From positions 558,001 through 622,000 of the forward strand of contig NC_083371.1 of NCBI RefSeq assembly GCF_029542785.1: a DNA stretch of 64,000 bases. The letters run 5' to 3'. Source of the DNA: Malassezia japonica (taxonomy: Eukaryota; Basidiomycota; Malasseziomycetes; Malasseziales; Malasseziaceae). A model generated the notes under the pieces. That model was not told where the DNA came from. It was given only the letters and a program-made list of their open reading frames with translations, and searched no databases. Of the stretch, positions 1 to 64,000 are shown one piece after another (the first letter of the stretch is position 1; every line of letters begins with the position of its first letter). A program made the translations under genes and the position numbers.

Positions 1-60
1 TCCTCTCGACACGACGGCCCCGACCGCGACGTGCGACGCCCTGAGAGTGCGCCGCGATAG
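1..60 (+). CDS. Possible 3' end of an upstream gene (partial)
   Basis: Frame 1 is open from base 1 and ends in TAG at 58-60, giving 19 arginine- and proline-rich residues. It could be the C-terminus of a gene whose body lies left of the window, 44 bp before Yos1. Nothing in so short a piece identifies a family, and it could equally be non-coding. Confidence 0.25.
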   Translation, partial: SSRHDGPDRDVRRPESAPR

Positions 61-104
61 TGTGCCGAAACGTGCCTAATCTCTAGTCATATTGTATACT
101 GGTG

Positions 105-401
105 ATGCTGGGCCTTGGTACCATCTTTTACACGGCGCTCCTGCTCGTCAATGCGATCGCTGTGCTGAACGAGGACCGATTCTTGAACCGAAGTACGTCA
201 TGCCCCTAACGCAGTCGGCTGGTCGACAAACTCGCGTAGCATGAGCTTTGACGATACCGGCGATGCGGGCGTCAAAGCGCGGCTCGTCAACTTGATCAGC
301 GCCGTGCGGGTCCTCCTCCGAAGTACGTCTCCCCCACTGACAAAGTCCCCCTCATCGCTGTGAATATCATTGTAATTTTCTACGAGTTGATCCTAGGGTA
401 G
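105..401 (+). CDS. YOS1: Yos1-like ER-Golgi transport protein
   Basis: Exons 105-192, 215-322 and 346-401 join to an 83-residue protein. Yos1 (IER3IP1 in animals) is a small membrane protein needed for COPII-dependent ER-to-Golgi transport together with Yip1 and Yif1. The N-terminus, MLGLGTIFYTALLLVNAIAV, is the family's hydrophobic segment, followed by LNEDRFLNR; a second hydrophobic segment, IAVNIIVIFYELILG, ends the protein. Size and two-segment layout match the family. Both introns are tiny (22 and 23 nt) with GTACGT donors and CTAAC or CTGAC branch motifs, and each falls within a codon that is restored to isoleucine. Without removing them no frame covers the conserved protein. Confidence 0.88.
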
Positions 402-600
402 ATAGCATGCAATTCCTGCGCTGCTGAGCATCTATTTTTGCCTGCCACCTTTGGGCGTATTTTGCCCATCCTGCGCATTTCTCCGGCCTTCCGGTGTTGG
501 TTGGGAATTTTGTGGATCGCTGGATCGGGCGTGTCGATTCTATTCGGTTGACCCGTGTTGATCTACGCCCGCCATTCCCCATCCGGCGACATCAAAACCG

Positions 601-3600
601 ATGTCGTACGAGGACATGGATGCGCTCGCCATAGGGCCTGTTGACCCCTACCTATCGGCAGGGGGGCCCAGCGGCGCGCCGCGCCCGCCGCCGCGTAGCG
701 AGGCGAAGGAGCAGCGCCGCCGGAAGCGGCGGATGCAGCTTGCCGCTGCGCTCGTCGAGGCGGACAACGACGAGATCCAGCGCCGCGTCGCATTCCTTGC
801 GTCGATGGATCCCAAGGCCAAGGACCGCCCCACGCAGGTCTCGCTCGTGCCAAAGTACGCCAACCAAAGCGTCTTGTTTCACGAGGCCCTCGCTGGGTAC
901 ACGCAGCAGACGCGGCCGGTGTACGTCCACACGCCCCAGTCGATGCGCGAGCTTACCCGCTCGTACCTCGGCATGGGCGCACAGTGGATTGGCGACGACT
1001 CGCAGGAGATGCACATGATCGACGATAGCACTGCCCAGCGCGGCGACATGGCGTCGGTTGAGAGCGTTGCCCAGAACCTCTTGCAGCTGCAGCTCTCGCC
1101 GAAGCAGTTTGGATCGCCGTTTGTTGCATGGCAGCCGCCAGAGCCGCAGCCGCCAGAGGAAGCGCCGCCCGAAGCGCCCGAGCTGGAGCGGCCCGCCTTG
1201 CGCTCCTCGTCGTCGATGCCGTCGCTGACAGAGGCCGTCAAGGAGGAGCGGGACGAGGTGCCGGACGTGTCGATGGACACGACGCAGACCAGCGCACAGG
1301 ACCTGACGCGCAGCGCGCTCATGCTCCAGCGCATTCGCAAGTCGCGTGTCATTTCCGAATCCAAGAGCGTCGGCGATGCGGACCTCAGCGAGGACATGGA
1401 CGAGCCGCCCGCCGAGCCAGCGGAAGCCAGCCAAGTCTCAGAAGAGCCAAGTGTGGACGCCGAGCCGGAGCAGCCGCCGCCGGTCGAGCCGACATCCGAC
1501 CTGCTCGGCTTCCGCGCGCGCGTTCTCAAGCCCAGGGCGGAGCGCCGCCGGTCGAGCCGGCGGCACTCGCTCGCGGTGTCTGGCTGGCCAGAAGAGTCGG
1601 CACTGGCCGAGTCTGCACCCGAGACGCCCGCGATTGAGCAGAACCACCAGCAGGAGTCGCACTCGGACATGACGACACGTCAGCTGCAGCGCCTCTTGCA
1701 GGGCAAAGGCGACGTGGACTCGCAGCACGGCACGTCGGATGCGGGGCACAGTGCGAATAGTGCGCCCCTCGAGAACCTCGCGCCGATGCTTGCCCGCCGC
1801 GAAACGGCGCGTGCAAACGATCTCACGTCTGCCAAGTGGACGAAGCGCAAGAGCGGACTTCGCGCACTCTTTCCCTTTGAGCGCCGCAAGCCCCCCAAGG
1901 CGCATGCGAACGAGCCCACGGACAAGCCCATGATCCAGCTCGACACGGGCGACGAGAGCGTCGGTGCGCCGCAGTGGCGGGGCATGATTGAGGAGTCGCC
2001 CGTGATGGAGCGCCCGCGCGGCAGCAGCGCCGTGCAGTTTGCGTCCACCGCACAGACCTACGGCGACGAGGACCTGATTGGTGTGAGCCTCAAGACGCCG
2101 GTCGTCGACAACGACCGCCCGGACGAGGCATGGGCCCAGCCCGAGGCGCCTGCCGCGCACGACGCATCGTACGAACCTGCGCCTGTCGAGCCTGCCGGGC
2201 CGCGTTCCAAGGGCCTGACGTACATTTGCATTCCCGCACCGCTCGAGTACACGCCGCGCGAGTTTCCCGTGACGCCGTTCTTCGTGCCGCATGGCGCGTT
2301 CTACGTCGACGATCGCGGCGTCGTTCTACCCCGCAACAAGACGCAGGACGAGGCGCACTTTGAGCTCGACTTTGGCCCGGTGCAGGTACCGGAAGGCATC
2401 GGGCGCCGCGTCCTGTACCCCACTACCGCGCTCTTTCGCAACGCGCTCGTCTCGCGCGACGACGACCACGAAGGCTGGGGCTTTGAGCGCTACACGAACG
2501 CGCTGGCCTACTTCAAGCCGTCTTTGTACGCAGACGACGACGACTCGGACGACGAGGTGCCACTGATGGACGTGCGTATTCAGACTAGGGAAGAGCACCT
2601 CGCACGGCGCCGCGTCCACCGCGAACGTGTCCGCCGGAAGCGTGCGCACCTCGAGCGCCGGCGCCTGCGTGAGCTGGCCAAGCGCCAAGGAAAGCGCGCG
2701 TCCGTCTTTGGTATCGAGGAAGAGAGCAGCGAGTACGAATCCGACTCGGCGTCCACCGACTGGTCGGGCTTCAGCAGCGACGAGACGGACCCCGATGAGC
2801 CGTGGAAGGACGACCGCCGCCCTGCCGGAAAGCTGTACGGCAAGAGTCTCATTGGCCTTGCCGGCGAGCAGGACGTGCAGCGCCAGAACAAGGTGCGCTT
2901 CTACGGCCAGGTCAACCCCGACCGGCACAGCGCGCCGCCGGAAGGACTGGGCGGGTTCTACAACGATACGCGCGAGCGCATGGCCAAGGTATTTGGTCCT
3001 CATCCCCGCTGGATGAACGACATTGCGCGCAGGGAGGAAAAAAGCCAGCAGGAGCAGTACGATGCACTCAAGGTCGGCGGGACGCCGCTGCTCGACACGC
3101 AAGAGACCACGGATTTGTTAATGGAACCTGGCGTGCAAGAGGGCATAATTTACCCGTCCGTGCACGACGCAGAAGAGGCCGAGGCGCTCGCTGCGGAGGC
3201 GGCCGACGATGCAGCCGTCGCCGCATGGCAGGACTCGAGCGACGACGACCTCCCGAAAGAAAAGCCGCGCTTCGACAAGAGCCGCCCGCGCTGGGAGGCG
3301 AGGGAGGAAGACGATATCCCTCTGAACCGCCTGCGCCGCCGCTCGACTGCCGCCGACGCCAACTCGCTCGCGGGCGAGTCGGACGACGAGCAGCCGCTAG
3401 GCAACCGCCACCGCCAGGCGGCCATCATCGCCGAAAACCAGGCGCTGATCAAGCAGCTGCTCGAGGAAAACCGGCAGGTGCGCATGTCGCTCCAGATGCT
3501 CACGTCGATGCCGTACGCCGCGGGGATGCCATTCGCTCCGCCGTGGATGCCGCCGGCACGCTCGTCAGGCGGATTTGGGTCGATGCTCCATATCGACGAG

Positions 3601-4827
3601 GACGTGCCGCTCCTCGACATGGACAATGTGCAGGATATCGGCATGGTCGACCCTGCAATGCTCCATGGCCCCATGCATGGCATGCCAGAGTCCTTTGAAA
3701 AAGGCGCGCCGGTCTACGAACAGCAGCCGGACGAGCACACAGGCGGGCTCGACGGGGCAGAGATGCAGGCGCCCAGCCCCGCCACGCAGGCCATTCCCAC
3801 TTGGGACTCGACCAACGTCCAGCCCGAGGTCTTTGAGTGGCTCGCAGCGTCCGAGGCGGCACACCCCGACGCAGCTGTCCAGGGGCCGCGCTTTGAAGAG
3901 GTAGCCGAGGACCATGCAGCGTCGCAGGAGGCTACCAAAGAGGCTCCGCACGACGCTCGAGAGGGCGCGCAAGCACCTGAGCCTGCACAGGGCGAGGCTG
4001 CTGGCCCTGGGCCGACAGAAGAGCACGACAGCCTCACTGAAGCCGAGCGCGAGTACGACACAGCGTACGCTGCCGCGGAGCAAGAGGCAGCTGAGGAGGC
4101 ACAGGCAGAGGCTGAGCAGGCGCGGCAGGAGGCCGAGGCCGCAGCTGCACAGTATGCCGCCGAGCATGACTACGCAGACGACCCGGTATACGCATCGCAC
4201 AATGTCTGGGATGGCGAGGGGTGGGACGCGACGCGGCAAGAGTCCTACATGGACAATGGGATGCCGGGGTACGACGCGTACGAGCACGGCTACAACCCTG
4301 CGTATGAGAAGTACAATGGATACGACCAGGGCGACGGATACGCTCATGGGTATGCCCACGCTGAGGGCGCGTACGACGGCGAGTACGACACCAATGCGTA
4401 CAGTGCCTGGGACCAGGGGTACGGCCCCGAGCACTTTGGTCCTACGCAAGGCTACGGTCAAGAGCAGTACGACCCGACCCAAGCGTACGCGGAGCATGAT
4501 CCAGCGCAGGGGTACGATCAGGCGCACTATGATCAAGGCTATGCGCACGAGCATGCCTACGGTGGTGACGGACATGTGCATGAGCACGCTAATGATCAGG
4601 GATATGCCAACGAGCATGCCTATGATGGCCAAGGGTACGCCCAGGGCCAAGGCTATGACTACGAGCATACCTATGACCATGGCTACACGCACCAGGACGC
4701 CTACGACCACGGCTACGCCCAGGACCGGATGGACGATCAGTACGCGCCCGACCAGCCCGAGGCCCACCACCCGTCGCACCATGAAACAGCCGACCTCCTT
4801 GAACTATACTCGGACGAGGCTCCATAG
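601..4827 (+). CDS. Large acidic protein with Tyr/Gly/His repeat tail, function unknown
   Basis: A single uninterrupted frame of 1408 residues starting at ATG 601. I recognise no catalytic domain. The most ordered stretch is about residues 535-800: a segment beginning LTYICIPAPLEYTPREF, a highly basic helix around 665-700, and the patch KLYGKSLIGLAGEQ followed by NKVRFYGQ near 745-775. From memory, proteins carrying a similar KLYGKSL patch occur in other basidiomycetes as uncharacterised proteins. Residues about 940-970 could form a short coiled coil. The rest is disordered and rich in Glu, Pro and Ser. The last 200 residues are imperfect repeats of Tyr, Gly, His, Asp and Gln, of prion-like composition. 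The stop lies 7 bp from the stop of the convergent glycosylase gene. No function is proposed. Confidence 0.85.
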   Translation: MSYEDMDALAIGPVDPYLSAGGPSGAPRPPPRSEAKEQRRRKRRMQLAAALVEADNDEIQRRVAFLASMDPKAKDRPTQVSLVPKYANQSVLFHEALAGYTQQTRPVYVHTPQSMRELTRSYLGMGAQWIGDDSQEMHMIDDSTAQRGDMASVESVAQNLLQLQLSPKQFGSPFVAWQPPEPQPPEEAPPEAPELERPALRSSSSMPSLTEAVKEERDEVPDVSMDTTQTSAQDLTRSALMLQRIRKSRVISESKSVGDADLSEDMDEPPAEPAEASQVSEEPSVDAEPEQPPPVEPTSDLLGFRARVLKPRAERRRSSRRHSLAVSGWPEESALAESAPETPAIEQNHQQESHSDMTTRQLQRLLQGKGDVDSQHGTSDAGHSANSAPLENLAPMLARRETARANDLTSAKWTKRKSGLRALFPFERRKPPKAHANEPTDKPMIQLDTGDESVGAPQWRGMIEESPVMERPRGSSAVQFASTAQTYGDEDLIGVSLKTPVVDNDRPDEAWAQPEAPAAHDASYEPAPVEPAGPRSKGLTYICIPAPLEYTPREFPVTPFFVPHGAFYVDDRGVVLPRNKTQDEAHFELDFGPVQVPEGIGRRVLYPTTALFRNALVSRDDDHEGWGFERYTNALAYFKPSLYADDDDSDDEVPLMDVRIQTREEHLARRRVHRERVRRKRAHLERRRLRELAKRQGKRASVFGIEEESSEYESDSASTDWSGFSSDETDPDEPWKDDRRPAGKLYGKSLIGLAGEQDVQRQNKVRFYGQVNPDRHSAPPEGLGGFYNDTRERMAKVFGPHPRWMNDIARREEKSQQEQYDALKVGGTPLLDTQETTDLLMEPGVQEGIIYPSVHDAEEAEALAAEAADDAAVAAWQDSSDDDLPKEKPRFDKSRPRWEAREEDDIPLNRLRRRSTAADANSLAGESDDEQPLGNRHRQAAIIAENQALIKQLLEENRQVRMSLQMLTSMPYAAGMPFAPPWMPPARSSGGFGSMLHIDEDVPLLDMDNVQDIGMVDPAMLHGPMHGMPESFEKGAPVYEQQPDEHTGGLDGAEMQAPSPATQAIPTWDSTNVQPEVFEWLAASEAAHPDAAVQGPRFEEVAEDHAASQEATKEAPHDAREGAQAPEPAQGEAAGPGPTEEHDSLTEAEREYDTAYAAAEQEAAEEAQAEAEQARQEAEAAAAQYAAEHDYADDPVYASHNVWDGEGWDATRQESYMDNGMPGYDAYEHGYNPAYEKYNGYDQGDGYAHGYAHAEGAYDGEYDTNAYSAWDQGYGPEHFGPTQGYGQEQYDPTQAYAEHDPAQGYDQAHYDQGYAHEHAYGGDGHVHEHANDQGYANEHAYDGQGYAQGQGYDYEHTYDHGYTHQDAYDHGYAQDRMDDQYAPDQPEAHHPSHHETADLLELYSDEAP
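4210..4795 (+). repeat. Degenerate repeats coding Tyr/Gly/His/Asp/Gln-rich tail
   Basis: The 3' end of the 1408-residue gene carries imperfect repeats whose translation cycles through units such as YDQGYAHEHAY and GYAQGQGY. Tyrosines recur every 5-10 residues. The composition resembles phase-separating or prion-like domains. Unit length varies, so slipped-strand expansion followed by divergence is a likely origin. Confidence 0.75.
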
Positions 4828-4834
4828 ATGTACA

Positions 4835-5587
4835 TTACCAATGTCCAATGCATGGGACATCAACCATCCTCCCGCCCTCGGATCCTACGGTGGGAAACGC
4901 CGCGAGAAGCGCCACGATATGAGACATGATGCGCACCTTGCCCGGCAGCTGGTGGTGTGTGACGCGCGCGCTTGTGGACGGTGTCGAGAAAAAGAGCGTC
5001 ACGGTCCCGTCGTCGTGGGTAACACACGCAGGAAGCACGCCGTACCCCGCATCGATTGCAGGGAACGTCTTGTCCGGCGCATTCTTTGGCGCAAACCAAA
5101 AGCCCAGGACCGACGGTGGAAAGGAGAGAGGCACACTCGTAGGTCCAACTTTGTTCTTTTTCTGTAGCACCTTGAGAAAGACTTGCCCAATTTGCTTTCC
5201 TACAAAGCATACCACTTTGGGGCGGTACGTGCGCACTTTTTCGACGAGCTCCGGCACGCCCATCTCGAGCTCGGTCATGGCAAGCTGCTCGCTCTTGCGC
5301 GTCGGCCGGTGTGCCAAGTTGGTCAACCCCAGACGGAACGGCTCCTGCGACGGAAAAGTATGGTCCTCGCTCGGGGCGAGGCGCTTCGTCGTCAAGCCCG
5401 ACTGGTGCACGCATGCATAAAAGTGGTTCGAGCGGTGCGCATAATGCCGCTGCTGTGCGCCCGATTCCGCCCCTGGATTGATGCCACAGAACAGCACCTC
5501 GAGCCCACTCGCCAAGTAGTCCGGCACGCGCTGTGCCTCCTGCTTGCGAAAGAAGCGCGACGTGACACGCTCCGGCGCTCGAACCAT
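4835..5587 (-). CDS. Mismatch-specific thymine/uracil DNA glycosylase (TDG/Mug family)
   Basis: The 250-residue protein belongs to the UDG superfamily. TDG/Mug enzymes excise T or U opposite G, starting base excision repair in the nucleus. Visible motifs are LFCGINPGAES near the N-terminus (the GINPG motif with the catalytic asparagine), HRSNHFYACVHQSGLT, a VVCFVGKQIG strand, and STPSTSARVTHH, which corresponds to the C-terminal active-site loop. I chose the Met at 5587, not an upstream one at 5665, because the family core starts just after it and the divergent thioesterase starts at 5609. That leaves 21 bp between the two start codons, a bidirectional promoter of minimal size. The gene is intronless. 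Confidence 0.87.
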   Translation of the reverse strand: MVRAPERVTSRFFRKQEAQRVPDYLASGLEVLFCGINPGAESGAQQRHYAHRSNHFYACVHQSGLTTKRLAPSEDHTFPSQEPFRLGLTNLAHRPTRKSEQLAMTELEMGVPELVEKVRTYRPKVVCFVGKQIGQVFLKVLQKKNKVGPTSVPLSFPPSVLGFWFAPKNAPDKTFPAIDAGYGVLPACVTHDDGTVTLFFSTPSTSARVTHHQLPGKVRIMSHIVALLAAFPTVGSEGGRMVDVPCIGHW

Positions 5588-5608
5588 CAAGTGGAGGTTC
5601 TCACGACG

Positions 5609-6205
5609 ATGTTTGCCTCGAGGGTCGTGCGCACGCCGTGTGTGCGCTTTGTGCGTAGCGTGCACAAGTCGATGTACGTTGCCAATTTAATGCAGGATGG
5701 AAATCGATGGTCATGACTCGCACAACACCTCGCGTCTCGCGATCCAGGCGGCGCGCCCCGGCCGCATCGAGACCGAGTTTACGATCGGGAAGGAGAATTG
5801 TAGGTGGCCCTGCTCACCCAGTGAACCGCGCCGGGACGCTGCATGGTGGCCTCATTGCGACGCTAGTCGACTCGGTCGGCTCGCTTGCGGTAGCGTCCAA
5901 GGGATGGTACAATACCGGCATCTCGACCGACATTAACGCGACGTTTGTGCGCCCCGGCGGCCGTCTGGACGACAGCGTGCTCGTCACGGGCGAGGTGGTC
6001 GGTATGGGCAAGACGCTCGCGTACACACGCATTGAGTTCCGTGACCCCAAGACGAGCGCCATTGTGGGTACGTGCCTGTGCTGACGCAGCCTACGGAAGT
6101 CACACCAAGTTTGTTCGCATGGCGTTCGGGTCGCCGGAGAATGTTGTATTTAGCGAGTCGGGCGAGGAAGTGCTCGAAGGCACCATGCCTGCGGATACAA
6201 AGTAG
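5609..6205 (+). CDS. Hotdog-fold acyl-CoA thioesterase (PaaI/THEM2 type)
   Basis: Exons 5609-5673, 5696-5799, 5822-6067 and 6090-6205 give 176 residues. PaaI/ACOT13-type thioesterases hydrolyse acyl-CoA. The hotdog signature is clear: NRAGTLHGGLIATLVDSVGS, then STDINATFVRPGG and the closing strands VLVTGEVVGMGKTLAYT. The start was placed at 5609 because the first intron joins a basic, arginine-rich leader (MFASRVVRTPCVRFVRSVHK) in frame to the family core; the leader could be a mitochondrial presequence, or the SVHKSM part may be the normal helix before the fold. All three introns are 22 nt; the second uses GTAGGT and CTCAC. The gene ends 1 bp before the Dhr1 stop on the other strand. Confidence 0.85.
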
Positions 6206-6206
6206 T

Positions 6207-9200
6207 CTATGCCTGCGTGATCCACCGCCCGTTTTCGTAGCGCTGCTTGGCGGTGATTGCGGGGAGCTCCCAGCCCATACCTTGGCCCGCGCCGCCGTCC
6301 TGCGCCGCACCGCCGTACCGTGGCGTGAGGAGCACGTCGCGCTCGGGCGCCGCGCTTTCGCCCTGGCGCAGCGCCTTGATCGAGCTGGTGAGCTTGCCAA
6401 GCAGCGACGAGGGCTGGGCCTCGGTCGGCTGCGAATACGTGCAGAGCGTCTTGCCGAGCTTGGGCAGCCACGCAGGGTTGACACGCGTAAGCGTCTTGAG
6501 CCATACCTTGCGTGCGGGTCCCTCGACGCCTTCGACCGTCGCCTCCTTCGATGAGCTCTGATGCAGCTCGCCAAAGACGATCCACTCGGGCGGCGTGCGG
6601 TGGAAAAAGGTTGAGCTCATGTGGATAAACGTCGGGCCGTGGACGCCGAGCGCAACGTACGGCACGCCGCGCGTGCTCGCAAGCTTGCTTCCGCGCACGG
6701 CTGGCGTCCCTTCTGCCTCGGGCGCATCAACAATGTCGGCGCGCACTGCAACGCGGTCGACATAGATGGCGCAGAGAAGCTGCCGCAGGACCTTGCATTG
6801 TGTCGCATCCGGCGGAGCAAGGCCGGGATCGAGGATGCGTTCCGCATCCTTGTCGCGAATGCCGGCCAGGTTCGCCAGCAGGATATGCCCGAGCTGCGCG
6901 CGCAGCTTGTGGATCTCCTCCATCGCCTTGAGGCGCACATAGTGCGAGCGGCAGAAAGCGCGTGACGAGCCCTTCGAAGCCTCGTGCGCGTATGCGCCGA
7001 CAACGCTCAAGAGACGGAACGCGTCGCTCTGGCCCTCGCCAAGAGCATCAAATACGCGCAGCGCGCCGTAGTACGCAGCCCGCGCTTTCCGGCGTGCCTC
7101 TTTGGCCTCGGCAGGGTCCATATCGAGCGGCACGGTCTGTGTCGTGTCCTCCCGCTCAAAGATGTCGCCGACGCTGAGCGCCGCGACGATGGCAACAGCG
7201 TACGGCAGGCACCCGTGCTGGTTGCCTTGCGCAAGTAGCTTGGCGTAGCGGGGAAGCACCGGGAAGAGCGCCATGGCGCGCCCGAGCTCGGTGATCGAGG
7301 CGTGCATATCGCGCTTTCCGCTCGCCTTGCGAGCCTCGCTCTGCTCGAGGGCACCGAGATGCATCAGCATGCGCTCGGCGCCGCGGAGTGCGTCGCGGTC
7401 TGGCGCTGTAGGGAAGGGGAAGTTGGCCACATTGTCAATGTTCATCGCCTTCATTTGGAGCACAAGACCCTCGACCGGCGTGCGCAGAATTTCCGGCACA
7501 CTAAAGTCGGGGAATACGTCTTCGTACACCGCGGAAGAGTACAGGCGGTAGCAGTGACCGGGGCCGGTACGGCCTGCACGACCAGCACGCTGCGCGGCCG
7601 ACGCCTTGCTGATCCACGCAATGTCATAGGACTGCACTTGGCTGCGCTGCTCAATGTGCCGCTCCTTTGCGCGGCCAGTATCCACGACATACTTGATGTT
7701 GGGGATGGTAATCGACGTCTCGGCCACGTTGGTCGCCACGACGACCAGGCGCGTGTTCTCCGGAGGATCCTCAAAAACGCGCTGCTGGTCGGCATTCGGA
7801 AGGAGCGAGTAGAGGGGAAGGATGTGCATCGGCATCGACGCAGGTTCAATGTCCTCTTCCTCTTCCTCGTCGCTGTCCAGCGCATCGGGGTCCGCCTCGA
7901 CATCCGGCTCGTCGACGTCCGCAAGCTCAGCCGTGCCAAGGTCGACATCCTCCGCTTCGATGTCTGCATCGCGCGCCGAGGGCGCAGTGTATTTTTGGCG
8001 GATTTCTTCCGCTCGCGCCTTCTTTGCAACAGCATCAGGACCGTAGCGCTGCTCGAGCTTGCGGCAGATGGTCGTGACCTCTTGCTGGCCCGTAACAAAC
8101 AGGAGAATTCCGCCTGCCGGAAGGCGCGCATGGATCTTGGACGCCTTCTTGACAGCCTCGGTAACGTAGTCCTGCACCGTCTTGCGGTTAAAGTGAATCG
8201 CAACAGGGTGCTGGCGCGCGCCGATCTGGATCAGGGGTGGGGGAATAGGGAAGAGCGTGCTGTTCTGCGTAAAGTCGCCGACACGCAGCGTCGCGCTCAT
8301 AATGACCAGGCGCAACGGACGAGGTGCCTCGAGCCCCTCGCCGCCAGCAGCCCAGCGCTGCTCACGCAGGCGCACGACGCGACTCAGCATACCGATCAGC
8401 ACGTCGGTGTTGACGCTGCGCTCGTGGGCCTCGTCGACAATGATCACGCTGTATTTCGTGAGGAGAAGGTCCTGTGCAAGCTCGCGGAGCAGGACACCGT
8501 CGGTCATGAACTTGAGCTGGGTATGCGGCCCTGTCGTGGCATCATACCGAATCTGGTGTGCGACATGATGCTTATCGAGGCCGAGCTCATGAGCGACACG
8601 GCGCGCCATGCTTACCGCCGCCACACGACGGGGCTGTGTCACGCCAATCATGCCAGGATTTGCTGCGTAAGTAGGGAAACGTACCGCTTCCGCCCGTGGC
8701 ATAGGCGGCTTCGTAGAGGAACTGGGGGACTTGGGTCGTCTTGCCGCTACCCGTTTCACCACAAAGCACGGTTACGGGGTTCTCGTTAATTGTGCGCACG
8801 ATCAGGTCCTCTTCGGCAACAACAGGGAGTGCCATGCGCGCCTCTTGCAGTGCATCGTCGCGCGTGACGGGGACGTGACGTACAGGCGCATTGTTTTTGC
8901 GGAAAAAGGCCTCTTCTTCAAAGAAGCGCTTGGCAAAGGTCGACTTGGCTGCAGGCGACTCAATATCGCGGCCGAGGGGGCCACGAACCTTGCCGTCCTG
9001 GGGACCGAGATCGCCGACACGGTCGACGCGGCCGCCGACGGGCTCAAGAGGGCGGCCTTCGAGCTCTGTGCTGCCTTTTTCAGGGCGTGCGAGGTGCAGT
9101 GCTTCCAGGGCCCACTGCTTGAAGGCTTTGGTACGACTTGACTCGCCGAGGCCCCAACGCTTGGACTGTGGTTCAGACGGGAGTTGTTCGTCATCGTCCT

Positions 9201-10431
9201 CGTCCTCTTCGTCGTCCTCTTCGTCTTCATCATCCTCATCATCCTCATCCTCATCGTCCTCATCGTCTTCCTCGTCGTCCTCTTCCTCATCCTCATCCTC
9301 GTCTTCATCGTCCTTATCCTCTTCCTCCTCCCCTTCCTCGACCTCATCATCACTCTCCTCCTCTACCGCCTTGCCTTTACCCTTGCCTTTACTTTTCGCT
9401 GCATCCAAGGCATCGAGTCCAGCTCCTTCCGGAAGCATACCACGCAGACGCATCGCATGGAGAAGCACAGCCTCTTCTTCCTCGTCCGTGTCTGTCCCCT
9501 CCGAATCCAATTCTTCCGTCGGCACAGACGAATCGCTATCCTCTCCATCCGCCTTCTCCGGCTTCTTCCACGCGCGTTCCTGTGCGATGCGTTCGCGAGA
9601 CTCTTGGATGGCCTTGTCGACGTCGTATACATGTTTGTCCTCGTCAGAGTCGTCGCTGCTGTCTGACTCTGGCGGGGGCGGTGGACCCGACTTGATGCGC
9701 TCCTGGATCGACATGTTGCTGCGCCCCTGCACCGACTTGCGCTGGCGCTTCCGCATCACCGGCATCACTGGCTTGCCGTCTGCGCCCGTCGCGAGCGCCG
9801 AGCCGAGCACCGGCGCCTGCTTGGGCTGCGGCGCGTCAAAGCGGCGTGCCGCCTCTTCGATGCGTGTCTGCCGTGCGCTGGAGTCGTCCTCCATGGGTTC
9901 GTGGACCGGGTCTTGATGCACGCGTTCTTCGCCTGTATCGACGTCGTGGTCGAGGTCTTCATCGTCCTCGTCCTCATCCACTTGAAAGGCCGCGCGGCGT
10001 CCGTGGCCCTGCTCACCGAGCATCTTTTGCACACGTTGTGCCTCCTTGGACGCGCGCCCCGTACCGAGTGTCGCGGCGCTGACCAGTTCGGTGCGGTCGC
10101 TGATTTCTGCCGACGACTGTGCGAGTTTCTGGATGAGCCGCTGCTTTTCCTCCTTGCGCAGCTTGTTCTCGATAAACTTGTCGAGGCGCTTGCGCTTCTT
10201 GGTATTAATCCTTGCGTTTTCGTCGTTTCCGCCCTCGCGCAGGAGTGCGCGGCGGCGTTTGTCCTGGCGTGCGAGTTCTTCACGCGTCGCATCGTCCATC
10301 ACGACCGCGTTCGAGTTCACCTCGCTCTCTGCGGCGCGCTCGCGCATCGACTTCTTGCCCTTGTGCGACGAGCCGCCAACGCTCGACTGCCGCGCCTTGG
10401 CATTGAACCTTTCGCGCCGCTTTGGCCCCAT
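6207..10431 (-). CDS. ECM16: DEAH-box RNA helicase Dhr1/Ecm16 (DHX37)
   Basis: Exons 10431-8685 and 8662-6207 give 1400 residues. Dhr1 unwinds U3 snoRNA from pre-rRNA during small-subunit maturation in the nucleolus. Visible helicase motifs: I GETGSGKTTQ (about residue 557), Ia TQPRRVAA, II VDEAHERS (about 656), III SATL and VI QRAGRAGRTG, followed by the helicase-associated C-terminal region. The N-terminus is basic and lysine-rich as in the family. A long Glu/Asp tract separates it from the helicase core. One 22-nt intron sits just after motif I and restores ANPGMIGVTQPRRV. The start is 54 bp upstream of the VMA6 stop in the same orientation. The identity is firm; the yeast symbol is used for orientation. 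Confidence 0.93.
9180..9362 (-). repeat. Low-complexity GAN/GAC tract coding poly-Glu/Asp
   Basis: About 180 bp of nearly pure GAA, GAG, GAC and GAT codons on the minus strand, within the Dhr1 N-terminal region. On the plus strand it is pyrimidine-rich (tcctc/tcatc). Acidic tracts are common in nucleolar proteins. The opposite strand gives a meaningless poly-serine frame. Confidence 0.85.
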
Positions 10432-10485
10432 CGTGGCAGGTGGAGGCCATTTTTTTCGGTTTACTCATCCAAGATCCAGCTACGG

Positions 10486-11572
10486 CTATACGGGCGGCAC
10501 AAAGTCCGAGATGCGGTCGCGTGCGTTCTGCGCGATGCACTCGGCGATCCAGCAGATCGACCGAATTTCCTGCTCCTTGAGCTTGAGCCAGGAGTAAAAG
10601 ATGCCGTACTGAAACTGTGTCATGGTCAAGAGGCGGTTGACTGTGTGAGCAAAAATACGTACGTTCGACCTCCAGTTCAAACATCTTGTCCTCGAGCGAG
10701 TCGGCGCTCACGCCGCCGCCCGACGAGAGGTTGTTGCCCGAGTCCTCAAAGAGGCGCCGGTACTCGGGCACGGACTCGACGATGGTCTTGACCTGCTCGA
10801 GCTCGTCGGCCTTGGCCAGTGCGTTGTTGCCGGCCGGGTACAGCTTGCCGATCGTCGGGAAAAGGCGCGCGCGCTCTGTCTTGCTCAGCAGCGTGCCGAA
10901 CGAGTTGATCGTGATGTTGATCGTGCGGCGGTCGGCCTCGAACGCGAGCAGCTCGTGCATGCTCTCGGCCGTCGTGCCGCCGAGCGTCTGGGTGAACTGG
11001 TAAAAGTCCTCGAGGTACGCCTTGTACAGCTTATTGCGGATAATCTCAATGTTGAGGTCATCGAGCTCCGAGGCGGAGAAGCAGTCGCGGAAGTAGGGCG
11101 AGAGCGGCGTCTCGACCAGCACGGTGCGGTACAGCTCCTCGACGCTTGTCGCGACACATAGCGCAGGCAGCGTCTCAAACCATCCCAGTGGGTGGCACCG
11201 GTCGAGCAACTCGTGCGTGTCGCGCCCGTGCAGCGTGCCCGTAATCAGCAGGATGACATTGTCGATCATGTACGAGTAGGTGAGATAGTCCAGGAACTTG
11301 CTCAGCGGCTCCGTCGCGTTCGTGCGGAGATACTCAAACTCGCTCACCAGCTTCTTGGTCGCCTTGTGCGCGATCGCCGACGTAGCCAGAGGCGACGGCT
11401 CCGACGCAAGGAAGTTGCCATAGTCCGTCGCCGACAGCTGCATGCGCAGGTCATCGAGCGTCTCGCACTGCGTCAGCGCCTGGTAGTTTCCACTGGTCAG
11501 CATGGACGACCGGTAGCCGCGCACGACGCCTTCGAGGAAGCCGCCATTGATGTTAAACGTCAGCGCCTCCAT
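10486..11572 (-). CDS. VMA6: V-type H+-ATPase subunit d (Vma6)
   Basis: Exons 11572-10663 and 10640-10486 give 354 residues, close to the 345-350 usual for the family. Subunit d couples the central stalk to the c-ring in the V0 sector, acidifying the vacuole. Conserved text is dense: FNINGGFLEGVVRGYRSSML at the N-terminus, LTQCETLDDLRMQL, YMIDNVILLITGTLHGRD, RCHPLGWFETLPAL, IEIIRNKLYKAYLEDFY and, after the intron, KEQEIRSICWIAECIAQ. The single 22-nt intron lies after EVE and restores LNRLLTMTQF. It shares a 190-bp upstream region with the divergent deacetylase gene. Confidence 0.96.
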
Positions 11573-11762
11573 CCTCTCCGTCGTCCAAGCTAAGGGTGGA
11601 GAGGCGCTGCCCGCTCCACGACTCCACGTGCATTCGGCCGAAGACGCGTCGCGCGACTCGTTTCTCGCGATGGTGTTCATTGTGAAGCTCCCTGCGCGGG
11701 GTAGCGCGCAGCGCGAGGCACAAGAGACCAGGGAGCCCGGAAAGGAGGGCGAGTACGTAGTC

Positions 11763-14287
11763 ATGACGGAGGGGATGCCGCAGCCGGCGCCTAGCATTGT
11801 GCAGAGCGCAGCCGGCGTGCACGGCCAGGAACAGGCGCCGACCCAAGTGTTGGATGTCCAGACGCCGACCAAGACTGGCGCGGGGGCGCAAGCCGAGGGC
11901 CCATTGCCCAGGGCCGAATTCGATGCACCACAGGCTGGTGCTGTGCCTGCTACGCCCACGATGCCGCCAAAGGCACAGGCGTCGCCGCAGCGTGCCCTCG
12001 ATATCCTCCTCGCGCCGTCGGTGCTGCACCATCGGTACGTGCGCGGCGTCGACAAGTCGGCGATTGTCGAGCGCCCGGAGCGTATCCGTGCCGTGCTGCT
12101 TGGCATTGCCGCCGTGTACGGCCAGTGGGACAGCGGCAAGGCGCCCAAGGCCGAGACACCAGACGACCTCGCCGCGATGCTCTCTGGCATGGACATGAAC
12201 GTCGAGGCACCTGCTGCCGACCTGCGCCTCTTGCTTGCGACGCGCACGCTCCCTCTGGATGCGTCGGATCCTGCGCTGGCATTTGTGCACGCTCACAAGG
12301 ACGAGCCGGCGCAGTACCCCACGACGACCGACTTTGGCGGCAGCGCCGAGCCGCTCGGCACGTCGCACCTCGCGCGCCTCGCTCAGCTCGGGAGCATGGC
12401 GCCACACGAGGCACCCGGCGCATCGGTGCGCCCTCCCCGCCGTGCGCCGGTCGGCTCGGATGGCACGTCGAGCGATGGCGAAGGCGACGAGCGGATGCAC
12501 CCCGCCGAGATCCCGACAGCGCTCCCTGCGGGTGACCTGTACCTGTGCGGCCCCCATGCATCCGGCGCATCGGACGACCGCGACGGCGGCTCGCGCGAGG
12601 CGATCTGCCACGCGCTCGGCGCGTCCGTCGAGGCCGTGGACCGTGTCGTGGCCGGTGCCCAAGCGTCTGTGCCCACGCTCACCTCGCTCGAGCTGCGCCC
12701 GGTGCCGAGCACCTCGCTCACAGACGCGCAGCCGCCGCGTGCCGTGCCCCACCTGCCTGCGAAACGCGCATTTGTCCTGTCGCGCCCGCCTGGACACCAC
12801 TGCAGCGGCAACGATCCCCAAGGCTTCTGCTGGGTGAACAATGTCGCGGTCGCTGCGGCGCACGCACATGCGCAGCACGGCATCGACCGAGTGATTGTGC
12901 TGGACATTGACCTGCACCACGGTAACGGAACGCAGACGCTCGCGTGGCGCATCAACGCCGACGCCGTCAAGGCGGACGCCGACCGCGCCGCGCGCCTGCA
13001 GGCGCTGCGGCGGCAGACGCGCTCCGCCCGTACGGCCAAAGGCGACAAGCGCCCGGCGTGGGAGCAGTACCTCGAGGACGAGGCGCTGGTCGGCCGCCGT
13101 GCGCTGCGCATGTGCTATACGAGTCTGCACGACATTGAGAGCTTCCCATGTGAAGACGGCGACCCCGAGCTGGTGAGGAATGCGAGCGTGTGTGTCGAAG
13201 GCGCGCACGGCCAGTGGATTTGGAATGGTAAGTACGCTCCGGTGATTGGATCCTAGTAAAAGGTCCGAAGGAGCTTTGCGGCACCTCGTGAGGACCGCTA
13301 CAGATATCTGAGGAGAACGTACTTACGCCAGTGCACCTCGAGTCGCATCGTGACGATACCGAGTTCGACCACCTGTACACCACCAAGTACTCTACGATCC
13401 TCGACAAGGCACGCCGCTTTGCAGCCGCGACGCAGGCGTTTGGCGAGCGGACCATGATCATGATTTCGTGTGGATTCGACGCGTGTACGTACGAGTACCC
13501 CGGCATGCAGCGCCACGGCAAGCATGTGCCCCCGGCGTTCTATGGACGCTTTGCGAGCGACGCAGCGCGGCTCGCCGACGAGATCGCCGACGGCAAGCTC
13601 ATTTCGCTCCTCGAGGGCGGCTACTCGGACCGCGCGCTCGCGAGCGGCGCCATGGCGCACATTGGCGCGCTGGCCGGCCGCCCTCACGAAGGCGGTACCG
13701 TGCCGTGGAGCTTGGAGCACCTCGCGCAGCTCGAGCGCATGGCAAAGAAGGTCGGCGCGGCTGCGAGCCAGGCGGCGTTTACTGCGAGCGTCTCGCGGCG
13801 CCGCACGACGAGCCATCCGGCATGGCTCGTGCGTGCGTCCGAGCACTTTGCCGCGTTCCAGCGGGCGTGTGGCGTCGATGCGCGGCCACTTGAATCGCTT
13901 AATGAGCCCGCGACGCCGCGGCAAGGGAAGAATCTGCTGCGTGGCCTCGGCAATGACGTCGACACGCCGACGCGCTCGGTCGCGGGTGGGCACACGCTGC
14001 GTGATCGCACTGTGATGCGGTCGCGCAGCCAGCACAACCTCGCCGATGCGACGCCGGCGCGCGTGCGTGCGCGGCCGCCGATGCCGCGCCGCGACGACGA
14101 CGTCGATTCGCCGAATACCTCGTTCGAGACACCGATGCAGACGCCGGCGCGGACGCAGGTGTCGCCGACGACGCCACGCAGCGATCCGTCGCTGCTTGTG
14201 CCGGGCGCACTGGCAGTCGAGAGCGTGCCGAGCACGCCAAGCAAGGATCCACTCGAGGATCTGCACAAGATGTCGCTCGGCAGGTAG
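11763..14287 (+). CDS. HOS3: Hos3-like class II histone deacetylase
   Basis: Exons 11763-13227 and 13332-14287 give 806 residues. Zn-dependent lysine deacetylases of this type remove acetyl groups from histones or other proteins. The catalytic core is visible: LSRPPGHHCSGNDPQGFC with the His pair, LDIDLHHGNGTQ carrying metal ligands, MISCGFDA and LEGGYSDRAL. The text HGQWIWN|VHLESH across the intron is typical of Hos3. A long insertion sits between the first fold element and the HH motif (about residues 150-330), and the Ser/Arg-rich tail after about 610 looks disordered. The start is uncertain: in-frame ATGs exist at 11547, 11550 and 11670, but they lie in or close to the divergent VMA6 gene. 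The intron is unusually long (104 nt). Confidence 0.87.
13228..13331 (+). other. 104-nt intron of the deacetylase gene with self-complementary ends
   Basis: Starts GTAAGT and ends with a CTTAC branch motif followed by GCCAG. Its first nine bases (13228-13236) are the exact reverse complement of 13318-13326, the segment holding the branch motif. A second hairpin, GGTCC with GGACC, lies inside at about 13262-13296. Removal restores a conserved valine between WIWN and HLES. Confidence 0.75.
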
Positions 14288-14302
14288 ATACCATGTACTT
14301 TA

Positions 14303-16198
14303 CTACTTCTTCCGCCCCGTCTTTTTCATCTTTTTCTTCTTTTCCGCCTTGGGCATCTTGGTCTTGCGGCGCTCGCGGTTGGCGGCCTTGACTCCTTTTT
14401 TGTGCTCCTTGCGCGATTCCCGCTCGAGCTGCTTGCGTGCGTCAGGGTCGAGGGAGTCGGAGTCGGCGTCGCTGTCGTCCTCCTCGTCGTCTTTGTCCTC
14501 GTCGTCGTCTTCGCCCTCGTCGTCGTCCTCTTCCTCTTCTTCTCCCTCATCTCCTCCCTCGCTTCCCGTCTCACCCGCCTGGCTTTCTTTCTGGTACACT
14601 TGGTCGAGGCCCGAGGTCTTGGCATAGATCAGCTCCTGCGCCTCGCCTGCTTGGGCCATCGCTGCGTCGCGCTCGGGATCGTACAGCTCGTCGAGGTTGC
14701 GTGGGATATAACTCTGCCGGAATACGGCGTCTTCATGCTCGTGCTGCTCGGTCGCGTCGTCCTGCGCCGCGGCGTCCATCAGCATCGCAAGCTCGGCCTC
14801 GAGCGACGCGAGCGTCTCGACCTGGTCGCCCGCCTCGGTCGTGAGATCCAGCACGGCCGCATCGCCTTGCTCGTCCGCTTCCGCAAGCTTCTCGAGACCC
14901 GCGACGCCGCCTTTGCGCCCGCGCGCGCCGTCGCGCACGACAAAGTGAAAGGTCTGGCGCAAGCCCAGCGTCGCGACGCCGTGCCGCGCAAAGTAGTCAT
15001 CGACATGCGAGATGTCCTCGCGCAAAAAGTCAAAGGCATGGGGGTGGTCGTGCTCGACGGACTGCGACACGTCAATAATCCACAGGTGCCCATTGTGAAA
15101 TAGGATATTGTACTCGCTCAGATCCGCGTGCACAAGGCGGCAGCGATGAAACATGAGGCGCACCGTCGCCAGCAGCTCGCGGTACAGCCGGGGCCAGTCG
15201 CCTTGGCCAATCGCCGACTCGGCGTCCTTCAGCCGGGGACTCGGCCACCCGTCGGCATCGCCGAGGAACTCCATCACGAGCACATGGTCGCGCAGCTCGA
15301 TCGGCGCGGGCGCACGCAGTTCCGCGTTCACGAGACGCTTCAAGTTGCGCATCTCTTTTTCCGCCCACAGACGCACCATCTTGCGGGGATTGTGCCGGCT
15401 GTAGCCGTGCCGGAAACGAAACTCGCCGGAAACATACTTGTCGCGGTCCTTGAACACGAGGATACTCGTCTTGTAGATCTTGATGGCTGCCGAGCCTTGG
15501 GGCGCGCCGGGCTCGCTCGGCGGCGTCGTGGCATGGTAGACATTCGCTTCTTTTCCAGTGCTGACGCACCCGTTGACCATCACAAGCAGCTCGCGCTTGA
15601 TCATCTTGTAGAGAATCAGCAGCGTGCGTGGATCGAGCACCTGCTGCAGCGTCGCTCGGTCCGCCTTGTCTTTGCGCCGGTTCACCTCGGTACGGTTGGT
15701 CTTGCGCGGCACACGGCTGTCGACGCTGCCGCCCGCCACCAGCGAGGGGTCGTACTGCTCCTCAATATGCACGCGCGACGCAAACTGGCCGAGCGCAGAG
15801 ATCTGGGCGGCCGTCTTGCTTGCGTGCGCCGCGTGGTCCTCGCCGGGGGGCGCGTCGTCGACAACGGCCGCGTCCCGCGCCTTGGCCGCCGGACGAGCGC
15901 GCGGGCGCGCGCGGTTCATCGCAGGCAGCGCGACCGAGTCGTCGCGCTTCGCCTCGGGCTCGTGCCGCAGCGCCGAGGCGATCTGCCGCGCGCGGTTGTA
16001 CTGCTTCGTAAAATCGCCGCGCGAAAGTTCCCAGTCCGCGTCGTCGACCGTACCGAGCGCCATGAGCTCGTCGGCGTCGAGATCGCTCTCGTCAGAGAGC
16101 TCGGACGCACTGCTGTCGTCCTCGGGGATCGGTGGCGCAGACATAGGTGCCTCCTGCGCAGGCACGCCGTCCTGCGCCGCCGCACTCGCTACGCTCAT
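14303..16198 (-). CDS. RIO1: RIO1 atypical protein kinase/ATPase
   Basis: An uninterrupted frame of 631 residues. Rio1 acts in the cytoplasm in late 40S maturation. Motifs: ATP-binding STGKEANVYHA (about residue 213), KIYKTSILVFKDRDKYVSGE, catalytic loop LVHADLSEYNILF (about 358) and metal-binding IIDVSQSVEHDHP. The C-terminus has an acidic stretch followed by a very basic tail with KKKMKKTG, as in other Rio1 proteins. The start at 16198 is the first in-frame ATG of the family-like part; further upstream the open frame runs through the neighbouring gene. It converges on the deacetylase gene with 15 bp between stops, and its start lies 55 bp from the next stop on the same strand. Confidence 0.95.
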   Translation of the reverse strand: MSVASAAAQDGVPAQEAPMSAPPIPEDDSSASELSDESDLDADELMALGTVDDADWELSRGDFTKQYNRARQIASALRHEPEAKRDDSVALPAMNRARPRARPAAKARDAAVVDDAPPGEDHAAHASKTAAQISALGQFASRVHIEEQYDPSLVAGGSVDSRVPRKTNRTEVNRRKDKADRATLQQVLDPRTLLILYKMIKRELLVMVNGCVSTGKEANVYHATTPPSEPGAPQGSAAIKIYKTSILVFKDRDKYVSGEFRFRHGYSRHNPRKMVRLWAEKEMRNLKRLVNAELRAPAPIELRDHVLVMEFLGDADGWPSPRLKDAESAIGQGDWPRLYRELLATVRLMFHRCRLVHADLSEYNILFHNGHLWIIDVSQSVEHDHPHAFDFLREDISHVDDYFARHGVATLGLRQTFHFVVRDGARGRKGGVAGLEKLAEADEQGDAAVLDLTTEAGDQVETLASLEAELAMLMDAAAQDDATEQHEHEDAVFRQSYIPRNLDELYDPERDAAMAQAGEAQELIYAKTSGLDQVYQKESQAGETGSEGGDEGEEEEEDDDEGEDDDEDKDDEEDDSDADSDSLDPDARKQLERESRKEHKKGVKAANRERRKTKMPKAEKKKKMKKTGRKK

Positions 16199-16253
16199 CG
16201 TAGGCAAAATTCGCCCGATTTTTATTATGGAGGCAACGTCAGCAAAATTTCCA

Positions 16254-19200
16254 CTACTTTTGGGAAACGTTCCGGGGGCCCCGCGGGCCTTTGACACCAG
16301 TACTCGTCCGGGGGGCCCGAGCAGACGCGGCATCAGAGGAAGATGCGGCAGGCTCAGTCTTGGGACCCAACGTGGCCGAAGGCGGGTCGGTGTCCTTGGC
16401 CGAGGACTCAAAGGCCTTGATCGCGTCGCGCACGCTCGAGTTCTTGCCCGAGGCGGAGGGAGGGCGGGGCGCAGCTTGTGCCTCGGCGTCAGTGGCCGGA
16501 GCAGTAGGTGCCTCGGCAGCAGGCGCATCAGTCACTGGAACCTTCGTCACTGGAGCCTTTGGCAGCGGGGCTTTGACAGGTACTTCGGCCTTGGGGGCCT
16601 GGGGCGCTTCGGCAGCGCGGCCCTTGAACGCTTCGGCCTTGGTCTTGGCAGGGGCATTGGCCGCCGGCGCCTCGACGGGGGGCTTGGCAAAGGACTCTTC
16701 GACGGGGATCTTGGCAAGAGACTCCTCGACAGGCGCCATGCTCACAGGTGCCTCAACGGGGGCCTTGGCACGACTCGCCTCGGCCTGAGCCTTGCTCACC
16801 GGCGCCTCGGCAGGAGCCACAGCCGGTGCAACCTCAGGGCGCACTGCATCCAGCGCCGCTCCCTTTTGCATGCTGACTGGCTTGGCCGCTTGTTGGGCAT
16901 CGAGTCCGCCTTCCTCGGCGGCCGCGCGCGCCTGCTCGGCCACCTGCGCCAACGCATCCGGCACGCGCGAGCTGCTCGGCACCTGGGCCGAGGCGACGCG
17001 CGACGTCCGTGCAGCCCGCTCGGCGCCCTGCATCGGACGGTACGACAACGACGTATGCCGCTGCATCGGGCTCCGTCCGCCGTGCAGCTGCTCAAACTGC
17101 GCGGCGCGGCGCTGCAGCCCGTCGCTCGGCAGACCCGCGCCCAGCAACGAGCTGCGTGAGATGCGCTGGTCCACGAGCGTAGACCGCCTGCGAATCGGCA
17201 CGTTGCGGAAAGGACTCAGCGCCTTCATGTCCGACTCCTTGGCCTTGGTGTGCATCAGAGGGGGAAAGAGCGTCTCGTACTGCTCGACAAGGTCCTTGAC
17301 AAGGAGCGCAGGGTACTTGGCGTGCACCGTGCTGGGCCGCTCGGCGCTCGGGCGCAGGACCGCGCGGCCGAGCGAGAGGCCAAGCTTGGCCGTGTACACG
17401 CTGTTGTCCTCGTCGGTCGGCGTGTCCTTGACGAGCTTATACAGGTGCGAAATCACCGCATCGAGGCATGCAAGGTGCAGCTTTGGCAGGCGCGCAAGCA
17501 CGCCGCTGATCCCTTGAACGATCGGCTTGGAGATTTCGGTAGGATCCGCGTCCGCCTGCCCCCCCTGTGCCTCGTGGCGGATGGCAGCCGCATCGTAGAT
17601 CTCTGCAATCTCGTCCCACGAGCTGTACGGCAAGAGCGGCGAGTCAAGCTCGAGCGCCCACAGCTTGACCGTCGCGGCGAGCACCGGCGCGTCGACCGCA
17701 TCGAGCAGCGTGTCCGGCACGGCAAACTCGGGCGCGTCCGGCTGGCGAGCGACGTGCTGGATGAGGCGCGTGCGCAGCGCATGCGTAACGTGCAGCGGCA
17801 CATCGTACAGCCAGATACGGCGCTTTTCCGCGTGGATCGTTGCTTCCGTGACGTCGCCGCCGTCTTTCGGCACCCACCGCGCACGGTCCGCGTACGAGCG
17901 CTGGAGCGCCGAGAGGAGCGCGTGCAGCACTGGCGGGAGCGTAGGCATCGCGAGGCCCGACCCGGGCTGGCCCGTCTTGAGCGACGTCTCCTGAGCCGCG
18001 AGCGCCGTGCCTTTAGCGGTCGATACGAGGTCCATGCCGAAGCCGGCCGTCGCGGAGCCTGCGACGCGGTTCAGATCGTCGTGGTAGTACGGCCGGAAGA
18101 CGACCGGGGCAGGACGGAACGGGCCGGTCTTGTGCTCGTCCATGAGGTGCTGCAGGTGCGCCGCAGGCTGCAGCCGTTGAGGCAAGAGCTGCGTACGCTC
18201 GCTCGAGGCCTTGTACGCCTCGGCGGCCGGCGCAAGCGCGAGGTTGTACGCGCTCAGTACGCGCTGGAGCGCCGTCACACGGTCGGCTTCCCAGCGCTGC
18301 AGCAGCGAGTACTGGTGAAAGAGCACCTGCTCGCAGTGGCAGCGCAGACTGTCAAACGTCGTGACGCCGTCTTGGTACTGCTGCTCCGCGACTTCGGCCT
18401 CGCGGCGCAGGCGAATGTGCCGGGGATCGGCCAATCCGCTGACGGTCGCCCGCACCTGCGCAAGCGTCGGCGAGTCGCCAATCTTGCCGACGGCGCGTGT
18501 CAAGTAAGTCGAGATACGCGACGAGGAGCGCTGCAGCGCCGCGCCCGGCGAGGTCTCTTCCGGGGCAAACTCGCCCTTCTCGGCGTGTTCCTCGCTCTTA
18601 TCGGCGTGTTCCTCGCTCTTGTCTTCGCTCTTGTCGCCCTTCTCTTCTTCTTTGCGCTTAAAGCCAAACTGCTGGCGCAGCGTCTCGCGGCGCTGCAGGC
18701 GCTGGGGATCGAGCGATGTCGTCTCGGGCGCGGGCTCGTCGCGGCGTGCACTGAGCGACAGGCGGCGCGTTCCATTCACCACCTCGTCGGTGCTGCGCGG
18801 TGGCGTCGCCGGGTGCGAGCCCGGGGCAAAGCGCGCGTCGTCCTCGGCCTCGTCCGCAAGGCGGCACTTTGACTCGTAGGCGGTGCGCAGGCGCGCGACT
18901 TCGGCGCTCTGGCGCTCCATCGCCGTCAGCGCCTCTTCGACCGTATCGTAGCTGTCCTGCATGCGGTCCGCATGGCCTTCAACCCACTCGGAGAATGGCG
19001 CAACGATCGTCGCCTCCATGCGCTTCGCTGCACGGAAGTGCACGTCGGCCTGGCTCGTTGCAAACTCGCTCACCAGCAGGCGAAAGGTCCGTGCGGTGGG
19101 CGCCGCAGACGTGTGAATCCCGCTGCGGTCGCTAGCCGATGCACCGTGAAAGAGCGGATCGGCCGTATGCGTCGGCTCAGGGACGTGCGAAAGCATCCGC

Positions 19201-19382
19201 GCGGTCTCGCGCTCCGTCTCGGCGCGGTGCTTTAGCAGGGCGAGGACCGAGTCGTTTTCGTCCAGCCCATCCTGCATACGCGAGTAAAGGACGGTAGCAC
19301 CGGTCCTATAGTCCGGATACGTCCAGAACGACGACGCAAACGTCGGGGGGTACGCAATATCGAGCTGCGCCGGGGATGTCAT
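16254..19382 (-). CDS. F-BAR and RhoGAP domain protein (Rgd2-like)
   Basis: 1042 residues, no intron. The N-terminal 400 residues fit an F-BAR domain (FASSFWTYPDYRTGATVLYS at the start, long charged helices after), which binds curved membranes. Residues about 460-720 fit a RhoGAP-like fold: APVLAATVKLWALELDSPLL and WDEIAEIYDAAAIRHEAQ. The order resembles yeast Rgd2, a GAP for Cdc42/Rho5. The segment where the catalytic arginine of RhoGAP domains is expected reads RRIWLYDVPL, with no clear GIYR-type finger, so GAP activity is doubtful. The tail, after about residue 830, is made of Ala/Pro/Glu/Lys/Val repeats ending KGPRGPRNVSQK. It may act in polarity or septation at the plasma membrane. Confidence 0.8.
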   Translation of the reverse strand: MTSPAQLDIAYPPTFASSFWTYPDYRTGATVLYSRMQDGLDENDSVLALLKHRAETERETARMLSHVPEPTHTADPLFHGASASDRSGIHTSAAPTARTFRLLVSEFATSQADVHFRAAKRMEATIVAPFSEWVEGHADRMQDSYDTVEEALTAMERQSAEVARLRTAYESKCRLADEAEDDARFAPGSHPATPPRSTDEVVNGTRRLSLSARRDEPAPETTSLDPQRLQRRETLRQQFGFKRKEEEKGDKSEDKSEEHADKSEEHAEKGEFAPEETSPGAALQRSSSRISTYLTRAVGKIGDSPTLAQVRATVSGLADPRHIRLRREAEVAEQQYQDGVTTFDSLRCHCEQVLFHQYSLLQRWEADRVTALQRVLSAYNLALAPAAEAYKASSERTQLLPQRLQPAAHLQHLMDEHKTGPFRPAPVVFRPYYHDDLNRVAGSATAGFGMDLVSTAKGTALAAQETSLKTGQPGSGLAMPTLPPVLHALLSALQRSYADRARWVPKDGGDVTEATIHAEKRRIWLYDVPLHVTHALRTRLIQHVARQPDAPEFAVPDTLLDAVDAPVLAATVKLWALELDSPLLPYSSWDEIAEIYDAAAIRHEAQGGQADADPTEISKPIVQGISGVLARLPKLHLACLDAVISHLYKLVKDTPTDEDNSVYTAKLGLSLGRAVLRPSAERPSTVHAKYPALLVKDLVEQYETLFPPLMHTKAKESDMKALSPFRNVPIRRRSTLVDQRISRSSLLGAGLPSDGLQRRAAQFEQLHGGRSPMQRHTSLSYRPMQGAERAARTSRVASAQVPSSSRVPDALAQVAEQARAAAEEGGLDAQQAAKPVSMQKGAALDAVRPEVAPAVAPAEAPVSKAQAEASRAKAPVEAPVSMAPVEESLAKIPVEESFAKPPVEAPAANAPAKTKAEAFKGRAAEAPQAPKAEVPVKAPLPKAPVTKVPVTDAPAAEAPTAPATDAEAQAAPRPPSASGKNSSVRDAIKAFESSAKDTDPPSATLGPKTEPAASSSDAASARAPRTSTGVKGPRGPRNVSQK
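16440..16860 (-). repeat. Repeats coding an Ala/Pro/Glu/Val/Lys-rich tail
   Basis: The 3' part of the F-BAR/RhoGAP gene encodes short degenerate units such as KAPVEAPVSMAPVEES and [18 protein letters not shown]. Unit length is 7-14 residues. The tail is disordered and likely evolves by slippage. Confidence 0.65.
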
Positions 19383-19473
19383 CTCTCCGTGCCCCGTGCG
19401 GCGAGGGAAGAGGCGGACGTCCGGGGTTCTGCCACATGGCTGCCACGTGAGCCGATCTTGTCTACTTCACGCG

Positions 19474-20110
19474 ATGCCGGGTGGGACGCCGAATGCGTCG
19501 GTGTACGTCAAGAACCTGAACACGAAGGTGAAGAAGGAGGGTGCGTATCTATGCTGACGAGAAGAGCTCCGGCGCCAGCTGTATGACCTGTTCGGCACGT
19601 ACGGCAAAGTGCTCGACGTCGTCGCGACGCGCGCAGACGGCATGCGTGGACAGGCGTTTGTCGTGTTCCGCGACCTGCAGAGCGCGACGTCGGCGATGCG
19701 TGGGCTAGAGGGATTCGAGTTCTACGACAAGCCACTAGTAGGTTGTTCTTGCTGATGCAGGCGATCGAGTACGCCCGGAAAAAGTCGCATGCTACGCTCG
19801 TGCACGAGCACGGCGAAGAGGCACTGCTGAATCCCGGCCTGATGGCGCGTATCAACGAGGGAACGCTGGTGCCGACGAACAAGGTCACGTACTCGCACGC
19901 GCAGGCCGAGGCGCTGGGCCAGGACAAGAAGCGGACGCGCGACGAGGAGAACGCGACGACCAGCGCAGCCCCTGCGCCGCCGGCTGCCGAGGAGCGGCCG
20001 GCCAAGACGCAGCGTACGGAGGAGGCAGAAGAAGAAGAGGACGACGACGACGATGGTACGTGGCATGACTAACATTAGCTATGGAGATGGGCGACTCGGA
20101 CGATGAGTAA
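19474..20110 (+). CDS. U1A/U2B''-like snRNP protein with one RRM
   Basis: Exons 19474-19540, 19565-19737, 19761-20055 and 20079-20110 give 188 residues. U2B'' binds U2 snRNA stem-loop IV with U2A'. The single RRM shows RNP2 VYVKNL, then KKEELRRQLYDLFGTYGKVL, RNP1 RGQAFVVF and FYDKPLAIEYARKKS. The usual second RRM of U1A/U2B'' is absent; instead there is a basic then Glu/Asp-rich tail ending MEMGDSDDE. Yeast Msl1 also has one RRM. Introns are 24, 23 and 23 nt with GTGCGT, GTAGGT and GTACGT donors. The first has two possible in-frame acceptors three bases apart (19561 or 19564). It is divergent from the F-BAR gene. Confidence 0.83.
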
Positions 20111-20565
20111 ATAGGATCGTGTATACCCAAGCAGTCGAAGGCGAGATAAGATGGGCAAGGAGGAGAGGGCGATAAGGGCGTGCGCGAATAGCATACGGAT
20201 AAAGACGTGGCCTCTAAAGATAGGCACCTCAAGAAGCACACCGCAAGAAGCGCGTGACTATTGAGCGACCCATGCTGAACGATGCCAGTCCCGGCAACAC
20301 TGGTGTTGTGACGAGTGTTTTGCAGACCACCAGTCTCTCATTGCTTGCGCTGCCCTCTCTGCTCCTCTCTCGCCTGCGCATCACACTGGACACCCCCCCA
20401 CTCTTTAGCACACAAAATCATGGAAAGCAATGACTATGCATTTTTGATCAGGTATTCACTCTAGGGGACCACCTGACGGGAATTGCCCCAACAGAGACAC
20501 TAGTACACAGTGTGTGTGGCACGGCCATGAGGCGAGCGTTATTCGAAGTCAAAGACGGGACGCAT
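20111..20565. other. Intergenic, about 455 bp, nothing recognised
   Basis: Lies between the stop codons of the convergent U2B''-like and RPS19 genes, so it should hold two 3' UTRs. I see no open frame of recognisable family, no tRNA and no box C/D or H/ACA pattern. A near-perfect 14-base inverted repeat (CAACAC-TG-GTGTTG) lies at 20295-20308; it may be a chance hairpin. It is the longest convergent gap in the window. Confidence 0.5.
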
Positions 20566-21196
20566 TTACTCGTCGTCCTCCTCGTCCTCATCCTCGTCCT
20601 CATCCTCGTCCTCCTCATCCTCCTCCTCGCGCTGAGACTCGAGCACGGCAACAGCGATACGGTCAAGGTCACGCATACCGTCCTGGGAGATGCGGCGGCC
20701 GCCCTTGGGGTTGTGCTCGAGCACACCAATCTGCTCGAGGCTCTGCAGCACCTTGCGCTGCACCGAGCCCGAGGCGGGGCTGTGGTGCGACGGGCGGGTG
20801 CCGCGGTTCTTGGGGCCACCGTGGAGCTTCTGGAGAGCGCCGACACCGACCGACTTGCGCAGATAAACGTGGCGCGCGAGAGCGGCAGCGCGCACGTAGT
20901 ACCAGTCAGGGTCGTAAGGAGCGAGCTCCTTGTAAGCACCGGTCTTGACAATGTCGACCCAGGTGGGGATCTCGAGCTTGCCTAGTAAGTGTAAGTATGC
21001 TGCGCAAGGAAAATCAAGGCGTGCGCGCCATGGGTGTGTTGGACACCAGGTCGACGACACGCCTCTGCTCATACGTACCGGACCGCTTCAGGTGCTGGGC
21101 ATAGGCGTTGATGAACTGCGCTGCGTCGACGTCGCGAACGCTGTTTCGTGGTCAGTAAACCTGCTCCTGCGACACGCGCGATACGTACTTGGGCAT
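20566..21196 (-). CDS. RPS19: 40S ribosomal protein S19 (eS19)
   Basis: Exons 21196-21189, 21140-21079 and 20981-20566 give 161 residues. eS19 is needed for 18S rRNA maturation and sits in the 40S head. Conserved text: VRDVDAAQFINAYAQHLKRS, KLEIPTWVDIVKTGAYKELA, PYDPDWYYVRAAALARHVYL, GVGALQKLHGG and NPKGGRRISQDGMRDLDRIA. The first coding exon is only ATGCCCAA. Introns are 48 and 97 nt, far longer than nearly all others here. The C-terminus is odd: after LESQRE it carries a run of about 18 Glu/Asp residues where eS19 normally ends in a short, often basic tail. The frame is continuous to the stop at 20566, so the tail is not an intron-reading error. Confidence 0.93.
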
Positions 21197-21336
21197 ATTG
21201 GCAAGCGTACGAAGAAGAGCTGGATGGGCACGAGGCAGCAGGACACGCCTGCGTGCGAAAAGGCACGGATTCGGCCGAAATGCTAGCGTGCGAACTTGGT
21301 AGAAAACTATATGGATCGACATGTGATATGTGGAGG

Positions 21337-24300
21337 TTACAACACGTGGGGGGCAGTCCTGGTGGTCAGTGCGCCGTGCGTACCAAGAAAAGTCGCGGAA
21401 CTCGGCCTGGTCCTGCGCGGAGAACACGCTGTGGACGGGGGTGAGGGTCGGTTTTTCGCTTGTGAACTGGGGTAAGTTATACGACGTACCTCGGTGTCGA
21501 ACCATGTAGTGTCGCTTGCGTTCTTCAGTGTCGGACAGAAGGGCGGGGGGACGCGCTTGTGCAGCAGATCGTCCCAGTTGATGTCGCGGAAGAAGGGATG
21601 CGCCTTGACTTCCTCGGCGTCCGAGGGGCCCGCACCCAGACGGCGCGAGGGGTCGCGCGTAAGGAGGCGCTGCAGAAGCGAGACCGACTCGCGCGGCATC
21701 TGGATGGGGTACAGCGGCTCGTCCTCGAGAATTGCGTCAAAGATCTCGTCCTCGTCATCGCCGCGGAACGGCGCCTGGCCGAGGAGCATCTCGTAGAGCA
21801 GAATACCAAACGCCCACCAGTCGACCGCACGGCCGTAGCGCTGCTCGAGCAGAATCTCGGGCGCCATAAACTCGGGCGTACCACAGAAGGTGCTCGTTGT
21901 GTTTCCGTACCACATGCCTTCCTTGCACAGACCATAGTCGGCAATCTTGACGTGGCCATCGAGCGTAAGCATGATGTTGTCCAGTTTCAGGTCGCGGTAG
22001 ATAATACCGTGCTTGTGGAAGTACTCGAGTGCCAGCAGCACCTCGGCGGCATAGAACTTGGCGCGGTGCAAGTTGAACTGCTCGCGCTGGATGTGCAACA
22101 TGAGATCACCGCCGCTCACGTACTCCATCACAAAGTAGACGCGTGTCTCGGTCTGGAAGCACGAGTGCAAGCCAAGCAGGAAGGGGTGCTTCTCGCGCGC
22201 CGCCGTCAAAAAGACGCGCTTCTCGGAGCGGGTGCTGTCGATTTCGTCGTTCTCGATAATAAACTCCTTCTTGAGCACCTTGATGGCAAAGAGGCTGCCA
22301 GTCTGCTTCTCCTCGGCAAGCATGACCTTGCCAAAGTTACCTTTACCGAGCACAGAGAGGAAGTTGAAATCATTCAGCGTAACCTTGCGCTGCGACGAGA
22401 CAGGCATCGGCGAGGTGCTCGACGCGGGCGGGGCAGTGGCCTGCTGCACGACCTTGTGCGGCGACGCGACCATGCCGCTGCTCTGCGCGACCGCAGGCAC
22501 GATCGGCGCAGCGGCCGCGGGCGCCGCGACAGGCGCGGTCGGCAGCGGCACGCGCGCGGCCGGCGCCTGAGCCACCGGCGCGACGGGCTGCGGCGCGGGC
22601 GCGGGCTGGGGCAGCGGACGAGGCGGCTTGACAGACGTCGCGCTGCCGGGCGACGGCTGCGGCATCGGTGCGGGCGGCGTCACGGCAACGGCGGGCGTCG
22701 CCGTGCCCGTGCCCGAGGGGCCCAGGTTCATGGCCTGCATGTCCTGAGCGAGGGGGCGCGGCGCCGGCGTGTGCGGAGCGCTCGTGCGCTCGGCCTGCAT
22801 GGCCGGGGGCGTCTGTGCGATCGGCAGTGTCGCTGCGGCCTCGGCGGGTGTCTTGTGCATCGGCGAGCGGTTCGTCTGGCGGTCCTTGTTGATCGTCGCA
22901 ATGTTGCTCAACAGCTGGTTCGCCATCTCCATCGACATGCCGCAAAAGTCGGGGACGAGGTGCGCGCAGTCCGCGTGGCACGTCTGGTCGCACTCCTGGC
23001 ACTTGCGGTTCGTGCGGCGGCCGAGCGGCAGCATGTAGCCACAGTGGCAGCACCAGTTTGCGCCGAGGTTCGTAAACGGCTCCCAGCGGTGAGGGATACG
23101 GTGGTTGAGCTTCATCTCGTCGCGGTCGGATTCGAGGTTGCTCTTGCTGATGCACTTGGTGACGACCTTTTGCGCGCACTTGCGGTGGCACGTATAGTTG
23201 CAGTCCTGGCACTGGCTGCCGGCCGCATTGAGCAAGATCTCACCACAGAGCGCACAGCGGATCATCTGGTAGAACTGGCGGGGGGCAAACTTGTGGCCGT
23301 TGACCTCAGACACCTCGTCGCGGCGCTTGCGCAGCGCACCCTGGCGCCCGAGGCGCGCGTCGTACGGGCGCTTTTGCACGTTTTGCTTCACAAAGTTGAG
23401 GGTCAGGAGGATGGCACCGGTCGGCTCGACGGCGAACCAGCCATCGACGCCCGAGTCGACGGGGGTCGTCGAGACCAGCTGGCCGGCGGGCGTGTTGTAA
23501 AACGCGTCGCTGCCCGAGCCCTGCACCGGTGCAGAGGGCTCCTGGCGCATGCGGTCCGCCGTCACCCACTCGCCGCCCTGGCCATTCGGCGCGGGAAGCG
23601 ACGGGCTGCCTTCTGGGCCGCCGACCTGGCCAAACTTTTTCTTGCGCAGCTGCTCGACCACGTCCGAGATCTTGATCCAGACCAAGCCGACCGGTACGGG
23701 CTGCGTAGAGCCCACGCGGTCGTACACCACGAGCTCGATCTCGTTCGCATTGTCGACCGGCAGCCGGAAGTCTTCGTTCCACTGGTCGACGCGCGACATG
23801 TGCGTCTGCACGCGCTCCGTGTCCTCGATCTTGAGCGCGACGTACGATTCACGCACGCTGCGCACACCGCTGGGGATCGGTGCATGGTCGACGTCCTTCA
23901 CCGCCTTGATCGAGACACTGAGCGTACCCGTCTGGGGCTTGCGCGCGCGGCGGTTCGCATACGGATTCTCGACGTTCTGTGCTTCGTTCATCACATCGAG
24001 CTGCTTGTAGCGCTTGAGCGCCTGCTGGATAAGCACCATCTTGCTGGCGCTCTCGGCGTAACGGCTCTCGGCATCGCTGTGGCTGCGGCGGTCGCCTTCG
24101 GCCTGGTATAGCTTGGCGATCTTTTCAAAGCCTTGCTTATACTGCTTCTCCAGCTGCAGCTTGTGCTCGAGCTGGTTCACCATGCGCGAGATCTTGGCGC
24201 TCGTAAGGGGCGTGTCGTACTTGATCAGGTCCAGGTTTGTATAGTTGCGACGCGCGGCTGTCGTGTCGCGGTTCAGCGGCGCAACATCTGCGGGGGCAGG

Positions 24301-24751
24301 CGCATCCGGCACACTCCCGGGCACGCCAAACGTATTGAGCGCTCCAGCGCGATACGCAGCACTGCTGTCGATCGGGTATCCGGGCATCGGCTGCCCCGAC
24401 AGGCGGCGCGAGGAGCCGGACATCACCGACGTGTCCGGCGTCACCGTGTCGCCCGACGCAAGGCTCGCACGCGATGGCTGCGTGCTCGGCAGCTGCGTCG
24501 AAACCATTGACGGCGCGCCGCCGTCGACCGAGCTGCGGGTCTGCAGCGACTGCAGGCTCTCCTCGAGATAGGAAATGGTCTGCTGGGAGTTCCGGATGTT
24601 GGACTCCGCCTGCCTAATCACATCCTGGTTCGGTGTCGCATTCCTGAGGGCCTGGAAACCCTCAATCATACGGTGTTGCTTGTGGATGCGCGCTTGCACA
24701 TCCTCAATCTTACTCAACGTGTCCTGCGTTAGTGGCAACACGTACCGACAT
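21337..24751 (-). CDS. PKC1: Protein kinase C (Pkc1), cell-wall integrity kinase
   Basis: Exons 24751-24746, 24723-21490, 21466-21384 and 21358-21337 give 1114 residues. Pkc1 is the Rho1-activated kinase heading the cell-wall integrity MAPK cascade. Domains in order: HR1 repeats (about 1-75 and 165-235), C2-like domain (270-370), two C1 zinc domains (HKFAPRQF at about 480 and HRIPHRWEPF at about 545), a Pro/Ala linker, and a kinase domain from about 785 with LGKGNFGKV, IIYRDLKLDNIML and a FCGTPEF activation loop. The turn-motif region follows: FTSEKPTLTPVHSVFSAQDQ and the hydrophobic motif EFRDFSWTAPHVL. The first coding exon is just ATGTCG, joined by a 22-nt intron. The last introns are 23 and 25 nt. 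The gene ends 140 bp from the RPS19 start. Confidence 0.95.
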
Positions 24752-24970
24752 GGCGTATCGCTTGCCCTGACACCAACGTCACTTGTGCAATGTGCCTAGC
24801 ACACAAACTCCACGCTCCTAGCAACAAGTGGGACTCACGCGCAACTTCCGCGCACGTTCCGTGGTGGACAAACAGGGACCGCCCCACAGCGCCAACGCCC
24901 GCGCCCGCTTACGCACGAGCGCTGCTCGCCCTTCGGCCGAACAAGTGTCGTGCGGCAGTCGGTCGAGGGT

Positions 24971-26115
24971 ATGCTGTTCGCCACGCACGTAGACAGCACC
25001 GCGGTTCACGCCGAATGCACCGTAGAATACCACACGCATACGCATCACAGAACGCATTTAGATAGGGAGGGGGGAGGGAGGGAGTGCAGTGAGCCGCACG
25101 CGCCGTGCACGGTCGTCGTGACATACACGTGCACGGTCGAGGACGACACACAGACGGTTCCCCTGGCTACGCTAGCAGCGAGCGGCCTCGCTGAGGACAT
25201 GCACCGCTTTTTGTTGGTGGTACGTCGATGTGCTTACCAGAATGGCGAACGTTTGAATGTGCGTACGTGCTGCGCAGGCGCGCCTAGCACGAGTGCAGTG
25301 CCCATGCTGCGCACGTCCGGCCTGCCTAGGCAAGACAACGCCGAGGGGGTACGTGGCACACCTTCTAATCGGGATGCATTGGCTTGTACGTCGCGCGGCT
25401 GACCAGTCTACCTTGTCCTGGCCGACTCGCCCACCGTGCTTGGCACGTGGCCCGTGCGAATTAACTTGCGCTTGACATGGCGAGCAAGGGAAGGCGGCGG
25501 CGCACGCCTACGAGCATCGCTCAGTGCACGGCGCCTAGGTACGCCACTCGCGGCACTGCATGCCCAGCTCCTGACTCGGGCTTTTACCGAGCTGGTGTCG
25601 CGTGTCCCGGCGCTCCACGGAAACTATGCCAAGGTACGCCGCCTGTCTCATGCAGCGTATGCGCCGTGTACGTCCCCTGCTGGACAGCATGGCCGCAAGC
25701 GTGCACGACATCCAAAAGCATGCAAATCCCCGGACCATGCCGATGCGCGAGCCAAACGGCCGCTTTCTCAAGAAGCAGCGCCTGTCCAAAGCGGCCTGCT
25801 ACGCCATGCTCCTGGGGGCCGACCGCCGCACAGCATCCCCTGCCTCGTTCCCTGTACGTGCCCCGCCTTATACAGCTTGAGCTATCCGCCAATGATTCGG
25901 ACACAGACGCCCGCTTCGGACGCGTGCCGCCAGCATCGGCACCACTCCAAGCACCGGCACACTCGGACGAGGTCCTCCCGGCGCTCACGACCGATGCAAC
26001 GTCGCCGCTCGAAGTGCCATCCAGCAACGTCCACATCTCTTCGGACTCGCAAGACTCGTGGGCGACGCCGCCCGAGCTAAGCTCGCCGTCACATAGACTT
26101 GGCCTACAGAACTAA
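24971..26115 (+). CDS. Conserved-looking protein of unknown function, five exons
   Basis: I read exons 24971-25219, 25241-25385, 25407-25633, 25656-25853 and 25876-26115, giving 352 residues, or 276 if translation starts at ATG 25199. I do not recognise the family. The best-looking parts are FYLVLADSPTVLGTWPVRIN followed by LRLTW, an amphipathic helix TPLAALHAQLLTRAFTELVS, a basic segment RMRRVRPLLDSM, and MREPNGRFLKKQRLSK; the last 90 residues are acidic, Ser- and Pro-rich. Introns are 21, 21, 22 and 22 nt; the two 21-nt ones keep the frame whether or not they are removed, so the first three exons are less secure. Its TAA overlaps the Sen1 stop on the other strand. It is divergent from PKC1. 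Confidence 0.6.
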
Positions 26116-29100
26116 GGGGGCCGCGGCCGGTTCGGGCGTGTCGATCGTAGCCAACTGGGGCCGTCGGATTTTGCAGGCTCACGCGATTCGCCCGGGGCGA
26201 TCGGCGTGGGCCGCGGCGCCGTGGGCTTCTCTTTGGAGCGCGCGACAATCGCTGCCCACTTGCCAGGGCGCGCGGGCGTCGCACCAGGTATATTCTGGGG
26301 CGTCGCGCTGGGTATAGGTGCACGCGGAAGGGGCGTGCGGGGTGATTCGGGGGCAAGCGCCCCGGACGGTTTGGAAGGAAGGGACGCAGGGCGCTTTGCA
26401 GGGGCGTCTGCACGCGTTGTTGGATCGGAAGAGCGCTTGACAGGGACCGTCTGACCTGTCGAGGGCTTTGCAAGTGCCGCGGAGGTCGGAATGCTCTTGG
26501 CAGGCACGGTCGGCACGGCCGGGCGCGCCGCTGGCGCGGGCTTCGCCGGGGCTTTGCTAGGCAATGCAGGGCGCTTGGCCGGAATGCTGCCCGCTGCCCG
26601 CTGTCCATTCGGCTGCACGGCAGGCGGCGCGCGCGCGCGCTGTGCATCCACGGCTGGGCGCTCGTCGCGTTCTTGCCCGGGCCTTTCAGGCAGTGCGCGC
26701 GTAGGCATACGGAACGTGTCATTGCGCACCCGCACCGTGTGTCCCCGCTCACGCGCCTCGCGTACGAGGCGCTCCCACACCGGATTCGAATGCTCGAGCA
26801 TTGTCGCGTCGCCCAGCACAAACATGTTGCTTCGCGCACGCGTCAGCGCAACGTTCAGGCGGCGCTGGTCGCCTAGGAAACCGATCGCGCCCCGGGCGTT
26901 GCTACGCACGCAGCTGAGCACGATAATGTCTTTCTCCTGGCCCTGGAATCCGTCGACGGTATTAAACGTCGCGTCGTCCACTGCCTCTGCGCCGTAGCGC
27001 GCACGAAAGAGGCTGCGCATCAGCGCGACCTGTGCCTTGTACATGGTAATGAAGCCGACACGTCCCGCGAGGCTCGACTTGGCGTGCGTCTGGAGCGAAC
27101 CGTACAAGGCGATGGCCGCGTCGGCCTCGGCGCGGTTCACGAGCGAGTGTCCCCGTCCCATCTCCTCGCCCGAGGAGCGAATGTCGAGCATTCGAAAAGG
27201 CGCAAAGAGGGGGACAGTGTGCCACGGCTGCACCGTCCGCTTCGCCATCCCCTCGCCGTCCTGCAGTTGTCCGCCGTAAAAGGCCGCAGACGGAAAGAAG
27301 CTGATTGACGGGTGCATGCGGTACTGGATGCTGAGCAGGTACACGTTCTGCGGCGCCTGCTGGTACATGCGCACAAAGAGCGACTGTGAATAACCCAGCT
27401 GCTCGGCCTGCTGCGAGATCACCGTCGGCGGCAACTGTTTTGGGTCGCCTACCAGAATACAGCGCGTGCAGTTGTACCGCAACGGAATGAGTGTGCTCAG
27501 CTCGACCGCCTGCACGGCCTCGTCGATCACCACCGTGTCGAACTCCATAGGGTACAAGAGCTCGTGGCCTGCACCGGCCAGCGTCGCGCACACAATCTCG
27601 GCCTCGGACAGGACGTCGACGCGGACATGGTGCCGGCGCGCATCGCTCATCGACGTGTTCGACTTTTCCGAGCGGGCCAGCGACTCGTTCTCCTCGCGCG
27701 CCTCGAGGCGCTGGTCGGTGAGCAAGTTCAGCTCCGCCTGCAGCTGACGTGCGAGTACCTTGTCTTTGGCGCGGCTGAGCTCCTGCTCCTTTTGCGTCCA
27801 TTGCTGCTCAATGTCCTGGAGCCGGCGGCGCGCTGCCTGCTGCTTTTGCGCCGAGTCCTGGCGCTGGCCCTGGCGGCGCTCAACGGCTGCCTCGAGTGTC
27901 GACTCGCGCACGGCAGGATTCACTGCGTCTTCACGGCCAATACGCACGAGCCGCGGCTGGATAAGGCGGCCGTCGACTTCGACACCGTGCTGGATACGCG
28001 CGACAATCTCGTCGATCGCTGCATTGCTCGGGGCACAGAGTAGCATCTTGGCAGGCACGCCTGAGCGGCCGCTGCGCCGCCGCTGCAAAAAGGTCGCGAC
28101 GAGGGCCGAGATTGTCTTGGTCTTGCCTGTACCCGGCGGGCCCTGAATGAGCGAGAAGCCCGGCGTGCGCATTGCACCAACAATGGCATTCGCCTGCGGC
28201 GGATTCACACCAAACTTGCGCACGGCGGCCGCTTGGTCTGCCGCGCTGACCTCGGCGCGACGCGCAGCACGCGCTTGCAGAATATCCTCGGCGAGGCCCA
28301 GATCCGGCGCAGAAAGGAGCGCAGCGTACTCGCGGCGCAGCGTCACCAGGCTAAAGAGCTTGCCGAGCCGCCAGCGGTGCTCAGAACTTCCTGCAAGCTG
28401 TACGGCACGGCGCTGCAGCGGCGTCGTGGGATGGCACAGCAAAGACACACGCATATCGCGGCCCCGCCCCTCTACGCTCTGCACCTTCGCCAGAAGACGG
28501 ATCGTTTCTTTTGCGTCGGACGTCTCGAGACACACGACATCGGCATCGCTTAGCGTCCACTTGGGCGGCGGCTGGACTTTACAGTCGAAGCGCACAAGCT
28601 CGTTGACCGAGCCGCCAACCGAGACACCAGCCGGCAGGAGATCTGCCGAGGCCAGCTCCTCGCGCGCTTGCTGGAACTGCGCCCAGCACTCTTTCAGGAA
28701 GAGTGCGCCGTACACGTCAATGTACTCGGAAGCGGTCGTAAATTTGGGAGGCACTGCGCGCGCATTAGTCGACAAAACTTCGCTGGCAAACGGCGGCGGC
28801 GCATCCGCGTCGCAGTCCATGTCCCACGCGAGGATGCAGCGGTGCAGCTCGCTGTAGTCTGGCGACGCACGCAGGCGACGCAGGCGGCCGTCGTCGCGCG
28901 CTTTGCGCATGGTATTCTGCAGTGCACTGTCCTCCATGAGCACGACAGAGCGGCGCACCGGCGCTGCCGGCTTTTCCGGCTTGGGCTTGCGTGGCGACGC
29001 AAGGGCACCGAGGCCCGTCGTCTCTTCGTCGCTGCTCGACGAGTCTGTTGCCGATTCCGGCTCAGGGCGGGGGCGGGGCGGCGGCGCAATGACCGAGCCC

Positions 29101-31544
29101 GTGACGCTGCTCGTTGCAAGAGGCGCACGGGGCTCGTCCGCTTCAAACTGGCGTGTCGGCGCGTGGGGACGCCGTGCCGTGTTGCGCGTCTGCTGGAACT
29201 CGGAGCGCAGCTGCGACAGGCGGCTTGTGGGCCCTGGCTTTGGTGCCGGCTTCGGCACCTTTGGCGTGCTTTTGATCTGCGTCGCGGCGCGGAAAGGGTT
29301 CGGGCGCGGTGAGTCGCCGGTGAGGTCAACGACGTCGGCGCGAGGCGCAAACGATAGTGTCGCCTGCTTGAGCTTGCCTTTTGCGGGCGCCGGCACAGGC
29401 GCTCTACTCTCTTTCGGGAGCGCCAAAAACTCGTCGAGGAGCAGCTCGAGCTGCGCGGTGCTCAGGAGCGTCTTGCGCTCGGTCGCTGCGCTGATATCGA
29501 TCTGCTGCGTGAGAAAGTCGACGGCGTGCTGCGTGACGTGCTGCGGGAGCGCCATGGATGCCTTGCTAAACGTCTGCACGACACGCCGGATATAGTCCGA
29601 GAGCTCCTGGAGCAGCTCTTTTTGGTTCAGGCGCAGCCAGCCGATGGCGCTGTCGAGTGGCATCGACAGCGCAGACACCACATCGTTCGACGTCCAGTGC
29701 GTGTCGCCGCTTGCGCCAAGCGCCGCCACGACTACCGATACGCGCTTGACCATGAAGGAAGCCAGCGCCGGCACGCGTGGCAGCCACGCAAGGAGCTCCT
29801 CACGCGCGACGCTGCGCGACCAATCCGGCACGCGCTGGAAGAGTAGCGCAAGGTCCTGCGACGCACGCTGCCACAGCGCGAGCGCCGGCGGCGGCGCATG
29901 GTCGCCAAGTGCCTCGACCGTGCCGCCGCTCGGGTGCCAGGCGACAAAGGGGAGGAAGAGGCCCATGTTGTGGTCGCAGAATACGTGCAAGAGGTCGTCG
30001 AGCGTGCCGAGAAAGAGCGGCGCGCCGTACGCGGCTGAGGGAAGGTGCTCGGCGACAAGCGCATACGTGCGCAGGAAGCGGTCGACACCCGACGCGGCCG
30101 CATTGGCGTCCTCGAGAAAGCGGCCGTGCAGCGTCTCGAAGTGCGTAAAGGTCATGCCGTGATCGACATCCGCAGTCGGCTGCGCACCCGAGCGAATACG
30201 GGGCGATTCAGACGCGTACAAGAAAGGAAGGACGTCGACACATTTGCCGAGCACAGCGTCCCAAGCGACACGCGCACCCTGGCTCGAGGCCGTGCCGAAT
30301 TCCTCGCTGATCGTTGCCATAGCATGACGTGTCTGGACGACAGCAGCTAGCATCTGCGCCGCGTACGCGTCGTAGGCCGACGCCTCGCCCTGGTCCATCG
30401 CCCGCTTCGGCGCGAGGGCGTCGGCTACTGGGGCCGGATAGAAGAGCGATGCGATGGAAACGGCACGCACAAAGTACAGGCCCAGGAACGTCACCTGCGA
30501 CTCGTCGCTGCACAGCGCCAGTGCACACTCATGCCACAGACTTGCAGCGATCGAGGGGCCGTGCACCGTGCCGCCGTACTCGGCCGCGACCTGGCTGTAG
30601 AGGCGCTCGTCCGTGTGGCGATCCAAGTGCGAGCTCTGCAGGAACTTTTTTCGCACTGCCAGCACGCTTTTGGCGGTACTCGGGAGCGCGAGGCACGCAT
30701 TCGCCGCCTTGATCGCGTCGTGCGCGAGGGCGAGGCCGACCGTGCGCAAAAGGCGTGTGTGTGCGGCGCCGGCCGCCAGCAGCGGCGTCGCGTACAGGTC
30801 CAAAACAGTGCATACACTCGTGTCGCCCTTGAGGCGCGCGAGAGGCGGCGCACTGGGGCTCAGCGTCACATTCAGCGCGTGCTCGACGCGGCGCTCGAGC
30901 AAGAGCGCGCCGAGGGTTCGGTAACGGCGCCGGACGCCGCCCTGCTCGTGCGGCTGCTGCCGCGACTCGAGGAGATAGTGCATGAGCAATTTGAGGGCAT
31001 GGTCGTATGCCTGCGCGAGGTAGGTGTGCACGGACTCGAGGTATAAGGTAAAGAAGACATAGAGTCCTTCGGGGCTCGCACTGTCCAGCCCCGGATTTTC
31101 CAAGAGGCTCGTCAGCAACGGCACTGGCAGCCGCCGTGTCGTTGCCTGTGTATCCCAGAGCTCGGACGGAGGACAGTGTAGTAGGAGCGAGGTCAGGACA
31201 TGGACTACCGGCCCCAGCGGCGCCTCAGGCTCGTGCGCATACGGCAGGATCCGAGCCGCCACAGCCGCACACGCGACTGGACTACTCAGAGACCCAGCGA
31301 GCTCCTTCCACGTAGCCTCTTCCTTGCCGTTGGACGCGGCAATCGCGTCGAGGTGGCGCACGGCGATGTGAGACGTGTCGCCTTCCTCGCGCTTTTTGGT
31401 GCGCACCTCGAGTGCATCGAGGTACGGCGCGGCGACAGCGTCGCCATCGAGCGCAAACGCCTGCTCAACCGACTGGCAGTAGGCCAGCGCAGGCTGGAGC
31501 CCAAGAGGGACTTGCGCGACGAGCGCAGCGTCGAGCCACGGCAT
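26112..31544 (-). CDS. SEN1: Sen1-type superfamily 1 RNA/DNA helicase (senataxin)
   Basis: A single frame of 1810 residues. Sen1 unwinds RNA-DNA hybrids and terminates non-coding transcription with Nrd1/Nab3 in yeast. The long N-terminal helical region (first 620 residues) leads to a disordered linker and then the helicase: motif I GPPGTGKT (about residue 1138), APSNAAIDEI, motif II VIDEAVQ, GDPKQLPPTV, QYRMHPSI, TVDGFQGQEKDII and NVALTRARSN. The prong-type insertion with QQQAARRRLQDIEQQWTQ is present. The C-terminal 180 residues are Pro/Ala/Lys-rich and carry possible nuclear localisation signals. The start at 31544 is the first ATG; only GTG-type codons precede it. Its TAG overlaps the TAA of the facing gene. 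It is divergent from the TPR gene, 69 bp between starts. Confidence 0.93.
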   Translation of the reverse strand: MPWLDAALVAQVPLGLQPALAYCQSVEQAFALDGDAVAAPYLDALEVRTKKREEGDTSHIAVRHLDAIAASNGKEEATWKELAGSLSSPVACAAVAARILPYAHEPEAPLGPVVHVLTSLLLHCPPSELWDTQATTRRLPVPLLTSLLENPGLDSASPEGLYVFFTLYLESVHTYLAQAYDHALKLLMHYLLESRQQPHEQGGVRRRYRTLGALLLERRVEHALNVTLSPSAPPLARLKGDTSVCTVLDLYATPLLAAGAAHTRLLRTVGLALAHDAIKAANACLALPSTAKSVLAVRKKFLQSSHLDRHTDERLYSQVAAEYGGTVHGPSIAASLWHECALALCSDESQVTFLGLYFVRAVSIASLFYPAPVADALAPKRAMDQGEASAYDAYAAQMLAAVVQTRHAMATISEEFGTASSQGARVAWDAVLGKCVDVLPFLYASESPRIRSGAQPTADVDHGMTFTHFETLHGRFLEDANAAASGVDRFLRTYALVAEHLPSAAYGAPLFLGTLDDLLHVFCDHNMGLFLPFVAWHPSGGTVEALGDHAPPPALALWQRASQDLALLFQRVPDWSRSVAREELLAWLPRVPALASFMVKRVSVVVAALGASGDTHWTSNDVVSALSMPLDSAIGWLRLNQKELLQELSDYIRRVVQTFSKASMALPQHVTQHAVDFLTQQIDISAATERKTLLSTAQLELLLDEFLALPKESRAPVPAPAKGKLKQATLSFAPRADVVDLTGDSPRPNPFRAATQIKSTPKVPKPAPKPGPTSRLSQLRSEFQQTRNTARRPHAPTRQFEADEPRAPLATSSVTGSVIAPPPRPRPEPESATDSSSSDEETTGLGALASPRKPKPEKPAAPVRRSVVLMEDSALQNTMRKARDDGRLRRLRASPDYSELHRCILAWDMDCDADAPPPFASEVLSTNARAVPPKFTTASEYIDVYGALFLKECWAQFQQAREELASADLLPAGVSVGGSVNELVRFDCKVQPPPKWTLSDADVVCLETSDAKETIRLLAKVQSVEGRGRDMRVSLLCHPTTPLQRRAVQLAGSSEHRWRLGKLFSLVTLRREYAALLSAPDLGLAEDILQARAARRAEVSAADQAAAVRKFGVNPPQANAIVGAMRTPGFSLIQGPPGTGKTKTISALVATFLQRRRSGRSGVPAKMLLCAPSNAAIDEIVARIQHGVEVDGRLIQPRLVRIGREDAVNPAVRESTLEAAVERRQGQRQDSAQKQQAARRRLQDIEQQWTQKEQELSRAKDKVLARQLQAELNLLTDQRLEAREENESLARSEKSNTSMSDARRHHVRVDVLSEAEIVCATLAGAGHELLYPMEFDTVVIDEAVQAVELSTLIPLRYNCTRCILVGDPKQLPPTVISQQAEQLGYSQSLFVRMYQQAPQNVYLLSIQYRMHPSISFFPSAAFYGGQLQDGEGMAKRTVQPWHTVPLFAPFRMLDIRSSGEEMGRGHSLVNRAEADAAIALYGSLQTHAKSSLAGRVGFITMYKAQVALMRSLFRARYGAEAVDDATFNTVDGFQGQEKDIIVLSCVRSNARGAIGFLGDQRRLNVALTRARSNMFVLGDATMLEHSNPVWERLVREARERGHTVRVRNDTFRMPTRALPERPGQERDERPAVDAQRARAPPAVQPNGQRAAGSIPAKRPALPSKAPAKPAPAARPAVPTVPAKSIPTSAALAKPSTGQTVPVKRSSDPTTRADAPAKRPASLPSKPSGALAPESPRTPLPRAPIPSATPQNIPGATPARPGKWAAIVARSKEKPTAPRPTPIAPGESREPAKSDGPSWLRSTRPNRPRPP

Positions 31545-31613
31545 CGCCCCGCGTCGTGGCAAAGAGCGCGTCACTTTTTCTCCACGTGAATCTCCACTTT
31601 GTGCGGAGCTTCG

Positions 31614-32282
31614 ATGGCGCACGCGTCAGACATGGCGGCGGAGAATGGCGCGCGTGCGGACGCGCCGCGCACAGACGACCTGAGCATGCTTGCTCCCGAT
31701 GCAGCAGAAAAGATTGAGCAGGGGATTTCGTACAAAAAGGTCGGCAACGAGGCGTTCCTAAAGAAGGACTACGTGGGGGCGCTGCGGTCGTACCATTTTG
31801 CTGGTCTTGTACGTCGCGCCACTAACCCAGTACCTTGCCGGTCTCGACCAGACACCCGCCACAGGGTTGTCTGCGCAGGCAAGGCCCGCAGCGCAGAGCC
31901 AAGGCGGTGGCGTACGCACCGACCACCGCGAGCTGAGCCAAGTGCGCTCAAACGTACGTCGTGGGGCTGACCCAGATGGCCGCGTGTTATTTGCAGCTTG
32001 GCCGGTATCACCGCGCGGTCGAAGCGTGTAATCAAGCCCTTGCGCTCGATGCGCGCAACGTCAAGGCGATGTACGTCGCGAAGCTGACCCAGTTTCCGGA
32101 AAGCGCAGGCTCTGCGTAAAGGCGTGAGTGTGTTTGCGGCACACACATGGCTCGAATCTGATACGGCGCGGCCGTTCCTGAACGATCCTGCGTTCCAAAA
32201 AGAGCTGGAAGTGATTCAGGGCGTGGTCCGCGAGCACGAAAAGAAGAGCGCGGCGGCGATGCGTGGTTTTTTGTCCAAATAA
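31614..32282 (+). CDS. TPR protein related to TTC9
   Basis: Exons 31614-31808, 31831-31953, 31976-32070 and 32093-32282 give 200 residues. Tetratricopeptide helices are visible: KIEQGISYKKVGNEAFLKKD, YVGALRSYHFAGLYLAGLDQ, VRSNMAACYLQLGRYHRAV and NVKAIFRKAQALRKG. The layout of three TPRs and an ending LEVIQGVVREHEKKSAAAM resembles TTC9 proteins and co-chaperone TPR domains, but no Hsp90-clamp identity can be claimed. All three introns are 22 nt with GTACGTCG donors; the first two fall between codons and the third within one. An alternative Met is at 31632. Confidence 0.82.
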
Positions 32283-32779
32283 CGGTTGTAGAATAGATTA
32301 CGATGTGATAGGAGACCGTTCGTGGCGGGAGGAGTGGGATAACTGATACGAGCGTGCGGCACGGCCGTGAGGTAAAGACCGAAGCGAGGCGCGTGCGCAA
32401 CGCATGAGACGTGACGAGAGCGCATTGGATTCATGCTAGAGCTCCCGAATGTACCTGCTTACATCCGTAGTACGACCTAAACTCGTACGCCTTGCACCGA
32501 TTTACGTTAATGTGATCCGTTCATTGGTAAACGAGCAAAGTGCGCCTGGCACTCCCCCAAAGAAGGTCAGTTTGCTTCTCTGCCCAACTCGGCAGTACGC
32601 CGCCAGCTGCTTTCCTATCTCGCACGCCTCATCCTTACACATAACTATGCCCCTCGGGTAGCACATACACTTCCTATAGAACCCTTTGTTCCTCTCCTTC
32701 CGCTCTCATTCGCACGCTGCCCCGCAGCGCACGGACGTCAGAGGAATTATTTCCTGTCCCGTGCGCAACGCCACGACAA
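32283..32779. other. Intergenic, about 497 bp, upstream of DDB1
   Basis: Holds the 3' UTR of the TPR gene and the promoter of DDB1. Composition is less GC-rich than the genes. I see no open frame worth calling on either strand and no tRNA or snRNA core (the U6 and U5 core sequences were looked for by eye). It is the longest gene-free stretch in the window. Confidence 0.5.
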
Positions 32780-35700
32780 ATGCTGTGGCTGTCGCATACG
32801 CACGCTGCGTCGGCGAGCGTCGCGGCCGTGCGGCTCGACCACTGGCTGCCAGATGGGCCGTGCCTATGCGTCGCTCAGCACGCGAGCCTTGCGTTTTACG
32901 CCTTGTCCGAAGGGCGCGCGAGCCGCGACACGAGCTACATAAACCGGCCGCTGGCCTGTGTCCAGCGTGTGCCGCTGCGTGCGCGCATCATTGCGATCGA
33001 TGTCGTGCGCTCTTTGTCGAAGGACGAATCCGACCGTATTCTGATCCTCACGGACCACCCTGTGCCCCGACTGCTGGTCCTGCGCCGAGGAGCGACAGAA
33101 GCCGACGATGCACGCCCGAATCCATGGGCCGACATCTCGACCGAGGCCTCGCTCGTGCTGCAGGATGCGGTGCGCTCGCCTGCCGAGCTTGGTCTGGGCC
33201 TTTGCACGGAGCCGGCGCTGGATCTGCGCCTCGCATCAGGTAGCCGCCCAGGACGCTGGGCAGCGACACACACACACACTGGGCAGATGCGTATGATTCC
33301 GATCGAAGAGAGCGTGCCGCCAGTGCACACCGAGCTGGCATTCAATGCTCGGTACGTCGTCCTACTGACGCAGCCTTCCCCACGTCGTCCTGCTCTCTAG
33401 CACCTTTCTTGCTCCGCGCGACGCCGATGCGCAGGCCGTCGTGGCCCTCTTGGGCATCTCGAGCAAGCCGTCGCGCATCGCCGGTTTCGGCGAGCAGTGC
33501 ATGCCTGTGCTCTCGTTCCACACACCGAACCCAGAGATGCAGCAGCTGGATCCCGTACCGTGGGGTGCGCCACGCACCGCGCCGCGCCCTGCAGAAGAGC
33601 CGAAGGAGGAAGCGCCCGCCCAGCGCCGTGGCCGCGAAAAGCGCCCGGCTGCCAGCGGGCGGAAACTCGATGCTGCAGCGCTGGACCGCCGTGAGCGTGA
33701 GTGGCTCCAAGACCCGGTTGTGCATGCCCACGTCCCCCTGCCTCAGGAAGACGCCTACGGCGCCCACCTCCTCTGTGCTGTGCCCGCGTTCGCAGGCGGT
33801 GGCGTGCTCGTATTTTGCGAAAAGAGCATCGTGTACGTCCCCCCACCCGCAGCGCCCCGCCGCTCTGCCAAAGCGAGCCGGAGCACGAAAGAAAAGCGGC
33901 GCATGAGCGCCGGCACCGACATTGCTTCTGGCGCACCGAGCGTGTCGCGCGCTACGCAAAAGCGCCGAAAAGTGCCAGAAAGCGACACGGATACATGCGT
34001 CGGCACAGTCGCGATGCAGATGCCCAAGCTTGTGCAGGTGCGCGCCGCCAAGTCTCTCTCGGTATGCGCCGCGACCGTCGTCGATGACGAGGACGAGCAA
34101 GGCACACTTCGTGTGCTGTTTAGCACGTCGGACGGACACATTTACACGCTATCTCTCTATTCACCTGGCGCACAAGGGCCGTGGGAGCCAACGTCGATCA
34201 AGATTGCGCGCGTCGGCGCCTCGTCCGTGCCGGCTGGTCCGCAAGGGCTGACGTACCTTGGCGAAGGCTTTGTGCAAATTAGCAGCGCGACCGGTGATGC
34301 AGTGCTGTTGCGCCTCGCTGGAGACGGCGTGACAGAGGCACACCGCTGGCCGAACCTCGGGCCTGTCGTGGACTTTGCTATGGACCATGGCGAAAGCGAC
34401 CAGCTTGACCCTGTGCACCGCCGCGTGATTACGTGCAGCGGTGCAGGGCCAACATCGAGCCTGCGCATCTTTTGGAACGGTGTCGCGACGTCGGAGCTCA
34501 CGCACCTCGCCGTGCCGCAGTGCCTGCGTGTCTCTGCGATCGATGCTGTTGGAAGCGATGTGCGCGAGACAAAGCTGCTTGCACTCCTCTTTGCGACACA
34601 TACCAAGGTGGTCCAGTGTCACGGCCTCGTCGATACCTCGTCCACACTTGCCGAGCGAGGCGTCGCCCTCGACGAGCGTGCACTGCATGTTTGCACGCTT
34701 GCGTCGAGCGGCGGCGTGGCTTTTGTGCTAATTACGGCGCATGCTGTCTATGCCGTGTATGCGGACCGTGTCGTGCACTGGCCCTCGGAGCACGAAATTG
34801 TGGCTGCAGACGCGAACGAGCAGGGCAGTGTGCTTCTGGGGCTCGAAGGTGGCCGCCTCGTTCACCTTGGCATCCGCGAAAAAGGCATCTGTGTCGAACG
34901 CTCTACGACGGTTGACTCCGAGATCGCGTCGGTGTGCCTACCCGGCCCGTGCAGCGAGCCGGTGTGCGTCGTGGGCCTGTGGGAGCCGACCTCGTTTGCG
35001 CTCTGCACCTTCCCCGAGCTGGAGCCGGTTGCGATAAGCAAGAGCGACCAAACCTGCAGCGCGCTTCCGATTGCTCTCCTCGTCTATGCGCAGACAAATG
35101 ACACGCCTACCTATATTCTTGCCGCACTGAGCTCGGGCGACGTGCTCGTACACACGCTGACTCGCTCGGAGCACCGCACAGCAGTGCGGCTCGTGCATAC
35201 CCTGTCACTGGGCGGACGCCCTGCTGAGCTTGTTCCTTTTACCGCGGCGCCGCAGGCCATGGGCGGCATTTCCGGCGGGATTGTCGCCCTGGGTCAGCGC
35301 TCCTACATCCTCTTTCCCGAAGGCGACCGGCTGCGGTACAGCGCACTGCGGTATACGGACCTACGCAGTGCCGCGCCGCTCAGGCTTGCTTCGGACGCAC
35401 GCCCCGTGCTGGCCTGCGTCGCCGCGGAAGGCGTGCGTGTCCTGTCGCTGGATAATCTGCACGAAAACGATATCCGAACGACCTCGTTGGATGGCGCACA
35501 TGCGACGGCCATTGCCGAGTATGCGCCGGCGAAAGCGTATGCCGTCACGGCCTTTGCTGAAGAGAGCGGTGCCGAAGGCTCCGTGCGGTTGGTCAGCCGT
35601 ACGGACCTGACCACGCTTGGCTCCTACACGCTGCTTAGGAACGAGCGCCCCAACTGTGTTGCATCAGTGACCCTCGATGGCACGCCCTACATTGTCGTCG

Positions 35701-36629
35701 GCACGGGCTTCCAGCGCGAGGACCAACTCGACACGGTGTCAGGCCGCCTGATGGGCTACCGGTGGGACGGTGAGCTGCAGGTCGTCTTTGCGCTTGATGT
35801 GCCGGGCAACGTGTACGGCGTCGCAGGCGTCGCAGGCATGCTGGTGGCCGCCGTAAACGCGCAGGTCAACACGTATGTCCTGGGCGACAAATCCCAAAAG
35901 CTGCGTGCGCTCGACGTGGTGTCGCGCTGGGGCTGCTCGTTCATTGCCAGCTGCCTTGCATGCAGCACGGAGGATGAGCACACTGTCGTGATTGGCGACG
36001 CAATGCGCTCGCTCACAGTGCTGTGGATCGGCGACGACGGCGAGATCACCGAGCTTGGACGCGATCTTGATCCCTACTGGACCACGGCCGTGGCACAGTA
36101 CGATGCGGCACACCAGCAGTACCTCGGCTCCGACATTGCGATGAATATGTTTGTCGCTGGGCGTATACCGACCAAGGCGCAAGGGCAGTTCGGCCACGCG
36201 ATGCGCCGCGTCTCGTGCTTCCACTATGGCGACATGGTCAACAAGCTCGTCCAGTCGCCTCTTGAGCTCGGGCGCCGCACGCACTTTTGTACGGCGGCCG
36301 GCGCACTTGGCGTCGTGTGCGAGGTCGAAGAAGAGGCCAGTGCGCTCTTGGATGCAGTGCAGCAGGCCATGGCGCAAGAGACAATTGTTCCTGGCGACAT
36401 TCCCTGGGACGAGTGGCGCACATTGCGCACGGACCACCGCATCGCAGCGCCGACGCAGTTCCTGGACGGTGAGCTCCTTGCGCTGTTCCTAGAGTGCACG
36501 CTGCGCCAGCGCAGCCGGGTTGTCGCGGTAGCAAGCCACATCGCACGGCGCAAGCACGGTAGCTCCGCGCCGTCGATCACGGTCGACAGCGTGCTGCGTG
36601 CGCTGGATCGGCTCTCGGTGCATACGTAG
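32780..36629 (+). CDS. DDB1: DDB1-like damage-binding/CUL4 adaptor protein
   Basis: Exons 32780-33351 and 33374-36629 give 1275 residues. DDB1 has three beta-propellers and links CUL4-RBX1 to substrate receptors (DCAFs). The sequence is beta-rich throughout, with family-like segments such as RILILTDHPVPRLLVL near the N-terminus, VLFSTSDGHIYTLSLYS, TYILAALSSGDVLVHTL and YIVVGTGFQREDQ. The C-terminus FLDGELLALFL matches the DDB1 end rather than CPSF160/Cft1, its relative. It is about 130 residues longer than human DDB1, mainly through a Lys/Arg/Pro-rich insertion near residues 240-390. One 22-nt intron restores NARLPHVVLLSS. Its stop directly abuts the stop of the facing Trs65-like gene. Confidence 0.82.
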
Positions 36630-39046
36630 CTATGTCTGTACATACACCGATCCGAGATTGTGCAAGACGCACGAAAGGCCGGTATGCGCGTCGCGGACGT
36701 GCAGCGCCCCGAGCGAGTGGCGCCCGGGCGTCACGGCACACAGGCCGAGTGTCGCGCTGGCCGTTGCGCCGGGAGCCATCGGACTGCGTTAGTCTAGGTA
36801 CGTACCCCACATGCACTTCACTCACGTCCACCAGGAGGGCGCTCGGCGCAAGCGACGACGTGTCGCCCTCGGCAGCATCCCACGAGAGGATTGCCTCCAT
36901 CGGCCGCGCGGCAACGTTGAACAGCTCGACATGGATGGTGAGCGTGCTGCAGCACGGCACCGAGGTCATTGCCTCGGACGTGGGGTGCTCTGGCACGACA
37001 TGGATCGAGGCCAGGAGCGTGCGGTCCTCGGCGCCAGGCGCACGCTCTTCGCTGCGGCGCAGCGCGCCGTCCAGTGTCTCGGCGTGGAGGTCGCCACGGC
37101 CCCACGCATAGGCGTGGCGCTCGGCGCTGTGTCTCGGCGCAGGCGCCGCCGCAAACGGCGCGGGGCGCTCCGCGCGCCGTTTTGCTTCGTCGAGGTACGA
37201 CATCGAGAGGGGGCTGGGGACACTCGCGGCCCGCGTGCTGCTCCTTTTTCGGTCCTTTGGGGGCGGCGCAGGGCCGGCCTTCTCGTGCACCGCATGCTGC
37301 GCGAGGGCGCTTGCCGTGTACTGCGCATCGCCTGCGACGAGTGGCTTGGGCTGCTCGACGAGCGGCGCGCTGTGCCGGCCGTCGTAGCCAGTTGCATCGA
37401 GCACGGCCGCAGTCGCAAGCAGACGCCGCTGCTGCTCGATCTGCACGGCACTCAGATCGATGGTGCCGTTCCACTGCGAGGCACACGTGCTTGCTTCGCC
37501 CGCGGTCTCGGTACGTGCCGGGGTGCCGCGCACGGAGACGCGCGCCTTTCTGCGGGGCGACCACTGGGCAAGGGCGCGCGCAAGCGCATCCGGCGCACCT
37601 TGAAGCTCCTCGAGGCGCGCCGAGTACAGCACATTGTGCTGTGCCCGCGGTTCGATGCGGATAGGAAACGTCGGCGCGTCGCGCTGCACGGCCTCTATGA
37701 CCGGCGTGATGAGCTCGCTCGCGACGCTCCCGGCGCCGTCCGCCTCGAGCGGCTCGCCGAGTGTAATATCGAGCGCGTGCACAATGTACGCACAGCTCGG
37801 CAAGGTGCTCTCCAGCTCGACACTGAGCAGGAGCGAGCGGGGCGGCGTCGGCACGCCGGCGTCCTGGCCGACGACGTGCGCACGGCCCAGTGCGCGCATA
37901 CGGACATAGAGCGTTGGGAGGACGTCGGTAAACGCCTCGGCATGGCGCGTGACGACGACAATGCCGGCTGCAGCCGCCGTCGCGACGTCCTGCGCCAGGA
38001 CGCGGTCGTCGCTCCCCGGCGCCGGGACGGACGACTGGCGCCCCAGCGTTGGGCGCAAGCGCTCCTTGGAGCGCCCCAGTGTCGTGGCAAGCGGAGCGAG
38101 GGCAATATCTGCATCCGAAGCCATCGCCGCCGTTTCAATGTCTTTTGCACGCGCAAGGCCCTGGGACAGCGACACGGCCTGGCTCCACGGCGCGACGACC
38201 TCGACGCCCGTAGCGCGCGGCACGAGTACCGACAGCGGAAGGAGCCCGATTTTCGACGCAATGTGCCCGTGGCGCTGCTCTGCCGTCTCGTCCGGCACGG
38301 TGACGCCCTCGGTGAGCGTCGCGAGCAGGTCCACGTCGACAAAGTACGGGTCCGCAGAGGTGACCATGGTGTGCACTTCGCTCGACGTAAAGTGAAACGG
38401 CGTCTGCGGCGGCGGCGCGTCGATGCACGCCACAAGCTGCGCGAGGTCAATGCGCAGCTGCAAATCTGCGCGCAGATGCAAGCGCTCAATGCCCGGGTCG
38501 CCGTTGGGATAGGCTGCGTGAGTCTGGATACGTACCGACAAACACGTCACTCAGCCAATACACGCGCCATGCCTTGGCGTCGGCGTCGTACGAGACGCCG
38601 CTGGTATACGAGGGATCCGTCAGCGGAGTGCGTGACTCGCTCAGACCCCGCTCCGTGTCGTCGCGCAGGACAAAGTCGGCGTTCGACGCGCCGCCGTGCC
38701 ATCGGCGCGTAAAGAGCGGCGCGCGCGACTCGTCGCTTTCGGCGTACGCGCCATGCAGCGAGATCTGCAGCGAACGCAGTAACGTCACCAAGAGCGGCGG
38801 CAGCCCTGCGCCGTCGCGCGCGAGCACCGACGCGCTCCCCTCTCCCCCCTCTGGCGGAGGAAGCTTGCTCGGCACGGCCGGCAGCGTGAGCACGAGCTGT
38901 GCGCGCACGAGCTCGTCGTAGTGCACCCCCCCCCGCCTTTCATCGTCGACCGGCAAACTCAATTCTGCACGGGACCCTACATAGAGCGCCGCAATGTCTG
39001 TGCACAGCGTCCGCGCCTCGCTCAGCGCGAGCGTGGGGCACAGCAT
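36630..39046 (-). CDS. TRS65: Trs65-like TRAPPII subunit (arrestin-like)
   Basis: Exons 39046-38536, 38513-36806 and 36783-36630 give 790 residues. Trs65 is a fungal TRAPPII subunit that supports Ypt31/32 activation at the late Golgi. Evidence is weaker than for most genes here: beta-rich N-terminal part, a central disordered linker with SMSYLDEAKRRAERP, and a C-terminal Ig-like module HVELFNVAARPMEAILSWDA leading through the last intron to VGPMAPGATASATLGLCA and PGRHSLGALHVRD, the pattern seen at the end of Trs65/TRAPPC13 proteins. Both introns are 22 nt. The start 39046 is the first ATG in frame after upstream non-coding text. An arrestin-like protein of another complex (for example Rgp1) is the main alternative. 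Confidence 0.6.
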
Positions 39047-39137
39047 CGCGGACAGAGTGGAGGTCGAATCCACGTGGTCATCGGGAAAGCGCACAAGGGT
39101 GCTTGAGGCTATAGCCACTACAGACGGACGAGCGCGT

Positions 39138-40016
39138 TTAGGCCTCGAAGGTGAGCGACGCACCGAGCTTGTGGGCGCTGGCGTCGGTCGAGCCCGAGCT
39201 GAGCTTGAGCGTGTCGAGGGCGAGACCAAAGGTGGCCTTGATGCCCGGGCGGAGGGCCTGGGCGTAGCCGAGGGCGAGGATGCCCGAGTTGTTGATCTTG
39301 GCCTTGACGAACGCGGCGTTGTCGAGGTAGGTCTTGGTGCCGACCTCGAGGTTCACGTTGCTCGAAGCCTTCGAGTCGTAAGTAGCGCGAGCGCTCGCCT
39401 CAATGTCCGAGTTAACGCGGTGGTAGTACGAGGCGCTGTAGGTGGACAGGTTGCCCAGGGCGTGCAGCGCAACGGCGTACTCGGGAGCGTGGAAGCCGAG
39501 GGCGAGGTTGTAGCGGGCGACCTTCTTGTCCTTGGCGTCGTAGGCAGTCTCGGCACCGACAAGGAAGCCGTCACGACCAACAACGGCGTCGGCGGTGAGC
39601 AGGGGACCCTTGAAGACGTCGACAAAGTTGCGGACGTGCACACCAGGGGCCTTGTAGGTAGCGGCCACAAGGGCGTTCTTGGCCTGCTTCTCGGGGACAA
39701 GCGTCGAGATCACCTCGAACTTGAGGCCCTTGGCAAGGTGGTTCTCCACCTCGATGTGGTTGCGGAGCACATTGGCAGTGGACCAGGCCTGGGTGAAGGC
39801 AAGGCCCTTCTTGCGGTCCTGCCAGCTGGCCTCGAGGTCACCGCTGATGGCCGACGACTTGTTGTCGTGGAGACCAAACACGCGGAAGGTAACACCCGAG
39901 GGGGTGCGGGTCTTCACCTCGAGGGTAGAGCCGTGGATCGGGTAGTCCTTGCCAAGGATGTCCGAGGCGGCCTTACCAAGGTCCTTCCAGCTGGGCGGCA
40001 CAGGCTGAGTCGACAT
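39138..40016 (-). CDS. POR1: Mitochondrial outer-membrane porin (VDAC)
   Basis: 292 residues, no intron, stop 91 bp from the next start. VDAC is a 19-strand beta-barrel passing metabolites through the mitochondrial outer membrane. The start VPPSWKDLGKAASDILGKDY is the N-terminal helix; strands alternate through VFGLHDNKSSAISGDLEASW, YKAPGVHVRNFVDVFKGPLL, NLEVGTKTYLDNAAFVKAKI and GILALGYAQALRPGIKATFG. Codon usage looks strongly biased, as expected for an abundant protein. Upstream lie CCAAT and CACGTG motifs shared with the divergent endosulfine gene. Confidence 0.96.
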   Translation of the reverse strand: MSTQPVPPSWKDLGKAASDILGKDYPIHGSTLEVKTRTPSGVTFRVFGLHDNKSSAISGDLEASWQDRKKGLAFTQAWSTANVLRNHIEVENHLAKGLKFEVISTLVPEKQAKNALVAATYKAPGVHVRNFVDVFKGPLLTADAVVGRDGFLVGAETAYDAKDKKVARYNLALGFHAPEYAVALHALGNLSTYSASYYHRVNSDIEASARATYDSKASSNVNLEVGTKTYLDNAAFVKAKINNSGILALGYAQALRPGIKATFGLALDTLKLSSGSTDASAHKLGASLTFEA

Positions 40017-40254
40017 TGCAGTGATGGTGGGGTGGGCGGAACACGGAAGCGTGGAACGCGGTCGAGCAATTCGGGGCGCCGGCCGGGCCAATGCGGTCCG
40101 TCCGTGCTGGCACAGACCCCGACCACTCGGCCGGAACCGGCGGGTAGCCACGTGCGCAGCCCCGCAGTGGGGCAAAACGCATGGGCGCGGCTGCATCGCG
40201 TGCTCCGTCGTTGTGCCCCGCTCGTGACGTTGTGGCGACTTGCACTGAGAAGAT
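40017..40254. promoter_or_regulatory. Bidirectional promoter of VDAC and endosulfine
   Basis: 238 bp between two divergent start codons. It contains CCAAT at 40088-40092 and a palindromic CACGTG at 40149-40154. In fungi CCAAT is bound by the HAP complex, which controls respiratory genes, and CACGTG by bHLH factors such as Cbf1 or Pho4-like proteins. The motifs are seen; their use here is inferred, and each could occur by chance in GC-rich DNA. Confidence 0.4.
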
Positions 40255-40844
40255 ATGCTGCCCCATCAGCGTGAGAAAGTGGACATCTCGGTACGTTTTA
40301 AAATCACCCCGGACAGAGGCTGACACTTTTTCACGCAATAGTCCCTCAATGAAGAGGAGCAGAAACTGTTTCGCTTGTACGGCAAGCTGCCGAACCGCAA
40401 GGACCTCTTAGCAAACAAGCTCAAGGTACGTTGCATGGCTCATGGCAGGAGCGTAAATACTTTGACTCGGGCGACTACGCGCTGTCCAAGGCCGGGCGCG
40501 CGCCGAAGCAGTCGGTCGGGACCACGATCCCGAACCCTGATATGGTGCCGCATGCGGCCACCGCACAGAACGGCACGCCGCCCATCCAGATCCCAGGGCA
40601 GAGCGCGTCGCCGCCGGGCCACTCGGCGCCGATCGGCATTCCGGAGGGCAACGCGTCGAGCCCCACGTCGCAGTCCAACCGTCTCTCCGCCTCGATGGGC
40701 GGCGGCGTGTTTGGCGCATCGCCGTCGCGCTCCTCGTTTCCGACCGCGACCGGCGTGCACGCTGGAAGCCCAGGGCGCGAGCCGACCAGCTCGCTCGCAC
40801 GTGAACAGGTGCCCGACTCCTCGAACGACATGGTGGAGGGATGA
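40255..40844 (+). CDS. IGO1: Endosulfine/Igo1 family PP2A-B55 inhibitor
   Basis: Exons 40255-40290, 40342-40425 and 40449-40844 give 171 residues. Igo/ENSA proteins, once phosphorylated by Greatwall/Rim15, inhibit PP2A-B55 and govern entry into quiescence or mitosis. The core spans all three exons: LNEEEQKLFRLYGKLPNRKD, LLANKLK|ERKYFDSGDYALSKAG. FDSGDY carries the target serine. The remaining 110 residues are Ser/Pro/Gly-rich and disordered, longer than in animal ENSA. Introns are 51 and 23 nt; the first is one of the four long introns of the window. The start MLPHQREKVDIS is assigned because the family motif begins directly after it. Confidence 0.93.
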
Positions 40845-41034
40845 TGATCGCATACCTACCCCTGGATCCCCTCGCTCACCCTATTCCCCCCTGCCATTCT
40901 TGCATCACTACCCTATGTAGCACTACGGGCTTGCATGGCCGTCTGTAAATCCAACGCGTAGCGCTCGACCGACCGGTGCAAGTGCCACGTGACAAGTGCG
41001 TCGTGCGGAGCGCCGCGGCGTCGCTGCACGCGCC

Positions 41035-41523
41035 ATGGACCCGATCACGCATCTGGAAGACGCGCTGGATACCCTGCTCAAGGTGATGGCGTCGGCCATT
41101 GCCTACCTGTCGCGCAAGGCGGGGCACAAGCAGGTGAATCCGCGCATCCCCCTTACCGTGCTTGGCACGACCGAGGCGCTGCCGGACGAGGAGCTCGCGT
41201 CGAACCGTGACGAGCTCGTCCACGACCTCGTCGCACAGGCAAAGGAGGTCGAGGCGCGCATCGGCTCTTTGCCGACACTCGATGGCGACGAAGAGGCACG
41301 CGTACGTACCGCCCCTCACGACAGACGACACGCCTCGCGTCGCTCCAGGCAAAATTACACGCAGCGAATAACGACTACCGAGATGCGCTCCAGGAAGCCC
41401 GTACGTCTTACCGACTGACCCCGAGACGCGCTCCTCGCCCAGCTCGATACCCTCCTCCAGCGCCTGTGCACCGAGCGCCAGGGCGCACGGCAGCTGCTCG
41501 AGCCTTCTGCATCACGTGCCTAG
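41035..41523 (+). CDS. MED21: Mediator subunit Med21 (Srb7)
   Basis: Exons 41035-41301, 41325-41400 and 41426-41523 give 146 residues, the usual family size. Med21 is an essential Mediator middle-module subunit pairing with Med7. The start MDPITHLEDALDTLL and the helix NRDELVHDLVAQAKEVEARI followed by GSLP are characteristic; a long coiled coil follows (LASLQAKLHAANNDYRDALQ). Introns are 23 and 25 nt. The second ends in GAG rather than CAG, which is unusual, but no other acceptor keeps the coiled coil. Its stop is 68 bp before the Sre1 start on the same strand. Confidence 0.87.
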
Positions 41524-41591
41524 TGGAGGAGCCAGAACAGCTGATTTCGGACGCGGAGGGCAGTGGCGCCACTTGCTCTGCGCGTAAATCG

Positions 41592-44500
41592 ATGGAGAAC
41601 GCGCCGTGGATGGTGCCCCCTGGCACCACACAGAATATGGAAGCCATACACACAAGTGCGCTGGATACCGATGCGAAGGCATGGCACGCCGGCGGCGCGC
41701 CCCTCTCGCCCAAGTTCTGGGCACAGGTGGAGCTGCCCGACATGTTCCTGAGCAACCTCTTTCACCAGTCCGACGCGGGCTACCAGGACGACTCGCTGAA
41801 CGAGTTCTCGGGATCGGTGTCCACCGCGAGCGAGACGGACGAGGGCGCGGATGCGTTCCAAGACTTTATGTTCTCCCAGGTCTCGGAAACCTCATCGCCG
41901 GAGCACGAGAGCCTGCTCGACGGCGTGAGCCACGCACACAGCAGCCCGTCGGACGCCCCGCTCCCGTTCAAGCCCAACTCACCGATGGCAGATATGCTGG
42001 GGCAGTGGATGCCCCGACCAGAGCAGCCACAGAACGCCGCACACGAGTCGATGCCGGGCGTCGTCTCGATGGATCACCTCTTTGCGCCGATCTTTTCGAT
42101 GGGCGCGCCTCCAGGGGGCGCCGCGCCCGCACAGCAGCAGCAACAGCAACAGCAACAGCAGCCGATGTCGCCGCCGGCCCACGCGCCTGCCCAAGAGGCG
42201 CCGCGCTCGGACGAGCCGGTCCTCCCGGGCCTGCTGCAGATGCCGACGGGCAGCAACGCAAATGCCCTCACCGCCCTCGCGCGCATCCGCGAGTTTTCCA
42301 AGCACGCAGACGCCGAGCACGCGTCCCGCGCGCCGGCCGCGTTTGGCTCGCACGCGATGCAACGCCATGCGCCATCGAGCTCGGGAAGCAACGCTTCAGG
42401 CCAGTCGCCGTCGGACTCGGGCGCGGCATGGTCAAAAAAGGTGGCGCACAATGCGATCGAGCGGCGGTACCGCAGCAATATCAACGACCGCATCGCTGGC
42501 CTGCGTGACGTCGTCCCGGCGCTGCGCGAGATGCGGCCGCGGGGTGGTCCGCGTCGCCGCCGGCGAAACAAGGCAGAGAAGGAGGAGCTGGTCGACGGTG
42601 TCGCTGCTGCGACCAAGATGAGCAAGGCGACGGTCCTGTCCAAGGCGACCGAGTATATCTGCTACCTCAAGTCACGGGAGGTGCAGCTCGACCGCGAGGT
42701 GAATGCGCTGCAGATGCTCGTGCGCTCGCTCGAAGGCGGCGAGGAGCTCCTTGCTGCGTGGAACGCCGAGGTGGAGCGCATGCAGCGCCTGCACCCCCCC
42801 ACGGACGCCGCGTACGGCAGCGGGCCGCCCCCTGCACCGTTCCCCGATATGGACGAGGCGGACGAATCGGACAACGACGAAGAGGACGACTCGGCGCCAT
42901 CGGTCGACGAGGAGCGGCCGAGCAAGATGCCGCGGTACATGCTGGGTGCGTTTGTCGGATTCTCGTTCCTGGGCGGAGCGGCAGACTGGACCGAAGGCGG
43001 TGACGCACCCGCCTTTGCGCCGACGCACACGCGCGTCCTTGGCGCAAGCCACCAGCTGCTGAAGCGCTCGAGCGGCGCGGCGGCGGCCCACCACCTCGAC
43101 CACGTCCCGAGCCACTCGCTGATCTTTGAGCTCCTGCGCACTGCTGCGCTCGTCGCTACTGTTGTCTTGCTTGTGTGGTCGTGGGTAGTGCGGCGCCAGC
43201 AAAAGGTCAAGGCGCAACGCACAGAGCGTGCGGCACTCTTGCAGGACGCGTGTGCGATGCCAATCCTGATGCAGACGCCGATGGAGCACGCCCACGAGAC
43301 GCACTCTGTGCGCCTCGACGAGGCCGAGGCGCAGTACGATGCGCTGTCCGATGCGGTTGGCACACCGTCAAGCACGGTCGCCCTCGGCGCTACGCTGCTC
43401 AAGCAGGGCATCGTCGCCACGATCCTCGCGCACGTCCCGGTGCTCGACCAGCTGGTCGCGCGGTACGTCCGCGCGACCAGCGACCCCACCGCGCTCGCCA
43501 TGGAGAAGCACGCGTGCCTGCGCCGGCTCGAGCTGGAGCTGGCGCTGGGCGATAGGGTGCAGCCCTCGACGTCGCAGCGTCTGTTGACGCTCGCCAAGTA
43601 CCAGACGCACCTGCTTATTGCTCCGCACACGCCGCAGGAGATGATGGTGCTGGCGCTTGCCTATGCCTCCTACGCACCGCGGTCTGCGTGGCCGAACTGG
43701 TTCGAACTGCAAGGCGCGCAGCTCTGGAACGACCTGCGTGCCGCGCAGGTCGACGCCAAGACAGACCGCGGCATGAGCGCCGTGCTCAGTGCGCCGCTCG
43801 ACCTCGTGTGCGACTACGCAGCGTGCGCGCTGCCGACGTCGGCCTCGACTCTCGTCGCCGTGTCCCCCTTGAGCAACGTGCTCGACGCGCTGCGCAGTGA
43901 GGAGCTCCTCGCGTTCTGGACGACGCTCCTTGCGAGCATGATGCGCCAGAGTGACGATGCGTCGTCTGCGCTCCAGCCGCGGGTCCTCGACGTGGTCAAG
44001 GACAAGGCGAGTCTCTTGGGGCTGCGCAAGCAGCTCACGACCATTGCGCAGGAGCGCCCGCTGCGCAACGCGCTCGCGGCGCAGCAGCTCTGGGTCGCCT
44101 ACGCGGTCCTTGCGCTGGTGTCGGGCAACGTGTCCGGCGCCAAACAAACGGCGCGCATGCTCGCCGAGGCGACGCAGGTGCGCACACGTGCAACACACCT
44201 TCTCCTGCAGCTCGTGCTCAACGAGCCGGGCGAGTGCCCGTCTCCCTCGGGCCCCATCGACGCACTCTCGTCGGTGGTGCTGGGCTGGATGGTGCTGCAG
44301 CGTACGTATTGTGCGTCGGAGCGCCTTCCCGTCGCCGAGCTCCAGCAGCTCGCGTCGCAGTGCCTCTGGGATGCAGTCGCCCCGAGCGAGCCCGAGGCGG
44401 CGGTGCGCAGTGCGCGGCCGCTCTCTGTCACGGACCATGTGCGCACCGTGCTCGGCGAAGTGGCGTGCCGCGTCTCGGAGCACACCGCGACGCCGGCCGC

Positions 44501-44630
44501 CGTGCAGCTCGCGACGCGCCCTTGGCACAGTGCATGCACCGAGGCACACCGCGTGCACATCCCGTCGCTGACCAACTCGTTGGACACGCTGATGGACCAC
44601 CTCGCCGGCATCTCGGCGCAGGCCATGTAA
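41592..44630 (+). CDS. SRE1: SREBP-type bHLH membrane-bound transcription factor (Sre1)
   Basis: 1012 residues, no intron. SREBPs sit in the ER with Scp1 and are cleaved when sterol or oxygen is low, releasing a bHLH factor. The bHLH (about 281-365) begins KKVAHNAIERRYRSNINDRI, with the tyrosine specific to SREBPs; its loop is long and basic (RPRGGPRRRRRNKAEKEE), as in fungal members. Two hydrophobic segments follow near 449-463 (MLGAFVGFSFLGGA) and 513-532 (LLRTAALVATVVLLVWSWVV), and a helical C-terminal domain of about 480 residues completes the SREBP layout. The N-terminal activation region contains a 10-Gln run. The retained C-terminal domain suggests an intact Scap/Scp1-type control. The start 41592 follows the Med21 stop. 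Confidence 0.92.
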   Translation: MENAPWMVPPGTTQNMEAIHTSALDTDAKAWHAGGAPLSPKFWAQVELPDMFLSNLFHQSDAGYQDDSLNEFSGSVSTASETDEGADAFQDFMFSQVSETSSPEHESLLDGVSHAHSSPSDAPLPFKPNSPMADMLGQWMPRPEQPQNAAHESMPGVVSMDHLFAPIFSMGAPPGGAAPAQQQQQQQQQQPMSPPAHAPAQEAPRSDEPVLPGLLQMPTGSNANALTALARIREFSKHADAEHASRAPAAFGSHAMQRHAPSSSGSNASGQSPSDSGAAWSKKVAHNAIERRYRSNINDRIAGLRDVVPALREMRPRGGPRRRRRNKAEKEELVDGVAAATKMSKATVLSKATEYICYLKSREVQLDREVNALQMLVRSLEGGEELLAAWNAEVERMQRLHPPTDAAYGSGPPPAPFPDMDEADESDNDEEDDSAPSVDEERPSKMPRYMLGAFVGFSFLGGAADWTEGGDAPAFAPTHTRVLGASHQLLKRSSGAAAAHHLDHVPSHSLIFELLRTAALVATVVLLVWSWVVRRQQKVKAQRTERAALLQDACAMPILMQTPMEHAHETHSVRLDEAEAQYDALSDAVGTPSSTVALGATLLKQGIVATILAHVPVLDQLVARYVRATSDPTALAMEKHACLRRLELELALGDRVQPSTSQRLLTLAKYQTHLLIAPHTPQEMMVLALAYASYAPRSAWPNWFELQGAQLWNDLRAAQVDAKTDRGMSAVLSAPLDLVCDYAACALPTSASTLVAVSPLSNVLDALRSEELLAFWTTLLASMMRQSDDASSALQPRVLDVVKDKASLLGLRKQLTTIAQERPLRNALAAQQLWVAYAVLALVSGNVSGAKQTARMLAEATQVRTRATHLLLQLVLNEPGECPSPSGPIDALSSVVLGWMVLQRTYCASERLPVAELQQLASQCLWDAVAPSEPEAAVRSARPLSVTDHVRTVLGEVACRVSEHTATPAAVQLATRPWHSACTEAHRVHIPSLTNSLDTLMDHLAGISAQAM
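42132..42161 (+). repeat. CAG/CAA repeat coding ten glutamines in Sre1
   Basis: Ten consecutive Gln codons mixing CAG and CAA lie in the Sre1 activation region, before the bHLH. The mixture of codons lowers slippage, but the locus could still vary in length between strains. Confidence 0.9.
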
Positions 44631-44640
44631 TATAGGGTAT

Positions 44641-46719
44641 CTAGTCTATCTCGATCGGCTCCGATTTCTGCCGCTTGGCCGGCCGCTTGGCGGGGCTCGC
44701 GCTGCGCTTCGCCTCGAGGTCCATGTGCTTGTCGTGGAGCACGAGGTGCACGACGCCGCGGAGGTGCTTGGCGTCGCTCAGGCCGTGCTGCAGGAGCTTG
44801 CGTGCATTGCGGCCAGGCGCAATGTACACATTGACGGTGTAGGCCGTGGCCTGAAATGTCTCGGTGAGGTAGCCGCCGAGCAGCAGCTGGACCAAGAGGC
44901 GCTCGGCATTCTCGCGCGACAGGCCCAGCTTGCCGCCGAGCGCCTCGAGATCGAGCGCGGCAGTCGCGTTCGACGCACGGCCCGCCTCGTCCGCCACTTT
45001 GTACTGCGCGCCGCCGAGGCCGCGGCACAGATCCGCGAGCGCCGCGAGCGTGCACCGCCCTTGGTTGCGCTGCACATCGCTGGCGGCCATCACGGTCTGC
45101 CACGCTTCGAACGACACGTCCTGCGGGCGCTTCGGCACGAGGCAGTTGTCGCATACTCCGCAGTCTTTCTCGTCGCGGGGCTCGTCAAAGTAGCATGCAA
45201 AGAGCTGCTTGCGGCACTGCGCAGACTGGGCATAGCCGAGCATGGCGTATACTGCATGAGCTGGGCGACGTACGTTTCTCTGCGCCGCCGACCTCGCCAG
45301 CGGTCAGCGAGCTGACGCGGCTCGCGTCGGCGGGGCGGTACAGGAGCAGGCACTCGGCGTCTCCGCCATCACGACTGCGTTAGTAGAGCGACGTACCCCG
45401 CGCGGCCCGTCTCCTGGTAGTATCCGTCGAGCGACTTGCTTAGGCATGCGTGCACGACAAAGCGCACGTTGCCTTTGTCGATGCCCATCCCAAAGGCAAT
45501 CGTCGCACACACCACCGACACGCGCCCAGAGCGCCAGTCGGTGTGTACACGGTGCTTTTCGCTTTCGTCAATGTCGGCGTGGTAGACGCCGGTGCGGATC
45601 CGGCCGTTGCTCAGCTGCTCGAGCGCAGTTGCGACCGTGTGTGTGTCTTTGCGGCTGAGGCAGTACACAATACCAGACTCGCCGGCATGATGCGTCTCAA
45701 TATAGGCACAAATCGCCTGGTGGGCGGCCAGCGTGCTATTCGGGCGCGTCGCGACGCGGTAGCGCAGATTCGGGCGGTGCAGCGGCGCGCGAAAGTAGAC
45801 TGTACGGCGCGCAATCGCCGCCGTAGGCGCAGTCACAGCGCGCATGCCGAGGATCTGCAGCACGTCCTGCAAGGCGCGCGGGCCGAGCGTCGCAGTAAGG
45901 GCCATCACGGGCGTCTTGGGAAAGAGGCGACGGCAGATGGAAAGCTTGTTGTAGTCAGGGCGGTAGTCGTGGCCGAGCGTGCTGCAGCAGTGTGCCTCGT
46001 CGACGACAATGCGGCCCAGGCGGCCGTCTTCGTAGGCCCGCTGGAGGGCAGCCAGCAGCGTCTTGGACTTGGCGACACGCTCCGGTGTGACGTACAAGAG
46101 CTTGGGCGCGTCGGGCGTGCGCCCATCGCGAATGGAGCGCAGGATCTCTCCAGCCTCTTCTTTCTGCGTCGTGCTCGACAAGAGCGCGCAAGGAATGTGC
46201 CGCGCTCGGAGATTGTACACTTGGTCGCTCATGAGCGCAATCAGCGGAGATATCACAAGCGTCAGCGAGTCGTCCAGCAATGCGGGGAGCTGGTAGCACA
46301 GCGACTTGCCCGCGCCTGCATTAGTTGCCCCACGTACCGGTCGGCATCACGACGACCACGTCGCGGTGGTCCATCGCGGCATTGCACACGCCTTCCTGGC
46401 CCATGCGAAAACTCTCGATATGAAACACGCGCCGCGCCTGGTGCAGCAGCTCGGAAGACCAGGGAAAGCCCTGCTTGGTATAGTCCACGGCGGCCTCTTG
46501 CCCTGCATCGGCGGCCGCCTGGCGCTGCTCGGCGTAGATCGCGTCGCGTTCGTCGAGGAGCTGGCGCTTCACGCGCCCGAGCTCTTTGATTTGGTGCGCG
46601 ATACTTTCCAGCTCGGCATCAATCTGCGACACTCGCGCCTGGGCGGTATGGTCGAGGTCCTCGGCGCGGCACACGTCGACGACCTCGACCTCGGCCTCCT
46701 CCGAAGCCGAGCGCGCCAT
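44641..46719 (-). CDS. RecQ-family DNA helicase (RECQ1-like)
   Basis: Exons 46719-46338, 46315-45397, 45374-45274 and 45251-44641 give 670 residues. RecQ helicases unwind recombination and stalled-fork intermediates 3'-5'. Motifs across exon joints: MPTG|AGKSLCYQLPALL (Walker A), DEAHCCSTLGHDYRPDY, ALTATLG, GIVYCLSRKDT, FGMGIDKGNVRFVVH and YYQETGRAG|RDGGDAE. The RQC zinc ligands appear in CRKQLFACYFDEPRDEKD followed by CGVCDNC. The N-terminal coiled coil and short length resemble RECQ1 more than Sgs1/BLM, and no HRDC domain is visible. All three introns are 22 nt, and two of them interrupt helicase motifs. The start is 27 bp from the divergent TPR-like gene. Confidence 0.92.
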
Positions 46720-46746
46720 CCAAAAAAAATAGTGGAGGCTTCTACG

Positions 46747-48033
46747 ATGCAGGCGAGCGGCGAAGCGACGCCGCTCGACGCACTTTTCGGCGCTAGTTTC
46801 GACCTGAACGATGCCACGCAGGACCCTGCCGAGGCCAAGCGCTTGCGGCGCGAGGCGCGGTTCCGCGCAGCGTTTGAGCACGCGCGCGAAACGTACACGG
46901 CCAAAATCGACGACGAGGCATGGTTTTTCGAGCACGGCGTCCAGGACGAGCCGCACGAGGTCGAGCAGGCAGTAGAGCTCGACGCAAAGACGACGCAGCG
47001 GCTGGGTACGTTGCTCTTCTCACACAGAGGCGTGCATTACCTATCTCTACTTTAAGAAACGGTACGCTGCCGCGTACGCGTGGGCGTGCGCGCTGCTGCG
47101 GCGGCTGCATGTGCTCGTCGAGATGCCGAGTGGTGCGTGGCACGCGACAAGCACGTTCCCTGCGTATCCCGTACGCTCCCAGACCAAGCTCCAAAAGTCG
47201 CTGAGTGGGTCGGGCGCCGCGCGTGAGTCACTCGATATAGCACTGCGGTGTATGCTGCAGCTGCACCCTGATACCCTTTGGACACTGTCCAACGAAGAAC
47301 TTGGGATTGTCGCTGCAGCGTTCCACAAGGTGCGCCTCGATCCGGCCGAGTACCGCGGCCTCGTGGCCGGCGATGTGGTCCAAGACGACGCTGTAAAAAA
47401 GATGCTCGTACGTCGCTCGACTAACCCAGTGGACGCCACTCCCCGGCCTTGCCGTGACGCTCGGCGACGTATGTGCGCGCAGCGGACACTATCGCAGTAC
47501 GTCCTTTTACTGACACAGGCGCCCTCGAAGCCTATGCGCTTGTCCTCGGCGTGCGTGGGCCGCAATGGCGCATCCTCGCGTCGTCTGCCTATGCGTTTTC
47601 GGAGCTGGCGCACGGTACCAACAGCCCTGCGCTCTGCACGCTCGCACAGGCATCGCTCGCATGCGCACTCCAGGTCTGCACCTTTACGAACCGAGTCACG
47701 CTCGCACGCAACGCACTCGCAGGCAAGGTCCTGCGCCCCGAGCATATTCCCCCGCTGTCCTCGGCCCCCGCCGCGGAGCAGCACAGCGAGGCGAGCGAAG
47801 ACGCGGCGCTCCTCCACGACCTCCTCCACACCGAGCCGCTGCGCCCCGAGGCAACGGTCGGTGTGCTGCATGTTGCGCTGCGAAAGCGCGGCGGCGCATC
47901 CCTACTGAGCAAGCGTCTCCCTTCTTACCTCTATACTGCGCAGCAAATGCTCCAAGGCAACGACACTGCATGGTTCGCATACGAAGACGACGCGCCCGCC
48001 GCCGAGGCCCCTCGTAGTGTCAAAACCTTGTAG
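46747..48033 (+). CDS. TPR-like helical protein, function unknown
   Basis: Exons 46747-47005, 47028-47407, 47430-47496 and 47519-48033 give 406 residues. Helical repeats of tetratricopeptide type are suggested by [60 protein letters not shown] and LALVLGV-like spacing, but no repeat fits the consensus well. I do not recognise an ortholog with known function. All three introns are 22 nt; without them the frame breaks three times. It starts 27 bp from RecQ in the other direction and ends 22 bp before the Kae1 start. Confidence 0.7.
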
Positions 48034-48055
48034 TGTGGAGGTCGTTTCTGCCACC

Positions 48056-49297
48056 ATGCCCGGCGGAGCGCGCAGCGATCCGCTGCCTGAGCTTACGCGC
48101 CCCTACCTGGCGCTGGGTCTCGAGGGCAGTGCAAACAAGCTTGGCGTAGGTGTGATCCGGCACTCGCCGCCCACGACCGATGGATTCGGCGCGCAGCTAA
48201 ACTATGCACAGGTCGACATCCTGTCGAATGTGCGCCATACCTATGTGACGCCCCCCGGGCAGGGCTTCCTTCCGAGTGATACGGCGAAGCACCACAAGCA
48301 CTGGATTGTGCAAGTAGTGACCGAGGCTGTGCGCTCCAGTGGTCTCCAGAGCCTGGACGAGGTGGACTGCATCTGTTTCACGAAAGGGCCAGGGATGGGC
48401 GCGCCGCTGCAAGCCGTGTCGCTCGTCGCGCGCACGCTCGCGCTGATGTACAAGAAGCCATTGGTCGGCGTAAACCACTGTGTCGGCCACATCGAGATGG
48501 GCCGTACAATCACCGGCGCAATGAACCCCGTCGTGCTGTACGTCTCAGGCGGAAATACCCAGGTCATTGCGTACTCGGCGCAGCGCTACCGCATCTTTGG
48601 CGAGACACTCGATATCGCAGTGGGCAACTGTCTCGACCGCTTTGCGCGAGTCATTGGCCTAAGCAACGACCCCTCGCCGGGCTACAATATCGAAAAAGAG
48701 GCCAAGCGCGGCAAGCGCCTGATGCCCTTGCCGTACGGCACCAAAGGCATGGACGTTTCGCTGGCCGGCATGCTCAGCGCGACCGAGGCGTATACCAAAG
48801 ACAAAAAGTTCCGCCCAAATGCACCGCTCGTCTCTGACACGCCGGTCGGTGCGCTGGCCAACGGTGGACTGCTCGCCGCCACCGCGAAGCATGCCGTCGA
48901 GGCAGAGCCCGAGCCCGCGGCGCCGTCCTGCGACCTCGACGGCAACCAGGTCGAGGCCATTACGCCGGCCGATCTATGCTTTAGTCTGCAAGAGCACATC
49001 TTTGCCATGCTCGTCGAGATCACCGAGCGTGCCATGGCGCATATTGGCAGCCGCGACGTGCTGATCGTCGGCGGCGTGGGCTGCAACGAGCGTCTCCAAG
49101 AGATGATGGGCATCATGGCCCAGGAGCGCGGCGGCAATGTGTTTGCCACCGACGAGCGCTTCTGCATCGACAACGGTATCATGATTGCGCACGCCGGCCT
49201 GCTGGCCTTCCGCACGGGCCAAGTCACGCCGCTGGCCAAGACAACGACCACGCAGCGGTACCGCACGGATACGCCGCACATCGCATGGCGTGCATAG
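48056..49297 (+). CDS. KAE1: KEOPS subunit Kae1/OSGEP (tRNA t6A synthesis)
   Basis: 413 residues, no intron. Kae1 transfers threonylcarbamoyl to A37 of ANN-decoding tRNAs within KEOPS. ASKHA-fold motifs: [44 protein letters not shown], the metal-binding [38 protein letters not shown] and [15 protein letters not shown] poorly conserved insertion of about 40 residues sits near residue 270 (from [13 protein letters not shown]), making the protein longer than the usual 330-390. The start ATG at 48056 has a good context (CCACCATGCC) and lies 22 bp after the previous stop. Confidence 0.96.
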
Positions 49298-49313
49298 GGT
49301 ATCTAGCTATTGA

Positions 49314-51105
49314 TTAGGGGCACACGCCGTCGACCGTGCAGTAGCGCGTGGCATGGCCGGCGCGACGCACCTCGACCTCGCCGGTCTTTTCCCAGTGCTT
49401 GCCGAGGAGGAAGAGCAGAGGGTAGCCAAGCAGCTCGGCGTCAAACAGACTCGAGCCAAACGTGCGGCCCGCACGGTCGTCCACGGCAATCTCCTCGGCC
49501 GGGATCTGGATCGAGGTCAGGTCGTCGTCGGACGGATTGACCCACGTCGGCGCCACACCGGCGTCCAACTTGGCTGCCAGGCGCTGCGCCGCCTCCAGTT
49601 TCTGCGGCGTATGGGGCGCAGCGGGGAGGATCAGCGCCTCGAACGGCGCGAGCCCTTGCGGCCAGACAAAGCCGGCACGGGGCCGCTTGCTGTTGGCCGC
49701 CTCGGGGTGCAGCTGCGCGTGCGCGTGCATGGCTCGCTGAGCGAGCGCGCCGAGAATGCGTGTCACGCCGATACCATAGCACCCCATCTGCAAAGGCTCG
49801 CGCTGCGACGCGCCGCTCGGCGTCACGCTGTAGCCCAGCACCTGCGAGTAGCGCGTGCCGAGCAAGAACGTGTGCCCGATTTCCATCGCACGGTGTTCGG
49901 CGAGGTGCCCCGTGTGGCACTGTGCGCAGACATCACCGACCTCGGCGGTGCGCACCATGGACGCGGCGCTCGGCTCGTCGAGCGCAAGCGACTCGGGTGT
50001 CGGACGTGCGGCCGCCACGGCCTCTTGCACGGCGGCCCGGAGCGACGCATCGTCGAGCGCAACGTCGTGGTCACGCACAATGCACAGGCGCTCCAACGGC
50101 GCTTCGCTGGACAATGGCTCGAGCTGGTCGCGGCCCAGGACGAGCGGATTGAGTGTCGCCCACGCAGGGTACACGATCGCATGCACGCAACCCGGGTCGC
50201 TCTTTCTCGTGAATAGCGCAATTTCGACGTCCTCCAGCGACTTGGCATGGCGCTCCGGCGTGGCATGCGACGTCGCGCACTCGACGTTGGCCGCGTACGT
50301 ACAGTGGTCGCACGACAGCAAAGTATCTTCGCCGATCGCGTCTTCCACATGGAACTCGTGCGAAAACGTGCCGCCCATCGCGCCGGTATCGGCCTGTGCC
50401 TCGCGCCAGGCCGGCGCCGAGGAGGCGAGCGACGGGATGTGACTCCAGTCAAAGACGCGGTTAAAGATGGATGCATACGCGCCGCGCACGTCCGCGTACG
50501 CCTCCTTGGCCGCCTCAGCACTGGCGTCGAAAGAGTACATGTCCTTCATGAGGAACTCTTTTGTGCGGAGCAGGCCTGCGCGCGGCCGCGGCTCGTCGCG
50601 AAACTTGCGCCCTATTTGGTACACGCGCACCGGCAGCGCCTTGGGCGAATCGACATCGGCGCCGATCAAGCGCGTGACCTCCTCTTCGTGGGTCGGCGCA
50701 AGGATCATTTCGGCGCCACGGCGGTCCTTGAAGCGGAAGAGCTCGCTGCCCATGGCTTGGATGCGTCCCGTCTTGTGCCACAAGGCCGACGACAAGAGCT
50801 GTGGCATTTCAATGCGCGATGCGCCGATGCGTTCCATCTCCTCGTCAATGACATTGGTGATCTTTTGCAGCATGCGCATGCCCACCGGGAGGTAGGAGTA
50901 GGTGCCCGACGCGGACTGGGTGAGAAAAGGCACGTACCTGGCGCACATATCCGCCACGCAGCAGCAGCTTCAAGCTGTCAATGGTATCGAGTGAGGCAGT
51001 GGCATCGGCAGAGAGTGTGGGACTGTACAAGGCCGAGAGGCGGACTGGCTTGGACGCCTTGCGCGCGGATCTCCACGCGGCGGAGCAGCAGGCGGATGTG
51101 TGCAT
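49314..51105 (-). CDS. Mitochondrial prolyl-tRNA synthetase (bacterial type)
   Basis: Exons 51105-50938 and 50915-49314 give 589 residues. It charges mitochondrial tRNA-Pro. Class II motifs: LLLRGGYVRQ|SASGTYSYLP near the start, TSxE-like LAPTHEEEVTRL, motif 2 YQIGRKFRDEPRPRAGLLRT with EFLMKDMYSFD, and motif 3 MGCYGIGVTRILGAL; an anticodon-binding domain follows. The first exon adds 56 residues: an arginine-rich, Ser/Ala-rich leader (MHTSACCSAAWRSARKASKP), good for a mitochondrial presequence. The intron is 22 nt between codons. The editing-domain insertion looks shorter than in bacterial ProRS. It converges on Kae1 with 16 bp between stops. Confidence 0.9.
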
Positions 51106-51463
51106 GGGCCGCTGCAGCCAAAGAGCCGCGGTTGTCCGTCCCTTCGCGGCTGTGCCAACTTGCCAAGACATCTCAAGACACTGCTTTTTCCGTCGGCGGT
51201 ATAGCGGAGCCGATCGACACGCGCTGATTTGCAAAATTTCTGTTGGTCCGTCCACCGAGCAATAACGCAACCTGCAGAAGGAATAATGCATATGACTAAT
51301 AACGATAAGGCATCACCCAATCAGAGACCCGATTCTCTGTACTTCTCAAAATGTTACACTGCCAGTTGCGATTCTGAGGACAACAGGAACATGTGGGCCG
51401 CAGCACGCTTTGGCCCTAGCGCGTTTAGGAAAACTCATTTTTGGATACCATCACCACAGTGAT
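51106..51463. other. Intergenic promoter region, about 358 bp
   Basis: Divergent upstream region of the mitochondrial prolyl-tRNA synthetase and GH16 genes. The right half (from about 51290) is clearly less GC-rich than the surrounding genes. No open frame or RNA gene is recognised. Confidence 0.5.
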
Positions 51464-52877
51464 ATGCTTGGAGGGCGCATTCTCCTAGCTTTGGGAGTGA
51501 CTGCGGCTGCTGCTCGTAACTTTTCCATCTGCCAGGAATGGTCCGGCGAAGATTTCCTTGACAATTTCTACTTCTGGAAGTACAACGACCCTACGCGAGG
51601 CAAAGTTGACTATGTGGATCGCAAGGGGGCAGCCAAGAAGAACCTGACGTATGTGGACCAGCACACGGGTCGCTTCGTCATGACGGTCGACCACGGCGGC
51701 GATCCTGTGCCGTTGAATGGAAACAAGAGCGACCTGGGCCGCCAGAGCGTGCGTTTGCATTCCAATCATGTTTATGGCGATGGCGTGTATATTATCAAGG
51801 TTTCTTGGATGCCTCAGGGATGCGGGTGCGCAGAAATGGCAGAGAGCTTACCACAGTACATGGCCGGCGTTCTGGACGTCCACACCAAACAACTGGCCGC
51901 AGGGTGGCGAAATCGACATTATTGAGGGTGTCGATGGCGAAGGCGCTAATCTTGCGAGTCTCCACACGGGCGGTGCATGCCAGGTTCCTTCTAATGTGAG
52001 CACCGTCCAGCAGGGGTACGTTGCGTATTTTTGCTCACCCAGTTCCTTGCAGCAGCCCAACTGTACCAACCAGCCCGGATGCGCCACCAAGTTTGACAAT
52101 GTCGCCTCGTTTGGCCTTGGATTTAATGCGAAGTATGTCTTGGATGCATTCTGACCACAGCGGCGGCGGTTATTTTGCCATGGCGCGCGACACGCAAGTC
52201 GGTGGCCGAGGCGTACGTGACGCAACCTGACCTTAGATTGCCATGTGGTTCTGGCCCGCGAGTCTGGACTCCAAGTCGCTCCCTGTCGAGGTGGTGGCGC
52301 CTTTGAACAACGCGCCTACAACGCTGAACTACGAAGACGCGATCAACGCATGGGGCAAGCCGCAGGCCTTTTTTGGCTCCGACTTTGGTAATGGCTCAGA
52401 CTGCTCCATGAGCGAAAACTTTAATAACCACGAGATCATTTTCGACACGACGTATGTACCGAGGGAAATCCATGCTAACACAGGCTGTGCGGATACTGTA
52501 TGTATTCTTCCGTGACCAGCTAACGGCAGGGGGCGCAGGCGCATTCTCCACGTCGAATCTATGCCCCAGGACAACGTGTCAGGACTTTATTATCAGTACG
52601 TCTCCTTGCTAACCCAGACAATGGCTCGCAACTGGACGGCGCGCGCTGGGAGATTGACTATCTGCGCATCTACTCTAATGGATGCGAGAAGCAGACCGAC
52701 AAGCCGTGTCCAAAGGGGCAACCGGAGGGCGACTGCTCGCACTGTCCCGAAGGTTCCGACTGCCACAAGGCATCGGCCGGCGTGCGGCTGTCTGCGCCGG
52801 TGACGGGCACGCTCACCTTTGCTCTGACCAGCATGATCGCGGCGTATCTATTCGTCGAGTTGTTGAATTGCATGTAA
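51464..52877 (+). CDS. Secreted, probably GPI-anchored GH16 endo-beta-glucanase
   Basis: Eight exons: 51464-51825, 51857-52015, 52043-52132, 52161-52212, 52237-52451, 52484-52497, 52530-52595, 52618-52877; 405 residues. GH16 enzymes cut beta-1,3(4)-glucans of the cell wall. A signal peptide (LLALGVTAAAA) starts it; the catalytic motif GGEIDIIEGVDG is at about residue 138, preceded by GCGTWPAFWTS and followed by FGLGFNANGGGYFAM, MWFWPASLD and HEIIFDTTLCGYW. The Cys-rich tail ends in a hydrophobic segment (LTSMIAAYLFVELLNCM) fit for GPI attachment. Introns are 31, 27, 28, 24, 32, 32 and 22 nt, longer than elsewhere, one exon is 14 nt, and the codons are less GC-biased than those of neighbours. 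Confidence 0.85.
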
Positions 52878-52899
52878 TACCAATGTAGATTCCCCAAGG

Positions 52900-53721
52900 C
52901 TATGTATGGCTCTTTTGGCCGCGCTGCATGACCATAGTGAGCTGCTCCTGCGCCCGCCGCAGGTCGATGCGTGCTTGCGTCGATAGATCAAATGCGCGTA
53001 CGAGCGGTGCGATTTGTTCGGCGTGGAGATACACGTCCCAGTCCGTGAGATCCGCATCCTTGGTGCTCTGCACCTCTTGGAAGGCCGCCTCGAATTGCGT
53101 GCTCGGCACGGGCTCGATCAGCTTTCTTTTCAGCAAGACATTCAGGGCTTGAGACGCAATGTACGCGCGCCAGTGGCTCCATGCGCGCCACATGAGATAG
53201 TATGTGACAAAGTTGGGCAGGACCGGCACCAAGAACAAAGGCGCGGTGATCGGAATGCCGACCATGTTGTAGGCCAGGAGGCGGTAGTGGTGCGGCTCGC
53301 GCTTTTTCGCAAGCTCGCTCAGCGACTTCATCACCTCGGACTCGGACACGAGCTCTTTTGGGTATTCCAGCTTCAGCGGCGCGGCCTGGCGCTTGTTCGC
53401 CTCGTGCTCCATCAGCTCCTTCAGGGCAGGCCCCATGCCCTGGTCGATGCCCTTGAGTGCCCACTCTTCGTACTCGATGCGGTCCATGATGCGCTCGCCG
53501 AGCAGGAACGTGCGCCGGCGCCAGTTCAACGTCGACGACACGTCGGTACGGCCCAGGTTGACCCAGAAGTCGGACGCGCGGTTGATCATGCGCTGCATGA
53601 CCGACGCCTGCGCCTTGGGCGTCTTTTCGGTCAGCGCGGCTGGGGCGGCATGAACCAGATACGTAAAGTAGGTCGTCGCAGTGCTCCGCTGCCGAGCCAG
53701 CGGCACCGCCAGAATCCGCAT
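52900..53721 (-). CDS. Mitochondrial K+/H+ exchange-related protein (Mit_KHE1 family)
   Basis: 273 residues, no intron. The family (yeast YDL183C) is linked to K+/H+ exchange across the inner mitochondrial membrane. Family-like features: MRILAVPLARQRS at the start, a WVNLGRTDVSSTLNWRRRTF region, LLGERIMDRIEYEEWALKGI, and a hydrophobic hairpin MVGIPITAPLFLVPVLPNFV followed by TYYLMWRAWSHWRAY. The transport activity itself is inferred from the family name, not visible. It converges on the GH16 gene with 22 bp between stops. Confidence 0.75.
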   Translation of the reverse strand: MRILAVPLARQRSTATTYFTYLVHAAPAALTEKTPKAQASVMQRMINRASDFWVNLGRTDVSSTLNWRRRTFLLGERIMDRIEYEEWALKGIDQGMGPALKELMEHEANKRQAAPLKLEYPKELVSESEVMKSLSELAKKREPHHYRLLAYNMVGIPITAPLFLVPVLPNFVTYYLMWRAWSHWRAYIASQALNVLLKRKLIEPVPSTQFEAAFQEVQSTKDADLTDWDVYLHAEQIAPLVRAFDLSTQARIDLRRAQEQLTMVMQRGQKSHT

Positions 53722-53832
53722 CGCGTCGCCGCCGTGCGAGTTGCGCGCCCGATGGAGAGGTCGATCGACGCCACGTGCTTGGCAATCCCTTCGCGCAGAT
53801 TGGCTGGAGCAAGCACGGCTATGGGCTATGGC

Positions 53833-55053
53833 TTACTCGATCACGCGGTAGGCCCTCTTCTTGAGCTTGATCGCACCCGTGTGCGCGTTGCTCATGGGCT
53901 GCTCGTAGCGGAGGTGGGAGCGGAAGCGGCGCAAGTACAGGATCGCCACGTCCTCGAGGACATCAGGGTCGATGCCGAGGTCAGCAAAGCCCTTGACGCC
54001 CGTCACGTTGGGGTTCTCGCTGATGAAGCGGCGCTCCACCTCATCCGCGTTGAACATGGGCCACCAGATGCCCTTCTCACCCAGGCGGGCCACGCTCTTG
54101 AAAATGAACTTGGGCACGTTGATATCCGGCGAGATGAGCTTCTGGTAGGTGACGCTCTCGACGAGCTCCAGCAGCTCGCGGACCGTGTACGTCTTGGGAC
54201 CAGGAAGCGCATAGGTCTGGCCGATCGAAGCAGCGTCTGTCTCGCCAATGATGGCGAGCGCTTGCGCCACGTCGAGCGAGTGGACGGGCGCGTACTGCGT
54301 CTGCATGTTGTTCAGCTTCCAGGTGATGGGCCAAGCTGCGTTAGCTAGAAAACGTACAAGCAAGCTTGTTCAGGAAACGGTCCTCGTGGCCGTACATCGA
54401 CGAAGGGCGCACAACCGTCGCGCCATCAAACGAGCGGCGCACGGCGTCCTCACCAAGCGCCTTGGTGCGCAGGTAGCCGCTCGGCGAGTTGGCGTCCGCG
54501 CTCAGGTGCGACATCTGCACAAAGCGCGCAACACCCGCACTCTGCGCGATCTCGGCAATGCGGCGCGCACCCTCGACGTGCACGTCATGGAAGGAGAACC
54601 GCTTCGTTTCGTAGTTGCGGCCCGTGAGGTTGTACACGGTGTCCGAGTGCCGCAGACACTCGAGGGTCTGCTGGTCATTGCGCATGTCCCACTCGAGAGG
54701 CACGATCTGTCCAAGGTCGCCGAGAACGCGCAGGTGACGCTTCTCTTCCTCGTCACGGTAGGGCACCACAACCTGCGTACCGCGCTTTGCGAGCTTGCTC
54801 ACGAGGTAGCGGCCGAGGAAACCAGTCGCACCAAAGACGGTAGCCACGCTGCCCGTCACCGAGTTGCTGCGTGAGTCAAGACGACGTACCGACCGAGGCC
54901 GTATGGGCCCCTGGCAACCTGAGGCATACCCGTCTTCCTCTTGATAACCACATCCTGCATGTACGTGCGCACAGAGACACCAGCAGGTGCCGCTGCCTTG
55001 CACGCACGAGGAGCCACGCCCGCAACAAGGGGCATGTTCATCGCTGCGATCAT
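53833..55053 (-). CDS. Complex I 39/40-kDa subunit (NDUFA9-like, atypical SDR)
   Basis: Exons 55053-54891, 54867-54358 and 54335-53833 give 391 residues. NDUFA9 is an accessory subunit of mitochondrial NADH:ubiquinone oxidoreductase that binds NADPH. The nucleotide loop is VFGATGFLGRYLVSKLAKRG; then DTVYNLTGRNYETKRFSF, FVQMSHLSADANSPSGYLRT and VVRPSSMYGHEDRFLNKLA. The first exon encodes a presequence-like leader followed by VVIKRKTGMPQVARGPYGLG, which matches the conserved start of fungal family members. The start is one of two nearby Met codons (55053 or 55041). Introns are 23 and 22 nt. Confidence 0.9.
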
Positions 55054-55165
55054 CCTGCAAAGCTCCGCTGACAAACACGGATGCCGAGGGCAAGTCGTTC
55101 GGGCGCAGAGCGCCGTCGACCCGCACTCGGCCGGGCAGAGCATTGTAAATAATTTGAAAACTACC

Positions 55166-57106
55166 CTATTCGTCCGACGAAGTGGAGGTGGTGTCCGCCT
55201 CGGAGTCGTCCGAGAGGTCCAGGTAGCGGTCGCTGGAGAAGAGCGTGCGCGATTCTTCTTCGCGCAGGAGCTCGTCGAAAAGGGCGATGGCTTCTTCGTC
55301 GGCGAGCTCCGCGGCAGTGGGGGGGCGGGGTACGCCGTCCGGCTCATAGTGCGCTGCGAGATGCTCCTCGGCACGGTCGGTCGCCTCGGCAGAGTCTGAA
55401 TCGGAATCCGAGTCGAGCCGCCCGTGATTTCTCCGTATCGCACGCACGACAGCGGCCGTATTCATAGCGCGCATGCGGGAGCGGGTGCTTGGGCGATTCG
55501 CAAGGTAGTCGTCGAGCGTATGCTCGATCGACGCAGGCGTCGAATAGTGCAGGCGCACCACGCGCTCGATGCCGGCCGTGGCAACCATAGGAAGGGTCTG
55601 TATTAGAATAAGGACGTACCGGATGGCACAGTGCACTGTTCACAATCGAACGCGAGCCTTCGAGCGTAAATGACGGCGCATAGAGGTCGGGCGGCTTGAC
55701 CATCGTCGGCACGTCGCGGCTCGCATCGGTGCGGAACCACACTTGGTCCGTGCCTTTGGTCGAGTGCGCGAGCCAGTCGGTGGCGGGCATCGCCTCGCGC
55801 TGCGCAAGCAGCGTCTCGGTGTGGGGGATGCGCCAGCCATACGCCCGGAAGTCGTCCGAACCGGTCACGTAGTACAGGTGCCCCGTCTGCGACTCGAACC
55901 CAAACGAGCCGCGCTTGACCGTGCACGAGTTGCGGTAGCCGGCGTACTTGTCGAGCGTCGAATGGGGGGGGTGCGACAGGCACGGATTCATGTGGGGATA
56001 GCGCTCGAGCGACGACATGGTCGCCAGCGGCTCAGGGCTGCCCACTGCATAGAGCACGGGGTGGAAGAGCGACACGTCGGCGACGAGGAAGCGGCCGCTG
56101 GGATCAAATTGTGCGCCGGTCGTCTCCATGCGGCGCACGGCAGCACCGTGCGGGGGGCGCTTGATGCACAGCTCAGACGCATAGCGCACGAGCGAGTCGT
56201 CAATGTCGACATAGGAACTCTGCTCGCGGAACACCTTGCGCGTGTCAAATAGCCTGGGTCAGTCAGTACAGGTACGTACGCAACACCGGCATTCGGCTCG
56301 CACACGGTCGCAACGGCAAACGTGCGCCCGTCGCTCTCGTTTGGATTCCACTGCGCCGATGCGAGCTGGGCCGGGAAGTAGCCAAACGCCGCGACGTGCG
56401 TATCGGGCAGCCGCAGGTCGACGAGGAACAGCTCGCCGCAGTCGCTCGAGCTTAACAGGAGATTCGGGTTCGTGGGATGCGCCGATACTTCGCGAATCCC
56501 GGCCTCGTGGGACGATACGACGGCATCCGAGAAGCGCCGCTCGGCATTCGTGCGGATTGTGTACGCGGGCGCGTCGCCATAGTTCAGGTCGTAGCACAGC
56601 ACCTGCTGGTCGTTCCCGCCAGAAAAGAGGTGCCGATTCCCGCAGCTCCACGACAGCGAAAAGATGTTGGACGTGTGCCCAAGAAGCCGCGCATGCGTGC
56701 GGTACGTGCTAGACTCTGCCGTACCAGGGCGCTGGGGGTCATAGTCAAAGAGATCGCGCACATGGATCCGCATGTCGTCGCCACCGCTCGCCAACCACTG
56801 GCCCGAGCCCCGCGAAAAGGCAAGCGCATTAATACACGAGCGATGGCCTCGCACTTCGTGCAGGTACGGAAACCCGGCAGTGCGTATCGCCTCAGAGAGG
56901 ATGCCTCGCCGCGTCTGCATCGCAGCGGTGCGACGCCCGACGGGATCAAGCATGCGCACGTCGCGCGACTTGTATCTGTTTTGCAGTACAGGAGGTGGAT
57001 TAGGGGGGGTATCAAGAGGTTCCGGGACATGGACAATGCTGGAGGTAGACGCTGTATCGCCAGACGCGGCGCGCGCGCGCTTCGCCGACCGCCGCGTCGT
57101 CCTCAT
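55166..57106 (-). CDS. WD40 protein, likely DDB1-CUL4-associated factor (DCAF)
   Basis: Exons 57106-56280, 56253-55620 and 55597-55166 give 630 residues. WD repeats read HEVRGHRSCINALAFSRGSG, LASGGDDMRIHVRDLFD, LLGHTSNIFSLSWSC, LFSGGNDQQVLCYDL, and later LYYVTGSDDFRAYGWRI. Two repeats end in the DDB1-binding WDxR-type box: FLVDLRLPD and ALFDTRKVF, the second restored by the 26-nt intron. Arrangement with an interrupted propeller and an acidic Ser-rich tail (DLSDDSEADTTSTSSDE) resembles DCAF5/DCAF8 proteins. DDB1 itself is coded 19 kb away. The substrate is unknown. The other intron is 22 nt. Confidence 0.78.
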
Positions 57107-57472
57107 GGCGGAGACGAAGTGTGGAGGTGGCGGCGTGCACGGTTCAAGAAGCGCAAGGCGGTACGGCGAAGGGAGTGTGGTTGTGCTGCAACGATGAGCG
57201 AGATCAGGCTATGGGAGCGTGGCGTGGGAGCGTGGACAGGGGTGGTGGGTGCCGATTTGTCGCGGCATACATTTTTCGCCGAAATGACACATGCGCTACG
57301 TAGGTGTTCCGCCCATGCACAAGCACATCGCGATCGCTTGTCCTACTCTACGCGCACTATACATGGTAGCATCGATGCGCATCTCTATCCCCCACGCGCC
57401 CGTTCTTCGCGCCTCGCCCTCCTCGTACCCCACAAAGCACAGCTGCCCGAGAGTGGAGGCTTGCCTTTCTCC
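57107..57472. other. Intergenic promoter region, about 366 bp
   Basis: Divergent upstream region of the DCAF-like and NECAP genes. Short open frames exist on both strands but none resembles a protein family, and no RNA gene pattern was recognised. Confidence 0.5.
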
Positions 57473-58153
57473 ATGTCCGAAGAGTACTCGTCGGTGCTCT
57501 TTGTGGTGCGCGAGTGCTACGTCTACCGAGTCCCCCCCCGCACGTCCGCTGCCGGCTACCGTGCCGGTGAATGGGGCGATGTCGACCAGTCGCTGTGGAA
57601 AGGGCGCATGCGCATTGTCGAGTACAAGGATCGGTGCGAGATCCGCCTCGAGGATGGCGAGACGGGTACGTCGCGCGGCTAACGCAGGTGAGCTCTTTGC
57701 CGCGAGCCCCTACGATGTGAGTGGAAAGTCGGTCGAGCCCGTGCTCGACTCGTCGCGCTACTTTGTGCTGCGTGTCGAGTCGGACGGCCCGACGCCCGAT
57801 CAGCGGCGCACGGCGTACATTGGAGTCGGCGTACGTGACGTGACTGACGCAGTTTATGGAGCGTTCCGAGAGCTTCGACTTTACGGTCGCCCTCCAAGAT
57901 TGGACGCGGTACGTGGGCTCACTTACGCAGGCGACGCAAGGCGGTTCTCGCTGGAGCGGACGACGAGGACGACGAGGCGCCCCCCCGTCCGTCGCCGCAC
58001 CTGCCGGCCGGCCCGAAGCAGGACTTTTCGCTGCAGGAAGGCGAAACGTTGAGCATCAAGTTGCCGGCGCTGCAAAGCAGGCCGAACGCGCCGAGCGCCT
58101 CTGCGACGCGCACGGGCTTTGTGCTTCCGCCGCCGCCGTCGGGAAAGCGCTAG
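57473..58153 (+). CDS. NECAP-like endocytic adaptor-binding protein
   Basis: Exons 57473-57665, 57688-57830, 57853-57908 and 57931-58153 give 204 residues. NECAP regulates the AP-2 adaptor during clathrin-mediated endocytosis through its PHear domain. Family text runs over all joints: VLFVVRECYVYRVPPRTSAA, GYRAGEWG, WKGRMRIVEYKDRCEIRLED, DSSRYFVLRVESDG, IGVGFMERSESFDFTVALQD, then DFSLQEGETLSIKLP in the tail. All three introns are 22 nt and two interrupt the PHear domain. The start ATG lies in a good context just before SEEYSSVLFVV. It converges on the UPF0390 gene with 97 bp between stops. Confidence 0.93.
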
Positions 58154-58250
58154 AGTAGTATACAGCTATAGTAGAACCACGCATGTGGTGTGACGATGAG
58201 AGACGGTGGCACAAGCGCTGCGCCTGTGCGTTTATCTTTGCCTGTGGCGC

Positions 58251-58551
58251 TTACGGCTTCGGCTTCGGCTTTGCGCCCTTGTCGGCCTGGTCCGCAACCG
58301 AGCGCATGATCGACAGGGGTCCCTTTTGCGCGCGCCCCGCCATTTCGCGCTCGATGCGCGAGGTAGAGAGAGCCGTGTCGCGCTGGATCAGCCACGCAAC
58401 GTACCTTTTTCTGGATGACCTCCTGCAGTGCGCCCTTCTTCTTCGGTGCGATACGCTTGCCGACCTTGGGGCCTGCGTTGCTGTTGCCCTTGCGCTTCTC
58501 TTTCTGCGCAACGCCGAGGTTGCGCTTCAGCGGCTTGAATCCCTGCGCCAT
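58251..58551 (-). CDS. Small basic UPF0390-family protein
   Basis: Exons 58551-58405 and 58382-58251 give 92 residues. UPF0390 proteins (human C19orf53) are short, lysine-rich and nucleolar or ribosome-linked by location; their role is poorly known. The start MAQGFKPLKRNLGVAQKEKR and GKRIAPKKKGALQEVIQKK are family-like. After the 22-nt intron come a helix, RDTALSTSRIEREMAGRAQK, and the tail KPKPKP. Without removing the intron the C-terminus would be a different, longer, unrelated sequence. Confidence 0.8.
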
Positions 58552-58607
58552 GGTAGAAAAAACGTAAATCGCGAATCGGGCAAATTTTTGGCTTTGGACC
58601 GCCGCCG

Positions 58608-60157
58608 ATGCCGGTGGATCTGCTGCGCGAGAGCGCAAGCAAATACTTTCCGAGCGAGTACTATGGCACGATCCTCGGCGCTATCATTGTCCTAGCATTC
58701 CTGAAATCGTGGGCAAAGGGCCCTGCACTGCTTGTGCGCGAAGAGCGCCTCGAAGCGACGCAGCGCGCGGCGCGCGAAAAAGGGCAGCCGGTACGCGTCA
58801 CCGCTGGCCTGAACGATATGGGCGCGCGTGTCGTGCTTATTGCGGTACGTCGCGAGACTCACTCACACAGACGGGTGCCATGTCGCCGCTGGGCCTCGTT
58901 ACCATTGCGTCGCTGGCGCACCAAGGCGCGCACATTATCGCGCTCGTTCCCAACATTGAGGCGCCGAGCGTGCTGCAGCTCCTGCTGCTGCTGCGCGAGA
59001 GCACCAAGAGCGAGACGATCTATGCGGAGCAGTGCGACATGAGCAACCTGCACTCGATCACCGAGTTTGCAAACCGCTGGAACGCTGGCTCCGCGCAGGC
59101 GACGTCCGCGCCGGGCGCTGCGACCGGAGCGCCGACCGCGGCCGCGCCGGGCGGTGCCAAGGCCGCGCGCGAGGAGCTCTTTCCGCAGAGCACGCCAGTC
59201 GTCCACCGCCTCGACACGGTACTCTTTCTGCCGAGCGAGGAGTCGACGTACAAGATCGGCACGTACCGTTGCGGCACTCGGCATACGTACCCCTCGACGC
59301 ACGCCGACGACGGCGCGTACGCCGAGCAGACGTACGTGCGCCAGGTCCTCGCACCCTTCCATCTTGTGAATACGCTCCTGCCGAGCCTGCTTCTTATGCC
59401 GCCGAACCGTGACGTGCGCATTGTAAGCGTCGTCTCGCCGTGGTACGCGGCGGGCCTCGCGCAGTTTGACAAGGTCGACGAGCCGCTGCGCGGCCCCCAG
59501 CCCCGCGTCTACCAGCCATGGACATACCTCGGGGCAGCGACACTCCACTGGATCGTCCTGGCGTCGGAGCTGCAGCGGCGCGTCAACTTGCTTGCCGAGG
59601 CGGACACGCGCTCACGCTCCAAGCTGCCAGGCATCGACGTGGACGAAGTGACGACCGTGCCGACCGGCACGCTGCAGCGCAAGGGGCAGCGCAGCCACAT
59701 CTCGTCGGTGCTGGTGTGCCCCGGCTACGAGCGCTCCTCGCAGCTGACCGCGTTTTTTGGCACCGTGCCGCCGTTTGTGCACCACAAGGTGCTGTCGGTG
59801 CTCCTATGGGTCCTGCTTCTGGCGCTCTATCCCCTCTTTTGGCTCTTTGGCAAGAGCGCGACACAGGGCGCAGACGCGGCACTATGGGGCGTCACGGCCC
59901 GCCTCGCGTCCGGCGTCTCGGCGTCCTCGCGCCAGACGCGCGAGGATATCCTTGCGCCGGGCGAGAGCGACGACGAGGCGCGGCAGTGGCCGGGTATCGA
60001 GGCCGCGCGCCTCTACCGCGAAGGCCGCATCGTCGTGCCCCCCATGCCTGCGCAGCTCGAAGGCAAAACCGATGCATCCGAGCTCTGGAACAAGACCGAG
60101 GCGCGCGTCGAGGCGCTGTTGGGCGGTATTGCGCATGCAGGCGCAAAACATAGCTAG
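58608..60157 (+). CDS. DUF1776-type short-chain dehydrogenase-like membrane protein
   Basis: Exons 58608-58844 and 58871-60157 give 507 residues. An N-terminal hydrophobic helix (YYGTILGAIIVLAFLK) is followed by a Rossmann-like start VVLIATGAMSPLGLVTIASL, restored by the 26-nt intron, and SDR-like elements RIVSVVSPWYAAGLA and VYQPWTYLGAATLHWIVL. The canonical TGxxxGxG and YxxxK are not well preserved, as in the fungal DUF1776 family (which I believe includes yeast YLR426W), so enzyme activity is doubtful. A second hydrophobic stretch (VLLWVLLLALYPLFWLF) lies near residue 395. An Ala/Gly insert follows residue 140. The stop overlaps the Pop1 stop on the other strand. Confidence 0.72.
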
Positions 60158-62664
60158 GTATCTACAAGACGCGCCGAAGCAGCACGCACGACGCCGCCTT
60201 GTGCGTTGCGCACAAGCACCAGGTAGGACAACGGGACGGGGTTGCGCTTCGGCAGGCCCCATGCCTTGGGCGCCGCCGCAGCACGCAGCGCCTCTTCGCG
60301 GCGCTCCAGCTCGAGCCACGCAAGGAGGCTCATGCTGCCGATCGCACGCCCACGCCCGTCGGCAAGGGAATAGTCGCCGGTCGTCACCGCACCGACGTAC
60401 GGCGCAGGGGGGGCACGCTCCAGCGCATCGAGGTCCGCGCGCGCAGCATCCTTGAGGCGCGTCGGCGGATCCAGCGCCGCGCGCCACGCGTGCGCCGCCT
60501 CGAGCGTCGGGGGAAGATGGAGCGTCGCCAGCTCGTGGAACGCACCCCGCCGGCACGCAACGAGCAGCACCGGCACGACCGACTGGCACAGCGTACTGAT
60601 CGCCGGTGCGAGTGGGAGGCGCGACACCCCGCCGTCGTACGTGTGCCGTGTCCAGAGCGAGACATAGCGGGTATACATATCAGGGCCGGGCGCCTTCTGC
60701 AAGGCCGCCAAGAGACGCGGCCACGATGCCAGGACAGGCACCGCCGTGAGCTGCGCCGGCGCAGGGCCGTCGACCGCGCCATGCTGCAGCGCATCGCGCC
60801 AACGCGCCATGCCCCCGAACGGATGCGGCGCAGCCGACTCGCCCTCGGCAAAGTTGACGCGCTTCGCGGGCGGCCGGCGGTGCCACGACGCGGAGCGCTG
60901 CGCAGCCGCGGCCGTCTCGAGCGCAGCGTACGCCGCACTCGTGACCCAGTCGTGGGGATAGCTCAGCTGGCCGGCGTGTAGTTTCTGCTGCCGCAACTGC
61001 TCCTGGCCCAGCACACGCGAGCCGGTGTACACGAGCGAGTGCCAAAACGCGAGCCCCCAGCCGCGGGGTACCAGAAGCGTGTACCCCGCCGTGTCGAGCG
61101 GCCCGTCGCTTGTGGCGACCAGCACGATTGGGACGCGGTCGTCGTCCTTTTCCGGTGCAAGCCGCTTGCCCGGCAGCTGGCGCGCCCGCCGCTGGTCGAT
61201 TGCGCCTTTGGTATGCCGCGGCAGCTGGCGGTACGCAAAGAAGCGCGCGCTTGTCATCACTGGGGTATGGTCGTGTACGAGCGCTGGGAGCGCCGTGTGC
61301 TCGTCCGAGGGTCCTGGGGCATTCTTTGGAGGGAACGACAGGCGGGGATCCAGCACGTCGACGCACACGACCGTTCCTCGCTCGACGTACGACGGCGGCA
61401 CGCCGTCCTGAAGACACGCAATGCGCCGGAAGAAGGCCTGCTGCGCGCCCTCTTCGCGGCTCGATGCATCGGCGAGGCGCAGGACACCGCCGAGGACGCG
61501 CCCTGCGGCCATCCCTTTGACCTGGAAGAGGTTGTACCCGTCATCGTCTCCCACGGTCGCGGCTTGCACGCCGTGCACACGCCCCCGGCGCGTATTGGGC
61601 GCCTGGGCAGCCAGCGCGGGGTCCGGCGCGCTCGCGAGCTGTGTCACCTCGACCTTGACCGGGACGTCCCAGCGCTGCTCGACCGGGCACTTGTGCGGCG
61701 TGCCGCGGCGTACCTCGGCACGTACTGCATCAAGTGCCTGCTGCAAGAGGCGGTGCGTCTCGGCGGCCGCGGCGGGATGCACCCACACATGGCACTCGCG
61801 CGCCGCGCCGCTGCGGCGCACCCACAAGACGTGGATCGGAGCAACGGGCGGCAGGTACAGAGCCGTGGCGTGGTTTGCGCGATCGCCGGTCGGGCGCTGC
61901 AAGAGTGTCGTATCGCACACCTTTGCGCCCGTCGTCCACACGTCCTCCCAGCCGTGTGCCGCGCCTGCGAGAAAGAGGAGGAGCTGTAGGCGCCGTGTCG
62001 CCTGCATCGGCTGATTCCTGGACGACTGCGCGGTGAGGCGAAAGACAGACGTGTAGCTTGCATCGTGCAGCATGGCCGTGTCGCTTGTGTAGCGCACGCT
62101 CCGACGGAAGCTCTTGTGGTGCGGCGACTCGGCCAGCGAGAAGCCAAACGATCCAGGGCCGCCGTCCTGTGCGTGCTTGTCGATGGACATGCGGAATCGC
62201 TTGGCGTGCCACAGGTGCGTCTCGAGCCAGCGCCGGTCCGTGCGCCCCGCGCGGCGTGCGAGGTCGTTGCGCCGGCGCACAAAGCCGGTGAGCGTGCGCT
62301 CCGGCATGCGGCGCCGCATCTGGCTGCGCGTCTTGGCGGCGGTATTGGACGCGCGCAGCTCGGCGCTCGCCTTCCAGCGCAGGCGCGCCGGTAAACGCAG
62401 CAGATTGTGCGACGCTGCGCGGCGGCGCAGGTGGCGGGGCAGCAGCTGCCACGCACGCGTGTTGGTCGCCTCGCGCGCGTGTTTCATCGCGCGAAAAAGC
62501 GTAATAATCTCCGACGTGCGCGCCTTGATCGCCGCATCGACGTCGAGCTGGCCTGGGACCGAGGTGCTCGGCGCAATAGCACTAGCGCCGATACGCCGCG
62601 CCTGCGCCTGGCGCGCGCGCTTCGGCGGCACGCTCTCCGCCGCGTCCGACGGGCGCTTGGCCAT
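60154..62664 (-). CDS. POP1: RNase P/MRP protein subunit Pop1
   Basis: 836 residues, no intron. Pop1 is the largest protein of RNase P and RNase MRP, which process tRNA 5' ends and pre-rRNA. The signature WLETHLWHAKRF lies near residue 165; basic helices LLPRHLRRRAASHNLLRLPA and a RRNDLARRAGRTDRR stretch surround it. Further family-like segments are MQATRRLQLLLFLAGAAHGW, LLVPRGWGLAFWHSLVYTGS and RLPLAPAISTLCQSVVPVLL. The start at 62664 follows the usual family N-terminus (MAKRPSD). The TAG overlaps the TAG of the SDR gene in the tetranucleotide CTAG. Confidence 0.92.
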   Translation of the reverse strand: MAKRPSDAAESVPPKRARQAQARRIGASAIAPSTSVPGQLDVDAAIKARTSEIITLFRAMKHAREATNTRAWQLLPRHLRRRAASHNLLRLPARLRWKASAELRASNTAAKTRSQMRRRMPERTLTGFVRRRNDLARRAGRTDRRWLETHLWHAKRFRMSIDKHAQDGGPGSFGFSLAESPHHKSFRRSVRYTSDTAMLHDASYTSVFRLTAQSSRNQPMQATRRLQLLLFLAGAAHGWEDVWTTGAKVCDTTLLQRPTGDRANHATALYLPPVAPIHVLWVRRSGAARECHVWVHPAAAAETHRLLQQALDAVRAEVRRGTPHKCPVEQRWDVPVKVEVTQLASAPDPALAAQAPNTRRGRVHGVQAATVGDDDGYNLFQVKGMAAGRVLGGVLRLADASSREEGAQQAFFRRIACLQDGVPPSYVERGTVVCVDVLDPRLSFPPKNAPGPSDEHTALPALVHDHTPVMTSARFFAYRQLPRHTKGAIDQRRARQLPGKRLAPEKDDDRVPIVLVATSDGPLDTAGYTLLVPRGWGLAFWHSLVYTGSRVLGQEQLRQQKLHAGQLSYPHDWVTSAAYAALETAAAAQRSASWHRRPPAKRVNFAEGESAAPHPFGGMARWRDALQHGAVDGPAPAQLTAVPVLASWPRLLAALQKAPGPDMYTRYVSLWTRHTYDGGVSRLPLAPAISTLCQSVVPVLLVACRRGAFHELATLHLPPTLEAAHAWRAALDPPTRLKDAARADLDALERAPPAPYVGAVTTGDYSLADGRGRAIGSMSLLAWLELERREEALRAAAAPKAWGLPKRNPVPLSYLVLVRNAQGGVVRAASARLVDT

Positions 62665-62763
62665 CGTCTTCGAAAATCGGGTGATCGGGTCTGCAACGCG
62701 GCGTTGCTTACAAAAAAAGCGGGGCGCTTTGACGCACGGGGTCTCGTACGTTGTGTACCGACC

Positions 62764-63981
62764 ATGTTCAAGAACCTGCTCAACAAGGAAAAGAAGAAGA
62801 TCGAGAAGGAGGTGCTTGGCTCGAGCGGAAAAGGCTCCGGCAAGCAAGGCAGTGGCCACGGCGGACACAGCGGCGGCGGTGCCGGCCATGGTGGAGGCGG
62901 CCATGGCCACGGCGCGGCGGGTGCCGGAGCGGGTGCGGGCGCTGGTGCTGGTGCGGCGGGTGTCGCGGGTGGTGCAGCGGCCTCGCGTCACGGCGCGGGC
63001 CATGGCGCGCATGCCGGCGGCAAGCCGGACATCACGACGTTTGACCTCGCGGGCCTGCCTGTGCACGTCTATGGTCTGAACAACCTGACGCCTGCCTCGC
63101 CGAACGGTGTGCCCGACGTCTGCATCAATGTGCACATGCACGGACGTACCGGCTCTGCGAAGAACGAGGAGTCCCTCGCCACCGAGCTGTACACCAACAC
63201 TATGAACGAGCGCGCGGCGCTCGCGCAGTCGGCCCGTGCGCGCGACTTTTTGCTCGTGACCTTTGACTCGCGCAACCACGGCCAACGCAAGACGAACCCC
63301 CAGGGCCAGAAGTCGTGGAAGGAGGGCAACCCTACACATGGGTATGTACACTTGCTGACGCAGCGTCGACATGTACGGCATGATCCGCGGCACGGCGGCC
63401 GATGTATCGTTTATCATCCAGATGCTGCCTGCTTATCTCTTCCCTAATGACGAGCGCCGCGTCTCGATCTTTACCGTAACCGGTAAGAGTCTCGGCGGTC
63501 ACTCGTCGTGGCAGGTGCTTGCACGTACGTATCGCAACTCACCCAGATGAGCCGCTGATTCGCATCGGCGTGTCGTTCATCGGGACGCCCGATTTCCAGA
63601 AGCTCGTGGCGATGCGTGCCAAGAAGTCGAACCTGTCCGATACACCGCCGACGGTCCCCGGCTCGCTGCGCGCGCTGCTGCAGCGCGTGGACCCTGCTGC
63701 ACAGCCCTACCGCGAGGCGGGCCCGCAGAACCCCTTCTTTGGCAAGAAGATCTGCGCGTGCAGCGGCGCGGACGACACGCTCGTGCGCTTCTCGTACTCG
63801 CAAGAGTTCCTGGAGAACCTCGTCGTGGCCCCTCCGGGCTCGGACGAGGCACGCCGCAGCCTCCAGGTGTATGTACAGCCGAACACGGGCCACACCGTGA
63901 CCAGCGAGAGTACGTTTCTTGGCTCACCCAGTGCTCCGCATCGGTGCCCAGTGGCTCACGCAGTGGGCACTGCCTTATTAA
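62764..63981 (+). CDS. Alpha/beta-hydrolase with Gly/His/Ala-rich leader
   Basis: Exons 62764-63341, 63364-63524, 63547-63909 and 63932-63981 give 383 residues. Strands and loops of an alpha/beta hydrolase are clear: PDVCINVHMHGRTGS, FLLVTFDSRNHGQR, the nucleophile elbow VTGKSLGGHSSW with Ser in GKSLGGH, GVSFIGTPDF, a probable acid in CSGADDTLVRF and the His in NTGHTVTSE. Substrate is unknown; such proteins include esterases and dienelactone-type hydrolases. Residues about 20-95 are a low-complexity Gly/His/Ala/Ser leader not seen in the fold. All three introns are 22 nt, and the last coding exon encodes only 16 residues. It is 99 bp from the divergent Pop1 start. Confidence 0.83.
62820..63033 (+). 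repeat. Low-complexity repeat coding Gly/His/Ala-rich segment
   Basis: GGC/GGT/CAC/GCG-rich DNA in the first exon of the alpha/beta hydrolase encodes units such as GHGGHSGGGAGHGGGGHGHG and AGAGAGAGAGA. The His-rich part could bind metal ions; it could also be a neutral linker. Confidence 0.8.
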
Positions 63982-64000
63982 TTTGCCCCTCTCGTCATAG

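Follow-up and report, generated by a model that had tools for sequence, protein, structure and literature searches.

A 22-nucleotide intron mode with a fixed candidate branch adenosine in the yeast Malassezia japonica

The introns of Stentor coeruleus are near-uniform in length at 15–16 nt, AU-rich and without a strong branch consensus, with a branch adenosine fixed at position 10 or 11 and 5 nt from the intron end (PMC9505925). In Trichomonas vaginalis, 24 of the 63 active introns are of type B, about 25 nt long, the shortest being 23 nt, with the branch near the 3' end (PMC12316389). Yarrowia, Trichomonas and Giardia are described as lacking a polypyrimidine tract and having the branch motif fixed a few letters from the terminal AG, at 2 nt in Yarrowia, whose introns are rather long (PMC2483917). 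In tests on human introns, a donor-to-branch distance of less than about 46 nt led to failure (PMC11291888), and the human B-complex structure needs roughly 52 nt for the same distance (PMC6692369). As to Malassezia, the introns of M. restricta and M. globosa have been called 'very short' (PMC7426719), those of M. restricta having a median of 30 and a mean of 37.2 nt (PMC9241646), and annotators of the genus used a min_intron_len of 15 (PMC6473144). The mean of 76–79 nt given for M. globosa (PMC4634964) is unlike the 22-nt mode that we describe here for M. japonica, and we found neither such a mode nor a fixed branch position reported for Malassezia among the literature matches listed.

We analyzed 64,000 nt of M. 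japonica DNA (NC_083371.1, positions 558,001 to 622,000; hereafter the window) together with 200 kb of the same genome, 264 kb in all, using a motif-free gene model based only on codon statistics and on the ends GT...AG at any length of 12–150 nt. This model placed 105 introns, of which 45 are exactly 22 nt long while the next commonest length is represented by five, a result that supports the proposal, made in an earlier note on this DNA, of spliceosomal introns with a mode at one length. Nine wrong dinucleotide rules run through the same model gave one to five calls each at 22 nt, and of the ten rules tried only GT..AG had a peak at that length. Beyond the required GT..AG, the remainder of the donor, a CTNA and a terminal CAG emerged in the 45 introns, and they hold also in the larger set of 83 described below. 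No branch motif had been specified, and CTNA with its A at position 17 is present in 45/45, so that the distance from G1 to A17 agrees with the donor-to-branch spacing of about 16 nt proposed earlier. A narrow mode below about 35 nt places these introns with the ultra-short class of the ciliate, nucleomorph and Trichomonas type. As a side observation, some of the control rules peak at other lengths, for example AC..CT with 21 calls at 13 nt.

A second run of the model, the motif pass, used motifs learned from the 45 introns, and the motif agreement of its output is for that reason partly built in; it placed 22-nt introns in 83 of 171 cases, as against 0 of 92 for a decoy. A17 is present in all 83, and a different branch-like site outscored it in two of them. 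Above 40 nt the decoy yielded more calls (73) than the real run (28), and we make no claim for such lengths. Finding introns by frame misses some of those whose length is a multiple of three (21 and 24 nt, for example), whereas the genome pattern and spacer-by-tail counts given below are independent of frame.

U12-type introns are recognized by (A/G)TATCC donors and a TCCTTAAC branch. Among the 83 motif-pass introns of 22 nt, the donor is GTRNGT in 81 and the branch CTNAY in 82, which speaks against a U12 type and, with GT..AG ends, gives the donor, branch and acceptor consensus of U2-type introns. Positions 12 and 13, left out of the motif matrices, show an excess of letters able to pair with U2 (T12 in 31/83, p=1e-4; R13 in 68/83, p=3e-9). 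The 7-nt spacer as a whole varies in sequence, positions 8, 9 and 13 showing weak preferences. In the window, the pattern GTRNGT-N-CTNAY-N-YAG at 22 nt occurs 30 times, compared with a mean of 0.0 in 40 first-order resamples.

Our list for the window holds 51 intervals, 44 of them 22–32 nt long, with 29 of 22 nt and six of 23 nt; these figures bear out the roughly 56 introns counted earlier (32 of 22 nt, 7 of 23 nt and 52 of 32 nt or less). The other seven intervals comprise one of 16 nt, which is at noise level, and six of 51–243 nt, a range where the method is unreliable. The list was edited manually, three model intervals being re-cut into four and three intervals being added. All five intervals whose positions the earlier note had offered, starting at 193, 5674, 8663, 31954 and 63525, are GT...AG 22-mers with A at position 17. 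Of the 22 intron-bearing genes in the window, 13 were scanned against Pfam, ten matching a family and three none; eleven 22-nt junctions lie inside a match and three near an edge, and in two genes alignments to PDB chains (6vq6_d and 6owo_N) run through the junctions. Without splicing, nine of the ten tested genes stop early, and intron removal restores conserved reading frames, as is characteristic of U2-type introns.

The spliced Yos1 protein, from which introns of 22 nt (193..214, + strand) and 23 nt (323..345, +) are removed, matches PF08571 over its whole length (1-81/81, E=1.4e-32). In V-ATPase subunit d, the junction of the motif-free intron 10641..10662 (22 nt, −) falls at residue 303, within both PF01992 (13-348) and the 6vq6_d alignment. 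The three 22-nt introns of the NECAP (DUF1681) gene, 57666..57687 (motif-free), 57831..57852 and 57909..57930 (both motif pass; all +), lie within PF07933 (5-175), the first also within the 6owo_N alignment, and a motif-free 22-nt intron at 58383..58404 (−) lies within PF09495 (1-78) of a DUF2462 gene. The RecQ helicase gene has three 22-nt introns on the − strand, with junctions at residue 127 within DEAD 107-278 (46316..46337, motif-free), at residue 434 near the edge of Helicase_C 327-437 (45375..45396) and at residue 467 near the edge of RecQ_Zn_bind 465-505 (45252..45273). A gene named by eye as NDUFA9-like carries a motif-free 22-nt intron at 54336..54357 (−), whose junction at residue 224 is within Epimerase 64-251, and a 23-nt motif-pass intron at 54867..54889 (−). 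The 23-nt motif-pass intron of the endosulfine gene (40426..40448, +) has its junction at residue 40, within PF04667 (10-77). In an RRM protein gene on the + strand, the 24-nt intron 19541..19564 (motif-free; a 21-nt alternative, 19541-19561, is possible) has its junction at residue 22 within RRM 10-80, the 23-nt intron 19738..19760 (motif-free) has its junction at the end of that match, and a further 23-nt intron, 20056..20078, comes from the motif pass. The TPR protein gene (+) has 22-nt introns at 31809..31830 and 32071..32092, both from the motif pass, and at 31954..31975, re-cut from 43 nt in the model; the 22-nt cut, the only version scanned, gives TPR_1 98-125 (E=1.1e-8) with the junction at residue 100, two residues inside the match. 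In the thioesterase gene (+), one of the ten with a Pfam match, the junctions of the 22-nt introns 5800..5821 (motif-free) and 6068..6089 (motif pass) fall outside the 4HBT match, and an intron-like 22-nt interval in its N-terminal extension, 5674..5695, was taken from the list in the earlier note on its motif only.

Three genes named by eye each carry a 22-nt motif-pass intron on the − strand: a DEAH-helicase-like gene (8663..8684, where the motif-free model gave 8611-8680 instead), a PKC-like gene (24724..24745) and a WD40-like gene (55598..55619). Further introns of 22 nt were placed by the motif-free model at 33352..33373 (+) and 38514..38535 (−), and in proteins without a Pfam match at 47006..47027, 63342..63363, 63525..63546 and 63910..63931 (all +); by the motif pass at 47408..47429 and 47497..47518 (both +); and by a motif-based re-cut of a 49-nt model interval at 36784..36805 (−). 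A re-cut by motif of a 120-nt call, in a protein without a Pfam match, produced introns of 32 nt (52498..52529, +) and 22 nt (52596..52617, +). The motif pass also placed introns of 23 nt (41302..41324), 25 nt (41401..41425), 27 nt (52016..52042, in a protein without a Pfam match), 28 nt (52133..52160), 24 nt (52213..52236) and 32 nt (52452..52483), all on the + strand. Two introns of 26 nt, 56254..56279 (−, motif pass) and 58845..58870 (+, motif-free), keep the 22-nt layout but carry a tandem duplication of 4 nt at the branch site.

Genome-wide, the pattern GTACGT-N(1-31)-CTAAC-NNAG has 535 matches, compared with 4 for its reverse, and 88 of the 100 listed, all of them on C1, are 22 nt long. 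By extrapolation, the genome would hold about 2,700 introns of 22 nt, as against the two dozen of type B in Trichomonas, which are otherwise similar in size and in having the branch near the 3' end. To locate the lower limit, we counted layouts in the 264 kb by spacer (donor hexamer to branch pentamer) and tail (branch to 3' end). The cell with spacer 7 and tail 5 holds 98 layouts, compared with 0 in the reversed control, while spacers of 0–6 are at control level (8 vs 8) and a spacer of 6 is absent. The floor is made up of two separate minima, one on each side of the branch: toward the donor the spacer is at least 7 nt (16 nt from G1 to A17), and toward the 3' end the tail is nearly always 5 nt or more. 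Lengths of 21 nt do occur, as three (7,4) layouts in this count and one intron in the motif pass, which makes the minimum on the 3' side less than absolute. Of 150 introns of 20–60 nt, 125 end 5 or 6 nt past the branch, a fixed short distance without a polypyrimidine tract as in Yarrowia, whose spacing of the branch motif from the AG is also that of the commonest layout here; unlike in Yarrowia, the donor-to-branch part here is at its floor as well. In longer introns the extra letters lie mostly between donor and branch, and of the sixteen 23-nt introns nine relax the donor-to-branch part and seven the branch-to-end part. The idea that these are 22-mers with one doubled letter was set aside, as 11 of the 16 fit it but so do 82% of random one-letter insertions. 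The earlier note had also seen a spliceosome at a fixed geometric limit, close to the shortest introns known. Almost nothing lies below the floor, in keeping with this, and from the length distribution we infer that the spliceosome may be unable to go below 22 nt; that length is short, but the introns of Stentor, which share the near-uniform length and the branch A fixed 5 nt from the end, are shorter.

Searches for U2 and U6 snRNA genes each returned one match above cut-off, with the pairing boxes in canonical form (U2 with GUAGUA; U6 with ACAGAGA, 47 of 448 candidates having been scored), as expected for U2-type splicing. The canonical ACAGAGA rules out a U6 altered to suit the C at position +4 of the donor. 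For U1, the RF00003 search found no match in this genome or in the control genomes. A U1 5'-end pattern had three hits against 0 for the reversed control, one with the complementary G and two with C; the G-bearing hit, a candidate for a U1 changed to pair with the +4 C, was rejected as a serine-rich coding stretch whose opposite strand reads CAG followed directly by GTACGTAT; Rfam, with E-values of up to 10 allowed, gave no U1 at this locus.

From yeast genetics comes the idea that a short distance from branch to 3' splice site could make Slu7 and Prp18 dispensable. A loss of this kind with the 5-nt distance seen here is rejected, both factors being matched (E=2.3e-91 and E=1.7e-18, respectively); for Stentor, BLAST is listed as having found neither, a result on which the authors advise caution (PMC9505925). 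A loss of U2AF65 along with the polypyrimidine tract is likewise unsupported, given a U2AF65-like match at C9:362333-363526 (E=3.9e-66) that, at 224 bits, falls short of the 310 bits set as curated cut-off; the same model matches weakly in two bacterial controls, all under cut-off. A gene matching PF05971, in one piece with an internal stop, is called METTL16-like by family only, as PF05971 also matches in five control genomes. RED_N and LisH_TPL (Smu1), representing human helpers of short introns, had no match in the genome, and no control matched either.

We suggest that these are very probably U2-type spliceosomal introns worn to the shortest layout accepted by the spliceosome of this yeast, with selection and deletion presumably driving the spike at one length. 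The layout would comprise GTACGT at positions 1–6, a spacer at 7–13, CTNAY with A17 as the putative branch point, and positions 19–22 ending in CAG. The U6 ACAGAG would pair with the donor and the U2 GUAGUA with positions 12–16 and 18, so that some five nucleotides between the two helices would stay unpaired. A polypyrimidine tract would not fit into such a layout, and the 3' end would therefore be the first YAG about 5 nt beyond the branch. Deletion-biased compaction would shrink introns and purifying selection would halt the shrinkage at the floor, hence a spike at a single length. The 16 nt from donor to branch is about one third of the human B-complex requirement (PMC6692369), and the U6/5' splice site and U2/branch site helices would sit nearly end to end. 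More tentatively, a compact spliceosome might serve thousands of such introns by a different route through B-complex activation and not by loss of second-step factors, although we consider this possibility somewhat doubtful.

The floor might instead be neutral in origin: the signals that an intron needs would together take up 22 nt, a strong bias toward deletion would hold introns at that length, and the spliceosome itself would impose no steric limit. The donor (6), the branch pentamer (5) and NCAG (4) already add up to 15 nt, deletion bias would pile introns at any working minimum, and the spacer is variable, as noted above. Signals alone, however, predict spacers of 3–6, where counts are at control level, and the fall from 98 at spacer 7 to zero at 6 occurs in a segment that is weakly constrained in sequence, which makes this explanation unlikely. 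Introner-like elements that had spread recently at a fixed size would also have a single length and strong shared ends, and pairs of similar introns do exceed all 60 column shuffles at two mismatches (18; shuffle mean 9.05, max 15), three (83; 54.7, 71) and four (279; 218, 268). This excess could, however, reflect dependence between positions, and only 3 of 3,403 pairs are within one mismatch (shuffle mean 0.78, max 4); near-identical copies at many sites are not seen, copies are not the rule, and we regard such an origin as very improbable. That the intervals are programmed frameshifts, assembly errors or coding inserts is a reading prompted by their length, 3n+1, which shifts the frame, and by the ease with which small intervals are mis-called. 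It is hardly credible, however, for intervals whose donor, branch and acceptor signals keep a constant register, and which break up conserved domains, recur hundreds of times genome-wide and peak at 22 nt under GT..AG alone among the ten rules.

The worn-down U2-type introns favored here, of 22 nt with the branch at 17, offer a natural test of minimal intron size, in that the lower limit can be read directly, and in two parts, in a fungus, probably a skin yeast, with a small genome and canonical U2 and U6 boxes. Gene predictors with a larger minimum intron length would mis-annotate such a genome. The finding also bears on the structural question of how tiny introns are spliced.

A two-strand gene finder whose sole intron rule was GT...AG, with a flat length range of 12–150 nt and without a branch or donor motif, was run on the window together with bases 200001–400000 of contig C1 of the same genome (264 kb in all). 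Of the 105 introns called in this motif-free pass, 45 were 22 nt long; the next commonest length was 23 nt, with 5. Under control rules, 1–3 of 94–103 calls were at 22 nt for TG..GA, GT..GA, TG..AG, GA..TG, GC..AG, and GG..AG, and 4, 5, and 1 of 90–94 for CT..AC, AT..AC, and AC..CT, respectively; some had peaks at other lengths, the largest being 21 calls at 13 nt under AC..CT. Donor, branch, and acceptor matrices were then trained on the 45 motif-free 22-mers, still without a length preference, and with these the finder called 171 introns in the 264 kb, of which 83 were 22 nt, 16 were 23 nt, and 1 was 21 nt, while a decoy with the motifs backward made 92 calls, none at 22 nt. Under a stricter penalty, 71 of 132 real calls were at 22 nt versus 0 of 68 decoy calls. 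Up to 40 nt, real calls in the motif pass numbered 143 versus 19 for the decoy, but beyond 40 nt the decoy outnumbered the real run (73 to 28), and we therefore make no claim about long introns. At the level of DNA, a length peak at 22 nt is strongly supported.

Frame-based finding is biased against intron lengths that are multiples of three. Two checks that do not depend on the reading frame agree with the dominance of introns of exactly 22 nt that the earlier note had claimed for the window and that the motif-free pass bears out (45/105, against 1–5 calls under the other rules). The pattern GTACGT-N(1–31)-CTAAC-NNAG has 535 matches genome-wide versus 4 for its reversal, and among the 100 matches listed, all on C1, 88 are 22 nt long and none is shorter. 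Counting by spacer (the nucleotides between donor hexamer and branch pentamer) and tail (branch A to the intron's 3′ end) gave 202 layouts versus 34 reversed in the 264 kb, of which 98 versus 0 fell in the single cell of spacer 7 and tail 5. Spacers of 0–6 gave 8 versus 8 reversed, spacer 6 had no layout at any tail counted (4–13), and spacer 7 with tail 4 had three, showing a fixed register with two floors. Extrapolation from the 264 kb, done in two ways, predicts ∼2,650 and ∼2,800 22-nt introns in the genome.

The consensus of the 83 22-nt introns is GTACGT, weak G8 C9, R13, C14 T15 N16 A17 C18, and a final NCAG, with N16 nearly even (A 25, C 24, G 22, T 12). C14, T15, and A17 are present in all 45 motif-free 22-mers, and the best-scoring branch site has spacer 7 and tail 5 in 81/83, a second CTNAY upstream scoring higher in the other two, so that the donor-to-branch distance of about 16 nt proposed in the earlier note stands. 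The branch A lies 5 or 6 nt from the last G in 125 of 150 introns of 20–60 nt, and the 23-nt introns comprise nine with a longer spacer and seven with a longer tail. Two of the five 26-nt introns in the 264 kb, both in the window (56254–56279, minus strand, and 58845–58870, plus strand), are built on the 22-nt layout, lengthened by a tandem duplication of 4 nt at the branch site. Donor position +4 is C in 66/83 22-nt introns, a base that, by standard pairing rules, neither canonical U1 nor canonical U6 pairs with. G8 (49/83) and C9 (51/83) occur more often than base composition predicts, and C9 could extend the pairing with U6. Pairs of similar 22-nt introns at 2–4 mismatches exceed all 60 column shuffles (18 versus a maximum of 15 at 2 mismatches), which suggests that the positions are not independent or that a few introns have been duplicated.

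Within the window, 51 intervals were listed; 44 are 22–32 nt long, among them 29 at 22 nt and 6 at 23 nt. We re-cut three of the model's intervals manually (to 31954–31975, to 36784–36805, and to 52498–52529 plus 52596–52617) and added three others (193–214, 323–345, and 5674–5695). Pfam domains support the re-cut intron at 31954 and both Yos1 introns, and the motif alone places the candidates at 36784, 52498, 52596, and 5674. The model gives 21 intron-bearing genes, or 22 with Yos1; 13 of the 22 were searched against Pfam, 10 with a family match and 3 without, and in one of the 10 the junctions fall outside the match. Eleven 22-nt junctions lie inside matches: three in NECAP/DUF1681, three in RecQ (two near a domain edge), and one each in V-ATPase d, an epimerase-fold protein, DUF2462, Yos1, and TPR (near the edge). 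Read unspliced, 9 of 10 genes tested meet an early stop. The alignment of V-ATPase d with 6vq6_d (E=4.9e-128) extends across the junctions, as does that of NECAP with 6owo_N (E=6.6e-37). A small RRM gene (19474–20110, plus strand) has three tiny introns of 24, 23, and 23 nt, none of 22 nt, and an alternative 21-nt reading of the first is possible.

The host genome is 8.43 Mb in 9 contigs, with the window on contig C2 (bases 558001–622000; 64% GC by base counts), and Malassezia genomes span 7.2–9.0 Mb, the doubled M. furfur genomes excepted (PMC4634964). Among the 120 matches listed of 8000 scored, the best named relatives of the window's RecQ protein come from Ustilaginomycotina (Exobasidium, Pseudozyma, Ustilago, Tilletia). 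This listing also has a protein of Malassezia sympodialis, 62% identical over 68% of the query, and another with 99% identity across 44% of it that may belong to the species of the window. The relatives and the genome size point to Malassezia as the probable source genus. An Rfam scan of the window found no family at or above its own cut-off. Genome-wide, U6 and U2 each have one match above the Rfam cut-off, with ACAGAGA and GUAGUA intact, and genes for Slu7, Prp18, a METTL16-like protein (PF05971), and a U2AF65-like protein (below the curated cut-off) were matched. The donors of the 22-nt introns are mostly GTACGT despite the canonical U6 and the matched METTL16-like gene. U1 was not identified genome-wide: the family search was silent, as were its control genomes, and of three hits to a 5′-end pattern the one examined proved to be coding sequence. 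Human cells require RED and Smu1 for their short introns (PMC6692369); models of RED_N and the Smu1 LisH had no match genome-wide, and since control genomes were likewise silent this is a lead only.

Malassezia introns have been described as very short (PMC7426719), with a median of 30 nt in M. restricta (PMC9241646). Introns of Stentor are shorter still, at 15–16 nt with the branch at 10 or 11 (PMC9505925), 23-nt introns occur in Trichomonas (PMC12316389), and a branch held close to the AG was known before from Yarrowia (PMC2483917). In the open-licence literature listed, as far as those sources extend, we found no fungal genome whose intron lengths peak at exactly 22 nt while the donor-to-branch and branch-to-end distances each sit at a floor.

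We infer that U6 would pair with intron letters of about 4–6 and U2 with letters 12–16 and 18, A17 being bulged, which would leave about five letters free between the helices. In the human B complex, the U6 helix takes 17 nt, the U2 helix 14 nt, and the RNA that bridges them ∼21 nt, so that ∼52 nt are required (PMC6692369), and human introns tested fail below ∼46 nt from donor to branch (PMC11291888), compared with 16 nt here. If the usual assembly order applies, the helices would have to be shorter and the two snRNPs would have to come together differently. Compaction driven by deletion, with a putative selective stop at the floor, may have produced the spike at one length.
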